NCBI GenBank assembly: GCA_013150955.1
Contig: JAADJD010000002.1
Span: forward strand, 28,425-92,424
Reading direction: 5' to 3'
Origin: Calditrichota bacterium
GTDB lineage: Bacteria > Calditrichota > Calditrichia > RBG-13-44-9 > J042
DNA: 64,000 bases
Below, piece by piece: positions 1-64,000 of the stretch. Below the pieces are notes generated by a model. It searched no databases. It worked only from the letters and a program-made list of their open reading frames with translations, and was not told where the DNA came from. The position numbers and the translations under genes are program-made. Every line of letters starts with the position of its first letter. Within the stretch, counting starts at the first letter, position 1.

Positions 1-3000
1 ACATTTTCTGCTTATATAACAGATGAATGGGGCCTTCGCATTCTAGATATTAGTAGTCCATCTGCACCTAATGAGGTAGCGTTTGTACCTACAACAGGAA
101 GATCTCATAGTGTTTACGTAAACGGTAACTATGCTTATGTAGCAGATGATTATTCTGGTCTACATATTTTTGATGTAAGCAATCCTTCAACACCAAAGGA
201 GGTAAGCTCTTTTGATACAAAAGGGTGGTCAAAAGATGTTGTTGTTAACGATGGTTACGCATATGTTGCGGATGGTGGACATGGTTTGCTCATCATTGAT
301 ATAAATGATTTATCGAATTTAATGGAAGTGGGCTTTTTTAATACAGGTGATAAAGCAGAAAATGTTTTTGTAGTTAGAAATTATGCTTATGTAGCGGATG
401 GAAATGCAGGTATGTTTATTATTGATGTCAGTAATCCTTATGAGCCTTTAGAAGTAGGCTTTATTGATACGGAAAGTTTTGCGGAAGGTGTTTTTGTCAA
501 AGGAAGCTATGCTTATATAGCGGATGAATTAGGTGGATTGCGTATCATTGATGTCAGCAATCCTTATACGCCAATAGAAGTAGGCTCTTTTGGTACGAAA
601 GATATTACTTACGATGTTTATGTCCATGATGACTATGTCTATGTTGCAGACTGGAGAGCTGGTTTACGAATTATCGATGTAAGTAATCAGTATGCGCCGT
701 TAGAAGTGGGCTTTTTTGATACGGAAGGTTTTGCGAAAGGTGTTTTTGTCAGCGGAAGCTATGCCTATGTGGCGGATTATTATGACGGTTTACGCATCAT
801 CGACATCAGTAATCCGTCTTCGCCTATAGAGGTAGGCTTTTTTAATAGAGAGGGGTATGTGGCGTATAATGTTTACGTTAATGGTAGTTACGCTTATGTC
901 GCAAATGGACTTAGTGGTTTTAGCATCATTGACGTCAGCAATCCTTCTACACCAGTGGAAGTGAGCTCGTTTAATAATATAGATAGGACAGAATGCGTTT
1001 ATGTTATTGGCAGCTATGTTTATGTTGCGGATTGGAGTTATGGGTTAACCATTATTGATATTAGCGACCCAACATCACCACAGAAGGTAGGTTTTTATGA
1101 TACTGGATGTGAGGCTAAAGGTGTTTACGTCAGTGGTAATTACGCTTATATAGCGGATGGAGATGACGGTTTATATATTTTGAAATTTAATTATCTACAA
1201 TTTGATCCATATTCATTAAAATTTAATGAGGTAAAAATTAATAATTTTAAAACTAATAAGGTTCAACTTACAAACAATTCAACAGATTCATTAACTATAG
1301 ATTCCATTTACTTTGAAGGTCAAGATTCGACTCAGTTTAGTTTTGTTTTTTATCAAAAAAATTTTATAATGGCTCCTAATCAAACAATTGATTTATCTAT
1401 TCAATTTGTCCCGCAAGCGACGGATGACAAACAAGCTACAATAAAAGTTAAAACAAATGATCGTGTATTTCCCTATTCCATTAATTTATCTGGCCATGCT
1501 TTACCAGAACATTACCAGTTAACTCTACAATCCCAAACCGGTAATGGCGCCAATTATAGCGTGTTTTCTAACGGAACCTACCTTTTTACCGGCAACGGTT
1601 CCAGATTGGAAGTGTTTAATAAATCGTCTTTACCAGATGGCGCTCCAATTAGCAGCATTACCTTACCTTCGGTTATTAAACATCTTACAGTGAGTGGCAA
1701 CAATCTGTTTGTGGCTAACTACGAAAGTGGTTTGCGGATTTTAGATATTACCGATGCCAACCAGATTCAGGAAATCGGTTATTATCTTACCGGCGGGCAC
1801 ACGGAGCAGGTGTTTATTAAAGACACGCTGGCTTTTTTAGCCGATGGGGAAAAAGGCTTGATGCTGCTCAATATTTCAAATCTACAGCAGCCGGTGCCGC
1901 AAAATATTATTCCCACCAAAGATTATACTTCCGGTGTGGTGTGTACCGAGGATTATGCTTTTGTGGCTAATGGCAAAGAGGGCCTGCTGATTCTGGATAT
2001 TCGCGATTTGCCGGTCATGACGCCAGTGGCTACCTTAAAGACCGATGGCGCCGTTAAAAAAGTGGTGGTTAATGGCAATTACGCCTACCTGGCTGACTAT
2101 TCCGGCGGTTTAAAAGTCGTGGATATTTCCGATCCGCAAAATCCGCAAATTGTCGGTTCATTAAACATTGGCAGTTATGTGGAAGATGTGGTGTTGCAGG
2201 GCAATGTGGCTTATCTGGCCGGTAGTTACAAAGGATTGCGCGTGGTGGATGTCAGTAATCCGCAAAGTCCGCTAGAAATCGGCCACTACAATCCGCAGGG
2301 CGTGTGCCGCAGCCTGGCCGTGGATGGTAACACGGTGTACATGGCCAATGATTATGACGGCGTGCGCGTGGTGGATGTAAGCACACCTTCCGCGCCCACC
2401 GAAACAGCCCATTATGCTACTGGCGGTTACACGCGCGCCCATGCGGTCCAGAACGGCAAAGCCTATGTTGCCGGATGGAACGAAGGACTTAAAATCATTG
2501 ATTTTACCAGCTCGGAAAATCCGCAAATCATTGGCACCTTTCCCACCGATTTTACCACGGAAGACGTGGCTTTGTCCGGTAATTACGCGTTTCTGGCCAA
2601 CGGCCATGAAGGCTTGAAAATTGTGGATATTTCCGATCCCCAAAATCCGGTGGAAACCGCTCATCTGGATACCGATGGCCGGGCAACGGGCATTTTTGTC
2701 AATAGTAACCTGGCTTATCTTACGGATGGCATTGACGGACTGAAAATTATTGATGTGTCCGATCCCAACAATCCAAGTTTAAAAGCCAGCTTTGCCACCA
2801 AAGATTACGCGGAAGATGTCATCGTGGACAATCAGGTGGCTTATGTCGCCGATGGGCACGGTGGTGTGCGCATTGTGGATGTTGCCAATCCGGTTCAACC
2901 AGCAGAATTGGCGGCTTATGAAGATGTTTCTTATTGTAACGCAGTGGCAAAAAACGATTCCCTGCTGTTCCTGGCCGATGGTGAAGCAGGATTCAAGATT

Positions 3001-3582
3001 CTAAACGTAAGCAATCCTTCCGCGCCGGAACTGTTGAGCTTTTTTGACACCGAAGGTTATTGTTACGCCGTCTATCCGGGGCAGGACACGCTTTACGTGG
3101 CGGACGGTGAAAACGGTTTGCTCATGTTTGATATTTCCGATCCTTCCAATCCGCAAGAAATTGCCTATTACAACACCGGCCATATTGCTCGTGATGTTTC
3201 CGTGGAAAACGGTCTGATTTACGTCTCCGACGATGCCGATGGCATGTACGTGCTCAGCTTTTCGCCGGTAACCGGAATCGAAGACAAAACGCCGCAAATC
3301 GTGAATGAATTTGTACTGGAACAAAACTTCCCCAATCCGTTCAATCCCACTACCACCATTCGCTACCGACTACCAAAGACCGTTGACGTCAAAATTGTTA
3401 TTTTTAACATACTGGGGCAAAAGGTTAAAACTCTGGTGAACCAACGGCAGGCCAGCGGGATTTACACGGTGCAATGGGATGGACGAAATCAATTTGGACA
3501 ACCGGTTTCTTCGGGACTCTATTTTTACCGCATTCAGGCCGGTAACTTTGTTCAAACCAAGAAAATGTTATTAATTCGTTAA
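1..3582 (+). CDS. LVIVD-repeat beta-propeller surface protein with T9SS-like sorting domain (5' end outside window)
   Basis: The frame is open from the first base, so the gene begins upstream and the ATG at 286 is only internal. About 9 repeats of roughly 43 residues (DVSNPxxPxEVGxF ... YAYVAD) fill nt 1-1195. A Hydin/choice-of-anchor-D-like Ig module follows at nt 1198-1510, then about 12 more diverged repeats to nt 3280. The C-terminus (nt 3290-3579) is a FlgD-like sorting domain with NFPNPFNP, LGQKV and GLYFYRI motifs. LVIVD repeats are known to form propeller-like secreted proteins, so cell-surface location is inferred. The first array is AT-rich and its repeats are closely similar, whereas the second is clearly richer in GC. 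That suggests a fusion or recent expansion. Substrate or partner is unknown. Confidence 0.9.
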   Translation, partial: TFSAYITDEWGLRILDISSPSAPNEVAFVPTTGRSHSVYVNGNYAYVADDYSGLHIFDVSNPSTPKEVSSFDTKGWSKDVVVNDGYAYVADGGHGLLIIDINDLSNLMEVGFFNTGDKAENVFVVRNYAYVADGNAGMFIIDVSNPYEPLEVGFIDTESFAEGVFVKGSYAYIADELGGLRIIDVSNPYTPIEVGSFGTKDITYDVYVHDDYVYVADWRAGLRIIDVSNQYAPLEVGFFDTEGFAKGVFVSGSYAYVADYYDGLRIIDISNPSSPIEVGFFNREGYVAYNVYVNGSYAYVANGLSGFSIIDVSNPSTPVEVSSFNNIDRTECVYVIGSYVYVADWSYGLTIIDISDPTSPQKVGFYDTGCEAKGVYVSGNYAYIADGDDGLYILKFNYLQFDPYSLKFNEVKINNFKTNKVQLTNNSTDSLTIDSIYFEGQDSTQFSFVFYQKNFIMAPNQTIDLSIQFVPQATDDKQATIKVKTNDRVFPYSINLSGHALPEHYQLTLQSQTGNGANYSVFSNGTYLFTGNGSRLEVFNKSSLPDGAPISSITLPSVIKHLTVSGNNLFVANYESGLRILDITDANQIQEIGYYLTGGHTEQVFIKDTLAFLADGEKGLMLLNISNLQQPVPQNIIPTKDYTSGVVCTEDYAFVANGKEGLLILDIRDLPVMTPVATLKTDGAVKKVVVNGNYAYLADYSGGLKVVDISDPQNPQIVGSLNIGSYVEDVVLQGNVAYLAGSYKGLRVVDVSNPQSPLEIGHYNPQGVCRSLAVDGNTVYMANDYDGVRVVDVSTPSAPTETAHYATGGYTRAHAVQNGKAYVAGWNEGLKIIDFTSSENPQIIGTFPTDFTTEDVALSGNYAFLANGHEGLKIVDISDPQNPVETAHLDTDGRATGIFVNSNLAYLTDGIDGLKIIDVSDPNNPSLKASFATKDYAEDVIVDNQVAYVADGHGGVRIVDVANPVQPAELAAYEDVSYCNAVAKNDSLLFLADGEAGFKILNVSNPSAPELLSFFDTEGYCYAVYPGQDTLYVADGENGLLMFDISDPSNPQEIAYYNTGHIARDVSVENGLIYVSDDADGMYVLSFSPVTGIEDKTPQIVNEFVLEQNFPNPFNPTTTIRYRLPKTVDVKIVIFNILGQKVKTLVNQRQASGIYTVQWDGRNQFGQPVSSGLYFYRIQAGNFVQTKKMLLIR

Positions 3583-3599
3583 AAATAAAGGTGATTAAA

Positions 3600-4274
3600 A
3601 TGATCGATCGCAGAACCTTTTTAAAAATAGGCTCGCTTTCCATTTCCTATGTTTTATTAAGTGGCGTTAAAGGATTGGTGCGAGCCGGTGTGCAGGATGT
3701 TTCTTACAAAAACCGCATGAACGACCTGACTTTAGAGAATTTTGTTGGTTACTTTCCCAATTTACGACCGCAGGCGTACTGGCACCGTTACATTGCGTTT
3801 ACCGATCCCGGTGAACAGTTGCTGTTTTCGATTGAATCGTCATCCACACAATTGCAAATCGATTATGCGGTTTCTGAAAATCCACAGGAAGCCGGAAGTT
3901 GGTTTGTGGATGTCTTTTTTCGTTCACTGGATGTGGAAAGCGAACAAACAGTAAAATTTATTTTTTCCATAAACCCGCCGATTGGGGATAATGCTGTTCC
4001 ACAATTCGAAGACCAGATTCAGCTCTATGCTAATTTTCCTAATCCTTTTAATCCCTCTACAAAGATTAGTTACTATCTTCCCAGAACCACACCGGTTAAG
4101 GGGATCGTGTACAATATGCTGGGCGAAACCGTTGCCGTACTGGTTGATGAAGTACAAAGAAGCGGACGGCACGAACTAATCTGGAATGCTGAAAACTTGC
4201 CGTCAGGAATTTACATCTTTTCATTAATAACCAATAACAGCAAAAAGACCATCAAAATGATGAGGGTAAAATAA
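3600..4274 (+). CDS. Tat-signal protein with T9SS-like C-terminal sorting domain (cassette copy 1, gene A)
   Basis: A 224-residue protein whose N-terminus, MIDRRTFLKIG followed by a hydrophobic stretch, matches a twin-arginine signal. The middle part (residues about 40-130) has a conserved block, TDPGEQLLFSIE, shared with the protein at 24451-25158. Residues about 140-224 form a sorting domain (NFPNPFNPSTKISYYLP, LPSGIYIF). ATG 3600 is chosen because AAAGGTG just upstream acts as ribosome-binding site; the in-frame GTG at 3591 is part of that site. It lies 17 nt after the LVIVD gene and 1 nt before gene B, so the three are probably one operon. Function of the middle domain is not recognised. 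It is predicted to be exported and surface-anchored. Confidence 0.85.
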   Translation: MIDRRTFLKIGSLSISYVLLSGVKGLVRAGVQDVSYKNRMNDLTLENFVGYFPNLRPQAYWHRYIAFTDPGEQLLFSIESSSTQLQIDYAVSENPQEAGSWFVDVFFRSLDVESEQTVKFIFSINPPIGDNAVPQFEDQIQLYANFPNPFNPSTKISYYLPRTTPVKGIVYNMLGETVAVLVDEVQRSGRHELIWNAENLPSGIYIFSLITNNSKKTIKMMRVK

Positions 4275-4275
4275 A

Positions 4276-5079
4276 ATGGCCAAACAAATGATTGACGAAG
4301 CTAATTTTTCCATTGAGCTGCCAGAAAATATTTCGACGTTAAAAATAAAACACCATGCGGTTCAATATTCTGTGGTTGGCAAACCGCTTACGATTTATCT
4401 TAATAATAGTGAAAGAAATGCGAATTTGTGGAAAATCCCGGACGAGATGCCGGATTGGTACAGTAGCAATCTGGAAAAATTGGAAATAAATCTTGAAAAT
4501 GGGAAAATTTACTCCAGAGCAATTATTGAAGAAGAATTGGATGGTGACTTAGCCGAAGGCCAGGAATATTATATTCGTTATTTTCTAAAAACTAGTGAAA
4601 GCTCTGGAATCATTGGCGAAGTAGTTGATGAAATTGATCGTTACTTGATTAAATTTAAAATTGACTATATTGATAATGAAAACTCCCAGTCCATTGAATT
4701 CTTTGTTCCAAACTCGGTTTACAAATATTTGCTTGGCTTTGATATTTCACAACCTGTAATGTGGGTCAGCAATTTAGTACTTGAGCCACCAACAACCACT
4801 CCATCTGACCCGGAGGATGATCCATTTACACGATTTTTCCATCGTCTTTATAACTTGATTATTACTGGTGAATCGTCACCTGTTACAGGAGATCCCTGGC
4901 AAATTCTTGCTTACTCAAAAATTATTAACCGAAATACACCAAGAAACTATAGTGAAGATTTAAATCCTTTTATTGAGAATGATTTGGCCTTAATTAAAAA
5001 TATTTCTGAACCCGATGTGTTAAATCATGATTCACTTTACCCAACAAGGGTGAGTGCAATATTTGAGAGTTTTGGATAG
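4276..5079 (+). CDS. Unrecognised partner protein with DDPFTRFF motif (cassette copy 1, gene B)
   Basis: A 267-residue protein without signal peptide or membrane segment. I do not recognise the family. It is clearly homologous along most of its length to the protein at 23619-24440. Shared blocks are EGQEYYIRY, VVDEIDRYLI, VPNSVYKYLLGFD, a PSDPEDDPFTRFFHRLY core near residues 175-193, KIINRNTP and a DxLYPT end. Start ATG 4276 follows gene A directly (stop TAA at 4272-4274). The same A-B order occurs in both copies, so the two products probably work together, perhaps as a chaperone or cargo partner of the exported protein; that is inference. The local sequence is AT-rich compared with the second copy. 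Confidence 0.8.
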   Translation: MAKQMIDEANFSIELPENISTLKIKHHAVQYSVVGKPLTIYLNNSERNANLWKIPDEMPDWYSSNLEKLEINLENGKIYSRAIIEEELDGDLAEGQEYYIRYFLKTSESSGIIGEVVDEIDRYLIKFKIDYIDNENSQSIEFFVPNSVYKYLLGFDISQPVMWVSNLVLEPPTTTPSDPEDDPFTRFFHRLYNLIITGESSPVTGDPWQILAYSKIINRNTPRNYSEDLNPFIENDLALIKNISEPDVLNHDSLYPTRVSAIFESFG

Positions 5080-5095
5080 AAATTGAATTTTATTT

Positions 5096-5267
5096 AAACC
5101 CAGATTATGCAATAGCCTACGAATTACACGAATTAAAACGAATAAGAATAATAAAATCCATTTGATAATATCTGGATGAAAATGTGTTTTATGGTTTATT
5201 CACGATTTTGTAGATATTTTTTGGTTTCATTCGTGTGATTCGCGGTTTAATGCATTATTTTGGTTAA
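5096..5267. repeat. Dispersed ~170-bp inverted-end repeat, copy R1 (forward)
   Basis: This is the reference copy of a family seen at least nine times in the window. One end reads AACCCAGATTATGCAATAG, followed by CGAATTACACGAAT. The other end, read as its complement, is AACCCAAATAATGCATTAA followed by CGCGAATCACACGAAT, so the ends are imperfect inverted repeats of about 37 bp. The centre carries ATCTGGATGAAAATG and a CGATTTTGTAGATATTTTT block. It has no coding potential and starts just after the stop codon of the preceding gene. It resembles a MITE or a large REP-type element. Confidence 0.85.
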
Positions 5268-5395
5268 ATTGCAATTATTAATTGGAGTAGATTTTTTTTC
5301 TGAAATTATTTACCATGTTAATCATAGGTTTATTAAGATTTGGTAGTGCGTTCGGGAGTTTTTTTAATTTTACCCTGATAAAATCAGGACAACTA

Positions 5396-6180
5396 TATTC
5401 CTTCCCATTCATAAAGGATGGGGAGCGACCAAAAATCGAAAATTAAAAATCCGCAATCAGAAATCCGCAATTCCACTCCTCATTAGGAACACGCCCACCC
5501 AACGCGTTGATCCAATTCGTAAATTGAATTTCCCTGGCTATCTTTGCCCTACAGGCAAAGCAGGGTATCGCTGTTGGGGTTTCGTGTCCCCACGCGTTGC
5601 GTGGGGCTAACCTCTTTTTGCCCTTCGGGCAAATCGTTTCCACCAATGGCCCCACCTTCCGGAACGTAAACTCAGACCTCAGACCTCCATCCCGGAAATT
5701 TGCCCCCAAATTCGCAATCCGACATCCGAAATCCCAACCCCCTTCCGCCCCACAGGGGCACAATACGGTAGCCCGGAGCAACGCTCCGGGGATCGGAGAG
5801 ATTCACCAAAAAACACATGCGCCCTGTAAGGGCATAATCACAAACAAATGTGGCAACAACCTGAAACCGTCCCCCAGATTCGAAATCCGAAATCCAAAAT
5901 CCAAAATCCAAAATCATTTCCGGTTGTCCTTCAGACAACGCGGTGGGAATGATGGTGGCGCCATATATACTCCACGCGTTGCGTGGGGCTAACCTCTGTT
6001 TGCCCTTCGGGCAAATCGTCTCCACAGATAGCCATGTGGTTTCAATCCGGCCGGATGGTGTCCAATTATGAATCCAGTTTACATCCCCAGTAAATTCCCC
6101 TCTAAATCCAAAATTCGAAATCCGCAATCCGAAATCCGAAATTCACAATCCGTAATTTCCAAACATTCATTTGATTTCTG
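5396..6180. repeat. Gene-free mosaic of short palindromes and AATCCGAAATCC tracts
   Basis: No convincing gene is present. Short hairpins with 2-5 base loops recur: CACGCGTTGCGTGG, TTTGCCCTTCGGGCAAA, GCCCTGTAAGGGC, CCCGGAGCAACGCTCCGGG. A block of about 54 bp (CACGCGTTGCGTGG ... GGGCAAATCG) occurs twice, at 5590-5643 and 5972-6025. Between them lie degenerate tracts of the type AAATCCGAAATCCAAAATCC (about 5431-5475, 5697-5737, 5876-5920 and 6107-6158). The open frames across this stretch are by-products of the repeats. Confidence 0.75.
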
Positions 6181-6216
6181 GAGAACATGCGATGAAGTTG
6201 GAACCAGAATGTAAGA

Positions 6217-6263
6217 AACCCGTGTTATCCCGACAGGAGTCGGGACGTCCTAAACCCCTTCGA
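6217..6263 (-). pseudogene. tRNA-Glu remnant, copy 2 (distal)
   Basis: Read on the minus strand, this stretch keeps the D-arm side (AAGGGGTTTAGGACG) and part of the T-arm (CACGGGTTT) of the tRNA-Glu at 6440-6512. The anticodon arm is replaced by the palindrome TCCCGACTCCTGTCGGGA, and both acceptor strands are gone. It is not expected to give a functional tRNA. Confidence 0.6.
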
Positions 6264-6282
6264 CTCTCTGGGTAAAAAGAAA

Positions 6283-6304
6283 GCCCGAAGGTTGTCCTTC
6301 GGGC
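6283..6304 (-). terminator. Rho-independent terminator behind the tRNA-Glu remnant
   Basis: The stem GCCCGAAGG/CCTTCGGGC has a 4-base loop. On the minus strand it is followed by TTTCTTTTT. It sits 8 bases beyond the remnant at 6313-6375, in the same arrangement as tRNA-Glu and its terminator. Confidence 0.7.
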
Positions 6305-6312
6305 ATATATCG

Positions 6313-6375
6313 TAGCGCGTACGGGATTCGAAGCCGTGTTATCCCGACAGGAGTCGGGACGTCCTAAACCCCTTC
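6313..6375 (-). pseudogene. tRNA-Glu remnant, copy 1
   Basis: The 3' acceptor strand and T-arm of the intact tRNA-Glu are kept (TAGCGCGTACGGGATTCGAA on the plus strand) apart from one base (GAAGCC instead of GAACCC). The D-arm side AAGGGGTTTAGGACG is also kept. The anticodon arm is exchanged for the palindrome TCCCGACTCCTGTCGGGA and the 5' acceptor strand is lost. The following terminator is retained, so this looks like a decayed tandem duplicate of tRNA plus terminator. Confidence 0.7.
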
Positions 6376-6407
6376 TAAAGCATCCCTCATTCCTGCCTGT
6401 AAAAAAT

Positions 6408-6433
6408 AGGCCCACCTTTATTTTGGTGGGCCT
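6408..6433 (-). terminator. Rho-independent terminator of tRNA-Glu
   Basis: The stem AGGCCCACC/GGTGGGCCT has an 8-base loop and is followed on the minus strand by ATTTTTT. It begins 7 bases after the tRNA-Glu 3' end. Confidence 0.85.
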
Positions 6434-6439
6434 TAATTG

Positions 6440-6512
6440 TAGCGCGTACGGGATTCGAACCCGTGTTACCGGCGTGAGAGGCCGGCGTCCTAAACCCCTA
6501 GACGAACGCGCC
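6440..6512 (-). tRNA. tRNA-Glu (anticodon CTC)
   Basis: On the minus strand the acceptor GGCGCGT pairs with ACGCGCT. The anticodon arm is CCGGC-CTCTCAC-GCCGG with anticodon CTC, which reads GAG. The T-arm contains GGTTCGAATCC. CCA is not encoded. It probably shares a transcript with tRNA-Arg upstream and ends at the terminator 6408-6433. Confidence 0.95.
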
Positions 6513-6520
6513 ATTTATCG

Positions 6521-6594
6521 TACGCCCGGAGGGAGTCGAACCCCCAACCCTCGGATCCGAAGTCCGATGCTCTATCCAGTTGAGCTACGGGCGC
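6521..6594 (-). tRNA. tRNA-Arg (anticodon TCG)
   Basis: On the minus strand the acceptor GCGCCCG pairs with CGGGCGT (one G-U pair). The D-arm is GCTCAACTGGATAGAGC. The anticodon arm TCGGA-CTTCGGA-TCCGA gives anticodon TCG for arginine CGA codons. The T-arm is GGGGGTTCGACTCCC. CCA is not encoded. Only 8 bases separate it from tRNA-Glu. Confidence 0.93.
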
Positions 6595-6688
6595 ATCTCC
6601 TAAAAATCGGCTTCAAATTTAATGGGCATCGTGCATTAAATCAACCCACAAATGCAAATCCCAAAGCCTTCAAGCCTATTCATAAAAT

Positions 6689-6712
6689 AGGCCTTCCTGA
6701 ATCGGAAGGCCT
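6689..6712 (-). terminator. Terminator of the ferredoxin gene
   Basis: The hairpin AGGCCTTCC/GGAAGGCCT has a 6-base loop. On the minus strand it is followed by ATTTTATG, 26 bases after the ferredoxin stop codon. Confidence 0.65.
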
Positions 6713-6738
6713 CTCTTCTTTCAAAGATAAAATCAAAA

Positions 6739-7029
6739 TTAAGGTTCCAGTCCAAATCGCTTGTAATTAATCGCTATATACTCTTTCCACTTATCGGGAA
6801 CTTCATCCTCAGGGAAAATGGCTTCCACCGGACACTCAGGTTCACAGGCACCGCAATCAATGCATTCTTCGGGATGGATATACAACATTTCATTCGCTGC
6901 GCGCATTTTTTCTTTGTCTTCATCGCTTAAGGTATACCCTTCAGCGGGATAAATACAATCCACCGGACAAACCTCCACACAAGCCGTATCGCAAACCCCG
7001 CGGCATGGTTCGGTGATGATGTAAGCCAT
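6739..7029 (-). CDS. Ferredoxin with two Fe-S clusters (FdxA type)
   Basis: A 96-residue cytoplasmic electron carrier. Nine cysteines are at C9, C13, C17, C21 and C25, then C56, C59, C62 and C66 ([12 protein letters not shown]). A loop of about 30 residues lies between the two cluster motifs. The pattern fits FdxA-like 7Fe/8Fe ferredoxins common in the FCB group. Exact cluster content (3Fe-4S plus 4Fe-4S or two 4Fe-4S) cannot be fixed from sequence alone. The start is supported by AAGGAGG 8 bases upstream. It is monocistronic with its own terminator. Aspartase, on the same strand upstream, is not obviously linked in function. Confidence 0.92.
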
Positions 7030-7125
7030 AATTCATTCCTCCTTGGATTTTGGTAATTAATGGTGAACTAACTTAAATAAAAAATAAAAAATTATCCACA
7101 GAAAATTTCCTTTTTAAGCCCCGGT

Positions 7126-8523
7126 TTAATCACCCGGTTCCCGGGTTAATCGTTCCAGATTAAATAGTTCCTCCATCTGGTTATCGGAGAGAATCCTTTT
7201 TTCGCGAACGATTTGTTGAATGGATTTGCCAGTGCGCAACGATTCTTTGACAATTTCCGCGGCGTTCAGGTAACCCACAATGGGATTCAGAATGGTTCCC
7301 AGCGCAGTTGTGCGTTCCGCATAGGCCCGGCATTGCTCCTCATTGGCCTGAATGCCCTGGATGCCCTTTTCCGTAAACACAGGCAGAAAATTGATTAGCA
7401 AACGAAAACTTTGCAAAATGTTGTGGGCCATGAGGGGCATCATCACGTTCAGTTCCAGCTGGCCTGCCTGAATGGCATACGCTATTGCCGTATCGTTGCC
7501 AATGATTTGAAAGCCAATCATATTTAAACATTCGGCAAGTACGGGATTAACTTTCCCCGGCATGATGGAGGAGCCGGGTTGAACGGCCGGCAGCTGAATT
7601 TCGTTCAGTCCGGTTGCCGGGCCAGAAGCCATCAAGCGCAAATCATTGGCCAGTCGGATCAACTCCAGTGCCAGCGCACGCAACGCTGCCGAAACCCATC
7701 CCACCGCCTGCCGACTGGCCATGGCTTCCCGTAAATCCTGTGCTGGGCGAACAGGGAAGCCGCTTATGGCTTGCAGATGCTGTATGACCCGGCTTCGGTA
7801 ACCGGGCAATGTATTCACTCCGGTTCCTACTGCTGTGCCCCCAATGGCCAATTCCAGTAGCTCTTCACAGCTTCGGCCGATTGCCCTAACCGATCGCTCG
7901 AATGCAACGGCATAAGCCCGAAATTCCTGTCCCAGGCGGATGGGGAGCGCATCCTGCAGATGCGTGCGTCCGGCTTTGATGATGCGATCCAATTGATTGG
8001 CTTTGGCGTTCAATGCGTCAATGAGTTGCTGCAAAACCGGCTCCAGCTCCCGCCAGAGGATTAACGTGGCCAGATGCAGGGCCGTGGGGAAAGTATCGTT
8101 GGTGGATTGCCCATAATTCACATGATCGTTTGGACTCAAATAGGCATAGTCTCCCCGGGGACGTCCCAGAATTTCCAGGGCCCGATTGGCGATCACCTCG
8201 TTGACGTTCATGTGAAAACTGGTTCCTGCACCGGCCTGGAACACATCCACCACAAACTGATCCAGAAACCGGCCTTCCAGAATTTCCGTTGCCGCCTGGC
8301 AAATGGCGCTGGCCCGCTCAGCATCGATGGCGCCCAGTTCCTGATTGGCCAGACAGGCGGCTTTTTTAATCATGGCGTACGCCCGGATGAATGCTGGATC
8401 GGCTCGCAGACCACTAACTGGAAAATTTTCCAGCGCCCGCTGGGTTTGAATGCCGTAATAGGCTTCCGCGGGAATGGGCTTCTCGCCCAGACTATCCCGT
8501 TCGATGCGTGTTTTTTTGGCCAT
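7126..8523 (-). CDS. aspA: Aspartate ammonia-lyase
   Basis: A 465-residue member of the fumarase/aspartase superfamily that deaminates L-aspartate to fumarate and ammonia in the cytoplasm. Signature regions are YYGIQTQRALENFP near residue 23, QAGAGTSFHMNVNEVIANRA near 100, the TH motif in GRTHLQDA, and the flexible SS loop GSSIMPGKVNP near 320, which contains the catalytic serine. The QAGAGTS block and the N-terminal pattern favour aspartase over class II fumarase. ATG 8523 is chosen rather than the longer frame because it matches the family start and has GGGAG upstream. The gene is transcribed away from the sigma operon. Confidence 0.9.
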   Translation of the reverse strand: MAKKTRIERDSLGEKPIPAEAYYGIQTQRALENFPVSGLRADPAFIRAYAMIKKAACLANQELGAIDAERASAICQAATEILEGRFLDQFVVDVFQAGAGTSFHMNVNEVIANRALEILGRPRGDYAYLSPNDHVNYGQSTNDTFPTALHLATLILWRELEPVLQQLIDALNAKANQLDRIIKAGRTHLQDALPIRLGQEFRAYAVAFERSVRAIGRSCEELLELAIGGTAVGTGVNTLPGYRSRVIQHLQAISGFPVRPAQDLREAMASRQAVGWVSAALRALALELIRLANDLRLMASGPATGLNEIQLPAVQPGSSIMPGKVNPVLAECLNMIGFQIIGNDTAIAYAIQAGQLELNVMMPLMAHNILQSFRLLINFLPVFTEKGIQGIQANEEQCRAYAERTTALGTILNPIVGYLNAAEIVKESLRTGKSIQQIVREKRILSDNQMEELFNLERLTREPGD

Positions 8524-8684
8524 GGGCTGCTCCCAATTATGATTCGATGAAATATGATATCGCCCCGCCGATAAATACAAGCGTTTGTTCTGGATTGGTG
8601 AAGGATTCCTGAACAAAAGGTCTGCTCATCTGGAAGGAATCCCGATAGGTGAACACTTCCCATTTTTTAAGTAAACACCTGATA

Positions 8685-8852
8685 AACCCAAATAAAGCGT
8701 TAAACCACGAATCACGCGAATGAATTCGAAAAAAATCAACAAGGTAGCGAATATATCCGGGAAAACATTTTCATCCAGATAGAATCCAGCGCATTTTATT
8801 ATTTTTATTGGTGTTAATTCGTGTAATTCGTAGGCTAATTCGTAATCTGGGA
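8685..8852. repeat. Dispersed ~170-bp repeat, copy R2 (reverse)
   Basis: Reverse orientation of the R1 family: it starts AACCCAAATAAAGCGTTAAACC and ends CGTAATCTGGG, with CATTTTCATCCAGATAG in the centre. It lies in the divergent gap between aspA and the sigma gene. The rest of 8524-8970 shows no gene. Confidence 0.85.
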
Positions 8853-8971
8853 TAAATAAAAAGTACCCTGGAAATGACTGAAAACCAGGATCAGGAAAAA
8901 TTGTGCCGGCCGATTGGCTCGAATGGATCCGTGTTCGATGGTTCCTGTGTTTAATCCAATTTTAAAATTTG

Positions 8972-9001
8972 TGCAAGTTTTTTTGAAGCGCTCTGTCTAA
9001 T
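8972..9001 (+). promoter_or_regulatory. Predicted ECF-type promoter P1 (sigma gene)
   Basis: TGCAAG at 8972-8977 and GTCTAAT at 8995-9001 are separated by 17 bases. The same two boxes with the same 17-base gap recur at 9604-9633 before the anti-sigma gene. A GTC-type -10 box is typical of ECF sigma targets, so autoregulation by the downstream sigma factor is inferred. The expected start of transcription is near 9008, giving a leader of about 23 bases. Confidence 0.7.
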
Positions 9002-9030
9002 ATGTATTGAATGATTTGCTCAGGAGGCGA

Positions 9031-9597
9031 ATGACCCGGAAAGTCCAGACACCGACGGCGGTGGATTTTGAAACGCTATACCGCGATTACGGCCGTTCTG
9101 TTTTGAATCTGGTTTACCGGATGACCGGTGACGAGGAAGTGGCGCGGGATTTAACTCAGGACATTTTCTACAAAATTTATACCCGATTGGACGAATTTGA
9201 AGGACGGTCCCGGATTTACACCTGGATTTATCGCATTGCGGTGAATCATGTACTGAATTATTTGAAACGCGAACGCCGCCGCAAATGGGTGGAGCTGTTA
9301 GAGAAGCGCACCAGCGAAATATTTCAGGAGGCTTCAGAACGGGTGGAATGGAAAGTACCGCCGGAATCGCCCGATGCCCGAATGGAAAGGCACCAGCGGG
9401 AAGCCATTATCTGGCAAATGATTCAGCAATTGCCCGATAAACTAAAACTCCCGTTTGTGTTGCATCGGTATGAGCAGATGTCCTACAAAGAAATTGCGGA
9501 AATTCTGGAGCTGAGCGTTTCGGCTGTGGAGGCCCGCATTTACCGGGCCGGGAAACAGCTGGTTAAAAAACTGGAACCCTGGCTGGGGAAAATATGA
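9031..9597 (+). CDS. ECF-family RNA polymerase sigma factor
   Basis: A 188-residue group 4 sigma factor. Region 2 covers about residues 12-85 (VLNLVYRMTGDEEVARDLTQ, TWIYRIAVNHVLNYLKRE). Region 4 covers about 125-180 (LPFVLHRYEQMSYKEIAEIL, VSAVEARIYRA) and has the helix-turn-helix. ATG 9031 is preferred because AGGAGG lies just before it. The TTG at 9007 would fall at the predicted transcription start and the ATG at 9002 runs into a stop. It heads an operon with a membrane anti-sigma factor and two LTxxQ periplasmic proteins, which suggests control of an envelope or metal stress response. Confidence 0.93.
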   Translation: MTRKVQTPTAVDFETLYRDYGRSVLNLVYRMTGDEEVARDLTQDIFYKIYTRLDEFEGRSRIYTWIYRIAVNHVLNYLKRERRRKWVELLEKRTSEIFQEASERVEWKVPPESPDARMERHQREAIIWQMIQQLPDKLKLPFVLHRYEQMSYKEIAEILELSVSAVEARIYRAGKQLVKKLEPWLGKI

Positions 9598-9603
9598 ATC
9601 GGT

Positions 9604-9633
9604 TGCAAGTTTTGAAGATGAAAGGTGTCTAAT
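9604..9633 (+). promoter_or_regulatory. Predicted ECF-type promoter P2 (anti-sigma gene)
   Basis: TGCAAG at 9604-9609 and GTCTAAT at 9627-9633, separated by 17 bases, repeat the boxes and spacing of P1. It lies between the sigma stop codon and the anti-sigma start. The predicted transcription start is near 9640, which argues for ATG 9662 rather than ATG 9638 as the anti-sigma start. Confidence 0.65.
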
Positions 9634-9661
9634 CTTAATGAAACAAAAAGCGAGGCAGATT

Positions 9662-10123
9662 ATGCCTGGACATGTTCGAAAGCATGTAGTGGATTACACG
9701 ATGGGACGGTTACCCTCGCATAAAAAACGGCGCGTAATCGAACATCTCCGGGATTGTCCCGAATGTCGGCAATATTTTGAAGCGGTTGCCCGATTATTTT
9801 CCCCGCCAGAGGACACGGAACGCTACCCGCTGGAACCGGATCCCTTCCTGCTTACCCGCATCCGGGAACGGAAAATTGCTGCGGAAAAAACGCCGCTTAC
9901 GGAACCGTCATCCGCAGCCGGGTTGCGCTGGATTAACTGGGGGATATTGGTCGGCTTGGCTCTGCTGGTGGGCGTCTCCATTACCCGGTTTACCGATCGT
10001 ACCGACTGGGAATCCTATTTCATCGTGACTCAGATGCAGGAAGCCCTGAATTATGGAGATGACATGCTCACTCAGCAGGTGGTTGAACCGTTTGTTGACT
10101 CAAAAATCGAGATGCAGCCATGA
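9662..10123 (+). CDS. Zinc-finger anti-sigma factor, membrane-bound
   Basis: A 153-residue protein with an N-terminal cytoplasmic anti-sigma zinc motif, H28-x3-C32-x2-C35 (HLRDCPEC). One membrane segment follows near residues 90-108 (GILVGLALLVGVSIT), then a periplasmic tail of about 45 residues. Such proteins hold the cognate ECF sigma factor inactive at the membrane until a signal arrives. ATG 9662 has CGAGG six bases upstream and lies about 22 bases after the predicted P2 start; ATG 9638 would add 8 residues. The next gene overlaps by 4 bases (ATGA), so translation is coupled. Confidence 0.82.
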   Translation: MPGHVRKHVVDYTMGRLPSHKKRRVIEHLRDCPECRQYFEAVARLFSPPEDTERYPLEPDPFLLTRIRERKIAAEKTPLTEPSSAAGLRWINWGILVGLALLVGVSITRFTDRTDWESYFIVTQMQEALNYGDDMLTQQVVEPFVDSKIEMQP

Positions 10124-10683
10124 AATTAAAAGTCATCGTTGGAATTCTGGTGTTTTTAATCGCCGTGAATCTGGCCACACTGGGGTCATACATCTATTAC
10201 CGCTGGCAGGAACAGAAACAGATGAACCGATTTCAGGAGCTTGTGGGCCGGGATGGGATGTTGCACCGGCCTGGTAGGCGTGGCCCCATACCGCGGATTC
10301 GACTGAAGCCTGATCAAAAGCAGCAATTGCGTCATTTAATGCAAAATCTCCAGCGACAACTGGCACCGGATTATCAGGAGATGCAGCAATATCAGGAAAA
10401 GGTGTTTCAGGCGCTGGTTGCCGATCGTCCCCAATTGGATTCCATTCAACACTATTTGAAGGCCATTCAGGATATTCAATTTCGTATCAAATGGGCAACC
10501 GTTCGCCAATTGCAACAGGCCCGGTCATTCCTGAGTGAAGAACAATTCCGGCAGCTGGTGCGGGCAGCGGTGATGCTGCCAGAAGGAGGCCGGCGCCACT
10601 GGCATCGTCCGGGACGCCTGCACGGTGGAGCAGGAATGAACAATCCAATAATGAACAATCCAATTAAAATAAAGGAGGATTAA
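10120..10683 (+). CDS. Membrane-anchored periplasmic LTxxQ-like protein (ZraP/CnrX-type sensor candidate)
   Basis: A 187-residue protein with one N-terminal hydrophobic segment (residues about 4-25), then a helical periplasmic part. Two LTxxQ-like motifs are visible: LKPDQKQQL near residue 65 and LSEEQFRQL near 140. The region between is rich in Gln and charged residues, as in CpxP/ZraP/metal-resistance periplasmic proteins. The last 25 residues are His/Gly/Asn-rich (HWHRPGRLHGGAGMNNPIMN), which might bind metal. It overlaps the anti-sigma gene by 4 bases and is probably a signal sensor or modulator for it; that role is inferred. Confidence 0.75.
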   Translation: MKLKVIVGILVFLIAVNLATLGSYIYYRWQEQKQMNRFQELVGRDGMLHRPGRRGPIPRIRLKPDQKQQLRHLMQNLQRQLAPDYQEMQQYQEKVFQALVADRPQLDSIQHYLKAIQDIQFRIKWATVRQLQQARSFLSEEQFRQLVRAAVMLPEGGRRHWHRPGRLHGGAGMNNPIMNNPIKIKED

Positions 10684-10685
10684 CC

Positions 10686-11156
10686 ATGCGTCGTGTTGTG
10701 TTCTTTAGTGTGTGGGTGTTACTATGGGTAGGAACCCTGAGCATTTTTGCCCAACCATCGAAACCCGGTCTGGGTAAAGACATGATGTGGCTATACCGCT
10801 TGAATCTGACCGAGGAGCAGCAGGCCCGCATCATGGATCTTCGGTTGAAGCTACAAAAGGACATTGTGCCGTTGCAGGCCGATTTGAAGAAGCTGCGATC
10901 GGAATTGCACCTGGCTTTGACGCAGGATCCGTTTAATGAAGGGAAGGTGAAGAAACTGGTGGCCGCCATTGCCGAGAAACAACAGGCCATTCATTTAAAA
11001 CGGGTGTTGCACAAGCGGCAGATTCGGGATGTGTTAACTCCAGAACAGCGGAAGCAATTTGATCTGCGCATTCTTGCCGGCCCGAATGGCATGGGGAGAC
11101 ATGGCAAGGGAAAACACCATCCCGAACCGCCCCATCGAGGAAAACCGTGTCGGTAA
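10686..11156 (+). CDS. Spy/CpxP-family periplasmic LTxxQ protein
   Basis: A 156-residue protein with an N-terminal signal peptide likely cleaved after FAQ (residue 23). The mature part has LTEEQQARI near residue 39 and LTPEQRKQF near 118, the repeated motif of the Spy/CpxP chaperone family, and a His/Pro/Lys-rich tail (HGKGKHHPEPPHRG). AAAGGAGG precedes the ATG. Family members act as periplasmic chaperones or stress sensors. As the last gene of the sigma operon it is a probable output or feedback element. A strong terminator follows. Confidence 0.83.
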   Translation: MRRVVFFSVWVLLWVGTLSIFAQPSKPGLGKDMMWLYRLNLTEEQQARIMDLRLKLQKDIVPLQADLKKLRSELHLALTQDPFNEGKVKKLVAAIAEKQQAIHLKRVLHKRQIRDVLTPEQRKQFDLRILAGPNGMGRHGKGKHHPEPPHRGKPCR

Positions 11157-11193
11157 TGCACCGATGCCCATGTTCACCACCCGAAAATTCAAG

Positions 11194-11226
11194 CGCCTGC
11201 CTGTTTCCGGGGCAGGCGTTTTTTTT
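11194..11226 (+). terminator. Rho-independent terminator of the sigma operon
   Basis: The stem CGCCTGCC/GGCAGGCG has a 9-base loop and is followed by eight T residues at 11219-11226. Confidence 0.92.
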
Positions 11227-11242
11227 ATGCCAGATGATGCCT

Positions 11243-11410
11243 GAAACCACGAGTTACTCGAATAATTTCTAAAAATGTCAACAAAATAGCGATTAAATCC
11301 CGGAACACATTTTTATCCGGATATAATCAAACGGATTTTATTATTTTTGTTCGCGTTAATTCGTGTCAGTTAATTCGTGTCATTCGTAGGCGAATGCATA
11401 ATCTGGGTTT
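11243..11410. repeat. Dispersed ~170-bp repeat, copy R3 (reverse)
   Basis: It runs from AAACCACGAGTTACTCG to GCATAATCTGGGTTT. The AATTCGTGTCA end is duplicated locally (AATTCGTGTCAGTTAATTCG). It lies directly after the sigma-operon terminator. Confidence 0.8.
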
Positions 11411-11437
11411 AACGTTATCATTTCTTTCCTGGCGCCG

Positions 11438-13138
11438 ATGATTTCTAAATTAACCGGTTGTGATCAGAAGGCAAAACGCGTTATCTTATTGCTTATGAAT
11501 AAACGGGTTCTACCATATCTTTACCTTTTTCTCAGTTTGTTATTGATGCTGGGGCTGTTCCAGTTGCAGCGCTTCTGGAAAATTGAAAAACCCACGGAAG
11601 TGTTCGTTCCCCGCAAAAATGGACAGGACACGCTGGTGTTCTTGAGCGGCCCTGACAAAAAAAATCTGTTCCCTTACGAAGCCACCTATGACGAAGAAAT
11701 TTTTTTGATCAACCAGATCTATCAGGGACTGGTGAAGCTGGATCATCAAATGCGGGAAGTGCCGGATCTGGCCCGGTACTGGGAAATCAGCCCGGATTTT
11801 AAAACCTACACGTTTTACCTGCCGCGAGATCATACGTTTCACAACGGTCAACCGCTTACGGCCGATGATGTGGAAATCAGCTTGCGATATTACCTGCGGC
11901 ACTACCAGCAAAATTACCTGTTCCCGTATTTCCTGGTAATCAAAGGGGCGCGGGAATTTTCTGAGGGGCGAACGGATCGTTTACCGGGGGTGGAGAAGGT
12001 TTCTCCGTATATCATCCGCTTTCATCTGGAAAAACCCTTTTTGCCTTTTCTGAAACTGCTGTCGGTAGCCGAGGCCAAAATTCTTCCCGGTGGACTGCTG
12101 CGAACCAATCCGGATTATCTAAAGGCGCATCCCATCGGCTCCGGCCCGTACATGGTAAAACGCATCACAGATTCAACCATTTTTATGGAAGCGGCCCGCT
12201 GGGATCCCCGTTCCCAGACACCCCCGTTTGTCCGTTTCCTGAAAATTGTGTATGGCCGAGAGGCCACCATGAAGCGCCTCCATGGCTTTCGGTTTCAGCT
12301 CACCAATTATTTTTATCTGGTGAGCGAAGAAGGACGCATGGAATTTAATGAATTGCGGCTGTCCACGTTGACCACCATATTTCTGGGCTTGAATTGTCAG
12401 CTGTTTCCCACCAATAAAGTGAGTTTCCGCAAAGCGCTCCTTTACGCACTTCCGCGGGAGAAAATTGCCGAAAAATATACCGAGCAGCTGGCCGCTGCCG
12501 ACTATTTTTGTCCCCTGAATCTGCCCCGCGATACTGCGCATGTCCATCTACCCGATGTGGATCTATCCAAAGCTCGCAGCTGGATGGAAACCTTTCGAAA
12601 GCACGATGGCGTTGATTCAATGCCCACTGTCCGGCTGGCCATCGATACCACGCTCTATTCCCCGGATTTTCTGGAAGTGATTACCGAAAGTTTAAAACGT
12701 CTGGGTGTTCCCTATCAGGTTACTTACTATCAGGGATTGACCTGGAAGGAAGAGGTGGAATATTTGAAGCAGTTCCACATGTTTCTGCTGGGGTGGACAC
12801 TGGATTTACCGGATCCCCAATTTTACTTTGATGTTTTCTTCAACAGTCTGCAAATGAATAACATCATGCAATATCGAAATCCAGAAGTGGATTTGCTGTT
12901 GCGGCTGGCCAATGAAACCTTTCAAATCAAAAAGCGATTGAAATACTATGTGCAGATTGAGGAAATTTTGAGAAAAGAGGTTCCCATTATCCCGATTCAG
13001 GAAAATTATGAAAACATATTCTACAAAAAGTACGTGAAGAATATCCTGATGAATCAGATTGGAATCTCAAGTTTGGATTTGTCTCAACTCTGGATTGATA
13101 TAAATTTAAAGCGTCAGATTGAGAAGGCGTTAAAATGA
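11438..13138 (+). CDS. Family 5 extracellular solute-binding protein (peptide/oligopeptide ABC transporter type)
   Basis: A 566-residue member of the SBP_bac_5 family. After a hydrophobic N-terminal segment (residues about 24-45) comes the typical order: ISPDFKTYTFYLPRDHTFHNGQPLTADDV, a VSPYIIRFHLEKPF block and HPIGSGPYMV near residue 230. These proteins bind peptides, nickel or sugars for ABC importers, but no permease genes are in the window. There is no lipobox cysteine at the right place, so it may be membrane-anchored. The start is uncertain: ATG 11438 or ATG 11495 (MNKRVLPYLYLF), neither with a clear ribosome-binding site. The next gene overlaps by 4 bases. Confidence 0.82.
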   Translation: MISKLTGCDQKAKRVILLLMNKRVLPYLYLFLSLLLMLGLFQLQRFWKIEKPTEVFVPRKNGQDTLVFLSGPDKKNLFPYEATYDEEIFLINQIYQGLVKLDHQMREVPDLARYWEISPDFKTYTFYLPRDHTFHNGQPLTADDVEISLRYYLRHYQQNYLFPYFLVIKGAREFSEGRTDRLPGVEKVSPYIIRFHLEKPFLPFLKLLSVAEAKILPGGLLRTNPDYLKAHPIGSGPYMVKRITDSTIFMEAARWDPRSQTPPFVRFLKIVYGREATMKRLHGFRFQLTNYFYLVSEEGRMEFNELRLSTLTTIFLGLNCQLFPTNKVSFRKALLYALPREKIAEKYTEQLAAADYFCPLNLPRDTAHVHLPDVDLSKARSWMETFRKHDGVDSMPTVRLAIDTTLYSPDFLEVITESLKRLGVPYQVTYYQGLTWKEEVEYLKQFHMFLLGWTLDLPDPQFYFDVFFNSLQMNNIMQYRNPEVDLLLRLANETFQIKKRLKYYVQIEEILRKEVPIIPIQENYENIFYKKYVKNILMNQIGISSLDLSQLWIDINLKRQIEKALK

Positions 13139-14310
13139 AGCCCAGAGAAATTGAACAATTTTTTGCAGAAATAACCCATAAAGTGGTGGAAGAAAACGAG
13201 CGGATGCTCTCGCCGTACGCCACGCGCAGTAGCGAAGCGGTGCGGCGCTTTCCGGAGCCACCCGATCCCCGCAGCCCATTTGCACTGGATCGAGATCGGA
13301 TATTATACAGCGGGGCGTTTCGGCGGTACGCGGGCAAAACCCAGGTGATCTACTTTGCCTCGCTGCTGGACGAAATGCTCACCTCGCGGATCATCCATAC
13401 CCTGAGTGTGTCCCAGGTGGCGCGCACCATCGGGAAGTTTCTGGGATTAAATCAGGAGTTGATCGATGCCATCGCGCTGTCCCACGATCTGGGGCATTCC
13501 CCCTTTGGCCATGATGGGGAAAAGTTTCTCTCCAAAATTTGCGAGGCGCATGGTATCGGCCAGTATCATCATCACATCCAGAGCCTGCACATCGTGGATC
13601 ACGTAGCGAAAAAGGGAAAGGGATTGAATCTTACCATTCAGGTCAGGGACGGGATTCTGTCGCACGATGGAGAAGTGCACAACCAGAAGCTGGTACCGCA
13701 ACGGAATAAGACCGAGGCTGATTTGCAGGAATACATTCGGATTCGCAAGAGTGGGCAGTATGTGGACATGATGCCCATGACATTAGAAGGCTGCGTGATG
13801 CGCATTTCGGACACCATTGCCTACATTGGTCAGGATATTGAAGATGCCATCCGCATCGGGTTGATCCGGCGGGAAGACATTCCGCGGGATTTGCAGGAAA
13901 CGCTGGGACGCACCAACGGGGAAATCATGGATACGCTGATCAAGGATGTGATTTACAACAGTTATGGCAAGCCGTATGTCTGTTTCAGTCCCGAAATATC
14001 CGAGGCATTGCTGGCCTTAAAAAAGTTCAATTACGAGCGCATTTATTTGAACAAACAGTTGAAGCGGGATCATGAGAAAATTGAGCGCGGATTTGCCATC
14101 CTGTTCGAAATTTTTTATAAAGATTTGCGGAATGGAAACAGGCAGTCGCGGATTTTTCGGGATTTTCTGGAAACCAAGGACAGGCACTATCTGGAAGTAA
14201 CTAACGATGCCGAGAAAGTACGCGATTTTATCGGGGGAATGACCGATCGGTATTTTGTGGAGGTGTTACAGGAATTGACCATTCCCACCATGAAATTGCT
14301 GGAACGGTAA
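13135..14310 (+). CDS. dgt: dGTP triphosphohydrolase-like HD-domain protein
   Basis: A 391-residue cytoplasmic HD-superfamily phosphohydrolase. It shows FRRYAGKTQV near residue 62, a first His in RIIHTLSVS, then the HD pair in ALSHDLGHSPFGHDGE (about residues 117-132). The distal metal Asp is probably in MRISDTIAYIGQDIEDAI. This order is that of dGTPase/SAMHD1-like enzymes that split dNTPs into nucleoside and triphosphate. The exact substrate is not certain because many members are dNTPases of broader range. It is translationally coupled to the solute-binding protein, and a DUF3108 gene follows 22 bases later. Confidence 0.85.
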   Translation: MKPREIEQFFAEITHKVVEENERMLSPYATRSSEAVRRFPEPPDPRSPFALDRDRILYSGAFRRYAGKTQVIYFASLLDEMLTSRIIHTLSVSQVARTIGKFLGLNQELIDAIALSHDLGHSPFGHDGEKFLSKICEAHGIGQYHHHIQSLHIVDHVAKKGKGLNLTIQVRDGILSHDGEVHNQKLVPQRNKTEADLQEYIRIRKSGQYVDMMPMTLEGCVMRISDTIAYIGQDIEDAIRIGLIRREDIPRDLQETLGRTNGEIMDTLIKDVIYNSYGKPYVCFSPEISEALLALKKFNYERIYLNKQLKRDHEKIERGFAILFEIFYKDLRNGNRQSRIFRDFLETKDRHYLEVTNDAEKVRDFIGGMTDRYFVEVLQELTIPTMKLLER

Positions 14311-14332
14311 TTAGAGAATAGGGGAGGAAGCG

Positions 14333-15208
14333 GTGCATCGCGAAACATCGGGGAGACGGATTCCGGGAGTCGGGTTGTGGATATGGCTGATTGGAATCCT
14401 CTTTTTTCAATCCCTTTACCCACAACCGGCATCTCTGGAGCCGGTGTTTAAATGGCAAATCGGGGAAGATTTGACCTACCGGGTAAACTGGTCATTCTTT
14501 CGGCTGGGGACACTGCGGATTCAGGTTCTGGAAAAGCGCCTGCATCGGGGTGAGCCTGTTTACCGCTGTCGATTGTTTATTGACTCCAATCCAGCCCTGC
14601 CTTTCGTGAACATTCACGATATTTACGAAAGTTTTATCGGGGAGGACATGTTCAGCCGGGCTTTTTATGCCTGGGAAAAAAAGTCCGGTTACGTGATTTA
14701 CACCGAGTACCAGATGGACTATCAGAACAATCTTTTGCACATCATCATCGAAAAGCACACCCCGCAGGACACCACCCGTTTGCTGGATTCTCTGGCCACT
14801 CTGGACAGGAAAATCCTGGATGGCCTGTCCATTTTGTTTTACGCACGCGCCATGGCCAAGCACAAGGCCGAAATTTACGTGCCGGTGATTGCCTATAACA
14901 AAATATCCGATGCGTACCTCAACATTCGAGGTGAAAAACGTCGGGTGAAAACCCGTGGGGAAAAGGTGGAGGGCTATTATCTGGATGGCCGACTGAAGTT
15001 TGTGGGCATTGCGGGCATTAAAGAAGGGTTTCGCGGTTGGTTTTCGCCGGATGAACAGAGCGTGCCCATCAAGGCCTACATGAAAGCTTTCATTGGAAGC
15101 GTGCGCATCGAGCTGGAAGAGTGGGATCAATGGAATGCCCGACTGGTGTTTAAAAATCCCGAAAACTGGGGCAAGCCCCTTCCCGCTGTGCAACAGGAGC
15201 TGGATTAG
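14333..15208 (+). CDS. DUF3108-family exported protein
   Basis: A 291-residue protein with a signal peptide (hydrophobic GLWIWLIGILFFQSLYP, probable cleavage near residue 35). Then comes the DUF3108 pattern: GEDLTYRVNWSFFRLGTLRI, a DSNPALPFVNIHDIYESFI block and GWFSPDEQSVPIKAYMKAFIG near the end. Family members are periplasmic or outer-membrane-facing proteins of unknown function. The GTG start is supported by GGGGAGGAAG five bases upstream. It follows the HD gene by 22 bases and may be cotranscribed with it. Confidence 0.8.
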   Translation: MHRETSGRRIPGVGLWIWLIGILFFQSLYPQPASLEPVFKWQIGEDLTYRVNWSFFRLGTLRIQVLEKRLHRGEPVYRCRLFIDSNPALPFVNIHDIYESFIGEDMFSRAFYAWEKKSGYVIYTEYQMDYQNNLLHIIIEKHTPQDTTRLLDSLATLDRKILDGLSILFYARAMAKHKAEIYVPVIAYNKISDAYLNIRGEKRRVKTRGEKVEGYYLDGRLKFVGIAGIKEGFRGWFSPDEQSVPIKAYMKAFIGSVRIELEEWDQWNARLVFKNPENWGKPLPAVQQELD

Positions 15209-15232
15209 CCTGCATTGAACCGCAAAATTGTC

Positions 15233-15620
15233 CCTGATAAAGCGTTAAACCACAAATCACGCGAATGAATTCGAAAAAAATCAACTAAATAGCGAATATA
15301 TCTGGGCAAATATTTTCATCCAGATAGAATCCAGTGCAATTTATTTTTTTTGGTACCCGTTGTGCTAATTCAGGACAAAGCAGGTGTTTAGAAAAACCGT
15401 TAATACGGTTAAGAATCAATTGGTTACGTTATCCATTTTCTCCTGGCTAAAACCAGGAGTTAATAGAATTTCTCATTCATTAACACCAGATTTATCTGGG
15501 TGGGCAACTCCTGTAGTAACAATAAGTTATAGAACCGTTTTAACGGTTTGGATTGTCTAATTAGCACAACGGGTTATTGGTGTTCATTCGTGTAATTCGT
15601 AGGCGAATGCATAATCTGGG
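15233..15620. repeat. Dispersed repeat, copy R4 (reverse), split by a 220-bp insertion
   Basis: Left part 15233-15354 (CGTTAAACCACAAATCACGCG ... ATCCAGTGCAATTTATTTTTTT). Right part 15575-15620 (TATTGGTGTTCATTCGTGTAATTC ... AATCTGGG). The parts join to one family copy if 15355-15574 is removed. Confidence 0.8.
15355..15574. mobile_element. 220-bp MITE-like element with 16-bp perfect terminal inverted repeats
   Basis: The left end ACCCGTTGTGCTAATT (15355-15370) and right end AATTAGCACAACGGGT (15559-15574) are exact inverted repeats. Inside are four further small palindromes: AACCGTTAATACGGTT, CTCCTGGCTAAAACCAGGAG, CCAGATTTATCTGG and AACCGTTTTAACGGTT. It has no coding capacity. It interrupts repeat copy R4. 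TTGGT occurs at both flanks (15350-15354 and 15577-15581) and could be a target duplication, but the match is not exact at the element border. No transposase is in the window. Confidence 0.7.
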
Positions 15621-15644
15621 ATTATTTTTTTCCTTCCTGAACGG

Positions 15645-15673
15645 TTGACGGTTTCTTTCTCCGTCTGTAAATT
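15645..15673 (+). promoter_or_regulatory. Predicted housekeeping promoter of the lamin-tail protein gene
   Basis: TTGACG at 15645-15650 and TAAATT at 15668-15673 are separated by 17 bases. The same -10 box with a 17-base gap is seen before the HU gene (59186-59214). The predicted leader is about 100 bases. Confidence 0.55.
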
Positions 15674-15782
15674 CCTTGCACACGCCTTTTCTACCGGTCT
15701 GACACATTTCACAGGATGTGTGCTCACGTTTGCCAGTGATTGGGCAGGAGAACAACTGACCCAAATGCGATGAGGTGCAGCC

Positions 15783-17489
15783 ATGTCCAGAATTGCCGTT
15801 TTCTGGGTGATGTGGATGGTGGCTTCGGCAGGGGCGCAGGTGGTAATCAGCGAAATCATGTTTTATCCGGATACCCTGGCCGCTTATACCGAGTATGTGG
15901 AAATCTACAACGCGGGTGAGATGCCGGTGTCGCTGGAAGGGTGGCGGATCGGGGACAGCCTGGATCTGGACACATTGCAGCCCGTATCCGGAGAGTGGTG
16001 GCTGGCTCCGGGACAATTCGGGGTCATTCTGGATCCGGGATATTTCGGTGGAGCCGACATTTACGATACGCGCATTCCCGACACCGCACGGGTGTTCACC
16101 ATCGAGGATGCACGCTTTGGTCGTTATGGATTACCTAACAATCGACCGCTGACCCTGTTTCTGGTCACGGCCGATGGAGACACCGTTCAGCAGGTAACTT
16201 ATGTTGCGGACAATTCGCCGGGATTTTCGGAAGAGAAGATCCACCTCACGGCAGACAATCGACCGGAAAATTGGGGGAATGGGCGGGTGTTTCGGGGCAC
16301 GCCGGGTAGCATCAATTCCCTTTCGCCGAAACCGTATGATCTGGCCATAGCGGATGTGGAGCGATTAACGCCCACGGTGTGGGTGGGGGAGCCAGTGGAT
16401 TTTCGGTGGAAAATCATTAACCGCGGGATGCGTCCGGCCACGCAATACCGCATGGTGGTGTTCTGGGATAATAATCTGAATGGACAACTGGATCCAGCAG
16501 ATGCGGCCTTTCCGGTGGAGAACCAGGTGCCCCTGAATCCCGGGGACAGTCTGCAAGTGTCCTTCTCCGTAACCCCCGATGCTGCCGGACTGCGGTACCT
16601 GGGATTTTTCCTGGAATATCCAGCCGATCAGGACACCATGAACAATCTGATTATCCAGGAACTGGTGGTAGAGGATCCACAGGTCGAGTTGATCATTAAT
16701 GAAATCATGTTTGAGCCTCAAAGTGGATATGCGGAGTGGATCGAGATTTTCAACGCAGGAAATCGCCCCGTGAATCTGAGGTATTATCGCCTTTCGGATT
16801 TCCGCGATACGGTTTCGTTTGCACCTGTTGATGATGTGCTGCCAGTCGGGGCGTATCGGGTTCTGGGTGGGGATTCGGCCATTTTGTGGCAATATACAGT
16901 GGCGCCGGAGCGGGTACAGATCCTCCCCCGGTTTCCCACCCTGAACAACGATGTGGATGAACTGTCCATCCTCTCGCCCGCGGGACGGGTGCTGGATCGG
17001 GTGCGTTATTTTGGGGATTGGTATGGGCGTGAGGTGGAAAAGGGCACCTCTCTGGAGAAGATTCATCCCCGTTTATCCGGTCAGGATGGGGAGAACTGGG
17101 CAGCCAGTGTGGCCAGCAGTGGAAGCACGCCCGGACGGCAGAACTCGGTTTATGTGGAGTTATTACCCCCCGCAATGCAGGTGCGGATTCATCCCAATCC
17201 GTTTTCACCCGATGGGGATGGACGGGAAGATTTTACCATCATCCAATTTCAGGTGCCGGTAGAAACCGCTTATGCTCAGATTGTCATTTTTGACCTGGCG
17301 GGTCGCCGGATTCGACAGCTGGTCAAGGATCAGCCAGTTGCACACCGGGCACAGTTTGTCTGGGATGGCCGCGATGACCATGGCCGCCTGGCACGAACCG
17401 GCCTGTACATTTGCCTCATTCAGGTGCGCAATGAACAGAAGAAACTCTTTCGGGAAGCCAGGGCCACGGTTGTCCTTGTAAAAAAATAA
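15783..17489 (+). CDS. Secreted protein with two lamin-tail domains, a CARDB-like domain and a FlgD-like C-terminal domain
   Basis: A 568-residue protein with a signal peptide cleaved near AGAQ (residue 19). The first lamin-tail-like domain covers about residues 20-175 (VVISEIMFYP, EYVEIYNAG). A CARDB-like domain follows at about 185-295 (VWVGEPVDFRWKIINRG). The second lamin-tail-like domain covers 300-455 (LIINEIMFEP, EWIEIFNAG). The end (about 465-568) is FlgD-like with HPNPFSPDGDG and VIFDLAGRRIRQLV, as used for sorting in T9SS-like systems. Extracellular or surface location is inferred. A GATGAGG site lies upstream. CdsA follows closely but is unrelated in function. Confidence 0.85.
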   Translation: MSRIAVFWVMWMVASAGAQVVISEIMFYPDTLAAYTEYVEIYNAGEMPVSLEGWRIGDSLDLDTLQPVSGEWWLAPGQFGVILDPGYFGGADIYDTRIPDTARVFTIEDARFGRYGLPNNRPLTLFLVTADGDTVQQVTYVADNSPGFSEEKIHLTADNRPENWGNGRVFRGTPGSINSLSPKPYDLAIADVERLTPTVWVGEPVDFRWKIINRGMRPATQYRMVVFWDNNLNGQLDPADAAFPVENQVPLNPGDSLQVSFSVTPDAAGLRYLGFFLEYPADQDTMNNLIIQELVVEDPQVELIINEIMFEPQSGYAEWIEIFNAGNRPVNLRYYRLSDFRDTVSFAPVDDVLPVGAYRVLGGDSAILWQYTVAPERVQILPRFPTLNNDVDELSILSPAGRVLDRVRYFGDWYGREVEKGTSLEKIHPRLSGQDGENWAASVASSGSTPGRQNSVYVELLPPAMQVRIHPNPFSPDGDGREDFTIIQFQVPVETAYAQIVIFDLAGRRIRQLVKDQPVAHRAQFVWDGRDDHGRLARTGLYICLIQVRNEQKKLFREARATVVLVKK

Positions 17490-17558
17490 TTTATGTTCAT
17501 TGAATTTTTGCCCCCCACCTTTTATTTTTTTCTCGAACCATTACTGGCAGGAGGAGGC

Positions 17559-18404
17559 GTGAGTTCCTTAGGAAAACGGGTGCTGGTGGCCCTGTTTGGA
17601 ATCCCGGCGATTCTGACGTTAACCTATCTGGGGGGAATTTATTTCTTTATTTTCATCATTTTCATCCAGGGGATGGCCCTGTGGGAATTCTACGATATGT
17701 TTGAACAAAAGGAGATCTACGCCAATCGCTGGCTGGGATTGTTTCTGGGATCGGTGCTGGTCATCCTGAACTTCCAGCAGGGGTGGACATTTACCCTTTT
17801 TGTGCTGGCCATTGCGGTGGTCTCCATCCTGTTCATGAACCTTTCACCCCAGCGGGGTATCACCAGCTTAAACAGCGCCATCACGTTGATCGGCATTCTC
17901 TACATTTCCTTCCTGCTTTCCATGGCTCTACAGGCGCGTTTGATATTCGATCGCTGGTTTCCGGGCCATGCGGAAGCGATTGCCTATGCGGGGGGCAAAT
18001 ATTTCATCCTTTTGTGGGGGGCGATCTGGATTTGCGACACGGCGGCTTATTTTGGAGGATCTGCCTTCGGGCGCCACAAGCTGGCACCCCGGATCAGTCC
18101 CAATAAAACCGTGGAAGGAGCCGTTCTGGGATTCCTGGCGGCACTGGCCACTTTTCTGTTGCTGGGCCCCTTGTTCCTGCCGGGATTTCCGGTAAGCTTT
18201 TTCTGGGCCAGCGGGGTGATTGTGGGACTGATGGGACAAATCGGGGATCTGGTGGAATCCCGGTTTAAACGCGATGCCGGGGTGAAGGACACCTCGACCA
18301 TTTTGCCGGGTCATGGTGGATTTCTGGATCGATTCGATTCGTTTATTTTTGTTTCGCCTTTCATTTTTGGATTGTTGTATTATTACCGGCATCTGCTGGG
18401 TTGA
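17559..18404 (+). CDS. cdsA: Phosphatidate cytidylyltransferase
   Basis: A 281-residue integral membrane enzyme making CDP-diacylglycerol from phosphatidic acid and CTP, the branch point of phospholipid synthesis. Many hydrophobic segments are present. The CdsA signature is near the C-terminus: GDLVESRFKRDAGVKD followed by LPGHGGFLDRFDS, with the metal and CTP-binding acidic residues. GTG 17559 (VSSLGKRVLVALFGIP) is chosen because AGGAGGAGG lies directly before it and it matches the usual family start. An ATG at 17493 would add 22 residues. Confidence 0.9.
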   Translation: MSSLGKRVLVALFGIPAILTLTYLGGIYFFIFIIFIQGMALWEFYDMFEQKEIYANRWLGLFLGSVLVILNFQQGWTFTLFVLAIAVVSILFMNLSPQRGITSLNSAITLIGILYISFLLSMALQARLIFDRWFPGHAEAIAYAGGKYFILLWGAIWICDTAAYFGGSAFGRHKLAPRISPNKTVEGAVLGFLAALATFLLLGPLFLPGFPVSFFWASGVIVGLMGQIGDLVESRFKRDAGVKDTSTILPGHGGFLDRFDSFIFVSPFIFGLLYYYRHLLG

Positions 18405-18567
18405 AAGGGAAAGGGGGTGGACATCCCCTGTGCCGGTCGTGTTTAAAGATGAACGCCATGGGTGTTCTGGTGCGGGAGGCGCCGGTGATTCAGGAAAGGG
18501 GAGCACCGGCGGGATATGACCGTGGGTCTTTGAATAGTTGGGTTTGCCAGAAAAAGGGGTGCGAAAA

Positions 18568-20202
18568 TTGAACAGGAATGGGCAATCCGTGGAAGCACCG
18601 GGAGCGGGGAAAAAAGATTTACTGTTGCATTATCTGGCATTAGCCAGAGAGTTTCGCAACCAGCATCTTTATCAGAAGGCAGAGGCGGCCCTGAAACTGG
18701 CGCTGGAGAAATCCCCTCATCATCCCACCGTTTTGACCGCACTGGCCAATCTGTACATTAAAATGGGTTTTCTGGATCAGGCGTTAAAAATACTTAATCA
18801 ATTAATCCGGGAACATCCACGGCTGAAAAGTGCCCGTTTTTTACGGGGCAAGCTTTACCAGCGGCGCCATCAAATAGCCCGTGCAATTGAAGATTTTCAG
18901 GAAGCCCTGACCGGGAGCCACCGGGATGTGCCCATTTTAAATCGATTGATTCCCCTGTTGCTGGAAAGGAAGCAGCTGGATGCGGTACAACAGCTGATTC
19001 AGCGCTACCGATCCATCCTGCGGCAACCGGCGCTGATTCTGGAATGGGAAGCCCGTCTGTTGCAAGAAAAAGGACAATTGCAGGAAGCCGTGGAGAAAAT
19101 GCGTCAGGCGGTGATGCTGGCCCCGCACAATCGTTTTCTTCTGAAAAAGTATCTGAAAACGCTCATCCAGGCCAGCGATCGCGATCCGCTGCCGGCGTAT
19201 CAATCCCTGAAGGCATTCGTTCCGCAGCTGGCGGATCTGGAACCGGATGAACTCACCGAACTGGAAATCGAATTCCTGCTGAAGCGGGGCGATCGGGAAA
19301 TCGCATTGCAAAAATTGGATGCCTATTTAAAGCAGCATCCGCATGATTTTTATCATCGCAAACGGCGAGCGTTTTTATTGCTGGAGATGGGAAGGGAAAG
19401 GGAGGGGATTGAGGAACTCGTCCAGCTGTTTCGTGAACATCCGGAGGATGTGTATGTTCGGAATAAGCTGGAGCATTATTTTGTGGCAACCCATCAGATT
19501 GGCCGCTGGAAGTCCATCTTGAAGGAGGCGTTGATGACCACTGCCGGCCGCGGCGAGCTCTTTGGATACCTGCGGCGAAGCCGGCAGTTTACCGATTGGC
19601 TGGCTTATTCCCGTCTGGATATTTCCGACTATCTAAAACAGGTTAAGAAGCTGCCCATTGCCTTTCCCGTACTGGCCGATCCGACATACGCCAGGTTGCC
19701 CCTGTATGCCCTGGAGACGCTGGTGCATCAACTGGCATTGCACGACCGCATTCCCACACCTCAGGCACTGTGGGAGCTTCTGCGAAGGGAAAAAGAAAAG
19801 AAAGGCCATGTGCCGCCTTTTCAGCTGGAAGATCTGGAACTGGCCTATCCGGTCTGGTTATTTGCCATTCAATTTTATTATTTGTTTAAAGATGCAGGAG
19901 AACTGGTGCCCCGGTTCGTACCGTCCCTGTTTCAGCGCCAGCAGGTTGCGGTGATTCTGGAAAAAGACGATGTCCGGGTGCACCTGGATGTGGGCCATTT
20001 GATTCATCCCGACCGGCGGAAGCGCAAGCGGTTGATCAAAAAGGGGAGGATCTGGGTATATCGCTGGCCGGGGGATTTTCCAGTAATGACGCGGATTCGC
20101 CACATCCCATTTTACAGTGTGGAACAGGCGCGGCAGGCGGTACGGGAAATTCTGGATGCCATCGGGACGACTGCGGTTCGGATGGATGCGTCGCCGTCGT
20201 GA
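18568..20202 (+). CDS. TPR-repeat protein of unknown function
   Basis: A protein of about 544 residues with tetratricopeptide repeats in the first 300 residues (YQKAEAALKLALEKSPHHPTVLTALANLYIKMG, then LDQALKILNQLIREHP and further weaker repeats). The C-terminal third has no family I recognise; it ends in a basic stretch (DRRKRKRLIKKGRIW) and an RIRHIPFYSVEQARQAV block. No signal peptide is seen. TTG 18568 is favoured by AAGGGG upstream; TTG 18538 in the same frame is possible. It is probably a scaffold for protein contacts, and the partner is unknown. The palindromic repeat island begins directly after it. Confidence 0.7.
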   Translation: MNRNGQSVEAPGAGKKDLLLHYLALAREFRNQHLYQKAEAALKLALEKSPHHPTVLTALANLYIKMGFLDQALKILNQLIREHPRLKSARFLRGKLYQRRHQIARAIEDFQEALTGSHRDVPILNRLIPLLLERKQLDAVQQLIQRYRSILRQPALILEWEARLLQEKGQLQEAVEKMRQAVMLAPHNRFLLKKYLKTLIQASDRDPLPAYQSLKAFVPQLADLEPDELTELEIEFLLKRGDREIALQKLDAYLKQHPHDFYHRKRRAFLLLEMGREREGIEELVQLFREHPEDVYVRNKLEHYFVATHQIGRWKSILKEALMTTAGRGELFGYLRRSRQFTDWLAYSRLDISDYLKQVKKLPIAFPVLADPTYARLPLYALETLVHQLALHDRIPTPQALWELLRREKEKKGHVPPFQLEDLELAYPVWLFAIQFYYLFKDAGELVPRFVPSLFQRQQVAVILEKDDVRVHLDVGHLIHPDRRKRKRLIKKGRIWVYRWPGDFPVMTRIRHIPFYSVEQARQAVREILDAIGTTAVRMDASPS

Positions 20203-20254
20203 CCTCTCCTGCAGGACAACCAGGTCTGTGTCGTTCCGTTGCTGGGTAGGCTGC

Positions 20255-20575
20255 GCATGCCCGCCCCCGCTCGGAGAGCGGGGGCATTGTAGCACGACTC
20301 TCCAGAGTCGTTATCCCCGCTTTGCGGGGATTTTGAGCTCGCAATAAATTGAGAGGAGTCGAGTGGAATGTTATCCCACCCCTTCAGGGCGCACCCGTTC
20401 AGGAGAGCGGGGGTACAGGTTGTAACACGTCTCTCCAGAGTCGTTATCCCGCCATGGCGGGATTTTTACTGCTCGCTTCGCTCGCAGCCGATCGGAGAGC
20501 GGTGGTACAGCTGTACGAGTTAAGAGTGTAAGAGTTGAAGAGTTAAGAGTAAAGAGTTGTAGCACTAGGCGGAGA
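20255..20575. repeat. Palindromic-repeat island, left block
   Basis: The gap 20203-20628 has no gene. It carries the hairpin modules of the island: CCCCCGCTCGGAGAGCGGGGG, CGACTCTCCAGAGTCG, ATCCCCGCTTTGCGGGGAT, TCCCGCCATGGCGGGA and CTCGCTTCGCTCGCAG. After 20515 come short AGAGTTAAGAGT direct repeats. Confidence 0.8.
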
Positions 20576-20628
20576 GACTGATGACAAATAACTTTGTTAA
20601 AAATTACTCCGTAAACTGTGAGAGAGAA

Positions 20629-21915
20629 TTAAATTAAATAAATTGGTAAAAATAGAATTTTAGTACCATTGCATTGCATAGCATCCCAAAAATCCCTGGT
20701 AACAACAATTGCCCTGGTAGGCCTATACTCACGAATAAAACTGCGTAAACCAGCCGGAATTCTAACTACTTTTTGCTCACGAAATTTTACTTCAATGGGA
20801 ATAAGTTCATTCTCTTTAAAGACTAAAAAATCAACTTCTTGTTTATTTTTATTACGCCAGAACTTGATTTCCAGATCATTTCTTTTTTGTAATTGATTAA
20901 ACACAAAATTTTCAGCCAACTGCCCCCAAAAGAAATGATCCGGTTCGTAAGCAAATTTACCGCTAATGGCATTACAAAGACCAACATCCTCAAAATACAC
21001 TTTAGGCATTTTACTCAATTCCTTACGAATATTAGAATAATGTGGGAGCAAAAAACTCACTACAAAGGTACTCTCCAGAATAAAAGCATATCGTTCCACC
21101 GTTGGGCGAGAAAGCCCAATGGTATTGGAAATTTCTGAGATGTTCATCAAACTCCCGATTTGGGAAGCCAGAATTTTGGTGACTTTATTAAATTTGTCAA
21201 TGCTTTCGATGGAAAACAGGAAACGGATGTCCTTTTGAATGTAAGACGTGTAAATCTCGAATAAGGACTGTATACGCTCCTGCTGTTTGGTTAATAGAGT
21301 GGTTTCCGGGTACCCACCAAAACTTAAAAAGTCATAAATTTCATTTAATAACTCGCTGCGGATAGATGGAAGAATAAACGGTTGGTCCGGGAATTCGGAG
21401 AATACATCCACGTCCGACAAAACATTGTACAATTGCTGTTTTTGTTTAAAAAGCAGAAACTCCCGAAAGTTTAATGGATATAATCGATAAACCCGTTTGC
21501 GCCCAACCATGGAATCACTGAAAATATTTTTCAAACGCAACGAAGACGAACCAGAAACTATAAATTTTAAATTTTGATAATGGTCGAACATATATTTTAA
21601 CAAAGAAGCGGCGTTTTCCAGATACTGAATTTCGTCTAAAAATACGTAGCCCCGTTTTTCAGGATGCGGTAAATTTTGAATTAACTGACGAGCAACTAAG
21701 TCGTAATTGTTGAATTGAAAATTTTCGCGATGGATTGGATTCTCTAAATCAAAATATAGAGCATTAGTTTTAACTTCAGGTTCCTGCAAAAGCATTTTTA
21801 AAAGGGTTGTTTTGCCTGTACGGCGTGAGCCAATAAGGATGAGTACGTAAGGCGTGGTCAGTTCTTTCCTCAATGAATTTAAAATATCACGATTAAGGAA
21901 ATTTGTAATAGTCAT
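20629..21915 (-). CDS. AAA-family ATPase with C-terminal DUF4143 domain
   Basis: A 428-residue protein. Walker A is G29SRRTGKTT37 and Walker B is YVFLDEIQYL near residue 90; SGSSSLRLK near 122 may be sensor 1. The C-terminal part (about 200-400) is DUF4143-like, with a nuclease-fold-like EVDFLVFKENELIPIEVKF block. Such ATPases are widespread, often in accessory DNA, and their role is not settled; toxin-antitoxin or defence links have been suggested for some. The gene is clearly more AT-rich than its neighbours and is flanked by palindromic repeats on both sides, which suggests acquisition. Its start lies in an unusual hairpin (21916-21942). Confidence 0.87.
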   Translation of the reverse strand: MTITNFLNRDILNSLRKELTTPYVLILIGSRRTGKTTLLKMLLQEPEVKTNALYFDLENPIHRENFQFNNYDLVARQLIQNLPHPEKRGYVFLDEIQYLENAASLLKYMFDHYQNLKFIVSGSSSLRLKNIFSDSMVGRKRVYRLYPLNFREFLLFKQKQQLYNVLSDVDVFSEFPDQPFILPSIRSELLNEIYDFLSFGGYPETTLLTKQQERIQSLFEIYTSYIQKDIRFLFSIESIDKFNKVTKILASQIGSLMNISEISNTIGLSRPTVERYAFILESTFVVSFLLPHYSNIRKELSKMPKVYFEDVGLCNAISGKFAYEPDHFFWGQLAENFVFNQLQKRNDLEIKFWRNKNKQEVDFLVFKENELIPIEVKFREQKVVRIPAGLRSFIREYRPTRAIVVTRDFWDAMQCNGTKILFLPIYLI

Positions 21916-21942
21916 TTAGCAAAATCTCCGATATTTTGCTAA
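21916..21942 (-). promoter_or_regulatory. Inverted repeat enclosing the ribosome-binding site of the ATPase gene
   Basis: On the minus strand TTAGCAAAAT-ATCGGAG-ATTTTGCTAA directly abuts the ATG at 21915. The arms are 10 bp and perfect, and the 7-base loop contains GGAG. It could be a protein operator or an RNA hairpin presenting the ribosome-binding site. A second inverted repeat, GCTTAAT-TTCTG-ATTAAGC, lies at 21952-21970. Confidence 0.6.
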
Positions 21943-22035
21943 TAATTTATTGCTTAATTTCTGATTAAGCAAACGGAAATGAATCTGACTTAATGCTTAA
22001 TTCTTATACTCTTAATTTGGAAAGGATGGACAACC

Positions 22036-23600
22036 ACTCGGAGAGCAGGGGCATTGTAGCACGACTCTCCAGAGTCGTTAGTCCCGCGAAGCGGGGCTTC
22101 TTTTACAGCTCGCTGGCGCGAGCACCGACTCTGGAGAGTCGGGGTACTGGTTCCCAGGTTGAACGTGGGAACCAGGTACATAATGGGAGTTGTAGTGAAT
22201 GTTATCCCACCCCTTCAGGGTGGAAATGATGGATTGGTATTCTCTATCCCGGTGCGCTGCACCGGGCTACCCTCTTGTTGCGCCCCTTCAGGGCGCACTC
22301 ACTCAGAGAGCGGGGTACTGTAGCACGACTCTCCAGAGTCGTTAGTCCCGCGTTAGCGGGACTTCTATTTACAGCTCGCTGGCGCTCGCACCGACTCTGG
22401 AGAGTCGGGTTACTGGTTCTCAGGTTGAACGTGGGAACCAGGTCAATAGGAAGATTGAACTTTAGGATATCCCACCCCTTCAGGGTGGAAATGATGGATT
22501 GGTATTCTCTATCCCGGTGCGCTGCACCGGGCTACCCTCTTGCGCCCTTTCAGGGCGAATCCGCTCAGAGAGCGGGGGTATTGTAACACGACTCTCCAGA
22601 GTCGTTAGTCCCGCGTTAGCGGGGCTTATTTACTGCTCGCTGACGCTCGCACCCGCTCTGGAGAGCGGGGGTACAGTAGTACGACCCTCCAGATTCGTTC
22701 AGGCTGCTGCAGCCACCCGAGCAGCATTACCTGGTTCCCAAGTTAAACTTGGGAACCAGGAAGCAACAGATGCCTTAACATGTATAAGTTACCCCTGTCA
22801 CGGTTCGACCTGTCTGTCAGCCAGGCAAGCGAAGCTCACCGTGACAGGGAACATACCCGCGGGAAGAGCGGGGGTACCAGTTGTAGCACGACTCTCCAGA
22901 GTCGTGTAGGCTGCGACAGCAGCCTTCTTAAATTAAATTGCGCCCGGGCAAACATACTGCTCAGAGAACGGGGGTACAAAAAGCCCCCTCTCTTTGGGCG
23001 CAAAGAGAGGGGGCTTGGGGGTGCGTTTATTCTGCCTCTAAAACCGCTGAAGCGGTTAGTAATGTATCCGGTGCGCATCCGATCCACCGGCTTGAAAAGC
23101 CTGTGTTAATGAATACATTGCTCGCTACCGCTCGCACCCGCTCTGGAGAGCGGGGGTACCAGTTGTACCACGACTCTCCAGAGTCGTTTAGGCTGCTGCA
23201 GCAACCCGAGCAGCATTACCTGGTTCCCAAGTTAAACTTGGGAACCAGGAAAAATAGCTATATCGAACATTAAGATATCCCACCCCTTCAGGGTGAAATT
23301 AGTGTTTGGGTATTCTCTACTACCGGTGCATTGCACCGGGCTATCTTATGGCGCCCCTTTAGGGCGCCAACCGCTCGGAGAGCGGGGTTACAATTGTACC
23401 ACAACTCTCCAGAGTCGTTAGTCCCGCGTTAGGGGGACTTCTATTTACAGCTCGCTGGCGCTCGGAGAGCGGGGGTACCAGTTGTAGCACGACTCTCCAG
23501 AGTCGTTTAGGCTGCGGCAGCAGCCTAATTACCCCAAACTACACCCAGGCAAGCATACTGCTCGCTATCGCTCGCAACCGCTCGGAGAGCGGTGGTACGG
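22036..23600. repeat. Palindromic-repeat island, central block of ~263-bp hairpin units
   Basis: No gene is supported here. A unit of about 263 bp repeats from 22036, 22302 and 22563 (the last degenerate), with further rearranged pieces to 23600. In order, each full unit holds CGACTCTCCAGAGTCG, GTCCCGCGTTAGCGGGAC, a CTCGCTGGCGCTCGC block, CCGACTCTGGAGAGTCGG, an inverted repeat CTGGTTCCCA...TGGGAACCAG, CACCCCTTCAGGGTG, CCCGGTGCGCTGCACCGGG, GCGCCCCTTCAGGGCGC and a CCGCTCGGAGAGCGG module. At 22980-23030 is another hairpin, CCCCCTCTCTTTGGG with its complement. Confidence 0.85.
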
Positions 23601-23618
23601 TTTGTGGTGTTATAGGTA

Positions 23619-24440
23619 TTACAAAAAGTTTCTCATTGCAACCCTCACTGCTGTCGGGTAGAGCTCGTCCTGCTCCAGAACATCAGGCGTGGCAATGCCC
23701 TTGATAAGCACGAGCTGGTCAAGAAAAGGATTGGTGCCCTTGTAGCCCCAGGGCGTGTTTCTGTTGATGATTTTCGTGGTTGACTTGACAAGCCATGGGT
23801 CGCCCTCTATGGGATTTGTTTCGAACGTCTCAAGCATGTCGTAAAGCCGGACAAAAAAGCGCGTGAAAGGATCATCCTCATAATCAGACGGCTTCTCTGT
23901 TGGCGGCTCAAGCTTGAGATTATTGACCCAAACAACATTTGATGACGGGTCAAAACCCATAAGGTAATTATAAACAGAACCAGGAACGTAAAAGCTCGTT
24001 GTTTTGTCCTCGCCGTTATCCTTGTAGTCAATGTTGAGAGTTATCAAGTACCTGTCAATCTCATCAACCACTTTGGCAACAGTAAAATCATTATCGCCGT
24101 GCTTCAATTTGTAGCGAATCCAGTACTCCTGGCCCTCTGCATTCTGGCCGTTCGGGAGAGTGAGAGGAATTTTGACATCAGTGCCAATGCCATTCCCATC
24201 GAGAACCATTTGCAGACCGTCAAGATTCTCACTGTACCACCTTCCTTTATTGGGGCCTGCTTTGTAAGGAGCAGGCAGCCATAATGTAGGATCGCTACCC
24301 TCGCTTGTCAAGTAAATTGTTAAAAAACGCCCTACCTGTGAGGAATCGGTCCTGTGGTTTTTCCACTGCGGGCTCGTGCTGACATTATCAGAATCAACAC
24401 CGATCACGGCCGAATCGGCAACTTTACCTAACGGTTTCAT
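23619..24440 (-). CDS. Unrecognised partner protein with DDPFTRFF motif (cassette copy 2, gene B)
   Basis: A 273-residue protein homologous to the one at 4276-5079, with the same blocks in the same order: EGQEYWIRYKLKHG, VVDEIDRYLI, VPGSVYNYLMGFD, PSDYEDDPFTRFFVRLYD near residues 180-197, KIINRNTPWGY and DELYPTAVR. No signal peptide or membrane segment is seen, and the family is unknown to me. It starts 10 bases after gene A ends. Its base composition is richer in GC than copy 1, so the copies are old or came from different sources. The strongest conservation is the acidic-aromatic core, suggesting a binding site. Confidence 0.8.
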   Translation of the reverse strand: MKPLGKVADSAVIGVDSDNVSTSPQWKNHRTDSSQVGRFLTIYLTSEGSDPTLWLPAPYKAGPNKGRWYSENLDGLQMVLDGNGIGTDVKIPLTLPNGQNAEGQEYWIRYKLKHGDNDFTVAKVVDEIDRYLITLNIDYKDNGEDKTTSFYVPGSVYNYLMGFDPSSNVVWVNNLKLEPPTEKPSDYEDDPFTRFFVRLYDMLETFETNPIEGDPWLVKSTTKIINRNTPWGYKGTNPFLDQLVLIKGIATPDVLEQDELYPTAVRVAMRNFL

Positions 24441-24450
24441 TGCATCCTCT

Positions 24451-25158
24451 CTATTTTCGGTACACCATTTTGCGCGTCTGGCGGCCCTGGGGCGTATCCA
24501 GCGCTAAAAAGTACACGCCCGTGGCTAATTCGGGCGCCGGGTGCCAGAGCAGTGTGTGTTCCCCGGCCGGCTGGCGGCCCTGTTGCAAAACGTCCACCAC
24601 CTGGCCGCGCGTGTTGTAAACCGCCAGGCGCACCGGCATGGCCCGGGGCAGCCGGTAGCGCAGGCGCGTGGCGCCGTTAAAGGGATTGGGCGCATTGGGC
24701 AGCAGTTTAAAATGCGCGGGCAGCTCGGGCGTGGGCCTTTCTATGGCCAGCGGCTCGTCGGCAAACACAAATTCCACCGTGTCCGATGACACTGCGCCCA
24801 GGGTCTGGATGCGCACCTCCACCTGCCAGGTGCCCGGGTTCTGGGCGTCTTCTTCCTGGCTAAAATCGATCAGCAAATTGCTGGCGTTGTGGTTCACGGC
24901 AAAGTAGAGGGGCTGGCCGGGATCGGTGTAAGCTATGTACTGGTGCAGGTAGGCTTCGGGCTTTACGTTGGGAATGTGGCCCATGTAAGTATCCAGCGTA
25001 ACATCGGGCATTTCGTTTTCAAAGGAAACGCTGGCCGGTGCAGCGAGTCCGGCGGTTTGCAGGTGCACTTTGCTCTTGGTACGCAGCAGGATGTTGAGCA
25101 GGGGCTGGCTCAATACAATGGTAGCGGCGGCATTTTTTAAAAATTGTCGTCGGTTCAT
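24451..25158 (-). CDS. Tat-signal protein with T9SS-like C-terminal sorting domain (cassette copy 2, gene A)
   Basis: A 235-residue protein. The N-terminus MNRRQFLKNAAATIVLSQP is a good twin-arginine signal. The middle domain (about residues 45-140) matches copy 1: a PDVTLDTYMGHIPNVKPEAY block and YIAYTDPGQPLYFAV. The end (about 150-235) is a sorting domain (NAPNPFNGATRLRYRLP, GVYFLALD). ATG 25158 is chosen because AAAGG lies nine bases upstream and it puts the RR motif at the start; the frame extends further to 25251. The upstream gap to 25400 has no gene. Unlike copy 1, no LVIVD gene precedes it. Confidence 0.85.
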   Translation of the reverse strand: MNRRQFLKNAAATIVLSQPLLNILLRTKSKVHLQTAGLAAPASVSFENEMPDVTLDTYMGHIPNVKPEAYLHQYIAYTDPGQPLYFAVNHNASNLLIDFSQEEDAQNPGTWQVEVRIQTLGAVSSDTVEFVFADEPLAIERPTPELPAHFKLLPNAPNPFNGATRLRYRLPRAMPVRLAVYNTRGQVVDVLQQGRQPAGEHTLLWHPAPELATGVYFLALDTPQGRQTRKMVYRK

Positions 25159-25331
25159 GGAGTTACCTTTATTTTGGTAATGTTCCGGGCCATTGTCCAT
25201 TTTACTGCCTGTTGTTTTATTCAAAATAATTTTTCTGTTTGATTTTGTCAAATATTATGCCAGAATTTTTTCGGAAATGAGGCCAATGTTTTCAGGCTTT
25301 CTGGATAGTTCAGGCAGAGTGATGGTTGCAC

Positions 25332-25371
25332 TGTTGCAACATATAGTGGGGGTTATATTGCAATTTTGCAA
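25332..25371. promoter_or_regulatory. Cluster of TTGCAA palindromes upstream of cassette copy 2
   Basis: TGTTGCAACA (25332-25341) and TTGCAATTTTGCAA (25358-25371) lie about 175-215 bases before the gene A start. The spacing would suit a pair of operators. No promoter box could be fixed with confidence. Confidence 0.3.
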
Positions 25372-25384
25372 CATTTATTTTTTT

Positions 25385-26000
25385 AGCTCGCTAACGCTCA
25401 CGCTCGGAGAGCGGGGTTACAATTGTAGCACGACTCTCCAGAGTCGTTAGTCCCGCGTTAGCGGGGCTTATTTACTGCTCGCTGGCGTTCGCACCGACTC
25501 TGGAGAGTCGGGTTACTGGTTCCCAGGTTGAACGTAGGAACCAGGTCAATAGGAAGATTGAATTTTAGGATATCCCACCCCTTCAGGGTGAAAATGATGG
25601 ATTGGTATTCTCTATCCCGGTGCGCTGCACCGGGCTGCCCTCTTGCGCCCCTTCAGGGCGCACCCCGCCGGAGATCGGGGGTACTGTAGCACGACTCTCC
25701 TGAGTCGTTAGTCCCGCGTTAGCGGGACTTCTATTTACAGCTCGCTGGCGCTCGCACCGACTCTGGAGAGTCGGGTTACTGGTTCCCGGGTTGAACGTGG
25801 GAACCAGGTCAATAGGAAGATTGAATTTTAGGATATCCCACCCCTTCAGGGTGAAAATGATGGATTGGTATTCTCTACCCCGGTGCGCTGCACCGGGCTA
25901 CCCTATGGCGCCCCTTCAGGGCGCACCCGCTCAGAGAGCGGGGGTACGGTAACACAGCTTTCCGGGACGTTAATCCCGCAGAGCGGGACTTTTTTCAGCC
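25385..26000. repeat. Palindromic-repeat island, right block of ~263-bp hairpin units
   Basis: Two full units start at 25402 and 25664 and a third begins at about 25927. They have the same hairpins in the same order as 22036-22563, so the period (about 263 bp) is kept across the intervening cassette. The last part (25940-26000) degenerates into TCCCGCAGAGCGGGA. Confidence 0.85.
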
Positions 26001-26205
26001 CATCATTTCCCATTCCAATGCCAAAGTGAATTTTTGGTTGAAAAATGCCACATTTATGTTATTATTTGATTGTATGGAATTTAGCGCGAATGACATGTCC
26101 CGGGAATTCCCGCGACGACGATGACCATCGCAAAAGGATTTTGGGTGCAATGGAAATCGCACGGGACAAATTTACAACCGGCACTGATTGGAGGGAGAAA
26201 TTAGG

Positions 26206-27354
26206 ATGGCCGAACCGGTAACATATCGCCAGTTGTTTCCACACATTGATCAGGGGGTGGTGTACCTGAATCATGCGGCGGTTTCGCCCATGCATCGGCG
26301 GGCGCTGCAGGCCATGGAGGATTATTTCCAGGAGCGGATGGTTGGGGATATTGAATACTGGCCACGTGCCATGGAAAAGAAACAGTTGCTGAAGCAGCAC
26401 ATTGCCCGGCTCATTCACGCTTCTGCAGAACACATCGCCCTGGTAAATAATACCTCCACCGGACTTAACATCCTGGCCAACGGTTTAGACTGGAAGCCGG
26501 GTGACCGAATATTGCTCAACGATTTTGAATTTCCCGCCAATGTTTATCCGTTTCTTAATTTGCGTCGCCGGGGTGTGGAGATCGATTTTGTGCCCCATCG
26601 CAATGGACGGATTTTGCTGGACGATCTGGCCGCGCGAATCACTCCCCGCACCCGGTTGCTCACCATCAGTTTTGTGGAATTTTTAAATGGCTTTCGAAAC
26701 GATCTGGTGGCCATCGGGGAATTGTGCCGGCAGCACGGCTTAATTTTCTGTGTGGATGGCATTCAGGGCGTGGGAGCGCTGCAACTGGACGTTCAGGCAA
26801 CGGGCATCGATTTTCTGGCCAATGGGGGACAGAAGTGGTTGATGTGGCCACTGGGGATGGCATTTGTTTATGTTTCGCCGCGTTTGTTTGATCAACTCCA
26901 TCCCGCTTTTGCCGGCTGGCTGTCGGTAGAACAGGCCTGGGATTTTTTTGATTATCGCCTGGCGTTTTTACCGGATGCCAGCCGATTCGAACCTGGCACG
27001 CACAACGTTCCCGGTATTATCGGCGCGCTGGCATCCACAGAGTTGTTCCTGGAAATCGGGATGGCCCGCATCGAGGCGCACATCCTTCACCTGGCGGGAA
27101 AGTTAATTCAGGAACTACAGCAGCGGGGATATCGCCTGTTCACCCCCACCGAAGAAAAATTTCGTTCAGGAATCGTTACTTTTTACCACGATCGTGCCGA
27201 ATCTTTATTTGATTATTTAAAACAACAACACATTCATGTGTCGCTTCGGGAAGGAATGATCCGGGTGTCGCCTCATTTTTACAACACCGAAGGCGACATA
27301 GCGGCATTCCTGAATGCGCTGGAGGATTTTGATCAAAAACATGCGAGGGGGTAA
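26206..27354 (+). CDS. Class V aminotransferase / cysteine-desulfurase-like PLP enzyme
   Basis: A 382-residue PLP enzyme of fold type I. Visible parts are VYLNHAAVSPMHRRAL at the start, NNTSTGLNILANG near residue 88, the PLP-binding aspartate in IFCVDGIQGVGAL near 180 and the Schiff-base lysine in NGGQKWLMWPLG near 210. It resembles SufS/CsdA-like and isopenicillin-epimerase-like members. A cysteine-desulfurase active-site Cys cannot be placed with confidence, so the substrate is open. ATG 26206 has GGAGGGAG upstream. Its stop codon directly abuts the cyclase ATG, so the two are probably cotranscribed. Confidence 0.85.
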   Translation: MAEPVTYRQLFPHIDQGVVYLNHAAVSPMHRRALQAMEDYFQERMVGDIEYWPRAMEKKQLLKQHIARLIHASAEHIALVNNTSTGLNILANGLDWKPGDRILLNDFEFPANVYPFLNLRRRGVEIDFVPHRNGRILLDDLAARITPRTRLLTISFVEFLNGFRNDLVAIGELCRQHGLIFCVDGIQGVGALQLDVQATGIDFLANGGQKWLMWPLGMAFVYVSPRLFDQLHPAFAGWLSVEQAWDFFDYRLAFLPDASRFEPGTHNVPGIIGALASTELFLEIGMARIEAHILHLAGKLIQELQQRGYRLFTPTEEKFRSGIVTFYHDRAESLFDYLKQQHIHVSLREGMIRVSPHFYNTEGDIAAFLNALEDFDQKHARG

Positions 27355-29526
27355 ATGAAAAGAGAATTTTTACGTCGACTGGTGATTGGCATTGGGGCCG
27401 GGATTGTCAGTGCCATTCTGGTCTGGATCTTTACCCAATGGTTATTTGAATCCTTTTTTTACCGCTTCGAGGCGGCCAGCTACGATTTGCGGTTGCGATA
27501 CGACTGGAAATTGCGTATGCCGGATGATCCGGCCGACTTCAAGCCCATCGAAGAGGTTATCATTGTGGATGTGGATGAACGCAGCATTCAGAAGCTGGGA
27601 AAATTTCACCTCTGGCCACGAACCTACTGGGCCAAGGCCCTGAAATTTTTACAGGACAGTGGAGTGCGATTGGTGGGATTGGATTTTCTCTTCGATGCGG
27701 ATATTCGCCATCCCGATGAAGATCAAATGTTTATCGAATCCATTCAGGAATTGCAAAAGGTGGTGCTGGCCTTTTTTATGGCCGAGGCCGATAGCGAACA
27801 TTTCCTTTATGCCATGTCCAGCGAACCTGCGGGACTGGATGTCGATCGATTTATCGTAAATGTTCCACCGGAGTTAAAATATCGGTTACTTGCGGGCGAC
27901 CGGATGGATCCGCAGTTTGTACATCTGCTAAACGCCGCCACGGCTCTGGGATTTGTTAATATTTTCCCGGACGAGGATGGTATCTTCCGGCGCATCCCCA
28001 TGTTTATGCGGTTTAATGAAAACGTGTATCCCGCCTTCTCGGTTGCCATGGCCATGCGCCTGCTCAACGTTCGGGACGTGCAGTATCTGGAAAACGAACA
28101 GGTCGTGCAATTGCTGGCAGGGGACGGTCGCCAGGTGCGCATACCGGTGGATCAGCAGGGGAAATTTTTAATTTACTACCAGGGGCCCTTTCAAACCTTC
28201 CGCTACATTCCTTTTTATGATTTGTTGATGGGTTATGTGGATCCCAATTATTTGAAGGATAAAATCGTGCTGGTGGGATCATCGGCTCCGGGACTGTTTG
28301 ATCTCCGGGCCACGCCTCTGCAAAGCCGCTTCCCCGGTGTAGAGGTCAACGCCAATGTGTTGTATCAAATTCTTAAGGGAAAATTTATTCGCGAATGGCA
28401 ACCCACCTACAAATTTCTGTTCTACATGCTGGTGGGCATTCTGGTGGGATTTCTGGTGCTGTTGTTGCGTCCACTGGGCGGCATTCTGGCTTCTGCATTT
28501 ACCGTGTTGCTGATTTTCCTGGGATCGTTTTATGCCCTTTCCAGCTACAGTTTGTGGGTACCATTCATCGGCCCGGTGCTGGTGGTGCTGTTCACCTACA
28601 TGTTAAATTACGCCTACCGCTACATCGTGGAGGAAAAGGACAAGCGTCAGATCAAGCGCATATTCTCTCACTACCTGTCCTCCAGTGTGGTGGAAGAGCT
28701 GTTGAAGGATCCGGATAAAATCAAACTGGGTGGCGAAAAGAAGGTCTGTACGGTCATGTTTTCGGATCTGGCGGGATTTACATCCCTTTCGGAAAAGATG
28801 GATCCAGAAGACCTGGTGAAGGTGCTGAACAATTATTTAACGGAGATGACCAACATTATTTTCGAAAACGAGGGGATGCTGGATAAATACGAAGGCGATG
28901 CCATCATGGCGGTTTTTGGGGCACCGGTCGATATTGGCAATCATGCGGTAAAGGCCTGTCGGGCGGCGCTGCAAATGCAACGGCGTCTGCAGGAGATTCG
29001 GGAAGAATGGAAAAAGCTGGGGTATCCCAGCCTGCACCAGCGCATCGGCATCAACACCGGCCCGATGGTGGTGGGCAACATGGGTTCCGAAACGCGGTTT
29101 GATTATACCGTGATGGGTGATTCGGTTAATCTGGGTTCCCGGCTGGAAGGCGCAAACAAAATGTATGGTACCCAGATTATGATCGGCGAGGAAACCTACA
29201 AGATGGCCAGAGACCACATCGTGGTGCGGCAGCTGGATCTGCTGCGGGTGAAAGGAAAAACCGAGCCGGTGAAAGTATTCGAGCTGGTGGCGCTGAGAAA
29301 AGATCCTCTGGATCCCCACATAAAACAGCTGCTGGAGGTCTTTCAAAAAGGCTATCAACATTACCTGGCTCAGAACTGGGAATGGGCCATGCGTTATTTT
29401 AAACAGGCGTTAGAGATTGTTCCCGATGATGTGCCCTCAAAACTGTACCTACAACGCTGCCAGGAATTTAAAGAGAATCCACCGGGCAAAGATTGGGATG
29501 GGGTGTATACCCTGCGGACAAAATAA
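27355..29526 (+). CDS. CHASE2-domain class III adenylate/guanylate cyclase
   Basis: A 723-residue membrane protein. An N-terminal membrane segment (about 9-29) is followed by an extracytoplasmic CHASE2 sensor domain (about 40-330) and membrane helices (about 340-420). The class III cyclase domain (about 455-635) has metal Asp residues in FSDLAGFTSL and in KYEGDAIMAVFG, plus DYTVMGDSVNLGSRLEG with the Asn and Arg of the transition state. A short TPR-like tail (QKGYQHYLAQNWEWAMRYFKQAL) closes it. The Lys before the second Asp fits adenine specificity, so cAMP is the likely product. The signal sensed by CHASE2 is unknown. Confidence 0.92.
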   Translation: MKREFLRRLVIGIGAGIVSAILVWIFTQWLFESFFYRFEAASYDLRLRYDWKLRMPDDPADFKPIEEVIIVDVDERSIQKLGKFHLWPRTYWAKALKFLQDSGVRLVGLDFLFDADIRHPDEDQMFIESIQELQKVVLAFFMAEADSEHFLYAMSSEPAGLDVDRFIVNVPPELKYRLLAGDRMDPQFVHLLNAATALGFVNIFPDEDGIFRRIPMFMRFNENVYPAFSVAMAMRLLNVRDVQYLENEQVVQLLAGDGRQVRIPVDQQGKFLIYYQGPFQTFRYIPFYDLLMGYVDPNYLKDKIVLVGSSAPGLFDLRATPLQSRFPGVEVNANVLYQILKGKFIREWQPTYKFLFYMLVGILVGFLVLLLRPLGGILASAFTVLLIFLGSFYALSSYSLWVPFIGPVLVVLFTYMLNYAYRYIVEEKDKRQIKRIFSHYLSSSVVEELLKDPDKIKLGGEKKVCTVMFSDLAGFTSLSEKMDPEDLVKVLNNYLTEMTNIIFENEGMLDKYEGDAIMAVFGAPVDIGNHAVKACRAALQMQRRLQEIREEWKKLGYPSLHQRIGINTGPMVVGNMGSETRFDYTVMGDSVNLGSRLEGANKMYGTQIMIGEETYKMARDHIVVRQLDLLRVKGKTEPVKVFELVALRKDPLDPHIKQLLEVFQKGYQHYLAQNWEWAMRYFKQALEIVPDDVPSKLYLQRCQEFKENPPGKDWDGVYTLRTK

Positions 29527-29699
29527 TCCGAGATTATGCGATAGCCTACGAATTACACGAATTAACGCCAATGAAAATAATAAAATGCATTTTATTCTAT
29601 CTGGATGAAAAAATTTTTCCAGATATGTTAGCTATCTTGTTGATTTTTTTCGAATTCATTCGCACGATTCGTGGTTTAACGCATTATTTCGGATTAACC
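29527..29699. repeat. Dispersed ~170-bp repeat, copy R5 (forward)
   Basis: It begins at the base after the cyclase stop codon (CGAGATTATGCGATAGCC) and ends AACGCATTATTTCGG. It fills the gap between the convergent cyclase and apgM genes. Confidence 0.85.
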
Positions 29700-29727
29700 C
29701 TTCTTCGGCAATTCGGTAAACATTTGA

Positions 29728-30936
29728 TCATGCACCAAATTTTTTCAGCCTCAGGGCATTGGCCAGGGCCAACACGATCAGATGCCGGGTCTCCATGCGA
29801 TTGAGGTACCCACGGGCACATTCCCGTTCTCCGAAGGTGGTTACCGCATCCGGTCGGGCATAAGGTGACCACAGGATCGCCGGAACTGGGTGCCAGCTGT
29901 GAGACTTCAGCAGTGATGGGGTGGAGTGATCGCCGGTGACCACGATGACAGCAGGATTCAATTCCCGCAGGCGTCCCGCCCAGGCATCAATCTCTTCAAT
30001 CACTTTGACCTTTTTATCGAATGCACCATCTTCGCCGGTGCTGTCGGTCTTTTTAAAATGAATGAAAAAGAAATCGAACTGATCGTAAAATGCCTTTAAC
30101 TGTTCCCACATGGCTTCGTAGGTTTCGGGTTTGGGCGGCACATGCATGCCCACCAGTCGTGCCAGACCACGGTACATGGGGTACTGTGCGATGGCGATCG
30201 ATTTCAGGCCAAAACGCTCTTCCATGGTGGGCAGGGGATCGTACTTGGCAAAGCCACGGGCAAGGACGAAGTTCGCCGGGGATTCGTCTTTCAGGATTTC
30301 CCGTACCTGTTCCAGGAACGAACGCACCAGAGCGGCGGTTTTTTCGGAGGCAGGGTCTTCTCCCCGTGGCTCGATCGGTTTTTCGCCCACCACCTGAGGA
30401 TCGGTGTCGTTAATATTCCCTCCCAGCCCTTCACCGCGTAAGATCAGCACCGCTCGATGTTCCGATTCGGTTTCGATAAAAAATTCCACATCTCCATTCA
30501 GTTTGACCTGCTGCCGGATTTTTTCACACAGTTTCTTGTTTAGCTCGGTGGGAATGCGGCCAGCCCGCCGATCCACCACCACACCATTTGCGTCAATGGT
30601 ACAAAAGTTCAGTCGTGCGGCCACATCCTTTTCGGTCAGATGAAATTCCACCCCCAGAGCCGAGAGCACTCCCCGCCCGATGATGTATTCTTGCGGATCG
30701 TAGCCAAACAGTGCCAGATGGCCGGGGCCGCTGCCGGGGGTAATACCCGGCGACACCGGATCCAGTAACCCACAGATCCCTTCCCGAGCCAGTTGATCAA
30801 AATTGGGGGTGTGCGCCGTCTCCAGCTCGGTTTTGTCGCCGCCGGGCATGGGATGTCCTCCCAGACCATCCAGAATCAGGTAAATGATTTTGTGATCGTT
30901 TCTAATGATGAGCTCCCGAAGCAGTTCGTCCTTCAT
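29728..30936 (-). CDS. apgM: 2,3-bisphosphoglycerate-independent phosphoglycerate mutase, archaeal type
   Basis: A 402-residue glycolytic enzyme of the alkaline phosphatase superfamily that interconverts 3- and 2-phosphoglycerate. The metal-binding Asp is in YLILDGLGGHP near residue 23. The ApgM block PGSGPGHLALFGYDP near 70 is typical, and the distal metal ligands are in HFKKTDSTGEDG and TGDHSTPSLLKSHSWHPVP. ATG 30936 is chosen because GAGGAG lies seven bases upstream; the frame extends to 30978 without a ribosome-binding site. It is a single gene on the minus strand, convergent with the cyclase. Confidence 0.92.
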   Translation of the reverse strand: MKDELLRELIIRNDHKIIYLILDGLGGHPMPGGDKTELETAHTPNFDQLAREGICGLLDPVSPGITPGSGPGHLALFGYDPQEYIIGRGVLSALGVEFHLTEKDVAARLNFCTIDANGVVVDRRAGRIPTELNKKLCEKIRQQVKLNGDVEFFIETESEHRAVLILRGEGLGGNINDTDPQVVGEKPIEPRGEDPASEKTAALVRSFLEQVREILKDESPANFVLARGFAKYDPLPTMEERFGLKSIAIAQYPMYRGLARLVGMHVPPKPETYEAMWEQLKAFYDQFDFFFIHFKKTDSTGEDGAFDKKVKVIEEIDAWAGRLRELNPAVIVVTGDHSTPSLLKSHSWHPVPAILWSPYARPDAVTTFGERECARGYLNRMETRHLIVLALANALRLKKFGA

Positions 30937-31041
30937 GATCGGTCTCCTCTTATTTTTGACCAAAATTACAGGCTCCACCTGGATGGCGCAATAAAAGAAA
31001 AATCCAGTGGTTTACAAAAATTTCTGCAGATGGCAGAAAGA

Positions 31042-33276
31042 CTATTTCTTTCGGGGGATGAACCCTCCTGGAAACGTGCGGGATGCCGTACCATTGGAAT
31101 TTAATACCCGATGTAGCTCCCGGCGGATCCGGGCAATGTTGAACGGCTTCTGAATGATTCCATCAATGAATTTATTAGATTCGATGAGCTGCTTGTCCAG
31201 CTGGTTCCATCCGGTGATGATGAAGATGGGGATGTCGGGCATCTGCTTTTTCATGCGCTGGGCCAGCTGAATCCCATTCATTCCGGGCATGCTAAGATCG
31301 GTGAAAATGACGTCGCACTGATACTTCCGAAACTTGAGCATGGCCTCTTCGGCATTGGAGGCGGTAACCACTTCAAACCCTTCGTCTTCCAGCATTTCGG
31401 CCAGGGTTTCGCGAACGATGCCCTCATCGTCCACCAGTAAAATGCGGCAGGAGGTGTGAGATTCGATGGGGGTGTGGGGGACCGGTGTTTCGGCTTCTTC
31501 GGAAATCACCGGCAGCTCAATCATGAAAATGGAACCCTTCTTGGGAATGGAATCCACGTAAATTTTCCCGTTGTGGCGCTGGATGATGTCCGCAGCGATG
31601 CTGAGTCCCAGGCCGTTCCCTTTTTCGCCTTTGGTGGTAAAAAACGGTTCAAAGATTTTTTCCCGAATTTCTTCCGGTATGCCCATGCCGGTGTCGCTCA
31701 CAAACACCAGCACCTGATTGGCCTTCATGGAGGTCTGAATGACTACCTTACCCCCGTTGGGCATGGCATCCAGTGCGTTATTCAAAAGGTTCAGGAAAAC
31801 TTCCCGCAAAGCGCCCGCGTCACCCATCACCGGTTTGATGCGTCCCAGGTTCAGCTTCAGGTCGTAGCGGATGCCCAGGGACTGGGCCTCGCGTTCGAAC
31901 CGCGGACGGGCGATCTCAACCACTTCCTGAATCAGGTGATTGATATTGACGGCCTTCTTCTTCAATTTCTGGGGATTCTGCGCCACCGCATTCTGCAACC
32001 GCCGAATACTATTGGCACCGTCGTTGGCCGCCTGGTAAATTAATTCCAGATCCCGTGCAAACGGGGTATTCTGCAGCTTCTTCTGTAGCATGTGCGTTTT
32101 GCCGATGATGACGCTTAAAATATTGTTCAGGTGATGTGCCGCCCCGCTGGCCAGTTCCCCCATGATCTTCATCCGCTCCAGGTGCTTCATGTATGTTTCG
32201 TAGCGAGCCTTCTTTTCCAGGAGCGTTTTCTTTTCCAGTAATTGGGTGATGATGTAAAAAATAAAGCGGTAAAATTGTAGCTCTTCCTGTTTGATTTGTT
32301 CCATCTTTCGCTGGAAGGCGATGATCCAGACGCCCTGGTAGGAGTAGTTAATTTGAAAAGGAAACACCAGCGCGGAATTTACCGGAAAAGATTGCAGGGC
32401 GTCCCTCAGTACCGGCGCCAGGGGGTGCGAAACAAATTGACTGTGCCAGAAGAAATACTCGTTTTCATCGAAAATCGATTGAGGAATTTTGGGCAGATCC
32501 TTCAGCAGCTCGATGGCCAGATTGGCAAATTCGGAGTCACGATAACTTTCCTCGACAGTACGCCATTTGGTGTAAAACCGATTGGTCAGGAATAGTCCGG
32601 TGTAACGGGCTGTTTCGCTTTCCAGGATGTTGCGCATCAGGTGGGCGATGACATTGCGGGTGGAATTCCGTGCCGCGCCTTTTGGGAGAATGGTTTCGAA
32701 CAGTTTGTAGGAACCATTTTTTTCAACAATGTAATCGTACAGGTAGATATTTTCGATGGCAAAACTGACCATGTTGGAGATGGTGTAGAGGAACTGTTTG
32801 TCCTGTACCCGCAGAAATCGCTCAGGATTATCATCCCATAACACCAGTGCGCCCAGGACTTTCCCGCGCACCACCAGCGGAATGCCCAGCCACGAACTGG
32901 CCGGCAGATTGGCGGTGTTCAGATTCAGGTTCTCGCAAAAGGTGGCGTAGTTGTTGGTGAGCAGGATCTGGCGCTTTTCCAGCACGTGGTTGTACAGGGT
33001 GTTGGTGTCGTAAAATTCATCCGCAGGCACTACCTGATGACTGCTTTCGTCGAATACAAATTTAACCAGGCGATTGTTGGTGTGGGTGAAAATGATTTCA
33101 ATGTGTTGATGAATGTAAATCTTTTTCAACTCTTCGTACAGAATGTTCATAATGGTTTTAAAATCCTTGGCCGAGAAAAGTCGGCGGCTAAAGGCAGCGT
33201 AATACTCCAGCAGAAGGTTGGTACCTTCGACGCTGTCCAGTAACAAATTCAGGGATGAATAGGATTTATTTTGCAT
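31042..33276 (-). CDS. GAF-domain hybrid histidine kinase with C-terminal receiver
   Basis: A 744-residue soluble kinase. A GAF-like domain covers about residues 25-180 and a second sensor-like region 190-340. The phosphoacceptor His is in [15 protein letters not shown] near residue 377. The ATPase domain (about 470-600) has [32 protein letters not shown] and [10 protein letters not shown]. The receiver (about 612-735) starts RILLVDDEG, with phospho-Asp in IFTDLSMPG near 660 and Lys in IIQKPF. No membrane segments, so the signal is cytoplasmic. It lies 8 bases after the gamma carbonic anhydrase gene, so the two form an operon. No DNA-binding output domain is present. Confidence 0.9.
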
Positions 33277-33284
33277 AATTCAGA

Positions 33285-33803
33285 TTACGGTTGTCGTATC
33301 TGTTTTTCCAGATAATGTCTGGATAACTCCACATAAATCCGGGCATTTTCACGAATTTTTTCCACTGCGGCTTCGTCCAGTTCTCGCACCACCTTTCCGG
33401 GAATGCCCAGCACCAGGGAGTTATCCGGAATGACTTTCCCTTCCGTGACCACGGCACCGGCACCGATGATGCAATTGTTGCCGATCCGGGCACCATTCAA
33501 CACTGTGGCCTTGATACCAATGATGCAATTATCGCCAATGGTTGCGCCGTGGACAATCGCCCCATGCCCGATGGTAACTCCGTTCCCGATGTGTACGGGA
33601 AATCCTTTATCCACGTGAATCACTGCATTTTCCTGAACACTGGTCTCGGCGCCGATGACAATCGGTTCCATGTCGGCACGGATCACGGCACCGTCCCACA
33701 CGCTGGAACGGGCACCAATCGTTACGGCGCCGTAAATTCGCGCCAGCGATGCCAGATACACACTGCTATCGATGTTGGGTTGCCGGTTCAACAGGTCGTC
33801 CAT
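33285..33803 (-). CDS. Gamma carbonic anhydrase-like hexapeptide-repeat protein
   Basis: A 172-residue left-handed beta-helix protein built of hexapeptide repeats (IGARSS, IGAETS, IGNGVT, IGHGAI, IGDNCI, IGNNCI). The zinc-binding His residues of the gamma carbonic anhydrase family are visible in AVIHVDKG and IGHGAIVHG. It is close to YrdA/PaaY/CaiE-like proteins, some of which hydrate CO2 while others have no proven activity. The ORF starts at ATG 33803. Gene order with the downstream kinase (gap 8 bases) suggests joint expression. Confidence 0.88.
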   Translation of the reverse strand: MDDLLNRQPNIDSSVYLASLARIYGAVTIGARSSVWDGAVIRADMEPIVIGAETSVQENAVIHVDKGFPVHIGNGVTIGHGAIVHGATIGDNCIIGIKATVLNGARIGNNCIIGAGAVVTEGKVIPDNSLVLGIPGKVVRELDEAAVEKIRENARIYVELSRHYLEKQIRQP

Positions 33804-34212
33804 CTATCGTGTCCCATTGTTTATTCCAAATAATAATCTATAAATTTAGAAAAATCAAGAAGAAATACGTGAAAAAATGGAAGTTTTCCGTTTTCTCCTG
33901 TGCAGAGATGCAATGCGTAGGCTAAAGAATTCCGAAAAAATAAAAATATATTTCCGATTATGCGATTTGTGTCCTGGATCATAGGCCGCCATGCGGATTC
34001 AACCGTAACGTTAACAAAATTCGGAAAACGGGCGATAATGTAGGCAAATGAAATAAAAGGAATAAAGATAAATCCATGATGCACATTCTGAGTGAATAAC
34101 GCGTCGCATCCAACATCGTCCGGAGCGAATCCCCCAGCGGTATTTTGTGCGAACATCCGGTCACAACAAAATCGGCTCAGTGGGATAAGCCAACTAAGTT
34201 AAGGAAGCATCC
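33804..34212. other. Divergent intergenic region, nothing recognised
   Basis: This 409-base gap lies between the divergently transcribed carbonic anhydrase and kinase genes and must hold both promoters. AAGGAAG at 34201-34207 is the ribosome-binding site of the kinase. The AT-rich stretch 33820-33960 may contain promoter elements, but no boxes could be fixed. Confidence 0.4.
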
Positions 34213-37200
34213 ATGTCTGCCATGATCTTTGCCATAACTCGGGATCCCCAGAAAAAGAAACGCCTGGAACAGTGGTTTCAGGCTTCATCATATCGGGTTC
34301 AAATCTATGCGGACTGGAAATCGCTTACCCCGCAGGCGGTGTCGCGCCATTCACCGGCAGTTATCCTGGTCGATGGGCAGCTGGGTGCCCATTTGCAGGC
34401 CAGCATTCAAATCGGGGAGCAACTCTTTCAGAAATTTCAGCGGCCGGTGGTCTTTTTACTGGAAGAGGCCTTTGTTCCCCGGTTTCGCCAGCTGGCCACC
34501 GGGCCATGCCGCGATTATCTGATTTATCCATTCGAAGAGCCTGCGTTGCAGGCCATTCTGGAAAAGCACCAGGCTTCTGCTGTATCCACCACCAATGGTG
34601 AAAATCAGGCCTGGCTTTCCAGCATTTTGAAAAGTCTGGGAGAGGCGATTGTCACCACGGATCTGGACGGCAACATCCGCTTTTTTAACACCCAGTCTGC
34701 GGCACTTTTCCACCACAAGGCAGCCGCCCTGAAGAAAGGAAAAAAAATCTGGGATGTTTTTGAGCTGATCGATGATCGGGGCAATGCGGTGGTGAAGCCC
34801 GTGTTCACCCGGGTGTTAATGAACGGTGAAATTCACCGCCAGCAGGTGTTCTGCACCTCGCTGCATCCCCACAATCTGTTTGAGCTGGAAATTCTGGTCA
34901 GTCCCTTAAAAGATGTGAACGAGCGCATTCAGGGAACCGTCTGGACGTTGCGGGACGTTTCCGAGAAAAAGCAAATCGAACGCAGTTTATTTGAGAGCGA
35001 AATCAAATACCGGGCGGTCATTGAGCAAAGCCCGGACAATATCTTTTTTGCCGATGCCCGCACGCATCGGATTCTGGATGCCAATCCTGCCCTGCAACGG
35101 CTGCTGGGCTATTCCCGCGAAGAGCTGCTTCAGATGACCCCGTACGATTTTATCGATCACGATCGCAGGGATATTGATGCCAAGGTGAAGGAGATTTTAG
35201 AGTCCGGGAAACTATCCTTGGGGATTCGGCGCTACCGCCGACGGGATGGTGCGGTGGTGTTTGTGGACGTTTACGCCAGCGTGGTGGATTTTGGGGAAAA
35301 GAAGGCCATTTGTGTGGTTTCCCGGGATGTCACCGAACGGTTAAAGGCCGAGGAAGAACGGCGGATTCGCGAGGAGCGGGTGGAAACGTTTAATCGAGTG
35401 CTGCTGGATCTGACGCTGAAAAAAGTTTTTACGGAGACCGATTTTTATCAGGCATTGCAGGCGGTAACGGAATTGGCGGGACAGGCCATGCAGGTGGAAC
35501 GTACCAGCATCTGGCGCTACGATAAGGTTTCTGAGGAGCTGGTTTGCCTGGATTTGTACCAGTACTCCCGTAAACAACACAGCAAGGGCATGCTCCTGCG
35601 TGCACTGGATTATCCCCGGTATTTCCATGCCCTGGAAAACGATCGCCTCATCGATGCGAACGATGCCCGCCGCGATCCCCGCACACGGGAATACCGGGAG
35701 AATTACCTGGTGCCGCTGGACATTCGCTCCATGCTGGATGCGCCCATCCGATTGGGACAACAGCTCAAAGGCGTCATCTGCTTTGAACATGTTCAGACGC
35801 CCCGGCAGTGGAGCCTGGAAGAAAAGAATTTTGCCTCCTCCATTGCCGATCTGCTCTCCCTGATGTTCGAATTTCACGAACGAAAGAAAGTAGAAGAGGC
35901 GCTTCGTACCAGCGAGGAACGCTACCGCAGTTTGTTTGAAGGGGTGCCCATCGGGCTGTTTCGTTCCACGCCGGATGGGAAGATTCTGGCGGCCAATAAG
36001 GCATTGCTGTCCATGCTGGGATTTGAGAGTGTCGAGGAACTGAGTCAGATTCGCGCAGAAGCCCTGTACCGGGATCCCGAAATCCGCCGTCGGTGGATGC
36101 AAAAAGTTGACCGCATGGGAACGGCTCAGAGCATCGAGCACAAATTGATTCGCAAAGATGGGCAGGAAATCTGGGTTCGGGAAAACATTCGCGCGGTGAG
36201 GGATGCCCGGGGACGCATTCTGTTCTACGAAGGCAGCATTGAGGAAATCACTCAGCAGAAAGAAACCGAGGAAGCCCTGAAGTCCAGCGAGGAGCGCTAT
36301 CGGGATCTGGTGGAAAACAGCCGCGATATTATCGGAACCCACGATCTGGATGGTTACATGCTGAGTGTGAACAAGGCCACGCTGGAGATTCTGGGATACG
36401 CAGACAAATCGGAGCTGATCGGGCGTCACCTGACCGAGCTGGTGGAACCCCGATATCGACGGCTGTTCACTCAATACCTGAAGGAGATAGAGGAAAAGGG
36501 TGTGGTGCGCGGGATCATGCGCATTTTAACGCGGGATGGCCGGGTGCGGATTCTGGAGTATCACAACTCGCTGAAGCGCAGCGGCGACGAGCCGCCCATC
36601 GTGCGGGTGCTGGCCCGGGATATTACCGAACATTTTCAGGCGGAACAGGCCTTGGCTGCTGAAAAAGAACGCCTGGCGGTCACACTGAAAAGCATCGGAG
36701 AAGGAGTGATTGCGACCGACAAAGAAGGGCGTATCATCCTGATGAACAAGGTGGCCGAAAAGTTGACCGGCTGGCGATTGAAAGAGGTGCAAGGGCACCC
36801 AATTGAAGAAGTGCTGCGACTGGAATCCAATGGCAAACGAACCACTCATCCGGTTCAGCGCGTGTTAAAATCCCGCAAAGGATTGGTTTCCGCCTACTCC
36901 CGGGTGCTGATGAATCGGCAGGGACGGCAGCTGCTGATCAATTTAAACGCGGCACTGATGCACAACTCCCGCGGGGATGTTATCGGCGTTGTGGTGGTTT
37001 TTCAGGACATTAGCGAACAGAAACGCATGGAAGAAGAGCTGCACAAAGCCCAGAAACTGGAATCCCTGGGGATTCTGGCCGGTGGCATTGCCCACGATTT
37101 TAATAACATCCTGACCGGAATCCTGGGGAACATCTCCCTGGCGCGCATGTATTCGGAGGGAAACCATTCCCTGGCGGCCCGACTGGAAGAAGCCGAAAAG

Positions 37201-38205
37201 GCCTGCCTGCGGGCAAAAGATTTGACCCAGCAATTACTTACCTTTGCCAAAGGCGGCGTGCCGATTAAGGAAACCGCTTCGTTGCAAAACATTTTAACCG
37301 AGACGGTGGAGTTTGTTTTAAGGGGCAGCCGGGTGCAGTACCAGGCCAGCATGGCCAGAGATTTATGGCCTGCCGAAGTGGATAAAGGGCAAATCAGCCA
37401 GGTGATTCAGAATCTGGTTATCAACTCCGTGCAGGCGATGCCGGACGGAGGAACGATTTACATCCGTGCGGAGAATGTTCAGATCAAGCAAACCACCGAA
37501 ATTCAGGGGGTGCGCATTCAACCCGGCGATTACATCCGCATCGAAATTGAAGACGAAGGGATTGGCATTCCCCAGAAATATCTGGACAAGATTTTTGATC
37601 CCTATTTCACAACCAAGCAAGACGGCAGTGGCCTGGGACTGGCCATTTGCTATTCCATTATCCGAAAGCATGGCGGGTACATCCTGGTGGCTTCGGAGGT
37701 GGGGAAAGGAACGGTGTTTACCATTTATTTACCAGCAAAACCCGAAGAAGCCCGGGAGCAACCGGGTTCAGAATCGTACCAGAGCATGCTGCAGGAGGGC
37801 GGCGGCGGTCGCATTCTGGTCATGGATGACGAGCAAACCATTTGTGATGTGGCCCGACAGATGCTCGAATTTATGGGCTATGAAGTGGAAACCGCAGTGG
37901 ACGGCAAAGAGGCCATTCTGTTATACAAAAAAGCAATAGAAACCGGGCGACCGTTTGATCTGGTCATTATGGATTTGACCATACCCGCCGGCATGGGGGG
38001 CAAGGAGGCCATTCGCGAGCTCCAGAAAATTGATCCCGATGTGCTCGCCATCGTATCCAGTGGCTACTCCAATGATCCGGTATTCGGGGATTATCAACGA
38101 TATGGTTTTCAGGGATGTGTCACCAAACCGTTTGGTTTAAAAGAACTCAAGGAAGCCATCGTACGCACGCTGGCTCAGCGGAAAAAGCGCGCGGAATCGC
38201 TGTAG
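34213..38205 (+). CDS. Multi-PAS/GAF hybrid histidine kinase with N-terminal receiver-like and C-terminal receiver domains
   Basis: A 1330-residue soluble kinase. Residues 1-120 are receiver-like: AVILVDGQLG holds a candidate Asp, but the usual Lys-Pro is replaced (YLIYPF). PAS domains follow at about 140-250 and 265-380, GAF at 400-555, and PAS at 565-685, 695-810 and 815-935, several starting SEERYR or SEIKYR. The phosphoacceptor His is in GGIAHDFNNIL near 962. The ATPase domain is at about 1040-1175 (NSVQAMPDGG, DEGIGIPQKYL). The receiver is at 1199-1325 with Asp in VIMDLTIPAG and Lys in VTKPF. A transcription partner is not adjacent. It probably integrates several cytoplasmic signals such as redox or ligands. 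Confidence 0.92.
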   Translation: MSAMIFAITRDPQKKKRLEQWFQASSYRVQIYADWKSLTPQAVSRHSPAVILVDGQLGAHLQASIQIGEQLFQKFQRPVVFLLEEAFVPRFRQLATGPCRDYLIYPFEEPALQAILEKHQASAVSTTNGENQAWLSSILKSLGEAIVTTDLDGNIRFFNTQSAALFHHKAAALKKGKKIWDVFELIDDRGNAVVKPVFTRVLMNGEIHRQQVFCTSLHPHNLFELEILVSPLKDVNERIQGTVWTLRDVSEKKQIERSLFESEIKYRAVIEQSPDNIFFADARTHRILDANPALQRLLGYSREELLQMTPYDFIDHDRRDIDAKVKEILESGKLSLGIRRYRRRDGAVVFVDVYASVVDFGEKKAICVVSRDVTERLKAEEERRIREERVETFNRVLLDLTLKKVFTETDFYQALQAVTELAGQAMQVERTSIWRYDKVSEELVCLDLYQYSRKQHSKGMLLRALDYPRYFHALENDRLIDANDARRDPRTREYRENYLVPLDIRSMLDAPIRLGQQLKGVICFEHVQTPRQWSLEEKNFASSIADLLSLMFEFHERKKVEEALRTSEERYRSLFEGVPIGLFRSTPDGKILAANKALLSMLGFESVEELSQIRAEALYRDPEIRRRWMQKVDRMGTAQSIEHKLIRKDGQEIWVRENIRAVRDARGRILFYEGSIEEITQQKETEEALKSSEERYRDLVENSRDIIGTHDLDGYMLSVNKATLEILGYADKSELIGRHLTELVEPRYRRLFTQYLKEIEEKGVVRGIMRILTRDGRVRILEYHNSLKRSGDEPPIVRVLARDITEHFQAEQALAAEKERLAVTLKSIGEGVIATDKEGRIILMNKVAEKLTGWRLKEVQGHPIEEVLRLESNGKRTTHPVQRVLKSRKGLVSAYSRVLMNRQGRQLLINLNAALMHNSRGDVIGVVVVFQDISEQKRMEEELHKAQKLESLGILAGGIAHDFNNILTGILGNISLARMYSEGNHSLAARLEEAEKACLRAKDLTQQLLTFAKGGVPIKETASLQNILTETVEFVLRGSRVQYQASMARDLWPAEVDKGQISQVIQNLVINSVQAMPDGGTIYIRAENVQIKQTTEIQGVRIQPGDYIRIEIEDEGIGIPQKYLDKIFDPYFTTKQDGSGLGLAICYSIIRKHGGYILVASEVGKGTVFTIYLPAKPEEAREQPGSESYQSMLQEGGGGRILVMDDEQTICDVARQMLEFMGYEVETAVDGKEAILLYKKAIETGRPFDLVIMDLTIPAGMGGKEAIRELQKIDPDVLAIVSSGYSNDPVFGDYQRYGFQGCVTKPFGLKELKEAIVRTLAQRKKRAESL

Positions 38206-38262
38206 CTGCTATCCCATCTGGATTGGAACAACACGTCCCGAGGGCGTTGCTCCATCCCCGGA

Positions 38263-38424
38263 ATAATCCCAGATTATGCGATTGACCACGAATAACACGA
38301 ATGAACACAAATAAAATCCATTGGATGAGATCTGGATGAAAATTGGTTCTGGTGTTTCTTCGCGATTTTGTGGATATTTATAGAGTCATTCGTGTGATTC
38401 GCGGTTAATGCATTATTTGGGATA
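38263..38424. repeat. Dispersed ~170-bp repeat, copy R6 (forward)
   Basis: It starts ATAATCCCAGATTATGCG and ends GCATTATTTGGGATAAC, with ATCTGGATGAAAATTGG in the centre. It fills most of the gap 38206-38518 between the hybrid kinase and the TrkA-like gene. Confidence 0.85.
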
Positions 38425-38518
38425 ACACCAGTCGATTCCGCGGAATCTCACAAACCGATTGCAAATATTCCCGGTAGCCATTAATTTCAATTCTTCTAAT
38501 ATGTTAGAAATTGGAGCG

Positions 38519-39199
38519 ATGAAGAAATTTGCCGTCATTGGATTGGGTACCTTTGGGGAAAGTGTGGCAAAATCCCTGACCGAAAAAGGAGCCGAGGTCA
38601 TTGCCATCGATCGGGACATGGAGCGGGTGGAGGAGATTCAGGATTACGTTTCGGTGGCGGTTCAGCTGGATAGCACCGATGAGAATGCCTTGCTGGCCCA
38701 GGGAATTCATGAGGTGGACGTTGCTGTGGTGTGCATTGGGGAGGATTTCGAATCCAACCTGTTGACCTCGGTGCTGTTAAAGCAGATCGGTGTGAAGGAG
38801 GTCATCACCCGTGCCACCCGGCCCATCGAGTCGAAAATCCTGAAAGCCGTGGGCATCGAACGGGTGGTGAATCCAGAGGAAGAGGTGGGAGAGAAACTGG
38901 CCTATTCGCTGATGCACCCCACCTTAAAGGAGATTTTTTACCTGGCGGGCGATATTTCGGTGGCGGAACTGGAAACGCCCAGAGTCTTTGTGGGAAAGAG
39001 TTTGCAGGAACTGGCGCTGCGGGCAAAGTACGGGATAAACCTTATTGTGATTCGCACGCCTGTACGCGAAAAAGTGGGTGAAAAACCCGTCCGTGAAAAA
39101 GTCATCATGCCGACCGCTGATACGGTGATTCAGGAGGGAGACCTGCTGGTGGTGGTGGGGACGAAAGAAGCCATAAATAAAGTAACTTCTTTGAAATAA
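38519..39199 (+). CDS. trkA: TrkA/KtrA-like potassium-transport regulatory protein
   Basis: A 226-residue protein. The N-terminal RCK/TrkA-N Rossmann domain has the nucleotide motif VIGLGTFGESVAKSL (residues about 5-20) and the acidic end IAIDRD near 36. A TrkA-C domain covers about 140-224 (VGKSLQELALRAKYG, VIQEGDLLVVVGTK). Such subunits bind NAD(H)/ATP and gate Trk or Ktr K+ channels at the inner membrane. No channel subunit (TrkH/KtrB) is in the window. ATG 38519 is supported by GGAG four bases upstream and by the family start MKKFAVIGLG. Confidence 0.88.
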   Translation: MKKFAVIGLGTFGESVAKSLTEKGAEVIAIDRDMERVEEIQDYVSVAVQLDSTDENALLAQGIHEVDVAVVCIGEDFESNLLTSVLLKQIGVKEVITRATRPIESKILKAVGIERVVNPEEEVGEKLAYSLMHPTLKEIFYLAGDISVAELETPRVFVGKSLQELALRAKYGINLIVIRTPVREKVGEKPVREKVIMPTADTVIQEGDLLVVVGTKEAINKVTSLK

Positions 39200-39278
39200 T
39201 TACGTACACCCGGCTCTTAACCCGGCACTGGCCGGAAGAATCATTCAATCCCTGATCTTTAAATAAACGAGGGTATCC

Positions 39279-39677
39279 ATGTTAAAAGCACCGCGCGAAT
39301 CCCTGAACTTATTGATCCGTGCCCATATTTTAAAGCGATTGCTGAATGGAGAATCTCTGGAGCAGGTGTATCCCCGCCTGACGGTGTATCAGTTACAGGA
39401 ATTGCGTGATTTTTTGCAGGAGGAGGTGGTGTACCTCTCCAGCATGAAGGATGACCCCCCGCTTACCGTTGCCGACATTAAGGAACGCTACGAACCGATT
39501 CCCAATTATTACTATCGCCAGGATTGTCGGGAACCGCTGGATTCCTGTTATAACGAAACCTGTTTAACTTCCAATCCCATCTGTTTTTCAAAAAAGATGA
39601 AGGGACAGCTGGCGGAACTGGTTAAATTGTTGCAACAGTACTTACCCATCAAAGGTGGCAATGACCAATCGCGCTAA
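39279..39677 (+). CDS. Conserved-looking small protein with C-x6-C-x4-C-x6-C motif
   Basis: A 132-residue protein I do not recognise. It is mostly helical by composition. Near residues 82-101 it has four cysteines in a symmetric C-x6-C-x4-C-x6-C pattern (CREPLDSC, CYNETC, CLTSNPIC), which could bind a metal or Fe-S cluster or form disulfides. No signal peptide is seen. Its end overlaps the M48 peptidase start by 17 bases, so the two are translationally coupled, and the ORF has normal codon use for the region. Confidence 0.7.
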   Translation: MLKAPRESLNLLIRAHILKRLLNGESLEQVYPRLTVYQLQELRDFLQEEVVYLSSMKDDPPLTVADIKERYEPIPNYYYRQDCREPLDSCYNETCLTSNPICFSKKMKGQLAELVKLLQQYLPIKGGNDQSR

Positions 39678-40785
39678 AGCTTACAACCGAATTAAACTCG
39701 TCCTATCCCTGATTGAACTTGCATTCACCCTTGGATTTCTGGGATTGCTCAGCTTTGGCGGATTTTCTGAGCCGCTGGCACGACTGGCGCGTGAGGTAAC
39801 CGAACAACCGTATCTGCAATTCATTGTTTTCCTGTTTTTACTGGGAGCCATCCAGGCGGTGTATGGTTTGCCTTTAAGCTTTTATGGGGGGTACCTACTG
39901 GAACATCGATTTGGGCTGTCCAATCAAACCCTTTTTCAATGGATCTGGCAACGGACGAAAGGCGCCCTGGTGGGATTGGTCATAGGCCTGCCCCTGCTGT
40001 TAACGTTTTACTTCCTGTTGCGGCACCATCCGGAAACCTGGTGGTTCTGGCTGGGGGTGGTGTTGTTTGGGGTAATGGTTTTACTGGCGCGCGTTGCGCC
40101 GGTGCTGATCTTTCCCCTGTTCTACAAATTTACGCCACTGGACAATCCGGAGTTAAAGACTCGCCTGGAAAAACTGCTGCAACCTTATGGATTTCACCTG
40201 GAGGGGCTTTATCGATTTAACCTGAGCAAAGACACGCGCAAGGCCAATGCCGCTTTTATGGGGATGTCCCGCAGTAAACGCATTGCATTGTCGGATACGT
40301 TGCTGGATGAGTTTGAACCCGGAGAAATTGAGTACGTGGTTGCACACGAAGTTGGGCATTTTTATTTAAAGCACCTGATCAAACAGCTGGTTTTGCATGT
40401 TCTGGTCACTTTTGTGGGATTGTATCTGGTGCATGTGGGATATTCTGCTTATGTACAGTGGAAAGGGTATTCCACACTGGCGTCCCTGGAGGCGTTGCCC
40501 TTTCTGGCACTGCTAATGACGCTCCACACGCTGGGGAGTGCCCCGGTGGTGAATGCTTTCAGCCGGAAGCATGAATTTGAGGCGGATCGGTTCGCGGTGC
40601 AGGCCAGTGGGCAGTTCCAGGCGGCAAAATCCGCCCTACAAAAACTGGCAAAAATGAATCTGTCCGATGAACACCCCCATCCCGTGGTGGAATTCATGTT
40701 CTACACCCATCCGTCCATTCCAAAACGGATTCAAGCCATCGAAACCATTGAAAAGGAGAAGCAAGATGAAGCTGCGTCTGTATAG
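39661..40785 (+). CDS. M48-family zinc metallopeptidase (Ste24-like), integral membrane
   Basis: A 374-residue membrane protease. Several hydrophobic segments lie in the first 150 residues. The zinc motif HEVGH is near residue 228 and the third ligand Glu is in SRKHEFEADRFAVQ near 305, the Ste24/HtpX arrangement. Family enzymes cleave membrane or prenylated proteins; the bacterial substrate here is unknown. ATG 39661 is chosen since the GTG at 39655 is part of the AAGGTGG ribosome-binding site. The gene overlaps both neighbours (17 and 20 bases), so the 39279-43381 genes form one operon. Confidence 0.9.
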   Translation: MTNRAKAYNRIKLVLSLIELAFTLGFLGLLSFGGFSEPLARLAREVTEQPYLQFIVFLFLLGAIQAVYGLPLSFYGGYLLEHRFGLSNQTLFQWIWQRTKGALVGLVIGLPLLLTFYFLLRHHPETWWFWLGVVLFGVMVLLARVAPVLIFPLFYKFTPLDNPELKTRLEKLLQPYGFHLEGLYRFNLSKDTRKANAAFMGMSRSKRIALSDTLLDEFEPGEIEYVVAHEVGHFYLKHLIKQLVLHVLVTFVGLYLVHVGYSAYVQWKGYSTLASLEALPFLALLMTLHTLGSAPVVNAFSRKHEFEADRFAVQASGQFQAAKSALQKLAKMNLSDEHPHPVVEFMFYTHPSIPKRIQAIETIEKEKQDEAASV

Positions 40786-43381
40786 CGGGTTTATACTGCT
40801 GGGATTGATCGTCCCATTGCTGGCACAATCGCAAATTCAGTGGGAATTTCCCCCATATCGCTATTATCAATATGAAAATGGATTTGAATTGCTGGTGATT
40901 GAAAATCACACCAATCCGCTGGTCTCCGTGGTGGTGATTGTGCGTGCTGGATTGCGAAACGAAACGGCAGCGAATAATGGCGTTTCCCACATGCTGGAAC
41001 ACATGACCTTTAATGGTACCACCAAACGGACGCAAAAACAGCTGTACGACGAGCTGGATAGTCTGGGAATTTACCTGAATGCTCATACGGACATGGATTA
41101 TACCAACTATCTGGCCCTGACCCATCGGGATTTTCTGGAGCAGAGTGTGGAAATCATGGCGGATATGTTGCTGAACTCGACTTTCCCTGAAGAGAAATTT
41201 GAGAAGGAGAAGGGGATCATTGTGGAAGAAGTCGGGAAGGATTCGGATAACCCGGACTATCAGAAAAATTTGCGTTTTCGTCAGCAATTTTTGGCGGGAA
41301 CTCCATATGCCATGCCGGTGATCGGAACGGTGGAAACCATTCGCAACATGCGTCGCGAGCAGGTCGTGGAATATTACCAGACGTACTATCAGCCCAACAA
41401 CATGATGGCTGTGGTGTTCGGGGATGTGAATCCCGATGCGGTCAATCAATTGTTTCAGTCCTATTTTGGGGAATTGAAGCCGAAGGCCGTCCCCCAACTG
41501 CAGTTTGAATGGAAGCGGGATTATCCTTTTGTTCATCAGGAGATGAATGCGGAGCGGAAGCTGGTGTATCTGGTTTTTCCAGCGCCCACTTTCAACAATC
41601 GCTATTTCATCCCGTTTACCATCTTTTTTAATTATGCGCTGGAGTCGGACAAATCGCGGTTGATGGAACGGTTAATCCAGAACGAATCGGTGAGCATCCG
41701 ACAGGCAAGTGCCAGTTACGAATATCATCCCGATTTTGCCTATGTGATTTTGACTTTCGATGTACCGGCGGATGTGGATGCGACCGTGCTGAAACGGGAA
41801 GTGATTACCGAATTTCAGCACCTGCAGCAGGAGGGGATCCGGGAAGAGGAATTCCAGCTGATCGTTCGCAACCTGGCCATTTCGGACATTTTGCAACGCG
41901 ACCAGGTGATGTATTACGGCTTTTTTAAATCTCACGAATTTGCCATTGCGGGTAAAACCGCGTTCGAGGTGGTGATGCCGGCGCTGCTGGAACTGGAGGT
42001 GGCAGAAGTGAACCGATTCATTCAGGAATATCCCCGCATGTGGCACAATCCAACCGTGCTGTACCAGCCATTTCCCTGGATGAAAAAGGTGGATGTGGCG
42101 GCTTATCACGGGAAGGCTCAGGGGCGTTATCGGGGTGTGGGAGAGATTCATCGCACGGTTTTCCCCAACGGCCTGACGCTGGTGCATTTGTATAACACGG
42201 ATAGCCCGATCCTGGGTATCCATCTGCTGTTTAAAAATCGCAGCGCATGGGAGTCTCCGGACAAGGCGGGACTGGTGGAAATGCTCCATCGCATGTTGCT
42301 GAAGCGTACCCGCAATTACACGGCGGAAGAAATCACGAAAAAGTTGAAGTATCTGGGAGCCGAAGTAAAAACCTACGATTGGGATTACATCCCCTTTGAT
42401 GATTATTACAACGTCCCTGAATATTCCTACATTCGGTTTAAGACGCTGGATCAGTTTGGGGAGCAGGCCTTTGCGCTGCTGGCAGAGGTGTTGCAGAACG
42501 CCGTGTTCACCGAGGAAGATTTCGAACAGGTTAAAAGGCGCATGCTGGCGGTTGCTCAGAAAAATCAGAAAAAAGCCAGTTTTCAGGCGCGGTATGGGTT
42601 CTTCCGGCTTCTGCTGGGGAAAGATCATCCATTGTCCCGTCCGGTGGGGGGTACCCAGGAAACCATTCAAAACATCACTTTGCAGGATGTGCAACAACTC
42701 AAAGCGAGATATTTTCAGGCCAATAATTTGATTATATCGGTAGTTTCGGGGATTGAGCCGGAAACCATGAAGCAACTGGTGAAACGATATTTTGGTGGCA
42801 TGCCCGCCGGGGAACATCCACCGGCCATGCCCACGATTGACCTTACTCAAGGCTTGGCTGCAGATTTTAAAGTATTAGACAAGCAGCAGGCACAACTGTA
42901 CTGGGGATACGTTTTCGAAAACCGGGCATCCGGTGCGGCACTGGCAGTGGCCAATCATGTTTTCAGCAATCGGCTGGCATTTCATCTCCGGGAACAAAAA
43001 GGCTGGGCCTATCGGCTGGGATCCAGTGTGCAACTGTATGGAGATAAAGGGATTTTTTACGTTCGCATGGGTACTCGACCTTATATCTTGCAAGATGCGA
43101 TTTTGGCCATTCAGGCCGATCTGGAATCGTTCCGCAGTGAAGTACTGCCGGATAATGAAATCGAACGTTCCCGCAATGCGCTGCTGGCGGCAAAGGTGCG
43201 GCGACGTGCCACACGGGAAAACCAGGCCTATTTCCTGGGACTCTTCGAATTTCTGGGATATCCGGAGGATTATTATTTCCGTTCCCTGGAATCCCTGAAG
43301 AACGTTTCTCCGGAGGAAGTCAATCGCGTGAAAAATCAGTTTATTCAAACGGAAAATTACCGTATATATTGGGTAAAGTAA
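40766..43381 (+). CDS. M16-family zinc peptidase, exported, two-domain
   Basis: An 871-residue protein with a signal peptide (LYSGFILLGLIVPLLAQSQ, cleaved near residue 20). The N-terminal half has the inverted zinc motif HMLEH (SHMLEHMTFNG near residue 75) and the third ligand Glu in IIVEEVGKDSDNP near 152. The second half is a M16_C-like inactive domain with a further substrate-binding repeat. Such pitrilysin-like enzymes degrade peptides in the periplasm. ATG 40766 has AAGGAG upstream; the longer frame to 40667 overlaps M48 and is rejected. Coupled to the M48 peptidase. Confidence 0.92.
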   Translation: MKLRLYSGFILLGLIVPLLAQSQIQWEFPPYRYYQYENGFELLVIENHTNPLVSVVVIVRAGLRNETAANNGVSHMLEHMTFNGTTKRTQKQLYDELDSLGIYLNAHTDMDYTNYLALTHRDFLEQSVEIMADMLLNSTFPEEKFEKEKGIIVEEVGKDSDNPDYQKNLRFRQQFLAGTPYAMPVIGTVETIRNMRREQVVEYYQTYYQPNNMMAVVFGDVNPDAVNQLFQSYFGELKPKAVPQLQFEWKRDYPFVHQEMNAERKLVYLVFPAPTFNNRYFIPFTIFFNYALESDKSRLMERLIQNESVSIRQASASYEYHPDFAYVILTFDVPADVDATVLKREVITEFQHLQQEGIREEEFQLIVRNLAISDILQRDQVMYYGFFKSHEFAIAGKTAFEVVMPALLELEVAEVNRFIQEYPRMWHNPTVLYQPFPWMKKVDVAAYHGKAQGRYRGVGEIHRTVFPNGLTLVHLYNTDSPILGIHLLFKNRSAWESPDKAGLVEMLHRMLLKRTRNYTAEEITKKLKYLGAEVKTYDWDYIPFDDYYNVPEYSYIRFKTLDQFGEQAFALLAEVLQNAVFTEEDFEQVKRRMLAVAQKNQKKASFQARYGFFRLLLGKDHPLSRPVGGTQETIQNITLQDVQQLKARYFQANNLIISVVSGIEPETMKQLVKRYFGGMPAGEHPPAMPTIDLTQGLAADFKVLDKQQAQLYWGYVFENRASGAALAVANHVFSNRLAFHLREQKGWAYRLGSSVQLYGDKGIFYVRMGTRPYILQDAILAIQADLESFRSEVLPDNEIERSRNALLAAKVRRRATRENQAYFLGLFEFLGYPEDYYFRSLESLKNVSPEEVNRVKNQFIQTENYRIYWVK

Positions 43382-43409
43382 ATTTCAAGGACGAAGTGCA
43401 GGAGAGGCT

Positions 43410-43829
43410 ATGCAATTGTTTCAGATTTTTGCCAGGGAAAAGGAACAGGCCGATGACGAGAGTCGGAGACCGTTGCACATCGACACCCCCGGTGGAAAGA
43501 CCAAAGTGTATCTGAATCGCAATGGATTGATACCGGTGGTGGTGCAGGATGCACAAACGGGCGTGGTATTGCGGCTGGGCTATATGGATGCCTGGGCGCT
43601 GGAATTGAGCCTGAAAAATCGCATTCTTTTTCTGTATAAGCGATCGCGTCAGCGGGTGGTTCGATTGGGAGAAAAAGACAACCTGGAATATCCCATTCAG
43701 GAGATGTGGCTGGATCGAAACAAGCGGGCATTACTGGTGCGGGTACAGTTGCCCGAAGGCGATACCGGAAACACCGCATTTCGGAAACGATTGCTGGCAC
43801 CTGCAAAAGGGGACGATGTGTCTGAATAA
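43410..43829 (+). CDS. HisI-like (phosphoribosyl-AMP cyclohydrolase) protein lacking the metal ligands
   Basis: A 139-residue protein whose middle aligns well with HisI: NGLIPVVVQDAQTGVVLRLGYMDAWAL followed by RSRQRVVRLGE. In HisI the next parts are the DCDxD magnesium motif and a CHTGxxSC zinc motif; here they read LDRNKRALLV and DTGNTAFRK, with no cysteine or DxDxD. It therefore probably does not open phosphoribosyl-AMP and may be a binding protein or a decaying gene. The frame is intact and has GGAGAGG before ATG 43410. It stands between the M16 peptidase and biotin carboxylase, not in a histidine operon. Confidence 0.8.
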   Translation: MQLFQIFAREKEQADDESRRPLHIDTPGGKTKVYLNRNGLIPVVVQDAQTGVVLRLGYMDAWALELSLKNRILFLYKRSRQRVVRLGEKDNLEYPIQEMWLDRNKRALLVRVQLPEGDTGNTAFRKRLLAPAKGDDVSE

Positions 43830-43897
43830 TCCCACGGTTTTCATATCAGGCACTGGCGTTGTAAATTACCCCGGTAAATAATGGAAGGAGAATCGGG

Positions 43898-45421
43898 TTG
43901 AAGCGTATACGGAAAATACTGGTTGCCAATCGCGGAGAAATTGCCGTTCGCATCATGCGTACCTGTCGGGAAATGGGGATTCAATCGGTGGCGGTGTATT
44001 CCGAGGTTGATCGGTTGTCCCCCCATGTGTTAACGGCGGATGAGGCCTACCTGCTGGGGCCGGCACCTTCCACAGAAAGCTATCTCAATATGGATAAAAT
44101 TATCGAGATTGCCCGAAAAAGCGGCTGCGATGCCATTCACCCCGGTTATGGGTTTCTGGCAGAAAATCCCCACTTTGCCCGGAAGGTTGCGGAGGCCGGT
44201 TTGATTTTTATCGGCCCGCGTCCGGACACCATCCGATTGATGGGCAGCAAGACCGAGTCCCGTAAAATTATGCAGCAAGCCGGGGTACCGGTGGTACCCG
44301 GAACCACCCGCCCCATAAAAGATGTGGCAGAAGCCGAGGCGATCATCGATTCGATTGGAGGCTATCCGGTGATGTTAAAAGCCGCTGCGGGCGGTGGGGG
44401 AAAAGGCATGCGGATTGTCCGCAATTCCAGCGAACTGCCCCGTGCGCTGGAAGCCGGCCGCAACGAGGCGTTAAATGCGTTTGGAGATGATACCATCTAC
44501 ATCGAAAAATTTGTGGAAAATCCCAAACATATCGAAATCCAGGTGATTGCGGACGAGCATGGCAGGGTGCTGCATTTGTGGGAGCGGGACTGTTCCATCC
44601 AGCGGCGGCATCAGAAGGTTATTGAAGAAAGTCCTTCGGCCGTGCTGACCCCCGACGTGCGGCAGCGAATGGGGGAAACGGCCATCCAGGCGGCCAGAGC
44701 CTGTGGTTATGTCAATGCCGGTACCATTGAGTTTCTGGTGGACGAAGATTTAAATTTCTACTTTCTGGAGATGAACACCCGCCTTCAGGTGGAACACCCC
44801 GTCACCGAAATGGTGCTGGGATTGGATCTGGTGAAACTGCAAATCATGGTGGCTGAAGGCCAACCGCTGCCATTTGACCAGCAGGATGTGCAGGCTCAGG
44901 GCCATGCCATCGAATGCCGGATTTATGCCGAGGATCCGTTTCAGAACTTTGCGCCCTCCACGGGGAAGATCGAGTTTTTGAAGAATCCGGAAGGGCCGGG
45001 AGTCCGTTTAGATAGCGGTATTGCGTCACATTCAGAAATTACCATGTATTACGATCCCCTGATGGCGAAGTTGATCACCTGGGGTGCCGACCGTCAGGAA
45101 GCGATCGCCCGCATGATTCGCGCCCTGAAAGAATACCAGATCCACGGTGTGCAAACCACCATTCCTTTCTGCCTGGCCGTGCTTCAGCATCCCGATTTTG
45201 TTGAGGGTAAGTTTAACACCGGATTTGTGGAAAAATACTGGAAGTCCCCATCAGCAGCGGCGCAGCCGGATGCCCGCATGCTGGCCATTGCAGCGGCATT
45301 GCGCTATTTTACCGAGCAGCATGAAGCGTATCTGAATGGGGAACTGAAAGCGGCGTCGGATCAGCAGGTGGTCTCTGCATGGAAAATTCGCGGATTAAAA
45401 GAAATGTTGAGGGAACGATGA
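43898..45421 (+). CDS. accC: Biotin carboxylase subunit of an acyl-CoA carboxylase
   Basis: A 507-residue ATP-grasp enzyme that carboxylates biotin on BCCP using bicarbonate and ATP. Visible are KILVANRGEIAVRI at the start, AIHPGYGFLAEN near residue 75, the glycine-rich ATP loop KAAAGGGGKGMRIV near 160, the EMNTRLQVEHPVTE metal/catalytic block near 290 and the biotin-carboxylase C-terminal domain. The TTG start is supported by GGAG upstream (AAGGAGAATCGGG). It overlaps the BCCP gene by 4 bases (ATGA). A carboxyltransferase is missing from the window, so propionyl-CoA, acetyl-CoA or pyruvate could be the acceptor. Confidence 0.9.
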   Translation: MKRIRKILVANRGEIAVRIMRTCREMGIQSVAVYSEVDRLSPHVLTADEAYLLGPAPSTESYLNMDKIIEIARKSGCDAIHPGYGFLAENPHFARKVAEAGLIFIGPRPDTIRLMGSKTESRKIMQQAGVPVVPGTTRPIKDVAEAEAIIDSIGGYPVMLKAAAGGGGKGMRIVRNSSELPRALEAGRNEALNAFGDDTIYIEKFVENPKHIEIQVIADEHGRVLHLWERDCSIQRRHQKVIEESPSAVLTPDVRQRMGETAIQAARACGYVNAGTIEFLVDEDLNFYFLEMNTRLQVEHPVTEMVLGLDLVKLQIMVAEGQPLPFDQQDVQAQGHAIECRIYAEDPFQNFAPSTGKIEFLKNPEGPGVRLDSGIASHSEITMYYDPLMAKLITWGADRQEAIARMIRALKEYQIHGVQTTIPFCLAVLQHPDFVEGKFNTGFVEKYWKSPSAAAQPDARMLAIAAALRYFTEQHEAYLNGELKAASDQQVVSAWKIRGLKEMLRER

Positions 45422-45921
45422 TTTACTACATCCAGCAGGACGATCAATTCATCCCTGTTGAAATTGAAGATCAGAACGGACAGTTGATTGTTCGCGTGAA
45501 AGGTCAGGTATTCCATATTGATCCCAGGCGGGTGGCGGATGATCAGTATTCCTTCCTGGTGAATGGACAATCTCTGGTGGTGGAACGTTTGCAGGCGGTA
45601 CCGGATCTGGTGTTTCGCATCGATCAGCAAGAATTTGCGGTGACGGTCTTAAACGAGCGCCAAAAAATTGAGCGGGAAATTTTCGGGCAAACCGAGCAAG
45701 CCCATGGTCATGGCGAGGTGCGAGCGCCGATGCCCGGACTGGTTCTCCGAATTGATGTGAAGGTGGGGGATGAGGTGAAAATTGGCCAACCCCTGCTGAT
45801 CATGGAAGCCATGAAAATGGAGAACGAGATCCGCGCCCCAATCGATGGGGTGGTGAAAGAGATCGTCGTGGAACCCCATCAGGCGGTAGAAAAGGAAGAC
45901 CTGCTCATTCGGCTGGAGTAA
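45418..45921 (+). CDS. Biotin carboxyl carrier protein
   Basis: A 167-residue protein. The C-terminal biotinyl domain (about residues 98-167) carries the biotin-lysine motif EAMKMENEI near residue 131, and APMPGLVLRIDVKVGDEV before it is typical. The N-terminal part resembles the BCCP part of propionyl-CoA and related carboxylases. ATG 45418 is chosen because it overlaps the biotin carboxylase stop (ATGA) and has GAGGG before it. Expression is coupled to the carboxylase subunit; BirA at 48725 would attach the biotin. Confidence 0.88.
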   Translation: MIYYIQQDDQFIPVEIEDQNGQLIVRVKGQVFHIDPRRVADDQYSFLVNGQSLVVERLQAVPDLVFRIDQQEFAVTVLNERQKIEREIFGQTEQAHGHGEVRAPMPGLVLRIDVKVGDEVKIGQPLLIMEAMKMENEIRAPIDGVVKEIVVEPHQAVEKEDLLIRLE

Positions 45922-45924
45922 GTT

Positions 45925-46098
45925 AATCCCAGTTTATGCAATAGCCTACGAATTACACGAATTCACACAAATAAAAAACCAATAAAATACATTGAATAGT
46001 GTCTGGATGAAAATGTATTCCAGGGTTTATTCGCGATTTTGTAGATATTTTTTGGTTTCATTCGCGTGATTCGCGGTTTATTGCATAATTTGGGTTAA
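45925..46098. repeat. Dispersed ~170-bp repeat, copy R7 (forward)
   Basis: It begins 4 bases after the BCCP stop (ATCCCAGTTTATGCAATAGCC) and ends TTGCATAATTTGGGTTA, closely matching copy R1. It belongs to a cluster of copies filling 45925-46525. Confidence 0.85.
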
Positions 46099-46189
46099 TG
46101 GATGGATTTCCTGAAAGGCCCCTTTCCATCACACTCCCTCCCAACCCGGGAAATACTGCCGAGGCATCAGGTTGACCCTGGATTTTGCC

Positions 46190-46277
46190 CACCACCGGAT
46201 GATGCATTCGACCACCACTGACACGAATGAACCCGAATTATGCATCAAACCACCAATGACACGAATGAGCACCAATA
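46190..46277. repeat. Fragments of the dispersed repeat (solo ends)
   Basis: Two partial end sequences, GATGATGCATTCGACCACC and GAATTATGCATCAAACCACC, each followed by a TGACACGAATGA box, lie in tandem between copies R7 and R8. They look like deletion remnants or unequal-recombination products. Confidence 0.65.
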
Positions 46278-46525
46278 AACCCAGATGATGCATTAGCCTA
46301 CGAATGACACGAATTAACACAAATAAAACCAATAAAATACTTTGGATTGTGTCTGGATGAAAATGTGTTCCGGAGTTTGGAGTTTATTCGCGATTTTGTA
46401 GATATTCTTTGGTTTCATTCGCGAGATTCGTGATTTAACGCGTGATTTACGGTTTAACGCTTAATTTGGGTTTATTTATTCATGGTAATTCGTGTCATTC
46501 GTGGGCAAATACAAAATCCGGGTTA
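46278..46525. repeat. Dispersed repeat, copy R8 (forward) plus extra end
   Basis: It starts AACCCAGATGATGCATTAGCC and ends ACGCTTAATTTGGGTTT at 46473. A further reversed end (ATTCGTGTCATTCGTGGGC ... ATCCGGGTT) follows to about 46525. Between 46526 and 46690 no element was recognised; the mutase promoter should be there. Confidence 0.8.
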
Positions 46526-46704
46526 AGAATGTTTTCCTTGCCACTGGTGGAAATTCTTCTTTTCATGAGAAGTGTCCAGATGTTGCACATTTCGTAAAAG
46601 ATTCATTCCGGTGAATTGGAGATTTTGGTGGTCTGTTGTTTAATTTGGATTAAATTTGGATGAATCGAAATAAGCAGGCGGAATGATCACTGAGGAGAAT
46701 GACC

Positions 46705-48354
46705 ATGGCCAATCCTCTGGAAAAAGAAAAACAGTGCTGGGAACAATCGGTGCTGAAACGGACGCTGGAACGCTTCCCGGAGCGTCGTCCAGTATTTCAA
46801 ACCGATTCGGGAATTGAAATCGACCGATTGTATTTGCCCGATCCGGACTTCGATTATGTCCGTCAGCTGGGCTTTCCCGGGGAATATCCGTTTACCCGCG
46901 GGGTGTATCCCACCATGTACCGGGGACGCCTGTGGACGATGCGCCAGTATGCGGGATTTGCCACCGCAGAGGAGTCCAATCGCCGATACCGATATTTGTT
47001 GTCTCAGGGCGTGATGGGACTGTCCGTGGCTTTCGATCTGCCCACGCAAATCGGGTACGATTCCGATCATCCCATGGCCGAGGGGGAGGTGGGCAAGGTT
47101 GGTGTGGCTATCGATTCCCTGGAAGATATGGAAACATTGTTTGCTGGCATCCCGCTGGAAAAAGTCAGCACGTCGATGACCATTAACGCTACGGCGGCCA
47201 TTTTGCTGGCCATGTATATTGCGGTGGCCAAAAAACAGGGCGCCGATTTGAAACGGCTTTCCGGTACCATTCAAAACGACATCTTGAAAGAATACATTGC
47301 CCGTGGCACCTACATTTTTCCACCGGAAGCCTCCATGCGCATCATTACCGATATTTTCCAGTTTTGTCACGATCATTTGCCCGCCTGGAATACCATTTCC
47401 ATCAGTGGGTATCATATTCGGGAAGCAGGCGCCACCGCGGTGCAGGAAGTGGCCTTCACTTTTGCCAATGGAATGGCTTACGTGCAGGCCGCCATCGATG
47501 CTGGACTGAATGTGGATGACTTTGCTGGCCGCCTGTCATTCTTCTTTAACGCCCATAACAATTTGTTTGAAGAAATTGCCAAGTTTCGTGCCGCCCGACG
47601 CATGTGGGCCCGGATCATGAAGGAGCGCTTCGGTGCCCGTAAACCGCAATCGATGATGTTGCGCTTTCACACCCAGACGGCGGGCAGTACCCTGACCGCC
47701 CAGCAGCCGTTGAACAATATTGTGCGTACCACCATTCAGGCACTGGCGGCCGTACTTGGGGGCACGCAGTCCTTACATACCAACGCTTACGACGAAGCCC
47801 TGAGCCTGCCCACGGAGGAAAGTGCCCGCATTGCGCTCCGAACCCAGCAAATCATCGCTTACGAAAGTGGCGTGGCCGATACGGTGGATCCTCTGGCCGG
47901 TTCCTATTTTGTGGAAAAATTGACCGACGAGATTGAACAACGGGCCTGGCAATATATCGAGACCATCGACAGGCTGGGCGGCGCGGTGGAAGCGGTGAAA
48001 ATGAAATATTTCCAGAATGAAATTTCCCGCAGCGCCTATGAATATCAAAAGCAGGTGGAGAGCGGGGAGAAAATCATCGTTGGGGTCAATCAGTTCACGG
48101 TAGAGGAAGATACCCGGCCCAGAATCCTGCGCATCGATGATGCCCTGGTACGAAAACATATCCAGCGCCTGAAAGCCCTGAAACAGCGCCGGGACAATCG
48201 GGCGGTGCAACAGACGCTGGATCGGTTGAAACAGGCCGCCCGGGGTACCGAGAATCTGATGCCCTTTATCATTGAATGCGTGGAGTCGTATGCGACGCTG
48301 GGGGAGATATCGGATGCGCTCAGGGAAGTTTTTGGCGAATATCAGGAGGTGTAA
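46705..48354 (+). CDS. Methylmalonyl-CoA mutase catalytic (alpha-type) subunit without B12-binding domain
   Basis: A 549-residue TIM-barrel mutase subunit. Typical blocks are [23 protein letters not shown] near residue 70, [17 protein letters not shown] near 110, [17 protein letters not shown] near 155, [20 protein letters not shown] near 190 and [21 protein letters not shown] near 350. The size matches forms whose cobalamin-binding part is a separate subunit of about 140 residues; that gene is not in the window. Substrate could be methylmalonyl-CoA or another acyl-CoA. ATG 46705 is preferred over 46699 because GAGGAG is then seven bases away. Confidence 0.9.
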
Positions 48355-48540
48355 CCGAAATAACGCGTTAAACCACGAATCACGCGAATGAATTCGAATA
48401 AAATCAACAAAATAGCAAATATATCCAGGAAAACATTTTCATTCAGATAGAATCAAGTGCATTCTATTATTTTTATTGGTGTTAATTCGTGTAATTCGTG
48501 GTTTTAATAATTCGTGGTTTTAATGCATAATCTGGGTTTA
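48355..48540. repeat. Dispersed ~170-bp repeat, copy R9 (reverse)
   Basis: It follows the mutase stop codon immediately (CCGAAATAACGCGTTAAACC) and ends GCATAATCTGGGTTTA. The inner AATTCGTGGTTTTAATA box is duplicated. The rest of the gap to 48724 shows no gene. Confidence 0.85.
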
Positions 48541-48724
48541 ACCGGTCGGTCTGAACCAGCCGTGTTATACCACGGGCATTCAATTGTGGTTGTCAGGCCA
48601 TGCGCAGTAAGGGCAGGGGAACGGGAAAAATGTGAAAAGCTGCGGATTTTGTTTGTTTACTTTCAAATTCCATCGTTAATTAGCCTACAAAAAGGTATGG
48701 GGCAGGGTTAAGTTTCGGGTAGCC

Positions 48725-49552
48725 ATGCTAAACGAATCCCGGATATGGCAACATCTGGCGTACCGCCAGCAGATCCGGCTGGACGTGTTCGACGTACTGG
48801 ATTCCACCAATCGGTATTTGCAGGAACAGGTGCATCAGGGGGCACCGGACTGGACGGTGGCAATTGCCGATCAACAGACCGCCGGTCAGGGACGCCAGCA
48901 GCGATCCTGGGAAAGTCCTCCCGTGGTGGGACTCTGGTTCTCCATCCTCCGGCGCCGCCCGATGATGGCTCAAAAAGTGCACCTGATGAACATCTTTGTA
49001 GCCGTCACCCTTGCCCGTTCGCTGGAGGAGTGGGTATTTCGACAGGAACGGATCCCCATTCAGGTACAACTCAAATGGCCCAATGACCTCTGGCTAACGC
49101 ATCGGAAGATGGGCGGTATCCTGATTCAGGGCAGCTTTACCGGCGGCGAACAGGACTTTCTGGTGCTGGGCATCGGGTTGAACATCAATCAGCAGGAAAC
49201 CGATTTTTCTGCCGAAATCCGGGATACGGCCATTTCCCTGCGAATGGCCACCGGGGTATACTGGGAGCGGGAACCGCTTTTTGCTCATTTGCTGAATGAG
49301 TTATACCGGGAATTTCAGGGCTGGGACAATCTGGAACCGTCCGCCCTGATTGCTGGCTACTGGGATCGGCTGCTATTTAAAAATCAGGAGGTGTATTTAC
49401 GCTTGCAAAACGAGGCTTTTCAGGCTCGAATTGTCGGCATCACCAATGACGGTCTGCTGGTGGTGCAGCGTCCGGGAAAGGGCGAGATGGTGATTGCTTC
49501 CGGTGAAATCGTGCATCTAAGAGGAGGAACCGCGCATGCTACTGGCCATTGA
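48725..49552 (+). CDS. birA: Biotin--[acetyl-CoA-carboxylase] ligase
   Basis: A 275-residue enzyme that adenylates biotin and joins it to the BCCP lysine. The biotin/ATP loop TAGQGRQQRSWESPP is near residue 53. The catalytic region LKWPNDLWLTHRKMGGILIQG is near 118 and the C-terminal SH3-like domain follows at about 225-270. There is no N-terminal helix-turn-helix, so it is the non-regulatory type. Start ATG 48725. It overlaps coaX by 17 bases, a pairing common in bacteria, and probably serves the carboxylase at 43898-45921. Confidence 0.9.
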   Translation: MLNESRIWQHLAYRQQIRLDVFDVLDSTNRYLQEQVHQGAPDWTVAIADQQTAGQGRQQRSWESPPVVGLWFSILRRRPMMAQKVHLMNIFVAVTLARSLEEWVFRQERIPIQVQLKWPNDLWLTHRKMGGILIQGSFTGGEQDFLVLGIGLNINQQETDFSAEIRDTAISLRMATGVYWEREPLFAHLLNELYREFQGWDNLEPSALIAGYWDRLLFKNQEVYLRLQNEAFQARIVGITNDGLLVVQRPGKGEMVIASGEIVHLRGGTAHATGH

Positions 49553-50312
49553 TGTGGGCAACACCCATATTGAAATCGGTCTATATGAGGGGCGGCAGTA
49601 CCGCACCAGCTGGCGGATAACCACCGGTGTGCATCGCACCGAGGACGAATTCATGGCGTTCATTCATCATTTTTTGAGTGCGGAAGGGGTGGCACTGACG
49701 GCCATCGATCATTTAATCGTTTCCTCGGTGGTGCCGGATATTACCCAGCAATTCATCCGGGTGGGGGAGAAATATTTTCATCAGCAGCCCATGATCATTG
49801 ATCACACCCTGGATCTGGGCATCCGGGTGGATTATCATCCGCCATCCAGTGTGGGAGCCGATCGATTGTGCAATGCCGTTGCAGCGTTTGAAAAATACGG
49901 CGGCCCGGCCATCATTGTGGATTTTGGCACCGCCACCACGTTTGATGTGGTGAGTGAGGAAGGGGTGTACATTGGGGGTGCCATTGCTCCGGGAGTGGAA
50001 ACCACCGCCTGGGGATTGCACGAACGGGCATCCAAACTGCCCCGAATTGCGCTGGAATTTCCCGAACATGCCATCGGAAAGAGTACCGAGGAAAGCATGC
50101 AGTCCGGCATTGTGCTGGGTAGTGTGATGATGGTGGATGGGTTGATTGCCGAAATGGAGAAAGAATTAAAGACAAAGCCTCACGTGATTGCCACCGGGGG
50201 ATTGGCCCATCTGGTGGCCTCGCGCAGCCGGTACATTCAGCATGTGGAGGATAATCTGGTGCTGGAAGGCATGGTGCAGATTTATTTTCGCAATCTCAAG
50301 TCCCGGAAATAA
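49536..50312 (+). CDS. coaX: Type III pantothenate kinase
   Basis: A 258-residue enzyme for the first step of coenzyme A synthesis, phosphorylating pantothenate. The ASKHA-fold phosphate-binding motif LLAIDVGNTHIEIGL is at the start. GADRLCNAVAAFEKYG near residue 107, the catalytic Asp region IIVDFGTATTFDV near 127 and GGAIAPGVETTA are typical of CoaX. GAGGAG precedes the ATG inside birA, so the two genes overlap by 17 bases and share a transcript. Confidence 0.94.
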   Translation: MLLAIDVGNTHIEIGLYEGRQYRTSWRITTGVHRTEDEFMAFIHHFLSAEGVALTAIDHLIVSSVVPDITQQFIRVGEKYFHQQPMIIDHTLDLGIRVDYHPPSSVGADRLCNAVAAFEKYGGPAIIVDFGTATTFDVVSEEGVYIGGAIAPGVETTAWGLHERASKLPRIALEFPEHAIGKSTEESMQSGIVLGSVMMVDGLIAEMEKELKTKPHVIATGGLAHLVASRSRYIQHVEDNLVLEGMVQIYFRNLKSRK

Positions 50313-50430
50313 CAGGAGGCAGCGAAGTGATCGTGAAATCCGGGAAGGCCGAAAGATATTAATTTTTGCGGTTGTTTCATCGCGGAATTTTTCGTTAAAT
50401 TTAAAAGAATTAATTTATTAACACGCGACC

Positions 50431-53400
50431 ATGCAATATACCGAATACATCAAGGTTCTGGTACAGACGCCGACAAAGGAGCTGTTCCATTTTCTGCAGA
50501 AGAATTTTATCTATCAGAATCTGGAAATTTTTTATCTGCCTCAGCTCATCGAAATGGAAAATTTTATTCAGAAAATTCGTCCTCAGATTATCATCCTTTA
50601 CATCGATGAAAATCCAGGAAAATACCGTTTAGCCATTCAGATTCTGGAAAAGATTTACCAGCTTCATAAAAGCTGGTTTATTCTTCTGTATCACCCGGAC
50701 GTGGACATTGAAAAGCTGCGTTCTACCTTACCGGGGAACCGCTTTGTTCTGCTGCCGGAGAAAAGCGATTTCTTTCAGATTGCCCACAATCTGGCTTTTG
50801 TGAAGGACACCTTTCAGAACCTGAGCATTCTGAAAGCCAAAGTGGAAATAGCAGACAATTTTAACTACTGCCTGAAAATCATCCAGAAAGAACGTGAGCT
50901 GCCCCGGTTGTTTGAGCGGCTGATCAATTACCTGCCCAAGACGGTGCTGATGGATTACTGGGCGCTGTTTACGGTGGATGCGTCCATGCGGGAGGTAAAA
51001 CATTTTGTGCAGTTTGTTCCGCCCACCCGGCGCAAATATGCCATCCTGACCCACCAGCTGGAGCGCCTGGCTCAATCCTGGCTGGCGCAGGGACGATCCA
51101 TTGCGCTGGCGCCTGCAGACGATCCCCAGCTGTTCCGAAAGCTGGTGCAATGGGGATGGCCGGTAAAGCGCCTGTATTTTGTTCCCATTAAGGTGCAGGG
51201 CATGGCCATTGGGGGATTTCTGATTGGCAGTGTGAATAGCCGGACTCTGGCATCGCACGAAATTTTGTTAATCAATGATCTGGCGGATGCCCTGGGCGAA
51301 AAAATCCTGGATACCCACCTGTCCGAACATCCCGAAGCCACCTCATCGGATTTCTCCGATCAGTTGATCATGAATCGGTTTTCGGAGGACTCGATCTTCT
51401 ACCTGGCCTGTAAGATCATGAATCAGATTACCCATGCGGACAGCACCGTTTTCTGGCAGTACAACAAAGGCTTCGGATTTCTTTTCCCCAAACATTTTTA
51501 TTTCGAAAATCACGCCGGGGACACGGAAGCCATCGAGAAAAATGTGATTTTCCTGAATAAGGAACAGTTTTTCTCCCGGCTCATTCAGCAGGGCAAGATG
51601 CAGTTTCTGCCTCACATCGTGGAGAATCGGCGACTGGGGGAATCCACCCGCAACATTTTTAGCAAACTGCATTATCGCAATCTCTTCATTATTCCCATTA
51701 AAATTTACAACGAGGTCATCGGGGTATTTATTATTAACAAGCAGGCGGATGACGCCAAATTTAGCGTCTGGGAAATTCACCGTTTGGGCGAGATCATTCA
51801 GCGGGTGCAAAAGGTGCTGGAGGATACCCATATAGTAAAGGAAGCTCAGTTAAAGCTAAAGCAACTGGCCCGCATTTTCGAGCTGGGCAACGAGCTGAAG
51901 CTGGACTTGAGTCTGGAAGACGTGTTACGCCGTATTGCCGGTAACCTGCGAAAATCCCTGGGATGGAACGATATTGCCTTTCTGTTGCTGGATGAAGTTC
52001 ACCGTACACTGCGCCTGTCCGCGCGCCTGGGATTTGACAATCCCCAAAAACTGCCTGTAAAAATTGATGAGCCGCTGGAGCTGGAGAAATTCCAGCTGTT
52101 TATCAGCCGATGCGAAAAAATCAACAATTCCTATTTCTACGATTCCATGCCCCTGTTGCATCACGGGAATGGCAAAAAGGTGGAAGCCGGACAGGTAATT
52201 GAATGGAACGATCAGGATTTGCTGGTGGTACCGCTGGAGACGCGAAACAAGACCCTGGGGTATCTCCTGGTGCACGATCCCGTGGATCGGTTGAAGCCCA
52301 CCCAGGATAAGGTGGTGCCACTGGAATATTATGCCAATCAGGCGGCCATTGCGGTCGAAAACGCCCAGTTGTACGAACGCTTGCTGGCCAGCGAAGAACG
52401 CTACCGCACCCTGGCGGAAACCATGAGCCTGGGGCTGGTGACCTGCGATCTCACCGGAAAAATCATTTACGTCAACCCCGCCTTTCAGCGATTGCTGGGA
52501 TACCGGCATCCCCAGCTGGTCAATCGCCGACTGATCCATTTCTTCGATAAAAAATCGCGAGAGAAATTCAAGGAAATCGCCACCGAGTTGATATCCGGGA
52601 AGAGTGATGAGAAAACCCGGATCGAGAATGTGGAGCTGGAGATTGTCAGCAGCAGTGGCGCGAAAATCCCGGTGTCTGTCTTTGCGTTTCCATTCTTCCA
52701 GCATCGCCAGAAGGTGGGATTTTTCATGGTATTAAATGATCTGCGGGTTATCAAGCGACTGGAGCGCATGAAGGCCGATTTTAATTCCATGATTGTCCAC
52801 GATTTGCGCTCACCCATGAACGTGATCCAGGGGTTCCTGGAGTTGATCCGAAACCGGGTGGTGGGGGAAATCAACTCCGAACAGGAGGAGCTGCTGGACA
52901 TTGCCAAAGAAAACGTTAAGAAGGTGTTAACCCTGATTGACAACTTTCTGGTGGCCTCCAAAATTGAAGTGGGCAAGTTTAGCATCGATCCCAAATTGAA
53001 TGAGATCAATGGGCTGATTGAGCGGGTGGTAACCAACATGAAGGTGTTGACCCGCAACAAGAAGATCAATATTCACCTGGATCTGGATCGTAATTTGCCC
53101 CTGCTCTTTTTCGACAGTCTGCGAGTGGAACAGGTCTTGAACAACCTGTTGAGCAACGCTATGAAATTTACCCCGGAAGGCGGGGATATTTACATCCGTT
53201 CCGAACTGATGAAGAAGAAAATCAAAGGCGAGGACAAATTTTTTGCTCATATTTCGGTTCAGGATACCGGTGTGGGCATCCCACCCGATAAGCTGGAGAC
53301 CATTTTTGACAAATACGAACAGACCGGCGCCGAAGCCCGATTGAACGTGGGGGGTACCGGACTGGGACTGGCCATCTGCAAGGAAATCGTGAATCTCCAT

Positions 53401-53496
53401 GGTGGGGAAATCTGGGTGGAAAGCGAGCTGGAAAAAGGCAGCACCTTCCATTTTACCTTTCCCATCGAACCCACAGTGGAAAAAGTCATGAAATGA
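50431..53496 (+). CDS. GAF/PAS sensor histidine kinase with N-terminal receiver-like domain
   Basis: A 1021-residue soluble kinase. Residues 1-125 are receiver-like (IKVLVQTPTKELFHFLQ, IIILYIDENPG), but the end reads VLLPEKS in place of the usual Lys-Pro, so it is probably degenerate. Three GAF-like domains cover about 145-640 and a PAS domain about 655-775 (SEERYRTLAETMSLG). The phosphoacceptor His is in SMIVHDLRSPMNVIQ near 788. The ATPase domain (about 890-1015) has NNLLSNAMKFTPEGG, DTGVGIPPDKL and GGTGLGLAICKEI. No C-terminal receiver is present. It starts about 120 bases after coaX and may have its own promoter. Confidence 0.9.
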   Translation: MQYTEYIKVLVQTPTKELFHFLQKNFIYQNLEIFYLPQLIEMENFIQKIRPQIIILYIDENPGKYRLAIQILEKIYQLHKSWFILLYHPDVDIEKLRSTLPGNRFVLLPEKSDFFQIAHNLAFVKDTFQNLSILKAKVEIADNFNYCLKIIQKERELPRLFERLINYLPKTVLMDYWALFTVDASMREVKHFVQFVPPTRRKYAILTHQLERLAQSWLAQGRSIALAPADDPQLFRKLVQWGWPVKRLYFVPIKVQGMAIGGFLIGSVNSRTLASHEILLINDLADALGEKILDTHLSEHPEATSSDFSDQLIMNRFSEDSIFYLACKIMNQITHADSTVFWQYNKGFGFLFPKHFYFENHAGDTEAIEKNVIFLNKEQFFSRLIQQGKMQFLPHIVENRRLGESTRNIFSKLHYRNLFIIPIKIYNEVIGVFIINKQADDAKFSVWEIHRLGEIIQRVQKVLEDTHIVKEAQLKLKQLARIFELGNELKLDLSLEDVLRRIAGNLRKSLGWNDIAFLLLDEVHRTLRLSARLGFDNPQKLPVKIDEPLELEKFQLFISRCEKINNSYFYDSMPLLHHGNGKKVEAGQVIEWNDQDLLVVPLETRNKTLGYLLVHDPVDRLKPTQDKVVPLEYYANQAAIAVENAQLYERLLASEERYRTLAETMSLGLVTCDLTGKIIYVNPAFQRLLGYRHPQLVNRRLIHFFDKKSREKFKEIATELISGKSDEKTRIENVELEIVSSSGAKIPVSVFAFPFFQHRQKVGFFMVLNDLRVIKRLERMKADFNSMIVHDLRSPMNVIQGFLELIRNRVVGEINSEQEELLDIAKENVKKVLTLIDNFLVASKIEVGKFSIDPKLNEINGLIERVVTNMKVLTRNKKINIHLDLDRNLPLLFFDSLRVEQVLNNLLSNAMKFTPEGGDIYIRSELMKKKIKGEDKFFAHISVQDTGVGIPPDKLETIFDKYEQTGAEARLNVGGTGLGLAICKEIVNLHGGEIWVESELEKGSTFHFTFPIEPTVEKVMK

Positions 53497-53649
53497 TCGG
53501 CACGGGCGGGCATTTCTTCCCACCTCTGAGGCAGTCAAACGATGAACCCGTCTGCGCGTTGGATCCGATGCCATTTCCATTCAAAAACGCTGCTCTATTT
53601 TCCCGAAAAATTTGTATATTTGCCCTTTGAACGCACGAAGGAACGGAAA

Positions 53650-54309
53650 ATGGGAAAGAAATTGTCCCTGGATCTGCTCATTTTTGATCTGGACGGTACG
53701 CTGGTGGATTCCATGACCGATATAGTGCGCAGTGCCAATTTTACCCTTCAGCAATTGGGATGGCCACCCCTGCCAGCGGCCACCATTCAATCCTATGTCG
53801 GGGATGGAATCCGCCGACTGGTGCAGCGCTGTCTGGCACATTACACTGAGGTGACACCGGAAATGCTGGAACGGGCACTGGACATCTACTTTCAGTTTTA
53901 CGACCAGCATTGCACCGATCATGCTCAGGTCTATCCGGGTGTGATGGAAACACTGGTTTTCTTTCAACATAAAAAGAAAGTGGTGCTGAGCAACAAGGGA
54001 GCATATTATACGCAAAAAATTTTACAGGCGCTGGGATTGGCGCCCCATTTTGACCTGATCCTGGGAGGTGATTCGCTGGATGAAAAGAAGCCGCATCCGC
54101 AACCTGTTTTTCACATTCTGGACAGGCTGAAGGTTGTGCGGGATCGTGCCATGATAATTGGCGATTCACCCCAGGACATTCAAAGTGGGAAAGCCGCAGG
54201 CATCTTTACCTGCGGGGTATTGTATGGCTACCGCCCGGCGGAAATGTTGACCGGTGCCGACTACACCATTCGCAGCATGCTGGAATTGCAACATATCGTG
54301 GCTCGCTGA
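53650..54309 (+). CDS. gph: HAD-superfamily phosphoglycolate phosphatase-like hydrolase
   Basis: A 219-residue cytoplasmic phosphatase. HAD motif I is LLIFDLDGTLVDSMTDI (nucleophile Asp near residue 13). The cap domain is between about 20 and 85. Motif II/III positions are VVLSNKG and GDSLDEKKPHPQP (Lys), and motif IV is AMIIGDSPQDI. This pattern matches phosphoglycolate phosphatase/PpaX-like proteins, though substrates in this family vary. ATG 53650 has AAGGA upstream; the ATG at 53542 would add 36 residues without homology. Confidence 0.87.
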   Translation: MGKKLSLDLLIFDLDGTLVDSMTDIVRSANFTLQQLGWPPLPAATIQSYVGDGIRRLVQRCLAHYTEVTPEMLERALDIYFQFYDQHCTDHAQVYPGVMETLVFFQHKKKVVLSNKGAYYTQKILQALGLAPHFDLILGGDSLDEKKPHPQPVFHILDRLKVVRDRAMIIGDSPQDIQSGKAAGIFTCGVLYGYRPAEMLTGADYTIRSMLELQHIVAR

Positions 54310-54421
54310 AAGCAGGGCATTTAAGAAGGGCGTCGGTGATTTTTGGCCACCGTGATGAAGTGAGGGTTTGTGTCATGGCGGTTAATGATGCAAAATGAAG
54401 TCGCACAATTGAGGATGAACA

Positions 54422-57100
54422 ATGAAGCACGGAAGTGGTTCAATGAAAAAAAAGAAAACATCCCGATCCGGTGATACCACCCCCCTGATGGAGCAGTATT
54501 TATCCATCAAGGCAAAATATCAGGACATGATTCTACTCTACCGGATGGGGGACTTTTACGAAACATTTTATGAGGACGCCCGGATCATTTCGCGAGTGCT
54601 GGGCATTGCCCTGACCCGACGTTCCCATGGCAAAGTTGCCGATGTTCCCCTTGCCGGTTTTCCGTACCATGCGCTGGATGCCTACTTGCCCAAGTTGATT
54701 CATGCCGGATACAAGGTGGCCATCTGCGAACAGGTGGAAGATCCCAAACTGGCCAAAACGGTGGTAAAGCGCGAAGTGGTAGAAGTAATTACTCCCGGAA
54801 CCGCGTTGTCGGAAAAGCTTCTGGATCACAAGACCAGCAATTACCTGGCGGCAATTTATCCGGGAAAGGAAAAAATTGGCATCGGGTATGCGGACATCTC
54901 CACGGGAGAATTTTACATTACCGAAGTGATTGCCGACAATCTGGTCAGCTACCTGCAGGAGATCGATCCCCGGGAAATCCTGGTACCCGCAAGCTGGCAG
55001 GAACACCTGGAAAAGCTTTTGTCCGGTCGGGTTTCGGCCATCACCACTCGACTGGAAGACTGGGTGTTTAATCGCACCTTTGCTCACGACATTTTGACCG
55101 ATCATTTCCAGACCGCCAGTTTGAAGGGATTTGGGGCTGAGGATTTTCCCCTGGGTGTGGTTGCTGCTGGTGCCATTCTGCACTATGCCAAAGAGAATTA
55201 TCAGAATCAGCTGTCACATATTCACAAGCTGGCGGTGATTTCCGCAGATGAGTACATGATTCTGGATGAGACCACCCGCCGCAACCTGGAAATCACCATC
55301 CCCCTGAGTCCCGGCGGAAAAGAAGCCACCCTGTTGTCCATCCTGGATCAGACCCTGACTCCCATGGGGGGACGCCTGCTGAAACACTGGTTGACCCACC
55401 CGCTGATTCGTCTGGAGCGGATTCATCAGCGATTGAATCGGGTGGACGTGTTTTATCGGAACGACGAGTTGCGTACCGAAGTGCGGGCGGCCCTTCAGCA
55501 CATTGGGGATCTGGAGCGCCTACTGGCCCGAATCAGTACCGGGCGGGCCAATCCGCGGGATCTGATCGCCCTTAAAAATGCCCTGAAATACATTCAGCCC
55601 ATAAAAAACCTGTTGCAGCGCTCCGGTCAACCGGAATTGCAGGAATACGCTGATGGATTAACCTCTGTGGAGGAAGTCATCCAGCTCATCGAAACCGCCA
55701 TTGTGGAAAATCCCCCGGTAACCATCACCGAAGGGAACATCATTCGCGATGGCTACCACCCGGAACTGGATGAGCTGCGAAAGATCAGTCGCGAAGGCAA
55801 AAACTGGATCGTGGAACTGCAGGAAAAGGAACGCCAGCGCACCGGGATCCCTTCGTTAAAGATTGGCTACAACAAGGTTTTTGGCTATTATTTCGAAGTA
55901 ACGCGGGCCCATCTGGATAAGGTGCCGGATTATTTTCATCGAAAACAAACGCTGGTCAATGCGGAGCGATTTGTCACCCCGGATTTGAAGGCGTATGAGG
56001 AAAAGGTTCTGGGTGCCGAGGAGAAAATCGCTGCGCTGGAGCATCAATTGTTCCAGCAGATACGGGAGCAAATTGCCGCCCATGGTGAAGCCATTCAAAC
56101 CAATGCGCGACTGATTGCGGAACTGGATTGTTTGACCAATTTTGCCGAAGTTGCCCGTCAGAACCGGTACGTGAAGCCGGAGGTGAACGATTCCCTGGAG
56201 ATTTTCATCCGCGCAGGGCGGCATCCGGTGGTGGAAAAGCGTTTGCCCCCGGATCAGCCATTCATTGAAAACGACACCCACATCAGCAACCACGATGTGC
56301 AGATCATGATCATCACCGGCCCCAACATGGCCGGGAAATCAACCTATTTGCGGCAGGTGGGTTTAATTGTGCTGATGGCCCAGATTGGCAGTTTTGTTCC
56401 TGCGGAGGAAGCCCGCATTGGCTGGGTGGATCGCATCTTTACTCGCGTGGGGGCTTCGGACAATGTGGCCTTTGGCGAAAGCACATTCATGGTGGAAATG
56501 CTGGAAACGGCCAATATTTTGCACAATGCCACTCCCCGCAGTTTGATTCTGCTGGACGAAATCGGTCGCGGTACCAGCACCTTCGATGGCCTGTCCATTG
56601 CCTGGGCGGTTACCGAATACCTGCACAACAACAAACGCATTGCAGCCAAAACCCTGTTTGCCACTCACTATCACGAATTAACCGAACTGGCCATGCTGTA
56701 CCCCCGCATCAAAAATTTTAAAGTGACTGTTAAGGAATACGGAGACCATGTGGTCTTTTTACGCAAGATTGAACCGGGCGGGATGGACAATTCCTATGGA
56801 ATATACGTGGCCCAGATGGCCGGTTTACCCAGGGAAGTGGTGGAGCGGGCACGGGAGGTGCTGTACAACCTGGAGGCCAATGAGCTGACCCCCAGCAAAA
56901 ATCCCCGATTGGCCCGGCGGCGGAGCGGTACCCAGGTAGATCGCAATCAATTAACTATTTTTGATATGATGCCCGCGTCCCCGGTGGAAGAGGCGTTGAA
57001 AAAAGTGGACATCAACCAGATGACCCCCTTGGAAGCCCTTTTAAAGTTAAATGAGTTAAAAGAAATGGTCACGGCGGGTAAACCCAAAAAGGAATCATGA
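54422..57100 (+). CDS. mutS: DNA mismatch repair protein MutS
   Basis: An 892-residue MutS1-type protein. The mismatch-recognition domain I has the Phe-x-Glu motif in YRMGDFYETFYEDA near residue 40. Connector and lever domains follow. The ATPase domain has Walker A TGPNMAGKSTYLRQ near 632, RVGASDNVAFGESTFMVEM near 678, Walker B LILLDEIGRGTSTFDGL near 708 and FATHYHELTEL near 745. Its length is usual for the family. GAGG precedes ATG 54422; the internal ATG 54443 is a less likely start. It overlaps the next gene by 4 bases. Confidence 0.95.
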   Translation: MKHGSGSMKKKKTSRSGDTTPLMEQYLSIKAKYQDMILLYRMGDFYETFYEDARIISRVLGIALTRRSHGKVADVPLAGFPYHALDAYLPKLIHAGYKVAICEQVEDPKLAKTVVKREVVEVITPGTALSEKLLDHKTSNYLAAIYPGKEKIGIGYADISTGEFYITEVIADNLVSYLQEIDPREILVPASWQEHLEKLLSGRVSAITTRLEDWVFNRTFAHDILTDHFQTASLKGFGAEDFPLGVVAAGAILHYAKENYQNQLSHIHKLAVISADEYMILDETTRRNLEITIPLSPGGKEATLLSILDQTLTPMGGRLLKHWLTHPLIRLERIHQRLNRVDVFYRNDELRTEVRAALQHIGDLERLLARISTGRANPRDLIALKNALKYIQPIKNLLQRSGQPELQEYADGLTSVEEVIQLIETAIVENPPVTITEGNIIRDGYHPELDELRKISREGKNWIVELQEKERQRTGIPSLKIGYNKVFGYYFEVTRAHLDKVPDYFHRKQTLVNAERFVTPDLKAYEEKVLGAEEKIAALEHQLFQQIREQIAAHGEAIQTNARLIAELDCLTNFAEVARQNRYVKPEVNDSLEIFIRAGRHPVVEKRLPPDQPFIENDTHISNHDVQIMIITGPNMAGKSTYLRQVGLIVLMAQIGSFVPAEEARIGWVDRIFTRVGASDNVAFGESTFMVEMLETANILHNATPRSLILLDEIGRGTSTFDGLSIAWAVTEYLHNNKRIAAKTLFATHYHELTELAMLYPRIKNFKVTVKEYGDHVVFLRKIEPGGMDNSYGIYVAQMAGLPREVVERAREVLYNLEANELTPSKNPRLARRRSGTQVDRNQLTIFDMMPASPVEEALKKVDINQMTPLEALLKLNELKEMVTAGKPKKES

Positions 57101-59145
57101 GGCATGGGGGCAAAATTGCTCTTTTGCTCATCCTGTGGCTGATCCTTTGTGCGTCTCTGCGGGCGCTGACCTTCCCCAATGCGGCCTGTCATCGCGCATT
57201 TCAATATTTCGTTGACCGCAATCTGAATGCATTGCAACAGGTGGTGGATTCGCTGTTGCAACAGGAGCCGGAGGCGGTCTGGCCCAACCTGTTAAAGGTG
57301 CTGTATTTAACGGAGCAGGGGGGAACGGCCAATCGCGTTCAGGCCATGGAACTATTGCAGGCTTATGCACCGACCTACCGAAAAGATCCTTTCGCGTTTT
57401 TTGTCCGCGGCTATTTTTTGAAAAAAGGCCATGCCCCCGGTCTGAGCCGTCACTGGTTACAAAAGGCGCTGGAGCTGGATCCTTATTTTGTAGAGGCCCT
57501 GGTGGAACTGGGAGAAGCCTATCGCCAGGAGATGCTGGATTATCAGCATCGCTGGACGAACACCGATGTGGCGTTCTCCATGGAGCCGTATGCCGAAGAA
57601 GCGTTTGAGAAGGCCCGATACTACCTGCAGCGGGCGCTAAATTTGCGTCCCGATCATTTTCGAGCCCGGTATCTGCTGGGGTTGCTATATTATGATCACG
57701 GCAATCGCCGCAAAATGATGCGGTTATTTGAACAGGGGATTGCGCTGCATCCCGCGCGGCCGGAATGGTACCTGTGGCTGGGACTCGCGTTTCAGGAGCA
57801 GGGGGAATACGCCGAGGCCAGCCAGTATTTTGATCAGGCCCTGGCGCGGATGCCCGATTCCGTGCGCGCCCTGTTTACCGATGTTCAGGTGTTGCAGAAT
57901 GAATTTCTGGGTAACGACTACCTGGCTGACCTCAGGGACTGGACACAGCTGGATCCTCTGTACCTTTCCCGGGAAAATGAACGGTTAACCGAACATCTGG
58001 CCCGGCTGGCCTATGTGCAGCTAAAATTTTCGGTACCGGCACTGAACATTCCGGGATGGAAAACCGATCGCGGCCAGGTGTATTTGCATTTCGGAAAACC
58101 CCGGCAAATCATTCGGTTCGGGAAAACCTATTCCGATCTGGGAACCATTCTGCCCCCGGCTGAAATCTGGGTGTATCCCCAATTTTCCCTGATGTTCGAG
58201 GATGAATTCTGGAATGGGAACTATCGGTTTGCCGTGCCTACCAGTCCGTTGTCCAAATCACCGTTTCGCAGCCGTTCCATGATCAATTATGAATGGGTCG
58301 CCGACGAAGTATACCGCGAATTTCAGGAATTCTTCGATTTCCAGTTGCCCGGTGGCCGTTTCGATTTTGACTGGGAGTTTGCCTGCTTTCGGAACGGGGA
58401 AACCAACAAAACCGAGGTCATGTTCTTCCTGGACATCCCGCTGCGTCAGTTCCCGGTGCTGGATTCCCTGGAGCTGGAGACGGGACTGTTTGTCCGCCGG
58501 GATGAAACATCCATCGAGCAGAAATACTACGCGGTGGTGGAGCCGTTCCAGCAGCTGGAACATATTTTCCCATACCGGCAAAATTTGTATTTGACCGGAC
58601 GTTTTACCGGGGATCCCGGAACCTTCTTTTATTCCCTGGAAATTCGGGAACATTCAAACCAGATGGTCTCGGTACAGCGGGATTCGCTGACCATTGCTTC
58701 TTTCCCGGCAGATCAGCTGGCCATCTCTGACATTGTGCTGGCGCGTCAATTGACCCGCGAACCCCGGAATTTGCCTTCATTTCGCAATGGATTTTATCTG
58801 GAACCGGCAATTGACCATCGATTTTCTCAAAAAAATTTAATGTTTATTTATTTTGAAATTTATTTTTTACAGAAAGCTTCCGACAATAAAACCCTGTATC
58901 TGGTTGAAAATACACTAATTCCAAAAGAAAAAGGCGCCTGGTGGCAAAACTGGATGATGGGTAAACAATCAAGTATTAGTATTGTGAATGAATATCAGGG
59001 CAACAAAACTCACGATTTTGTGGTGCAGGCCCTGCGCCTGGATCATGTGGAACCGGGAGAGTACTGGGTGCAAATCCGGGTCACCGATCGCTATTCCGGT
59101 CAACAGGTGCAAAAACGTGTGGCACTAATTGTGGAGGCTAAATAA
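57097..59145 (+). CDS. GWxTD-domain protein with TPR repeats, exported
   Basis: A 682-residue protein with an N-terminal signal peptide (LLLILWLILCASLRALTFP). TPR repeats lie at about residues 85-265 (RHWLQKALELDPYFVEALVELGEAYR, YLWLGLAFQEQGEYAEASQYF). The GWxTD domain (named for its sequence) starts at GWKTDRGQVYLHFGKP near residue 319. The rest is a beta-rich C-terminal half that ends EYWVQIRVTDRYSG. Proteins with this domain are found in FCB-group and related bacteria and their function is unknown. It is coupled to mutS by an ATGA overlap, though no functional link is evident. Confidence 0.87.
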   Translation: MRHGGKIALLLILWLILCASLRALTFPNAACHRAFQYFVDRNLNALQQVVDSLLQQEPEAVWPNLLKVLYLTEQGGTANRVQAMELLQAYAPTYRKDPFAFFVRGYFLKKGHAPGLSRHWLQKALELDPYFVEALVELGEAYRQEMLDYQHRWTNTDVAFSMEPYAEEAFEKARYYLQRALNLRPDHFRARYLLGLLYYDHGNRRKMMRLFEQGIALHPARPEWYLWLGLAFQEQGEYAEASQYFDQALARMPDSVRALFTDVQVLQNEFLGNDYLADLRDWTQLDPLYLSRENERLTEHLARLAYVQLKFSVPALNIPGWKTDRGQVYLHFGKPRQIIRFGKTYSDLGTILPPAEIWVYPQFSLMFEDEFWNGNYRFAVPTSPLSKSPFRSRSMINYEWVADEVYREFQEFFDFQLPGGRFDFDWEFACFRNGETNKTEVMFFLDIPLRQFPVLDSLELETGLFVRRDETSIEQKYYAVVEPFQQLEHIFPYRQNLYLTGRFTGDPGTFFYSLEIREHSNQMVSVQRDSLTIASFPADQLAISDIVLARQLTREPRNLPSFRNGFYLEPAIDHRFSQKNLMFIYFEIYFLQKASDNKTLYLVENTLIPKEKGAWWQNWMMGKQSSISIVNEYQGNKTHDFVVQALRLDHVEPGEYWVQIRVTDRYSGQQVQKRVALIVEAK

Positions 59146-59185
59146 TAATAATTCATTGATTTATAAAAATTTATCAAATTTCTAC

Positions 59186-59214
59186 TTGCAAAGTTTTTAA
59201 AATGCCATTAAATT
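59186..59214 (+). promoter_or_regulatory. Predicted housekeeping promoter of the HU gene
   Basis: TTGCAA at 59186-59191 and TAAATT at 59209-59214 are separated by 17 bases in an AT-rich stretch. The leader would be about 37 bases before the ATG at 59258, which has GGAGG upstream. Confidence 0.6.
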
Positions 59215-59257
59215 TTCTAAAAATAATAAATTAAGTGAATTTAGTTGGAGGCACTCC

Positions 59258-59584
59258 ATGAGGACAGTGACGAAAAAGGAAGTTGCAAAACGCGTGGCTA
59301 AAATGCTTGGCCAGAAAATTTACATCACTGAAGAATTTGTGAATGCGGTATTCACCGCGTTACGAGAGATATTAAGCGAAGCCGATCCGGAAATTCGCAT
59401 CGAGATTCGAGATTTTGGCGTGTTTGAGGTCAAGCAGACCAAACCCAAACCCAAAGCACGGAATCCACGCACCGGGGAGATCATCTACGTACCCGCCCGC
59501 CGGAAAACCCATTTTAAACCCGGCAAGCTATTAAAAGATATTCTCAAACAACCCATTGAAACCGATGAAAAACCACACGATTAA
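59258..59584 (+). CDS. HU/IHF-family DNA-binding protein
   Basis: A 108-residue nucleoid-associated protein. The N-terminal helices (VTKKEVAKRVAKMLGQ, TEEFVNAVFTALREILS) form the dimer body. The beta-arm region IEIRDFGVFEVKQTKPKPKARNPRTGEII, including RNPRTG, and the C-terminal FKPGKLLKDIL are typical. It binds and bends DNA without strong sequence preference. The lysine-rich arm KPKPKARNP is slightly extended. It has its own promoter at 59186-59214. Confidence 0.94.
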   Translation: MRTVTKKEVAKRVAKMLGQKIYITEEFVNAVFTALREILSEADPEIRIEIRDFGVFEVKQTKPKPKARNPRTGEIIYVPARRKTHFKPGKLLKDILKQPIETDEKPHD

Positions 59585-59678
59585 AAAATAAATTCGTTTG
59601 ATTTAAGTCGTTGATTGATCATAAATTGTCACGCCTGATTGGGTGAATGAACCTTGAAGTCGATAAAGTCGAGCGTTT

Positions 59679-60110
59679 ATGTCCCGTTACCTGGGTATTG
59701 ATTTTGGCGAAAAGCGCATTGGCGTGGCCATCAGCGATCCTTCCCGAACGATTGCTCAGCCCTTAAAGACCATTACCTACACCCACATGGATGCCGCCAT
59801 ACACGAAATTGATGCGCTGGTTCAGGAATATGCCGTGGTGAAAATTGTTGTGGGCCTGCCGGTAACACTGAAGGGAACGGACTCTCGAAAAACCACAGAA
59901 GTGCGCGAGTTCATCCAGCAATTGCAACAGGTGGTGTCCGTACCGGTGGAAGCCTTCGACGAACGACTGACCACCCTGCAGGCCCATCGATCCCTCCACC
60001 AGATGGGTAAAAAGCCTTCTCGGGAAAGGAAACGGGTCGACCAGCTGGCGGCCGTCCATTTGCTGCAAAATTTTCTGGATCGGGAAATCAACCAGAGGAC
60101 GCGTTCATGA
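59679..60110 (+). CDS. ruvX: Putative pre-16S rRNA nuclease / Holliday-junction resolvase-like YqgF
   Basis: A 143-residue RNase H-fold protein. The catalytic Asp residues are in YLGIDFGEKRIGVAISDP (residue 8) and in the distal KRVDQLAAVHLLQ block near 120, with the acidic FDERLTTLQA between. Family members (YqgF/RuvX) process 16S rRNA 5' ends. The gene overlaps the next one by 4 bases. The start ATG 59679 matches the family; the ribosome-binding site is weak. Confidence 0.92.
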   Translation: MSRYLGIDFGEKRIGVAISDPSRTIAQPLKTITYTHMDAAIHEIDALVQEYAVVKIVVGLPVTLKGTDSRKTTEVREFIQQLQQVVSVPVEAFDERLTTLQAHRSLHQMGKKPSRERKRVDQLAAVHLLQNFLDREINQRTRS

Positions 60111-61147
60111 AAACAAGCGAAAAGACCACCCTGCGCGTGGGAATTGTTGGCTGTGGGGTCATTGCCCAGATCATGCATCTTCCCATTCTTTCGCGATTCG
60201 AAGACCTGGAGATTGCGGCACTGTGTGACGTCAATACCTCGAAAGCCACCATCATCGGGGAGCGGTACAACATCGACCGCATTTACGAGGACATTGAGGA
60301 TATGCTCAAGCAGGAGCCGCTGGATGTGGTGTTTATCCTTACCCCGACCAATTTGCATTTGCCCATGAGTCTGCTGGCCCTGAAACACGGCTGCCATGTA
60401 TTTATCGAAAAGCCAGCCACCCGCAATGCCAGCGAGGCGGAGACCATTGCCCGCCAGGCACGGGAAGCCGATCGGGTGGTCATGGTGGGCATGCAAAACC
60501 GCTTCCGCAGCGACGTGGAGGCAATCAAAACCTTTCTGGATACGCAGGAACTGGGGAAAATATTTTTCGCCAAGGCCGGCTGGTTGCAGGGGGAATCTAA
60601 AACCGAAAAACAACCCTGGCTGCTGAAGAAAAACATTGCCGGTGGGGGGGTGTTAATGGATCTGGGAATTCAGTTGATCGATCTGGTCTGGTGGATGAAC
60701 GGCCGACCCCAATTAAAATCCGTGAAGGCCAATCGATTTCAATTTAATGAGAAAATTGAAGTGGAAGATTACCTCTCAGCCTACCTCACGTTTGAGAACG
60801 ATTTAACCCTTTTCTGTGAATTTAGCTGGGATTATCCCATTCCCCGGGATCGTTTTTATGTGGATTTTTATGGCCAGAAAGGCTCATCCTGGTTAAGCCC
60901 CCTGCGCGTTCAGCGTTTCTGGCACGGTCAAATCCTCAACATCACCCCGGAAATGCGAACCCCACCGCGTTCCGTCTTTAAAAAAGCGTATGAAGCCGAG
61001 CTGGAACATTTCTATCAATATCTGAAAGGGCAGGTATCGGAGTTGCGTTCCCCCATTGATGATGCGGTGCAGGTGTTACGAATAACCGACGCCATCTACC
61101 AGTCCCTGGAGCAGAAAAAGGAAGTCCGGGTGAATGAGCAAAGCTGA
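60107..61147 (+). CDS. Gfo/Idh/MocA-family oxidoreductase
   Basis: A 346-residue NAD(P)-dependent oxidoreductase. The Rossmann motif is RVGIVGCGVIAQIMHLPIL near residue 10. The conserved EKP motif is in HVFIEKPATRN near 100, and a catalytic-type His may be in the central GGGVLMDLGIQLIDLVWWM block, where the usual GxxxDxGxH reads D-L-G-I-Q. Thus Gln replaces His there. The substrate, often a sugar or sugar-like compound, is unknown. The gene overlaps ruvX by 4 bases and lnt by 14 bases, so they form an operon. Confidence 0.86.
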   Translation: MKTSEKTTLRVGIVGCGVIAQIMHLPILSRFEDLEIAALCDVNTSKATIIGERYNIDRIYEDIEDMLKQEPLDVVFILTPTNLHLPMSLLALKHGCHVFIEKPATRNASEAETIARQAREADRVVMVGMQNRFRSDVEAIKTFLDTQELGKIFFAKAGWLQGESKTEKQPWLLKKNIAGGGVLMDLGIQLIDLVWWMNGRPQLKSVKANRFQFNEKIEVEDYLSAYLTFENDLTLFCEFSWDYPIPRDRFYVDFYGQKGSSWLSPLRVQRFWHGQILNITPEMRTPPRSVFKKAYEAELEHFYQYLKGQVSELRSPIDDAVQVLRITDAIYQSLEQKKEVRVNEQS

Positions 61148-62702
61148 TTGGAGAAGCGTTGTCCTTACGGCTGTTCTTCTGGCCCTGAGCTTTCCGCCGT
61201 TTCCTGGTGGATTTCTGGTACCCTTCACGCTGGCATTTTTCATGCACACCATCCTGCATCGCCCCGATTCGCGAACTTTTTTAATGGGATATTTAAAAGG
61301 GGTCATCTGGGGTGCCCTGACCCTGTTCTGGATTGGCAACAATACCATTCCCGGAGCGGTCATAACCATTTTGATCAACGCGCTGCATTACGGGTTTATC
61401 TGGTGGATCCTACGGCGCATTTACAATTATTTTCCCCGGCTGGCCTTGCTGGCTTTTCCCATCCTCTGGGTGGCCGTCGAACAATTGCGCCATTTTTCCG
61501 ACATCCGGTTTAACTGGCTAAACCTGGCCTACACCCAGACTTACTACCTGCCGCTCATCCAGTTTATTGAATGGACGGGGTATCTTGGCCTGTCCTTTTT
61601 GTTGATGGTGCTGTCGGTCTGGCTGTATCTGGTGATCTACCAGCAAAAACGGCATCCGGCTTTCGTCGCAATGGGACTTGTGTTGATTTTGCTTCCCTGG
61701 GGATACGGGCAGTGGCGATTGAATCAACTGGAATCGAAGACCTATCCCGCACTGAAGGTTGGGGTCGTCCAGCCCAATGTGGATCCCTACCGAAAGTGGG
61801 ACGCGGTGTTTCAGGACAGCGCCTTTGCCATGCTGCGGGAAATGACCCTGGAGATGCAGGAAGATCGGCCTCAGCTGGTCATCTGGCCAGAAACCGCCAC
61901 TCCGTTTTTTTTACGCTACGAAGAAGGGTATTTAAACCAGGTGTATGCCCTGGTGGATACGATGAACAGTTATTTAATCACCGGCACGCCAGATTACCGA
62001 TTCATCCCCAGTTCGCGGGCTTATCGCACCTACAATGCGGCGTTTTTCTTCGCACCCGGATTGCGCATTCTGGAGCATTATTACAAAATGGCACTGGTAC
62101 CCGCAGCAGAAAGCATGCCCTTTAAACAATATTTACCCTTTCTGCGCAAGATCGATGTGGGGGGTGGGGATTATTTTCCCGGCATGGAATTTAAGGTGTT
62201 CTGGATGCAGCCGAAAGTTCGCCAGGGGATGTACATTCAGCATCGCTTTCAGTTAACGGGGGATACCACCTCCGTCCCCACGCGGGTAGGGGTATCCGCG
62301 GTCATTTGTTACGAATCGATCTTTCCCCATCTGGTTCGCCAATTTGTGCAAAACGGTGCCCGGATGCTGACCATCATCACCAACGATGGCTGGTTTGGTA
62401 CCACCTCTGGCCCCTATCAACATGCGCAGTATGCCATCTTTCGGGCGGTGGAAAACCGGGTAAGCATTGCCCGCAGCGCCAACACGGGAATCTCGCGTTT
62501 GATTGAGCCCACGGGACGCGTACAAACCGAACTGGGTTTGAATCGAAAGGGCGTTTTGTTGGGGTATTTACCCATCCAGAACACCCCGACCTTTTACACC
62601 CGTTATGGCGACTGGTTTGGTTATTTGAATCTGGTGCTGGCCTTGCTTATCTTATCCGGTGGCCATGTGGCCCGGATGGTTGTGGAAAAACGACGGGGTT
62701 GA
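61134..62702 (+). CDS. lnt: Apolipoprotein N-acyltransferase
   Basis: A 522-residue inner-membrane enzyme that adds the third acyl chain to lipoproteins. Several N-terminal membrane segments (about residues 8-200) precede the nitrilase-fold domain. The catalytic Glu is in LVIWPETATP near 250, the Lys in YYKMALVPAAE near 316 and the Cys in AVICYESIFP near 391. TNDGWFGTTSGPYQH and ENRVSIARSANTG are typical blocks. ATG 61134 lies inside the preceding gene. It fits the neighbouring bamD lipoprotein gene as envelope biogenesis. Confidence 0.94.
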   Translation: MSKADWRSVVLTAVLLALSFPPFPGGFLVPFTLAFFMHTILHRPDSRTFLMGYLKGVIWGALTLFWIGNNTIPGAVITILINALHYGFIWWILRRIYNYFPRLALLAFPILWVAVEQLRHFSDIRFNWLNLAYTQTYYLPLIQFIEWTGYLGLSFLLMVLSVWLYLVIYQQKRHPAFVAMGLVLILLPWGYGQWRLNQLESKTYPALKVGVVQPNVDPYRKWDAVFQDSAFAMLREMTLEMQEDRPQLVIWPETATPFFLRYEEGYLNQVYALVDTMNSYLITGTPDYRFIPSSRAYRTYNAAFFFAPGLRILEHYYKMALVPAAESMPFKQYLPFLRKIDVGGGDYFPGMEFKVFWMQPKVRQGMYIQHRFQLTGDTTSVPTRVGVSAVICYESIFPHLVRQFVQNGARMLTIITNDGWFGTTSGPYQHAQYAIFRAVENRVSIARSANTGISRLIEPTGRVQTELGLNRKGVLLGYLPIQNTPTFYTRYGDWFGYLNLVLALLILSGGHVARMVVEKRRG

Positions 62703-62715
62703 GAAATCCAGATCC

Positions 62716-63399
62716 ATGGGAGCCTCTTTCTCAAATCGGTTTAAGCGCCTGTTCCTTTTGTTATGGGTGATGTGGGCAGGAAGCATTGGCAGTTTACCGG
62801 CGCATCCCGCAGTCTCATCGGTCAGGTCGCCCAATCCACCGGACAACGAAACCGCCATTGCCCGGTTGATTTCCCGGCCCATCCTGACCATTCTCCGGCA
62901 ACATGTGAGTCCATCCATTCCCCTGCTGGTTGAGGTAACGGATACTTCCAGTGAAGTGCTGCAACACTGGATCCGTCAGGTCATTGAAGATAGCAGCCTG
63001 AAAAATAATTTTATCGTTTATAAAAAGCCCGGCGAACACTTAAATTTATACTTTTCGTTACGTGTGACCCGTCCCGTTGTTCGGGTCACCTATCGGTTAA
63101 AAGGGCGAAAATGGGTGTTTTTTACTCGAAAGGTCGAACGAACGGTCAGGGTGGGGTTTCATGTGCAGTTAATTTCACCCGAACAGCAGATCGTGTACAG
63201 TCAACGGCTGGAGCAGCAATATCGCGATGAGATTCCGGGGAACGCGTTTAAAAATCTGGAGAACCCGTTGTTACCGTTTACATCAGGAACAAAAGAATCA
63301 TCGACCTTTATAAATAAAATTGTTGAACCGGTTTTGATTTCGGGAGCGACGATTACGGTGGTGTATTTATTTTACATACTAAGGAGCGGTAAAAAATGA
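62716..63399 (+). CDS. Exported protein of unknown function with C-terminal membrane segment
   Basis: A 227-residue protein. The N-terminus MGASFSNRFKRLFLLLWVMW looks like a signal peptide cleaved near SLPA (about residue 30). The middle contains no motif I can name. It has a basic, hydrophobic-alternating stretch (RPVVRVTYRLKGRKWVFFTRKVERTVRV) suggesting beta strands. A second hydrophobic segment is at the C-terminus (VLISGATITVVYLFYIL). The start is uncertain, with no clear ribosome-binding site; the frame extends to 62659. It lies between lnt and bamD, overlapping bamD by 4 bases, so an envelope role is plausible. Confidence 0.7.
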   Translation: MGASFSNRFKRLFLLLWVMWAGSIGSLPAHPAVSSVRSPNPPDNETAIARLISRPILTILRQHVSPSIPLLVEVTDTSSEVLQHWIRQVIEDSSLKNNFIVYKKPGEHLNLYFSLRVTRPVVRVTYRLKGRKWVFFTRKVERTVRVGFHVQLISPEQQIVYSQRLEQQYRDEIPGNAFKNLENPLLPFTSGTKESSTFINKIVEPVLISGATITVVYLFYILRSGKK

Positions 63400-64000
63400 T
63401 GGGGTATGCTTCGGTTAAACGGTGGAGTCGGGGAATTTTGGTGGGGTTGTTGATCTGGGCGCTGGGATGTAGCCCCAAAATTAACAAACAGGCGCTGGGG
63501 CCGGATGAATATTTTGAATATGCCAAGAAAAAATTCGATGATGGCGATTATTTCGAAGCCGCCACTGAATTTACGGTAATCGTATTAAAATTTAGCGGCA
63601 ATCCGGTGGTCGATGATGCCCAGTATTATCTGGCCGAGTCGCATTTTAAAATGAAAGAATATCTGGTGGCCATCGCGGAGTACGAAAAGCTGGTGCAGGA
63701 TTATCCCGAAAGTCCTTACGTGCCGCTGGCCCAGTTTAAGATCGGGATGTCCTATCACAAACTTTCGTTGCGGCCGGAGCTGGATCAGGAATACACCTTA
63801 AAAGCCATCCGCCAATTTCAACGATTCATCGAAGAGTATCCGTACCATGAGTTGAAGAGCAATGCCGAAAAGTTCATTCAGGAATTGCGCGCCAAACTGG
63901 GCAAGAAAAAATTAATGGCCGCGGAGATTTACCGCAAAATGGGGCATTACCCCGCAGCCATCATTTATTACGATATTGTCCTGGAAGAATATTACGATAC
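63396..64000 (+). CDS. bamD: BamD-like outer-membrane assembly lipoprotein (3' end outside window)
   Basis: The first 201 codons of a protein running off the right edge. The signal peptide ends in a lipobox-like WALGC with Cys at residue 25, so it is a lipoprotein. Then TPR-like repeats of BamD/YfiO follow: PDEYFEYAKKKFDDGDYFEAATEF, DDAQYYLAESHFKMKEYLVAIAEYEKLVQDYPES and KAIRQFQRFIEEYPYHE. BamD is part of the complex that inserts beta-barrel proteins in the outer membrane. ATG 63396 has AAGGAG nine bases upstream and overlaps the previous stop codon. Confidence 0.88.
   Translation, partial: MMGYASVKRWSRGILVGLLIWALGCSPKINKQALGPDEYFEYAKKKFDDGDYFEAATEFTVIVLKFSGNPVVDDAQYYLAESHFKMKEYLVAIAEYEKLVQDYPESPYVPLAQFKIGMSYHKLSLRPELDQEYTLKAIRQFQRFIEEYPYHELKSNAEKFIQELRAKLGKKKLMAAEIYRKMGHYPAAIIYYDIVLEEYYD

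Follow-up and report, generated by a model that had tools for sequence, protein, structure and literature searches.

Why would a Calditrichota bacterium encode, side by side and twice within one stretch of DNA, a small protein (A) carrying both a Tat-type signal and a T9SS sorting domain, and a second protein (B) which has no signal peptide? Could A take B out of the cell? The stretch which we analysed, referred to below as the window, is 64,000 nucleotides long, and its features are collected in Table 1. The initial annotation had described two copies of one A–B pair on opposite strands, unlike each other in base composition, and this description holds. All four open reading frames are present and the copies share approximately 37-39.5% amino acid identity in A (E=1e-54) and 47-48.5% in B (E=5e-77), values which put both homologies beyond doubt. 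The GC content is 41.5% in A1 and 59.7% in A2, and 35.2% in B1 and 47.3% in B2. The stop codon of A is separated from the start of B by 1 bp in pair 1 and by 10 bp in pair 2. Between the copies, codon positions 1, 2 and 3 differ at 0.51, 0.35 and 0.68 in A and at 0.43, 0.32 and 0.70 in B; the changes are concentrated at third positions and therefore both genes are under protein-level constraint. Within pair 2, the GC content at third positions is 0.74 in A2 and 0.54 in B2, which hints at separate histories for these two genes.

Table 1. Features of the two A–B pairs and their surroundings (window positions; G001 is a genome of the same genus)
Feature	Position	Strand	Remarks
Pair 1 variable region	1-6436, starting ~2 kb before the window		~8.4 kb; ~155 bp instead in G001
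LVIVD-repeat surface protein gene	286-3582	+	carries a T9SS tail itself; ends 17 bp before A1
Pair 1 (A1-B1)	3600-5079	+	open reading frames confirmed
Gene A1	3600-4274	+	224 aa; Tat-type signal, ~90 aa middle domain, T9SS type A sorting domain
A1 T9SS sorting domain	4035-4262	+	residues 146-221; TIGR04183, 35.1 bits, cut-off 23
Gene B1	4276-5079	+	267 aa; no signal peptide or family match
B1 core	4801-4851	+	PSDPEDDPFTRFFHRLY; B alignment
tRNA-Glu/tRNA-Arg	6439-6594		end of pair 1 region
Pair 2 variable region	20203-26187		6 kb; ~80 bp between flanking genes in G001
Pair 2 (A2-B2)	25158-23619	-	open reading frames confirmed
Gene B2	23619-24440	-	273 aa; no signal peptide or family match
B2 core	23841-23891	-	PSDYEDDPFTRFFVRLY; B alignment
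Gene A2	24451-25158	-	235 aa; architecture as in A1
A2 T9SS sorting domain	24463-24690	-	residues 157-232; TIGR04183, 32.4 bits, cut-off 23
~170 bp repeat sites	5094-5267, 8685-8861, 11234-11412, 15237-15351, 29524-29697
~170 bp repeat sites, continued	38264-38425, 45923-46098, 46276-46448, 48352-48499

Both A proteins had been credited with a twin-arginine signal and a surface-sorting domain. The sorting domain is borne out, as both copies exceed the curated TIGR04183 cut-off. The twin-arginine motif is obvious by eye (DRRTFLK and NRRQFLK), but the Tat profiles remain sub-threshold: A2 reaches 13.8 with TIGR01409, against a cut-off of 16.7, and A1 is unlisted. Our Tat-type call is based on motif and hydrophobicity, with no trained predictor; the A proteins have the RRxFLK motif and a weaker hydrophobic stretch than other T9SS cargo, and so fall outside the Sec-type class. 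Taken together, the sequence features support A as a protein with a Tat motif and a T9SS C-terminal domain. A is small and cysteine-free, with no evident cofactor. Its middle domain, modelled at low confidence (mean pLDDT 59) as strands only, matched neither a PDB sequence nor a known family.

How unusual is a Tat-type signal on such a protein? According to published descriptions, T9SS cargo is exported by Sec (PMC5445135, PMC9251779, PMC7073777). The home genome encodes approximately 100 proteins with a T9SS tail and has both TatC and SprA (TIGR04189, 787.7 bits summed, cut-off 200). We read 67 of the T9SS-tail open reading frames, about 50 of them with a readable signal. A script flagged four as Tat-type, and two of these (L063 and L069) were moved to Sec by eye because the start codon had been placed too far upstream, which left A1 and A2 as the only Tat-type cases; the others look Sec-type. 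In the genome G017, a Tat-type signal was found in none of the eight short T9SS cargo proteins whose signal could be read, and in G039 the sole Tat-type protein among four readable ones is a homologue of A, so that the traits it shares with the window A proteins count as one evolutionary case. The two A genes also stand out in their coupling to a downstream gene. We could read the downstream sequence of 66 T9SS-tail genes and, judging partly by eye, found a long, soluble, signal-less open reading frame at 20 bp or less only after A1 and A2; the other close downstream neighbours are short, spurious-looking or hydrophobic at the start.

The B proteins do lack a signal peptide, as had been proposed, their N-termini not being hydrophobic. 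They contain no cysteine and are acidic (pI 4.5-4.7). B is the more conserved protein, the window copies sharing 48.5% identity in B and 39.5% in A, and the C-terminal half of B is its best-conserved region; 42 columns are invariant across three sequences, among them the INRNTP and LYPT motifs to which attention had already been drawn. The DDPFTRFF core, listed as a further shared feature, is common to B1 and B2 but is altered in the G030 copy, which has QQEFVDFF instead. Nor did we find a known family for B, in agreement with the initial annotation: B1 and B2 had no match in Pfam, NCBIfam, PADLOC or among PDB sequences, the PHROGs matches were at chance level, and fold searches with the A and B models gave no usable match. 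The B2 model contains strands and helices, with a mean pLDDT of 49 and an unreliable first half. As far as can be judged from their sequences, the A and B families look new.

Do A and B occur together elsewhere? Five copies of B are known, all from Calditrichota: exactly two in the home genome, both in the window, and one each in G036, G030 and G039, the last with weak B similarity. Across 40 genomes of the phylum, G030 and G036 were the only further genomes with B, and G039 the only further one with A. When 385 genomes were searched, B was present in three and none was added beyond the phylum set; for A the further matches were weak only. The best of them (G097, E 2e-4) lies in a lipoprotein of Fn3-like type that has no B beside it, and was judged to be chance. 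Two pattern scans of genome contigs, which are insensitive to divergent copies, returned the G030 contig alone, from a Calditrichaceae MAG. B had no match in plasmids, phages or viral contigs and A had none in viral contigs, and carriage of the pair by a phage or plasmid was rejected on this basis.

In G039, the A homologue retains a TRRxF motif and overlaps the next open reading frame by 4 bp (ATGA). The latter is cut by the contig end after 53 residues and resembles the B N-terminus weakly (E=0.002 in one comparison), so that the assignment of this pair rests largely on position. G036 has a decayed copy in which B still follows what is left of A, its 3' part, while the G030 contig ends within B, so its upstream neighbour is not readable. 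A thus lies directly upstream of B in all four judgeable cases (the two window pairs, G039 and G036), although the sample is small. The preserved order and tight coupling favour the earlier view of A–B as a unit; B homologues were not found mostly without A, and B matched no known unrelated family. The term "duplicated" is apt for two related copies, but not for a recent event. In the alignable parts, copy 2 shares 59-69% amino acid and 69-74% nucleotide identity with the G036 remnant and is closer to it than to copy 1. Since G036 belongs to another family, the window pairs are old relatives, either paralogues or separately acquired copies, and a recent duplication was rejected. The three copies from other genomes are all located at the end of a contig, which may reflect repeats, and no Rfam elements were found around them. 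Downstream of B on the G030 contig (L006, 6292-6516, minus strand) there is an open reading frame for a cysteine-rich peptide of 74 aa that looks secreted.

From a ferredoxin-type gene at 6739 to past 29 kb, G001 and the window are collinear, with approximately 60-98% protein identity for most genes, but both pairs are missing from G001. The pair 1 region also carries LVIVD-repeat genes and the pair 2 region a DUF4143 ATPase and repeat arrays. The absence could be explained by gain here or by loss in G001; the scattered occurrence of the pair, together with its decayed copy in G036, speaks for an accessory unit which is both gained and lost. The LVIVD-repeat gene just upstream of A1 is a possible operon partner for pair 1 only, as there is no such gene beside pair 2.

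We hypothesize, tentatively and with somewhat less than an even chance of being right, that A is a carrier with Tat and T9SS signals and B its cargo, the two being exported as a folded complex. The proteins, made from adjacent coupled genes, would form this complex in the cytoplasm; the N-terminal Tat signal of A would take it across the inner membrane and the C-terminal T9SS domain across the outer membrane, where B would be displayed on the cell surface or set free from it. After the Tat step, the complex might pass the T9SS or B might remain periplasmic. From the gene arrangement and signals we infer the complex, the use of Tat and the joint T9SS passage, as well as the surface location of A–B and any activity of B. 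Folded proteins are known to pass the T9SS (PMC9251779, PMC5445135) and Tat translocates folded proteins, including some complexes with the signal on one subunit (PMC6719666, PMC4273604). In the open-access literature searched, we found neither a Tat-fed T9SS cargo nor a non-covalent passenger exported by T9SS. Nothing evident in A alone would call for Tat, and co-folding with B, with A carrying B, is the most economical reading. The rarity of the Tat-type signal, the unique coupling, the order in four of four cases, the presence of TatC and SprA and the conservation of B were counted as support; against it we counted the sub-threshold Tat profiles, the few copies and the contig-end position of all the outside ones. 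The bolder claim, that an unrelated signal-less protein reaches the surface by a two-membrane relay, through Tat and then the T9SS pore on the adaptor A, is rather doubtful.

The closest parallels in gene layout are the Tat hitchhikers, such as the gamma/alpha subunits of the FAD glucose dehydrogenase of Burkholderia cepacia and PaoABC of E. coli, in which a small Tat-signal protein is co-encoded with a signal-less partner exported in a folded complex (PMC6719666, PMC4273604). There is no sequence kinship, however; B has no cofactor signature, its export is a prediction, and A adds a T9SS tail, so that the predicted route continues to the surface. A resembles type A cargo of the T9SS in its C-terminal sorting domain above the cut-off but, unlike such cargo, described as Sec-exported (PMC5445135), it bears a Tat-type signal, and its gene is coupled to one for a partner without any signal.

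Must B leave the cell at all? As the initial annotation suggested in proposing a cytoplasmic folding or export partner, it could serve A specifically, as a chaperone or in proofreading, by holding A or its Tat signal in the cytoplasm and staying behind, as might suit a signal-less protein coupled to a Tat-type gene. Dedicated Tat chaperones exist in other systems, and those of the TorD/NarJ type are likewise signal-less and encoded beside a Tat-type gene. The fold of that family is all-helical, whereas the weak B model is not; moreover, B has no match to a chaperone family in Pfam or NCBIfam and is more conserved than its supposed client, for which neither a cofactor nor cysteines are evident. 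We regard this role as a genuine rival, though an unlikely one: because A is small, cysteine-free and without an evident cofactor, and has diverged more than B, B as cargo and A as carrier fits somewhat better. Could B instead be an immunity protein acting in the cytoplasm against A, a small secreted effector? An exported protein followed by a gene for a signal-less acidic one recalls the T9SS-linked polymorphic toxins (TANFOR/BaCT) with a downstream immunity gene, proposed in Bacteroidetes (PMC7073777). A is far smaller than these, its middle domain spanning only about 90 aa, and no recognisable toxin, immunity or defence family was found in either protein (Pfam, NCBIfam, PADLOC). B is also the larger and less variable of the two proteins, while immunity families are reported to be diverse (PMC7073777), and a small effector would not need Tat, all of which makes this explanation very improbable.

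Perhaps A and B are physically unlinked neighbours, accessory genes co-inherited on variable regions, with B having a separate cytoplasmic role. Both pairs do belong to stretches that G001 lacks, and a shared place in such a region would hold neighbouring genes together; the difference in third-position GC within pair 2 points the same way. On the other hand, the order and tight coupling have survived an old divergence (39-48% identity) and are also seen in G036 and G039, so we think that mere co-inheritance is improbable.

If the relay carried by A is true, the T9SS is able to export non-covalent passengers and to be fed by Tat; signal peptides alone would therefore be insufficient to predict the surface proteins of T9SS bacteria, and A would be a compact natural adaptor for folded-protein display. 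If it is false, there remain two tightly linked families without a family match, so far in a few Calditrichota and in variable regions.

Several minor observations concern the surroundings of the pairs. Upstream of the window start (L016, 9252-10019), a second LVIVD-repeat gene runs into X residues, perhaps at an assembly gap. The AAA_14/DUF4143 ATPase (20629-21915) matches the PADLOC candidate defence family PDC-S01. On either side of pair 2 there are hairpin-rich repeat arrays (20262-20518, 22034-23600 and 25386-25995), and positions 25879-25923 score just over the cut-off for the Rfam Acido-Lenti-1 RNA. At 9007-11156, genes for a Sigma-70-type factor, a zinc-finger (anti-sigma-like) protein and a heavy-metal-resistance-like protein are consecutive, and they are weakly matched at the G001 site. 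Lastly, a repeat of approximately 170 bp, 74-87% identical among copies, occurs at no fewer than nine sites in the window, several of them directly after a stop codon; it may be MITE-like, because its ends resemble inverted repeats (CCCAGATTATGCA ... TGCATTATTTGGG).

Follow-up and report, generated by a model that had tools for sequence, protein, structure and literature searches.

A repeat of about 263 bp, made of many hairpins, lies on both sides of a two-gene cassette in the genome of a Calditrichota bacterium. What kind of element is it, why is the order of its hairpins kept, and is it connected with the presence of the cassette? The window, that is the whole 64,000-nucleotide stretch analysed, contains four full units, starting at 22036, 22302, 25402 and 25664, with pairwise identities of 88–95%. 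TRF places them in two arrays, at 22034–22674 (period 265, score 980) and 25401–25999 (period 263, score 939), and self-BLAST of the window aligns 22037–22631 with 25403–25995 at 89% identity. The initial annotation had listed six units; those starting at 22563 and 25927 are truncated. Its two groups of units between 22036 and 25940 stand within a wider array, which also includes partial units at 20262–20518 and shuffled modules at 22674–23598. Cassette copy 2 (23619–25158, minus strand) does lie between the two groups, and a DUF4143 gene likewise lies between array pieces. The features of the locus are as follows.

20203–26187, no strand: lineage-specific island, between a TPR gene (18538–20202) and an aminotransferase gene (26188/26206–27354)
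20262–20518, plus strand: incomplete units with modules Z A .. A Z, past the DUF4143 gene (82–94% matches to 22034–22085 and 22545–22684, and module scan)
20629–21915, minus strand: AAA_14/DUF4143 ATPase gene (PF13635, 4e-40; PF13173, 5.8e-32), between array pieces
22036–22301, plus strand: full unit 1
22302–22562, plus strand: full unit 2
22563–22674, plus strand: unit cut short after ~110 bp, with no hairpins beyond Z A B C a
22675–23598, plus strand: modules A, K, D, Z, C, E, F and G, shuffled and incomplete (module scan)
23619–24440, minus strand: second gene of cassette copy 2 (273 aa), without Pfam or NCBIfam match
24451–25158, minus strand: first gene of cassette copy 2, for a secreted protein that has a T9SS type A sorting domain (TIGR04183, 6.8e-08), 39% identical to copy 1
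25388–25401, plus strand: partial module C, array edge (from the sequence)
25402–25663, plus strand: full unit 4
25664–25926, plus strand: full unit 5, with RF01687 at 25879–25923 (38.8 bits against a cut-off of 37)
25927–25999, plus strand: terminal unit stub, 73 bp (TRF and module scan)

Hairpin modules were located by a Hamming scan of the window and of sampled array loci elsewhere. That hairpin order is kept, as the initial annotation had proposed, holds for the full units only: each has nine modules in the order Z A B C a D E F G, whereas in 22674–23598 the modules are partial and the order is lost. The modules are:

Hairpin Z: CCGCTC..GAGCGG
Hairpin A: GTAGCACGACTCTCCAGAGTCGT
Hairpin B: AGTCCCGCGTTAGCGGGACT
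Hairpin C: GCTCGCTGGCGCTCGC
Hairpin a: inverse of A
Hairpin D: CTGGTTCCC..GGGAACCAG
Hairpin E: CCACCCCTTCAGGGTGG
Hairpin F: CCCGGTGCGCTGCACCGGG
Hairpin G: GCGCCCCTTCAGGGCGC

The density of perfect hairpins with stems of at least 7 is 14.4 per kb within the array pieces and 0.34 per kb elsewhere in the window, whose arrays reach ~1.6 kb per gap. A full unit folds far better than its shuffles on both strands (z −6.8 as RNA, −7.3 and −7.4 as DNA). The shuffled region also holds a 16-bp perfect palindrome, AAGCCCCCTCTCTTTGGGCGCAAAGAGAGGGGGCTT, at 22981–23016, with no counterpart in the full units.

The first half of the unit is an inverted pair of GTAG-tagged palindromes, A and a. With this pair inverted inside each unit and the units in tandem, the pairing feature of REP/BIME elements is present. 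GTAG is found at the feet of 176 of 439 hairpins (40%) against 1.8% of random positions and is the commonest of all tetranucleotides there; hairpins inside one array are not independent counts, and by unique hairpin sequence the figure is 48/161. In the window, A and F carry the tag and D, E and G do not. A GTAG foot is what characterises the REPs that RAYTs recognise (PMC3733652, PMC8266576). In the second half, E-F-G match the hairpins on either side of a TnpA-Y1 subclass 1.2 gene and overlap the Rfam family Acido-Lenti-1. The unit is thus a BIME-like composite of two REP families.

Comparison with relatives shows that the whole arrangement is an addition to this lineage. A same-genus genome (G001) is collinear with window 6437–43293 (37 kb), mostly at 72–78% nucleotide identity. 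Between matched ends at 20150 and 26221 lie 6.07 kb here and about 120 bp in G001, in which the TPR and aminotransferase genes are adjacent. They are also adjacent in five further family- or order-level relatives (G003, G002, G008, G013 and G012), and the difference is therefore an insertion in this genome: a 6-kb block, made up of the units, the DUF4143 ATPase gene and the cassette, has split an operon that is intact in relatives. G001 was searched for a Y1 transposase or RAYT, for RF01687, for the unit and for the cassette, and none of them was found. In another relative (L058, G007:C522), the same operon has a Y1 transposase gene at 4603–4947, where it separates the aminotransferase gene from the cyclase gene. 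The window also contains a separate dispersed repeat of ~170 bp, in both orientations and 75–93% identical, at 5094–5267, 8685–8853, 11244–11413, 15237–15351, 29522–29697, 38287–38425, 45923–46098, 46276–46437 and 48353–48523. Two of its copies, at 8685 and 11244, flank a segment (about 8617–11420) with no match in the same-genus genome, and similar sequence occurs at about 350–510 of an array locus on contig C66 of the host genome (L011, G000:C66).

The fixed hairpin order was taken by the initial annotation to exceed what REP scatter would give, and it does; it is best read as the product of local tandem duplication. In the host genome (4.07 Mb, 66 contigs), the unit has more than 160 matches over many contigs, mostly between ORFs, and a search of these contigs found no full-length match outside the island. 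Among the sampled loci, A/C/Z-type and E/F/G-type arrays are separate elsewhere and combined only in this island, and unit length differs from array to array, from about 110 to 630 bp, with locus-specific orders. These other lengths and orders are the ground for reading the fixed order as a local event, not as one genome-wide element. A single fixed unit throughout the genome is ruled out by the varying periods and orders and by the separation of A-type from F/G-type modules. Mixing of modules without fixed order elsewhere, which the initial annotation had set against a true unit, was found in part: the nine-hairpin unit is absent elsewhere, and its modules are separate families, each locus with its own order.

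Only two Y1 transposase genes are present in the genome, on contigs C13 and C35, and both lie inside hairpin arrays. Against the REP_Tyr_transpos model the C13 gene scores 71 bits, short of the 80-bit cut-off; its product, a class-2 RAYT, shows the Y---NP motif of that class as YILENP. GTAGCCGCGGGCTTTACGCCCGCG REPs surround the gene, and the flanking GTAGCCGCGGGC REP recurs at nine A-type array loci. The A palindrome was not found beside the C13 gene, where only its usual partner REP is present. The C35 gene is IS200-like, with the Y motif YVQNQEQHH, and lies within a 393-bp hairpin array; the CCCCACGC hairpins that flank it recur in many F/G-type arrays. Subclass 1.2 of TnpA-Y1 is defined by the HuH motif DH[IV]H, WQ and Y---Q--HH in a protein of about 148 aa, and the C35 protein has DHVH, WQ and Y---Q--HH in about 150 aa. 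This subclass has been recorded as lacking REPs (PMC6006769).

The C35 protein has homologs in named genomes, among them Verrucomicrobia, Planctomycetes, Hydrogenedentes and Desulfococcaceae, and all 18 intact ones carry the Y---Q--HH motif. Hairpins such as ATAG-CCCAGGGCAACGCCCTGGG lie near their genes, mostly at roughly 35–150 bp, and on both sides of the gene at 12 of 20 loci. Hairpin density at subclass 1.2 loci is 3.2 per kb within 400 bp and 0.59 per kb beyond 800 bp. We take these flanking hairpins to correct what has been published on the subclass, not to exclude the genes from it.

The F+G hairpins supply the further connection with Acido-Lenti-1 (RF01687). Against a gathering cut-off of 37 bits, the five F+G copies in the window score 38.8 (the only one above), 36.4, 33.9, 33.0 and 23.2; the host genome has 65 matches, nine of them over the cut-off and several beside the C35 gene. 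In the named genomes, 12 of 14 RF01687 matches lie at most 250 bp from a subclass 1.2 gene, where 2.0 would be expected (p about 1e-5), and the hairpins are commonly inverted on the two sides of the gene. Calditrichota relatives with RF01687 beside a Y1 gene are found at G015:C34, G024:C117, G008:C36, G008:C107 and G016:C69. Three relatives (G002, G003 and G025) have one to four weak RF01687 matches each with no Y1 gene detected, and some, for example G019, G026 and G027, have a Y1 gene without RF01687. Since RF01687 clusters at genes of a subclass published as REP-less, Acido-Lenti-1 is read here as a REP-like element of subclass 1.2, which the enzyme would have moved. The link between this Rfam family and a transposase subclass is new. 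It ties a listed 'sRNA' to DNA-cutting enzymes reported to have no repeat partner, and would change the annotation of the family.

The Rfam listing of Acido-Lenti-1 as an sRNA also fits a different account, in which the hairpins persist because they terminate transcription or stabilise neighbouring mRNAs, and mobility is irrelevant. The strong folding on both strands, the 19 terminator-like sites against 7.9 ± 3.2, many of them B hairpins, and the similar filling of convergent, tandem and divergent gaps by arrays all agree with it. Most hairpins, however, have no run of T, the arrays are lineage-specific and tandemly amplified with locus-specific units, and hairpins cluster at transposase genes in several phyla. 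As a full explanation this is improbable, while a secondary RNA or terminator role may exist alongside mobility.

The cassette itself bears on whether the array served in copying it. Copy 2 comprises two genes and retains about 230 bp of its own upstream DNA; copy 1 (3591–5079) is the end of a three-gene operon, in the part of the window (1–6436) left unmatched by the collinear same-genus contig. Searches for homologs of the 273-aa protein returned copy 1 only, and none in 29 relatives. The direct repeats of the 263-bp unit around copy 2 have the geometry that recombination could give, and the initial annotation had proposed copying by recombination through the array. Yet the two copies are only 39% and 49% identical in protein, and self-BLAST of the window gives no DNA match between them, against 88–95% identity among the units. 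Copy 1 moreover has no units of the 263-bp type, and only a different, F/G-type hairpin stretch lies downstream of it (5510–6060). The protein divergence and the lack of a DNA match mean that copying via the arrays is not supported, and a recent duplication of the cassette by recombination between units is the least probable account of the locus, hardly credible. The F/G-type stretch adjoins a tRNA-like sequence. Units facing each other across copy 2 are 94–95% identical, the same as neighbouring units; this fits a cassette that may have split a pre-existing array, and other histories fit too.

Other accessory genes lie between similar arrays elsewhere, as the initial annotation had suggested checking. 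Among the sampled array loci, eight single ORFs have close hairpin clusters on both sides: the two Y1 transposases, three AAA_14/DUF4143 ATPases, a subtilase, a POT transporter and a 170-aa ORF. Three of the seven DUF4143 genes in the genome are thus between arrays, for which a simple binomial gives about 5e-7, a value to be read knowing that the loci were chosen around arrays, that the data which suggested the idea also served to test it, and that the test ignores a shared preference of accessory genes and REPs for variable regions. The three proteins are 21–26% identical, and are therefore separate genes; their being copies of one mobile gene is ruled out on the same ground. Judged by eye, the insertion points of the window and C66 genes fit an a|A junction and that of the C47 gene does not, so that a shared insertion point is not claimed. 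At the C66 locus, an AbiEii (type IV toxin–antitoxin) gene at 2910–3665 is also between hairpin arrays and adjoins the array-embedded DUF4143 gene.

Arrays may plausibly act as landing sites, the other proposal of the initial annotation: the insertion into an operon intact in relatives and the three embedded DUF4143 genes are compatible with it. A stronger version, in which REP arrays act as gene-capture platforms that repeatedly take up unrelated accessory genes (the three DUF4143 ATPases, the AbiEii gene and the secreted-protein cassette), through recombination between units or single-strand transfer at REP ends, would give an integron-like outcome without an integrase. We regard it as rather unlikely. 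If REP arrays do hold accessory genes above expectation, they would represent an overlooked route of bacterial gene gain.

A true integron-like system, with the hairpins as attC-type sites and the genes between them as cassettes moved by an integrase, is very unlikely. Differing accessory genes between similar folded repeats would suit it, as would a gene on contig C33 that resembles an integron integrase but is broken and split. That remnant (L144, G000:C33:87101–87860; TIGR02249, 160 bits below cut-off) is the best match in the host genome, where no TIGR02249 integrase exceeds the cut-off, and it has two TAG stops and split frames and lies near the end of another contig. attC sites are imperfect, with one per cassette; here each gap has several tandem perfect palindromes with the REP tag GTAG. 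The 230 bp of upstream DNA kept by the cassette and the presence of the Y1 transposases themselves among the array-nested genes also argue against it.

Taken as a whole, the locus is probably a composite of two REP families from two Y1 transposases, amplified locally within an inserted island. Each transposase, a single-strand HUH nuclease, would have spread its own palindromes, and the two hairpin kinds would have come side by side at the island locus. The composite may then have been duplicated in tandem by unequal recombination or slippage, fixing the hairpin order locally. Accessory genes may have entered, or stayed in, the array-filled gap because arrays are dispensable, recombinogenic DNA. 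The outcome is two REP families merged in one amplified unit, inside an island that breaks a conserved operon.

Among known systems, the closest are the GTAG REP/BIME elements and RAYT REPtrons (PMC3733652, PMC8266576), with which the arrays share intergenic GC-rich palindromes, the GTAG foot, inverted pairs, tandem BIMEs, and a high copy number of dispersed, mostly extragenic matches. A RAYT gene amid its own REPs is matched here by C13, without A itself adjacent. In contrast to REP/BIME elements, the unit is about 263 bp long with nine hairpins from two REP families, and the arrays are large, several of them enclosing accessory genes. The C35 gene agrees with TnpA-Y1 subclass 1.2 (PMC6006769) in motifs and length and, unlike the published description, is flanked, here and in other phyla, by inverted hairpins of a repeated family. 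The F+G hairpins match the Acido-Lenti-1 model (RF01687; PMC2864571) end to end; that family is listed as a candidate structured RNA or sRNA, whereas here it appears as a REP-like DNA element beside a transposase. A further parallel may lie in the TIR families of TIRYT genes, for example in Acidobacteria, where the Y1 transposase genes have long inverted repeats at their borders and these repeats recur in the genome (PMC3733652).
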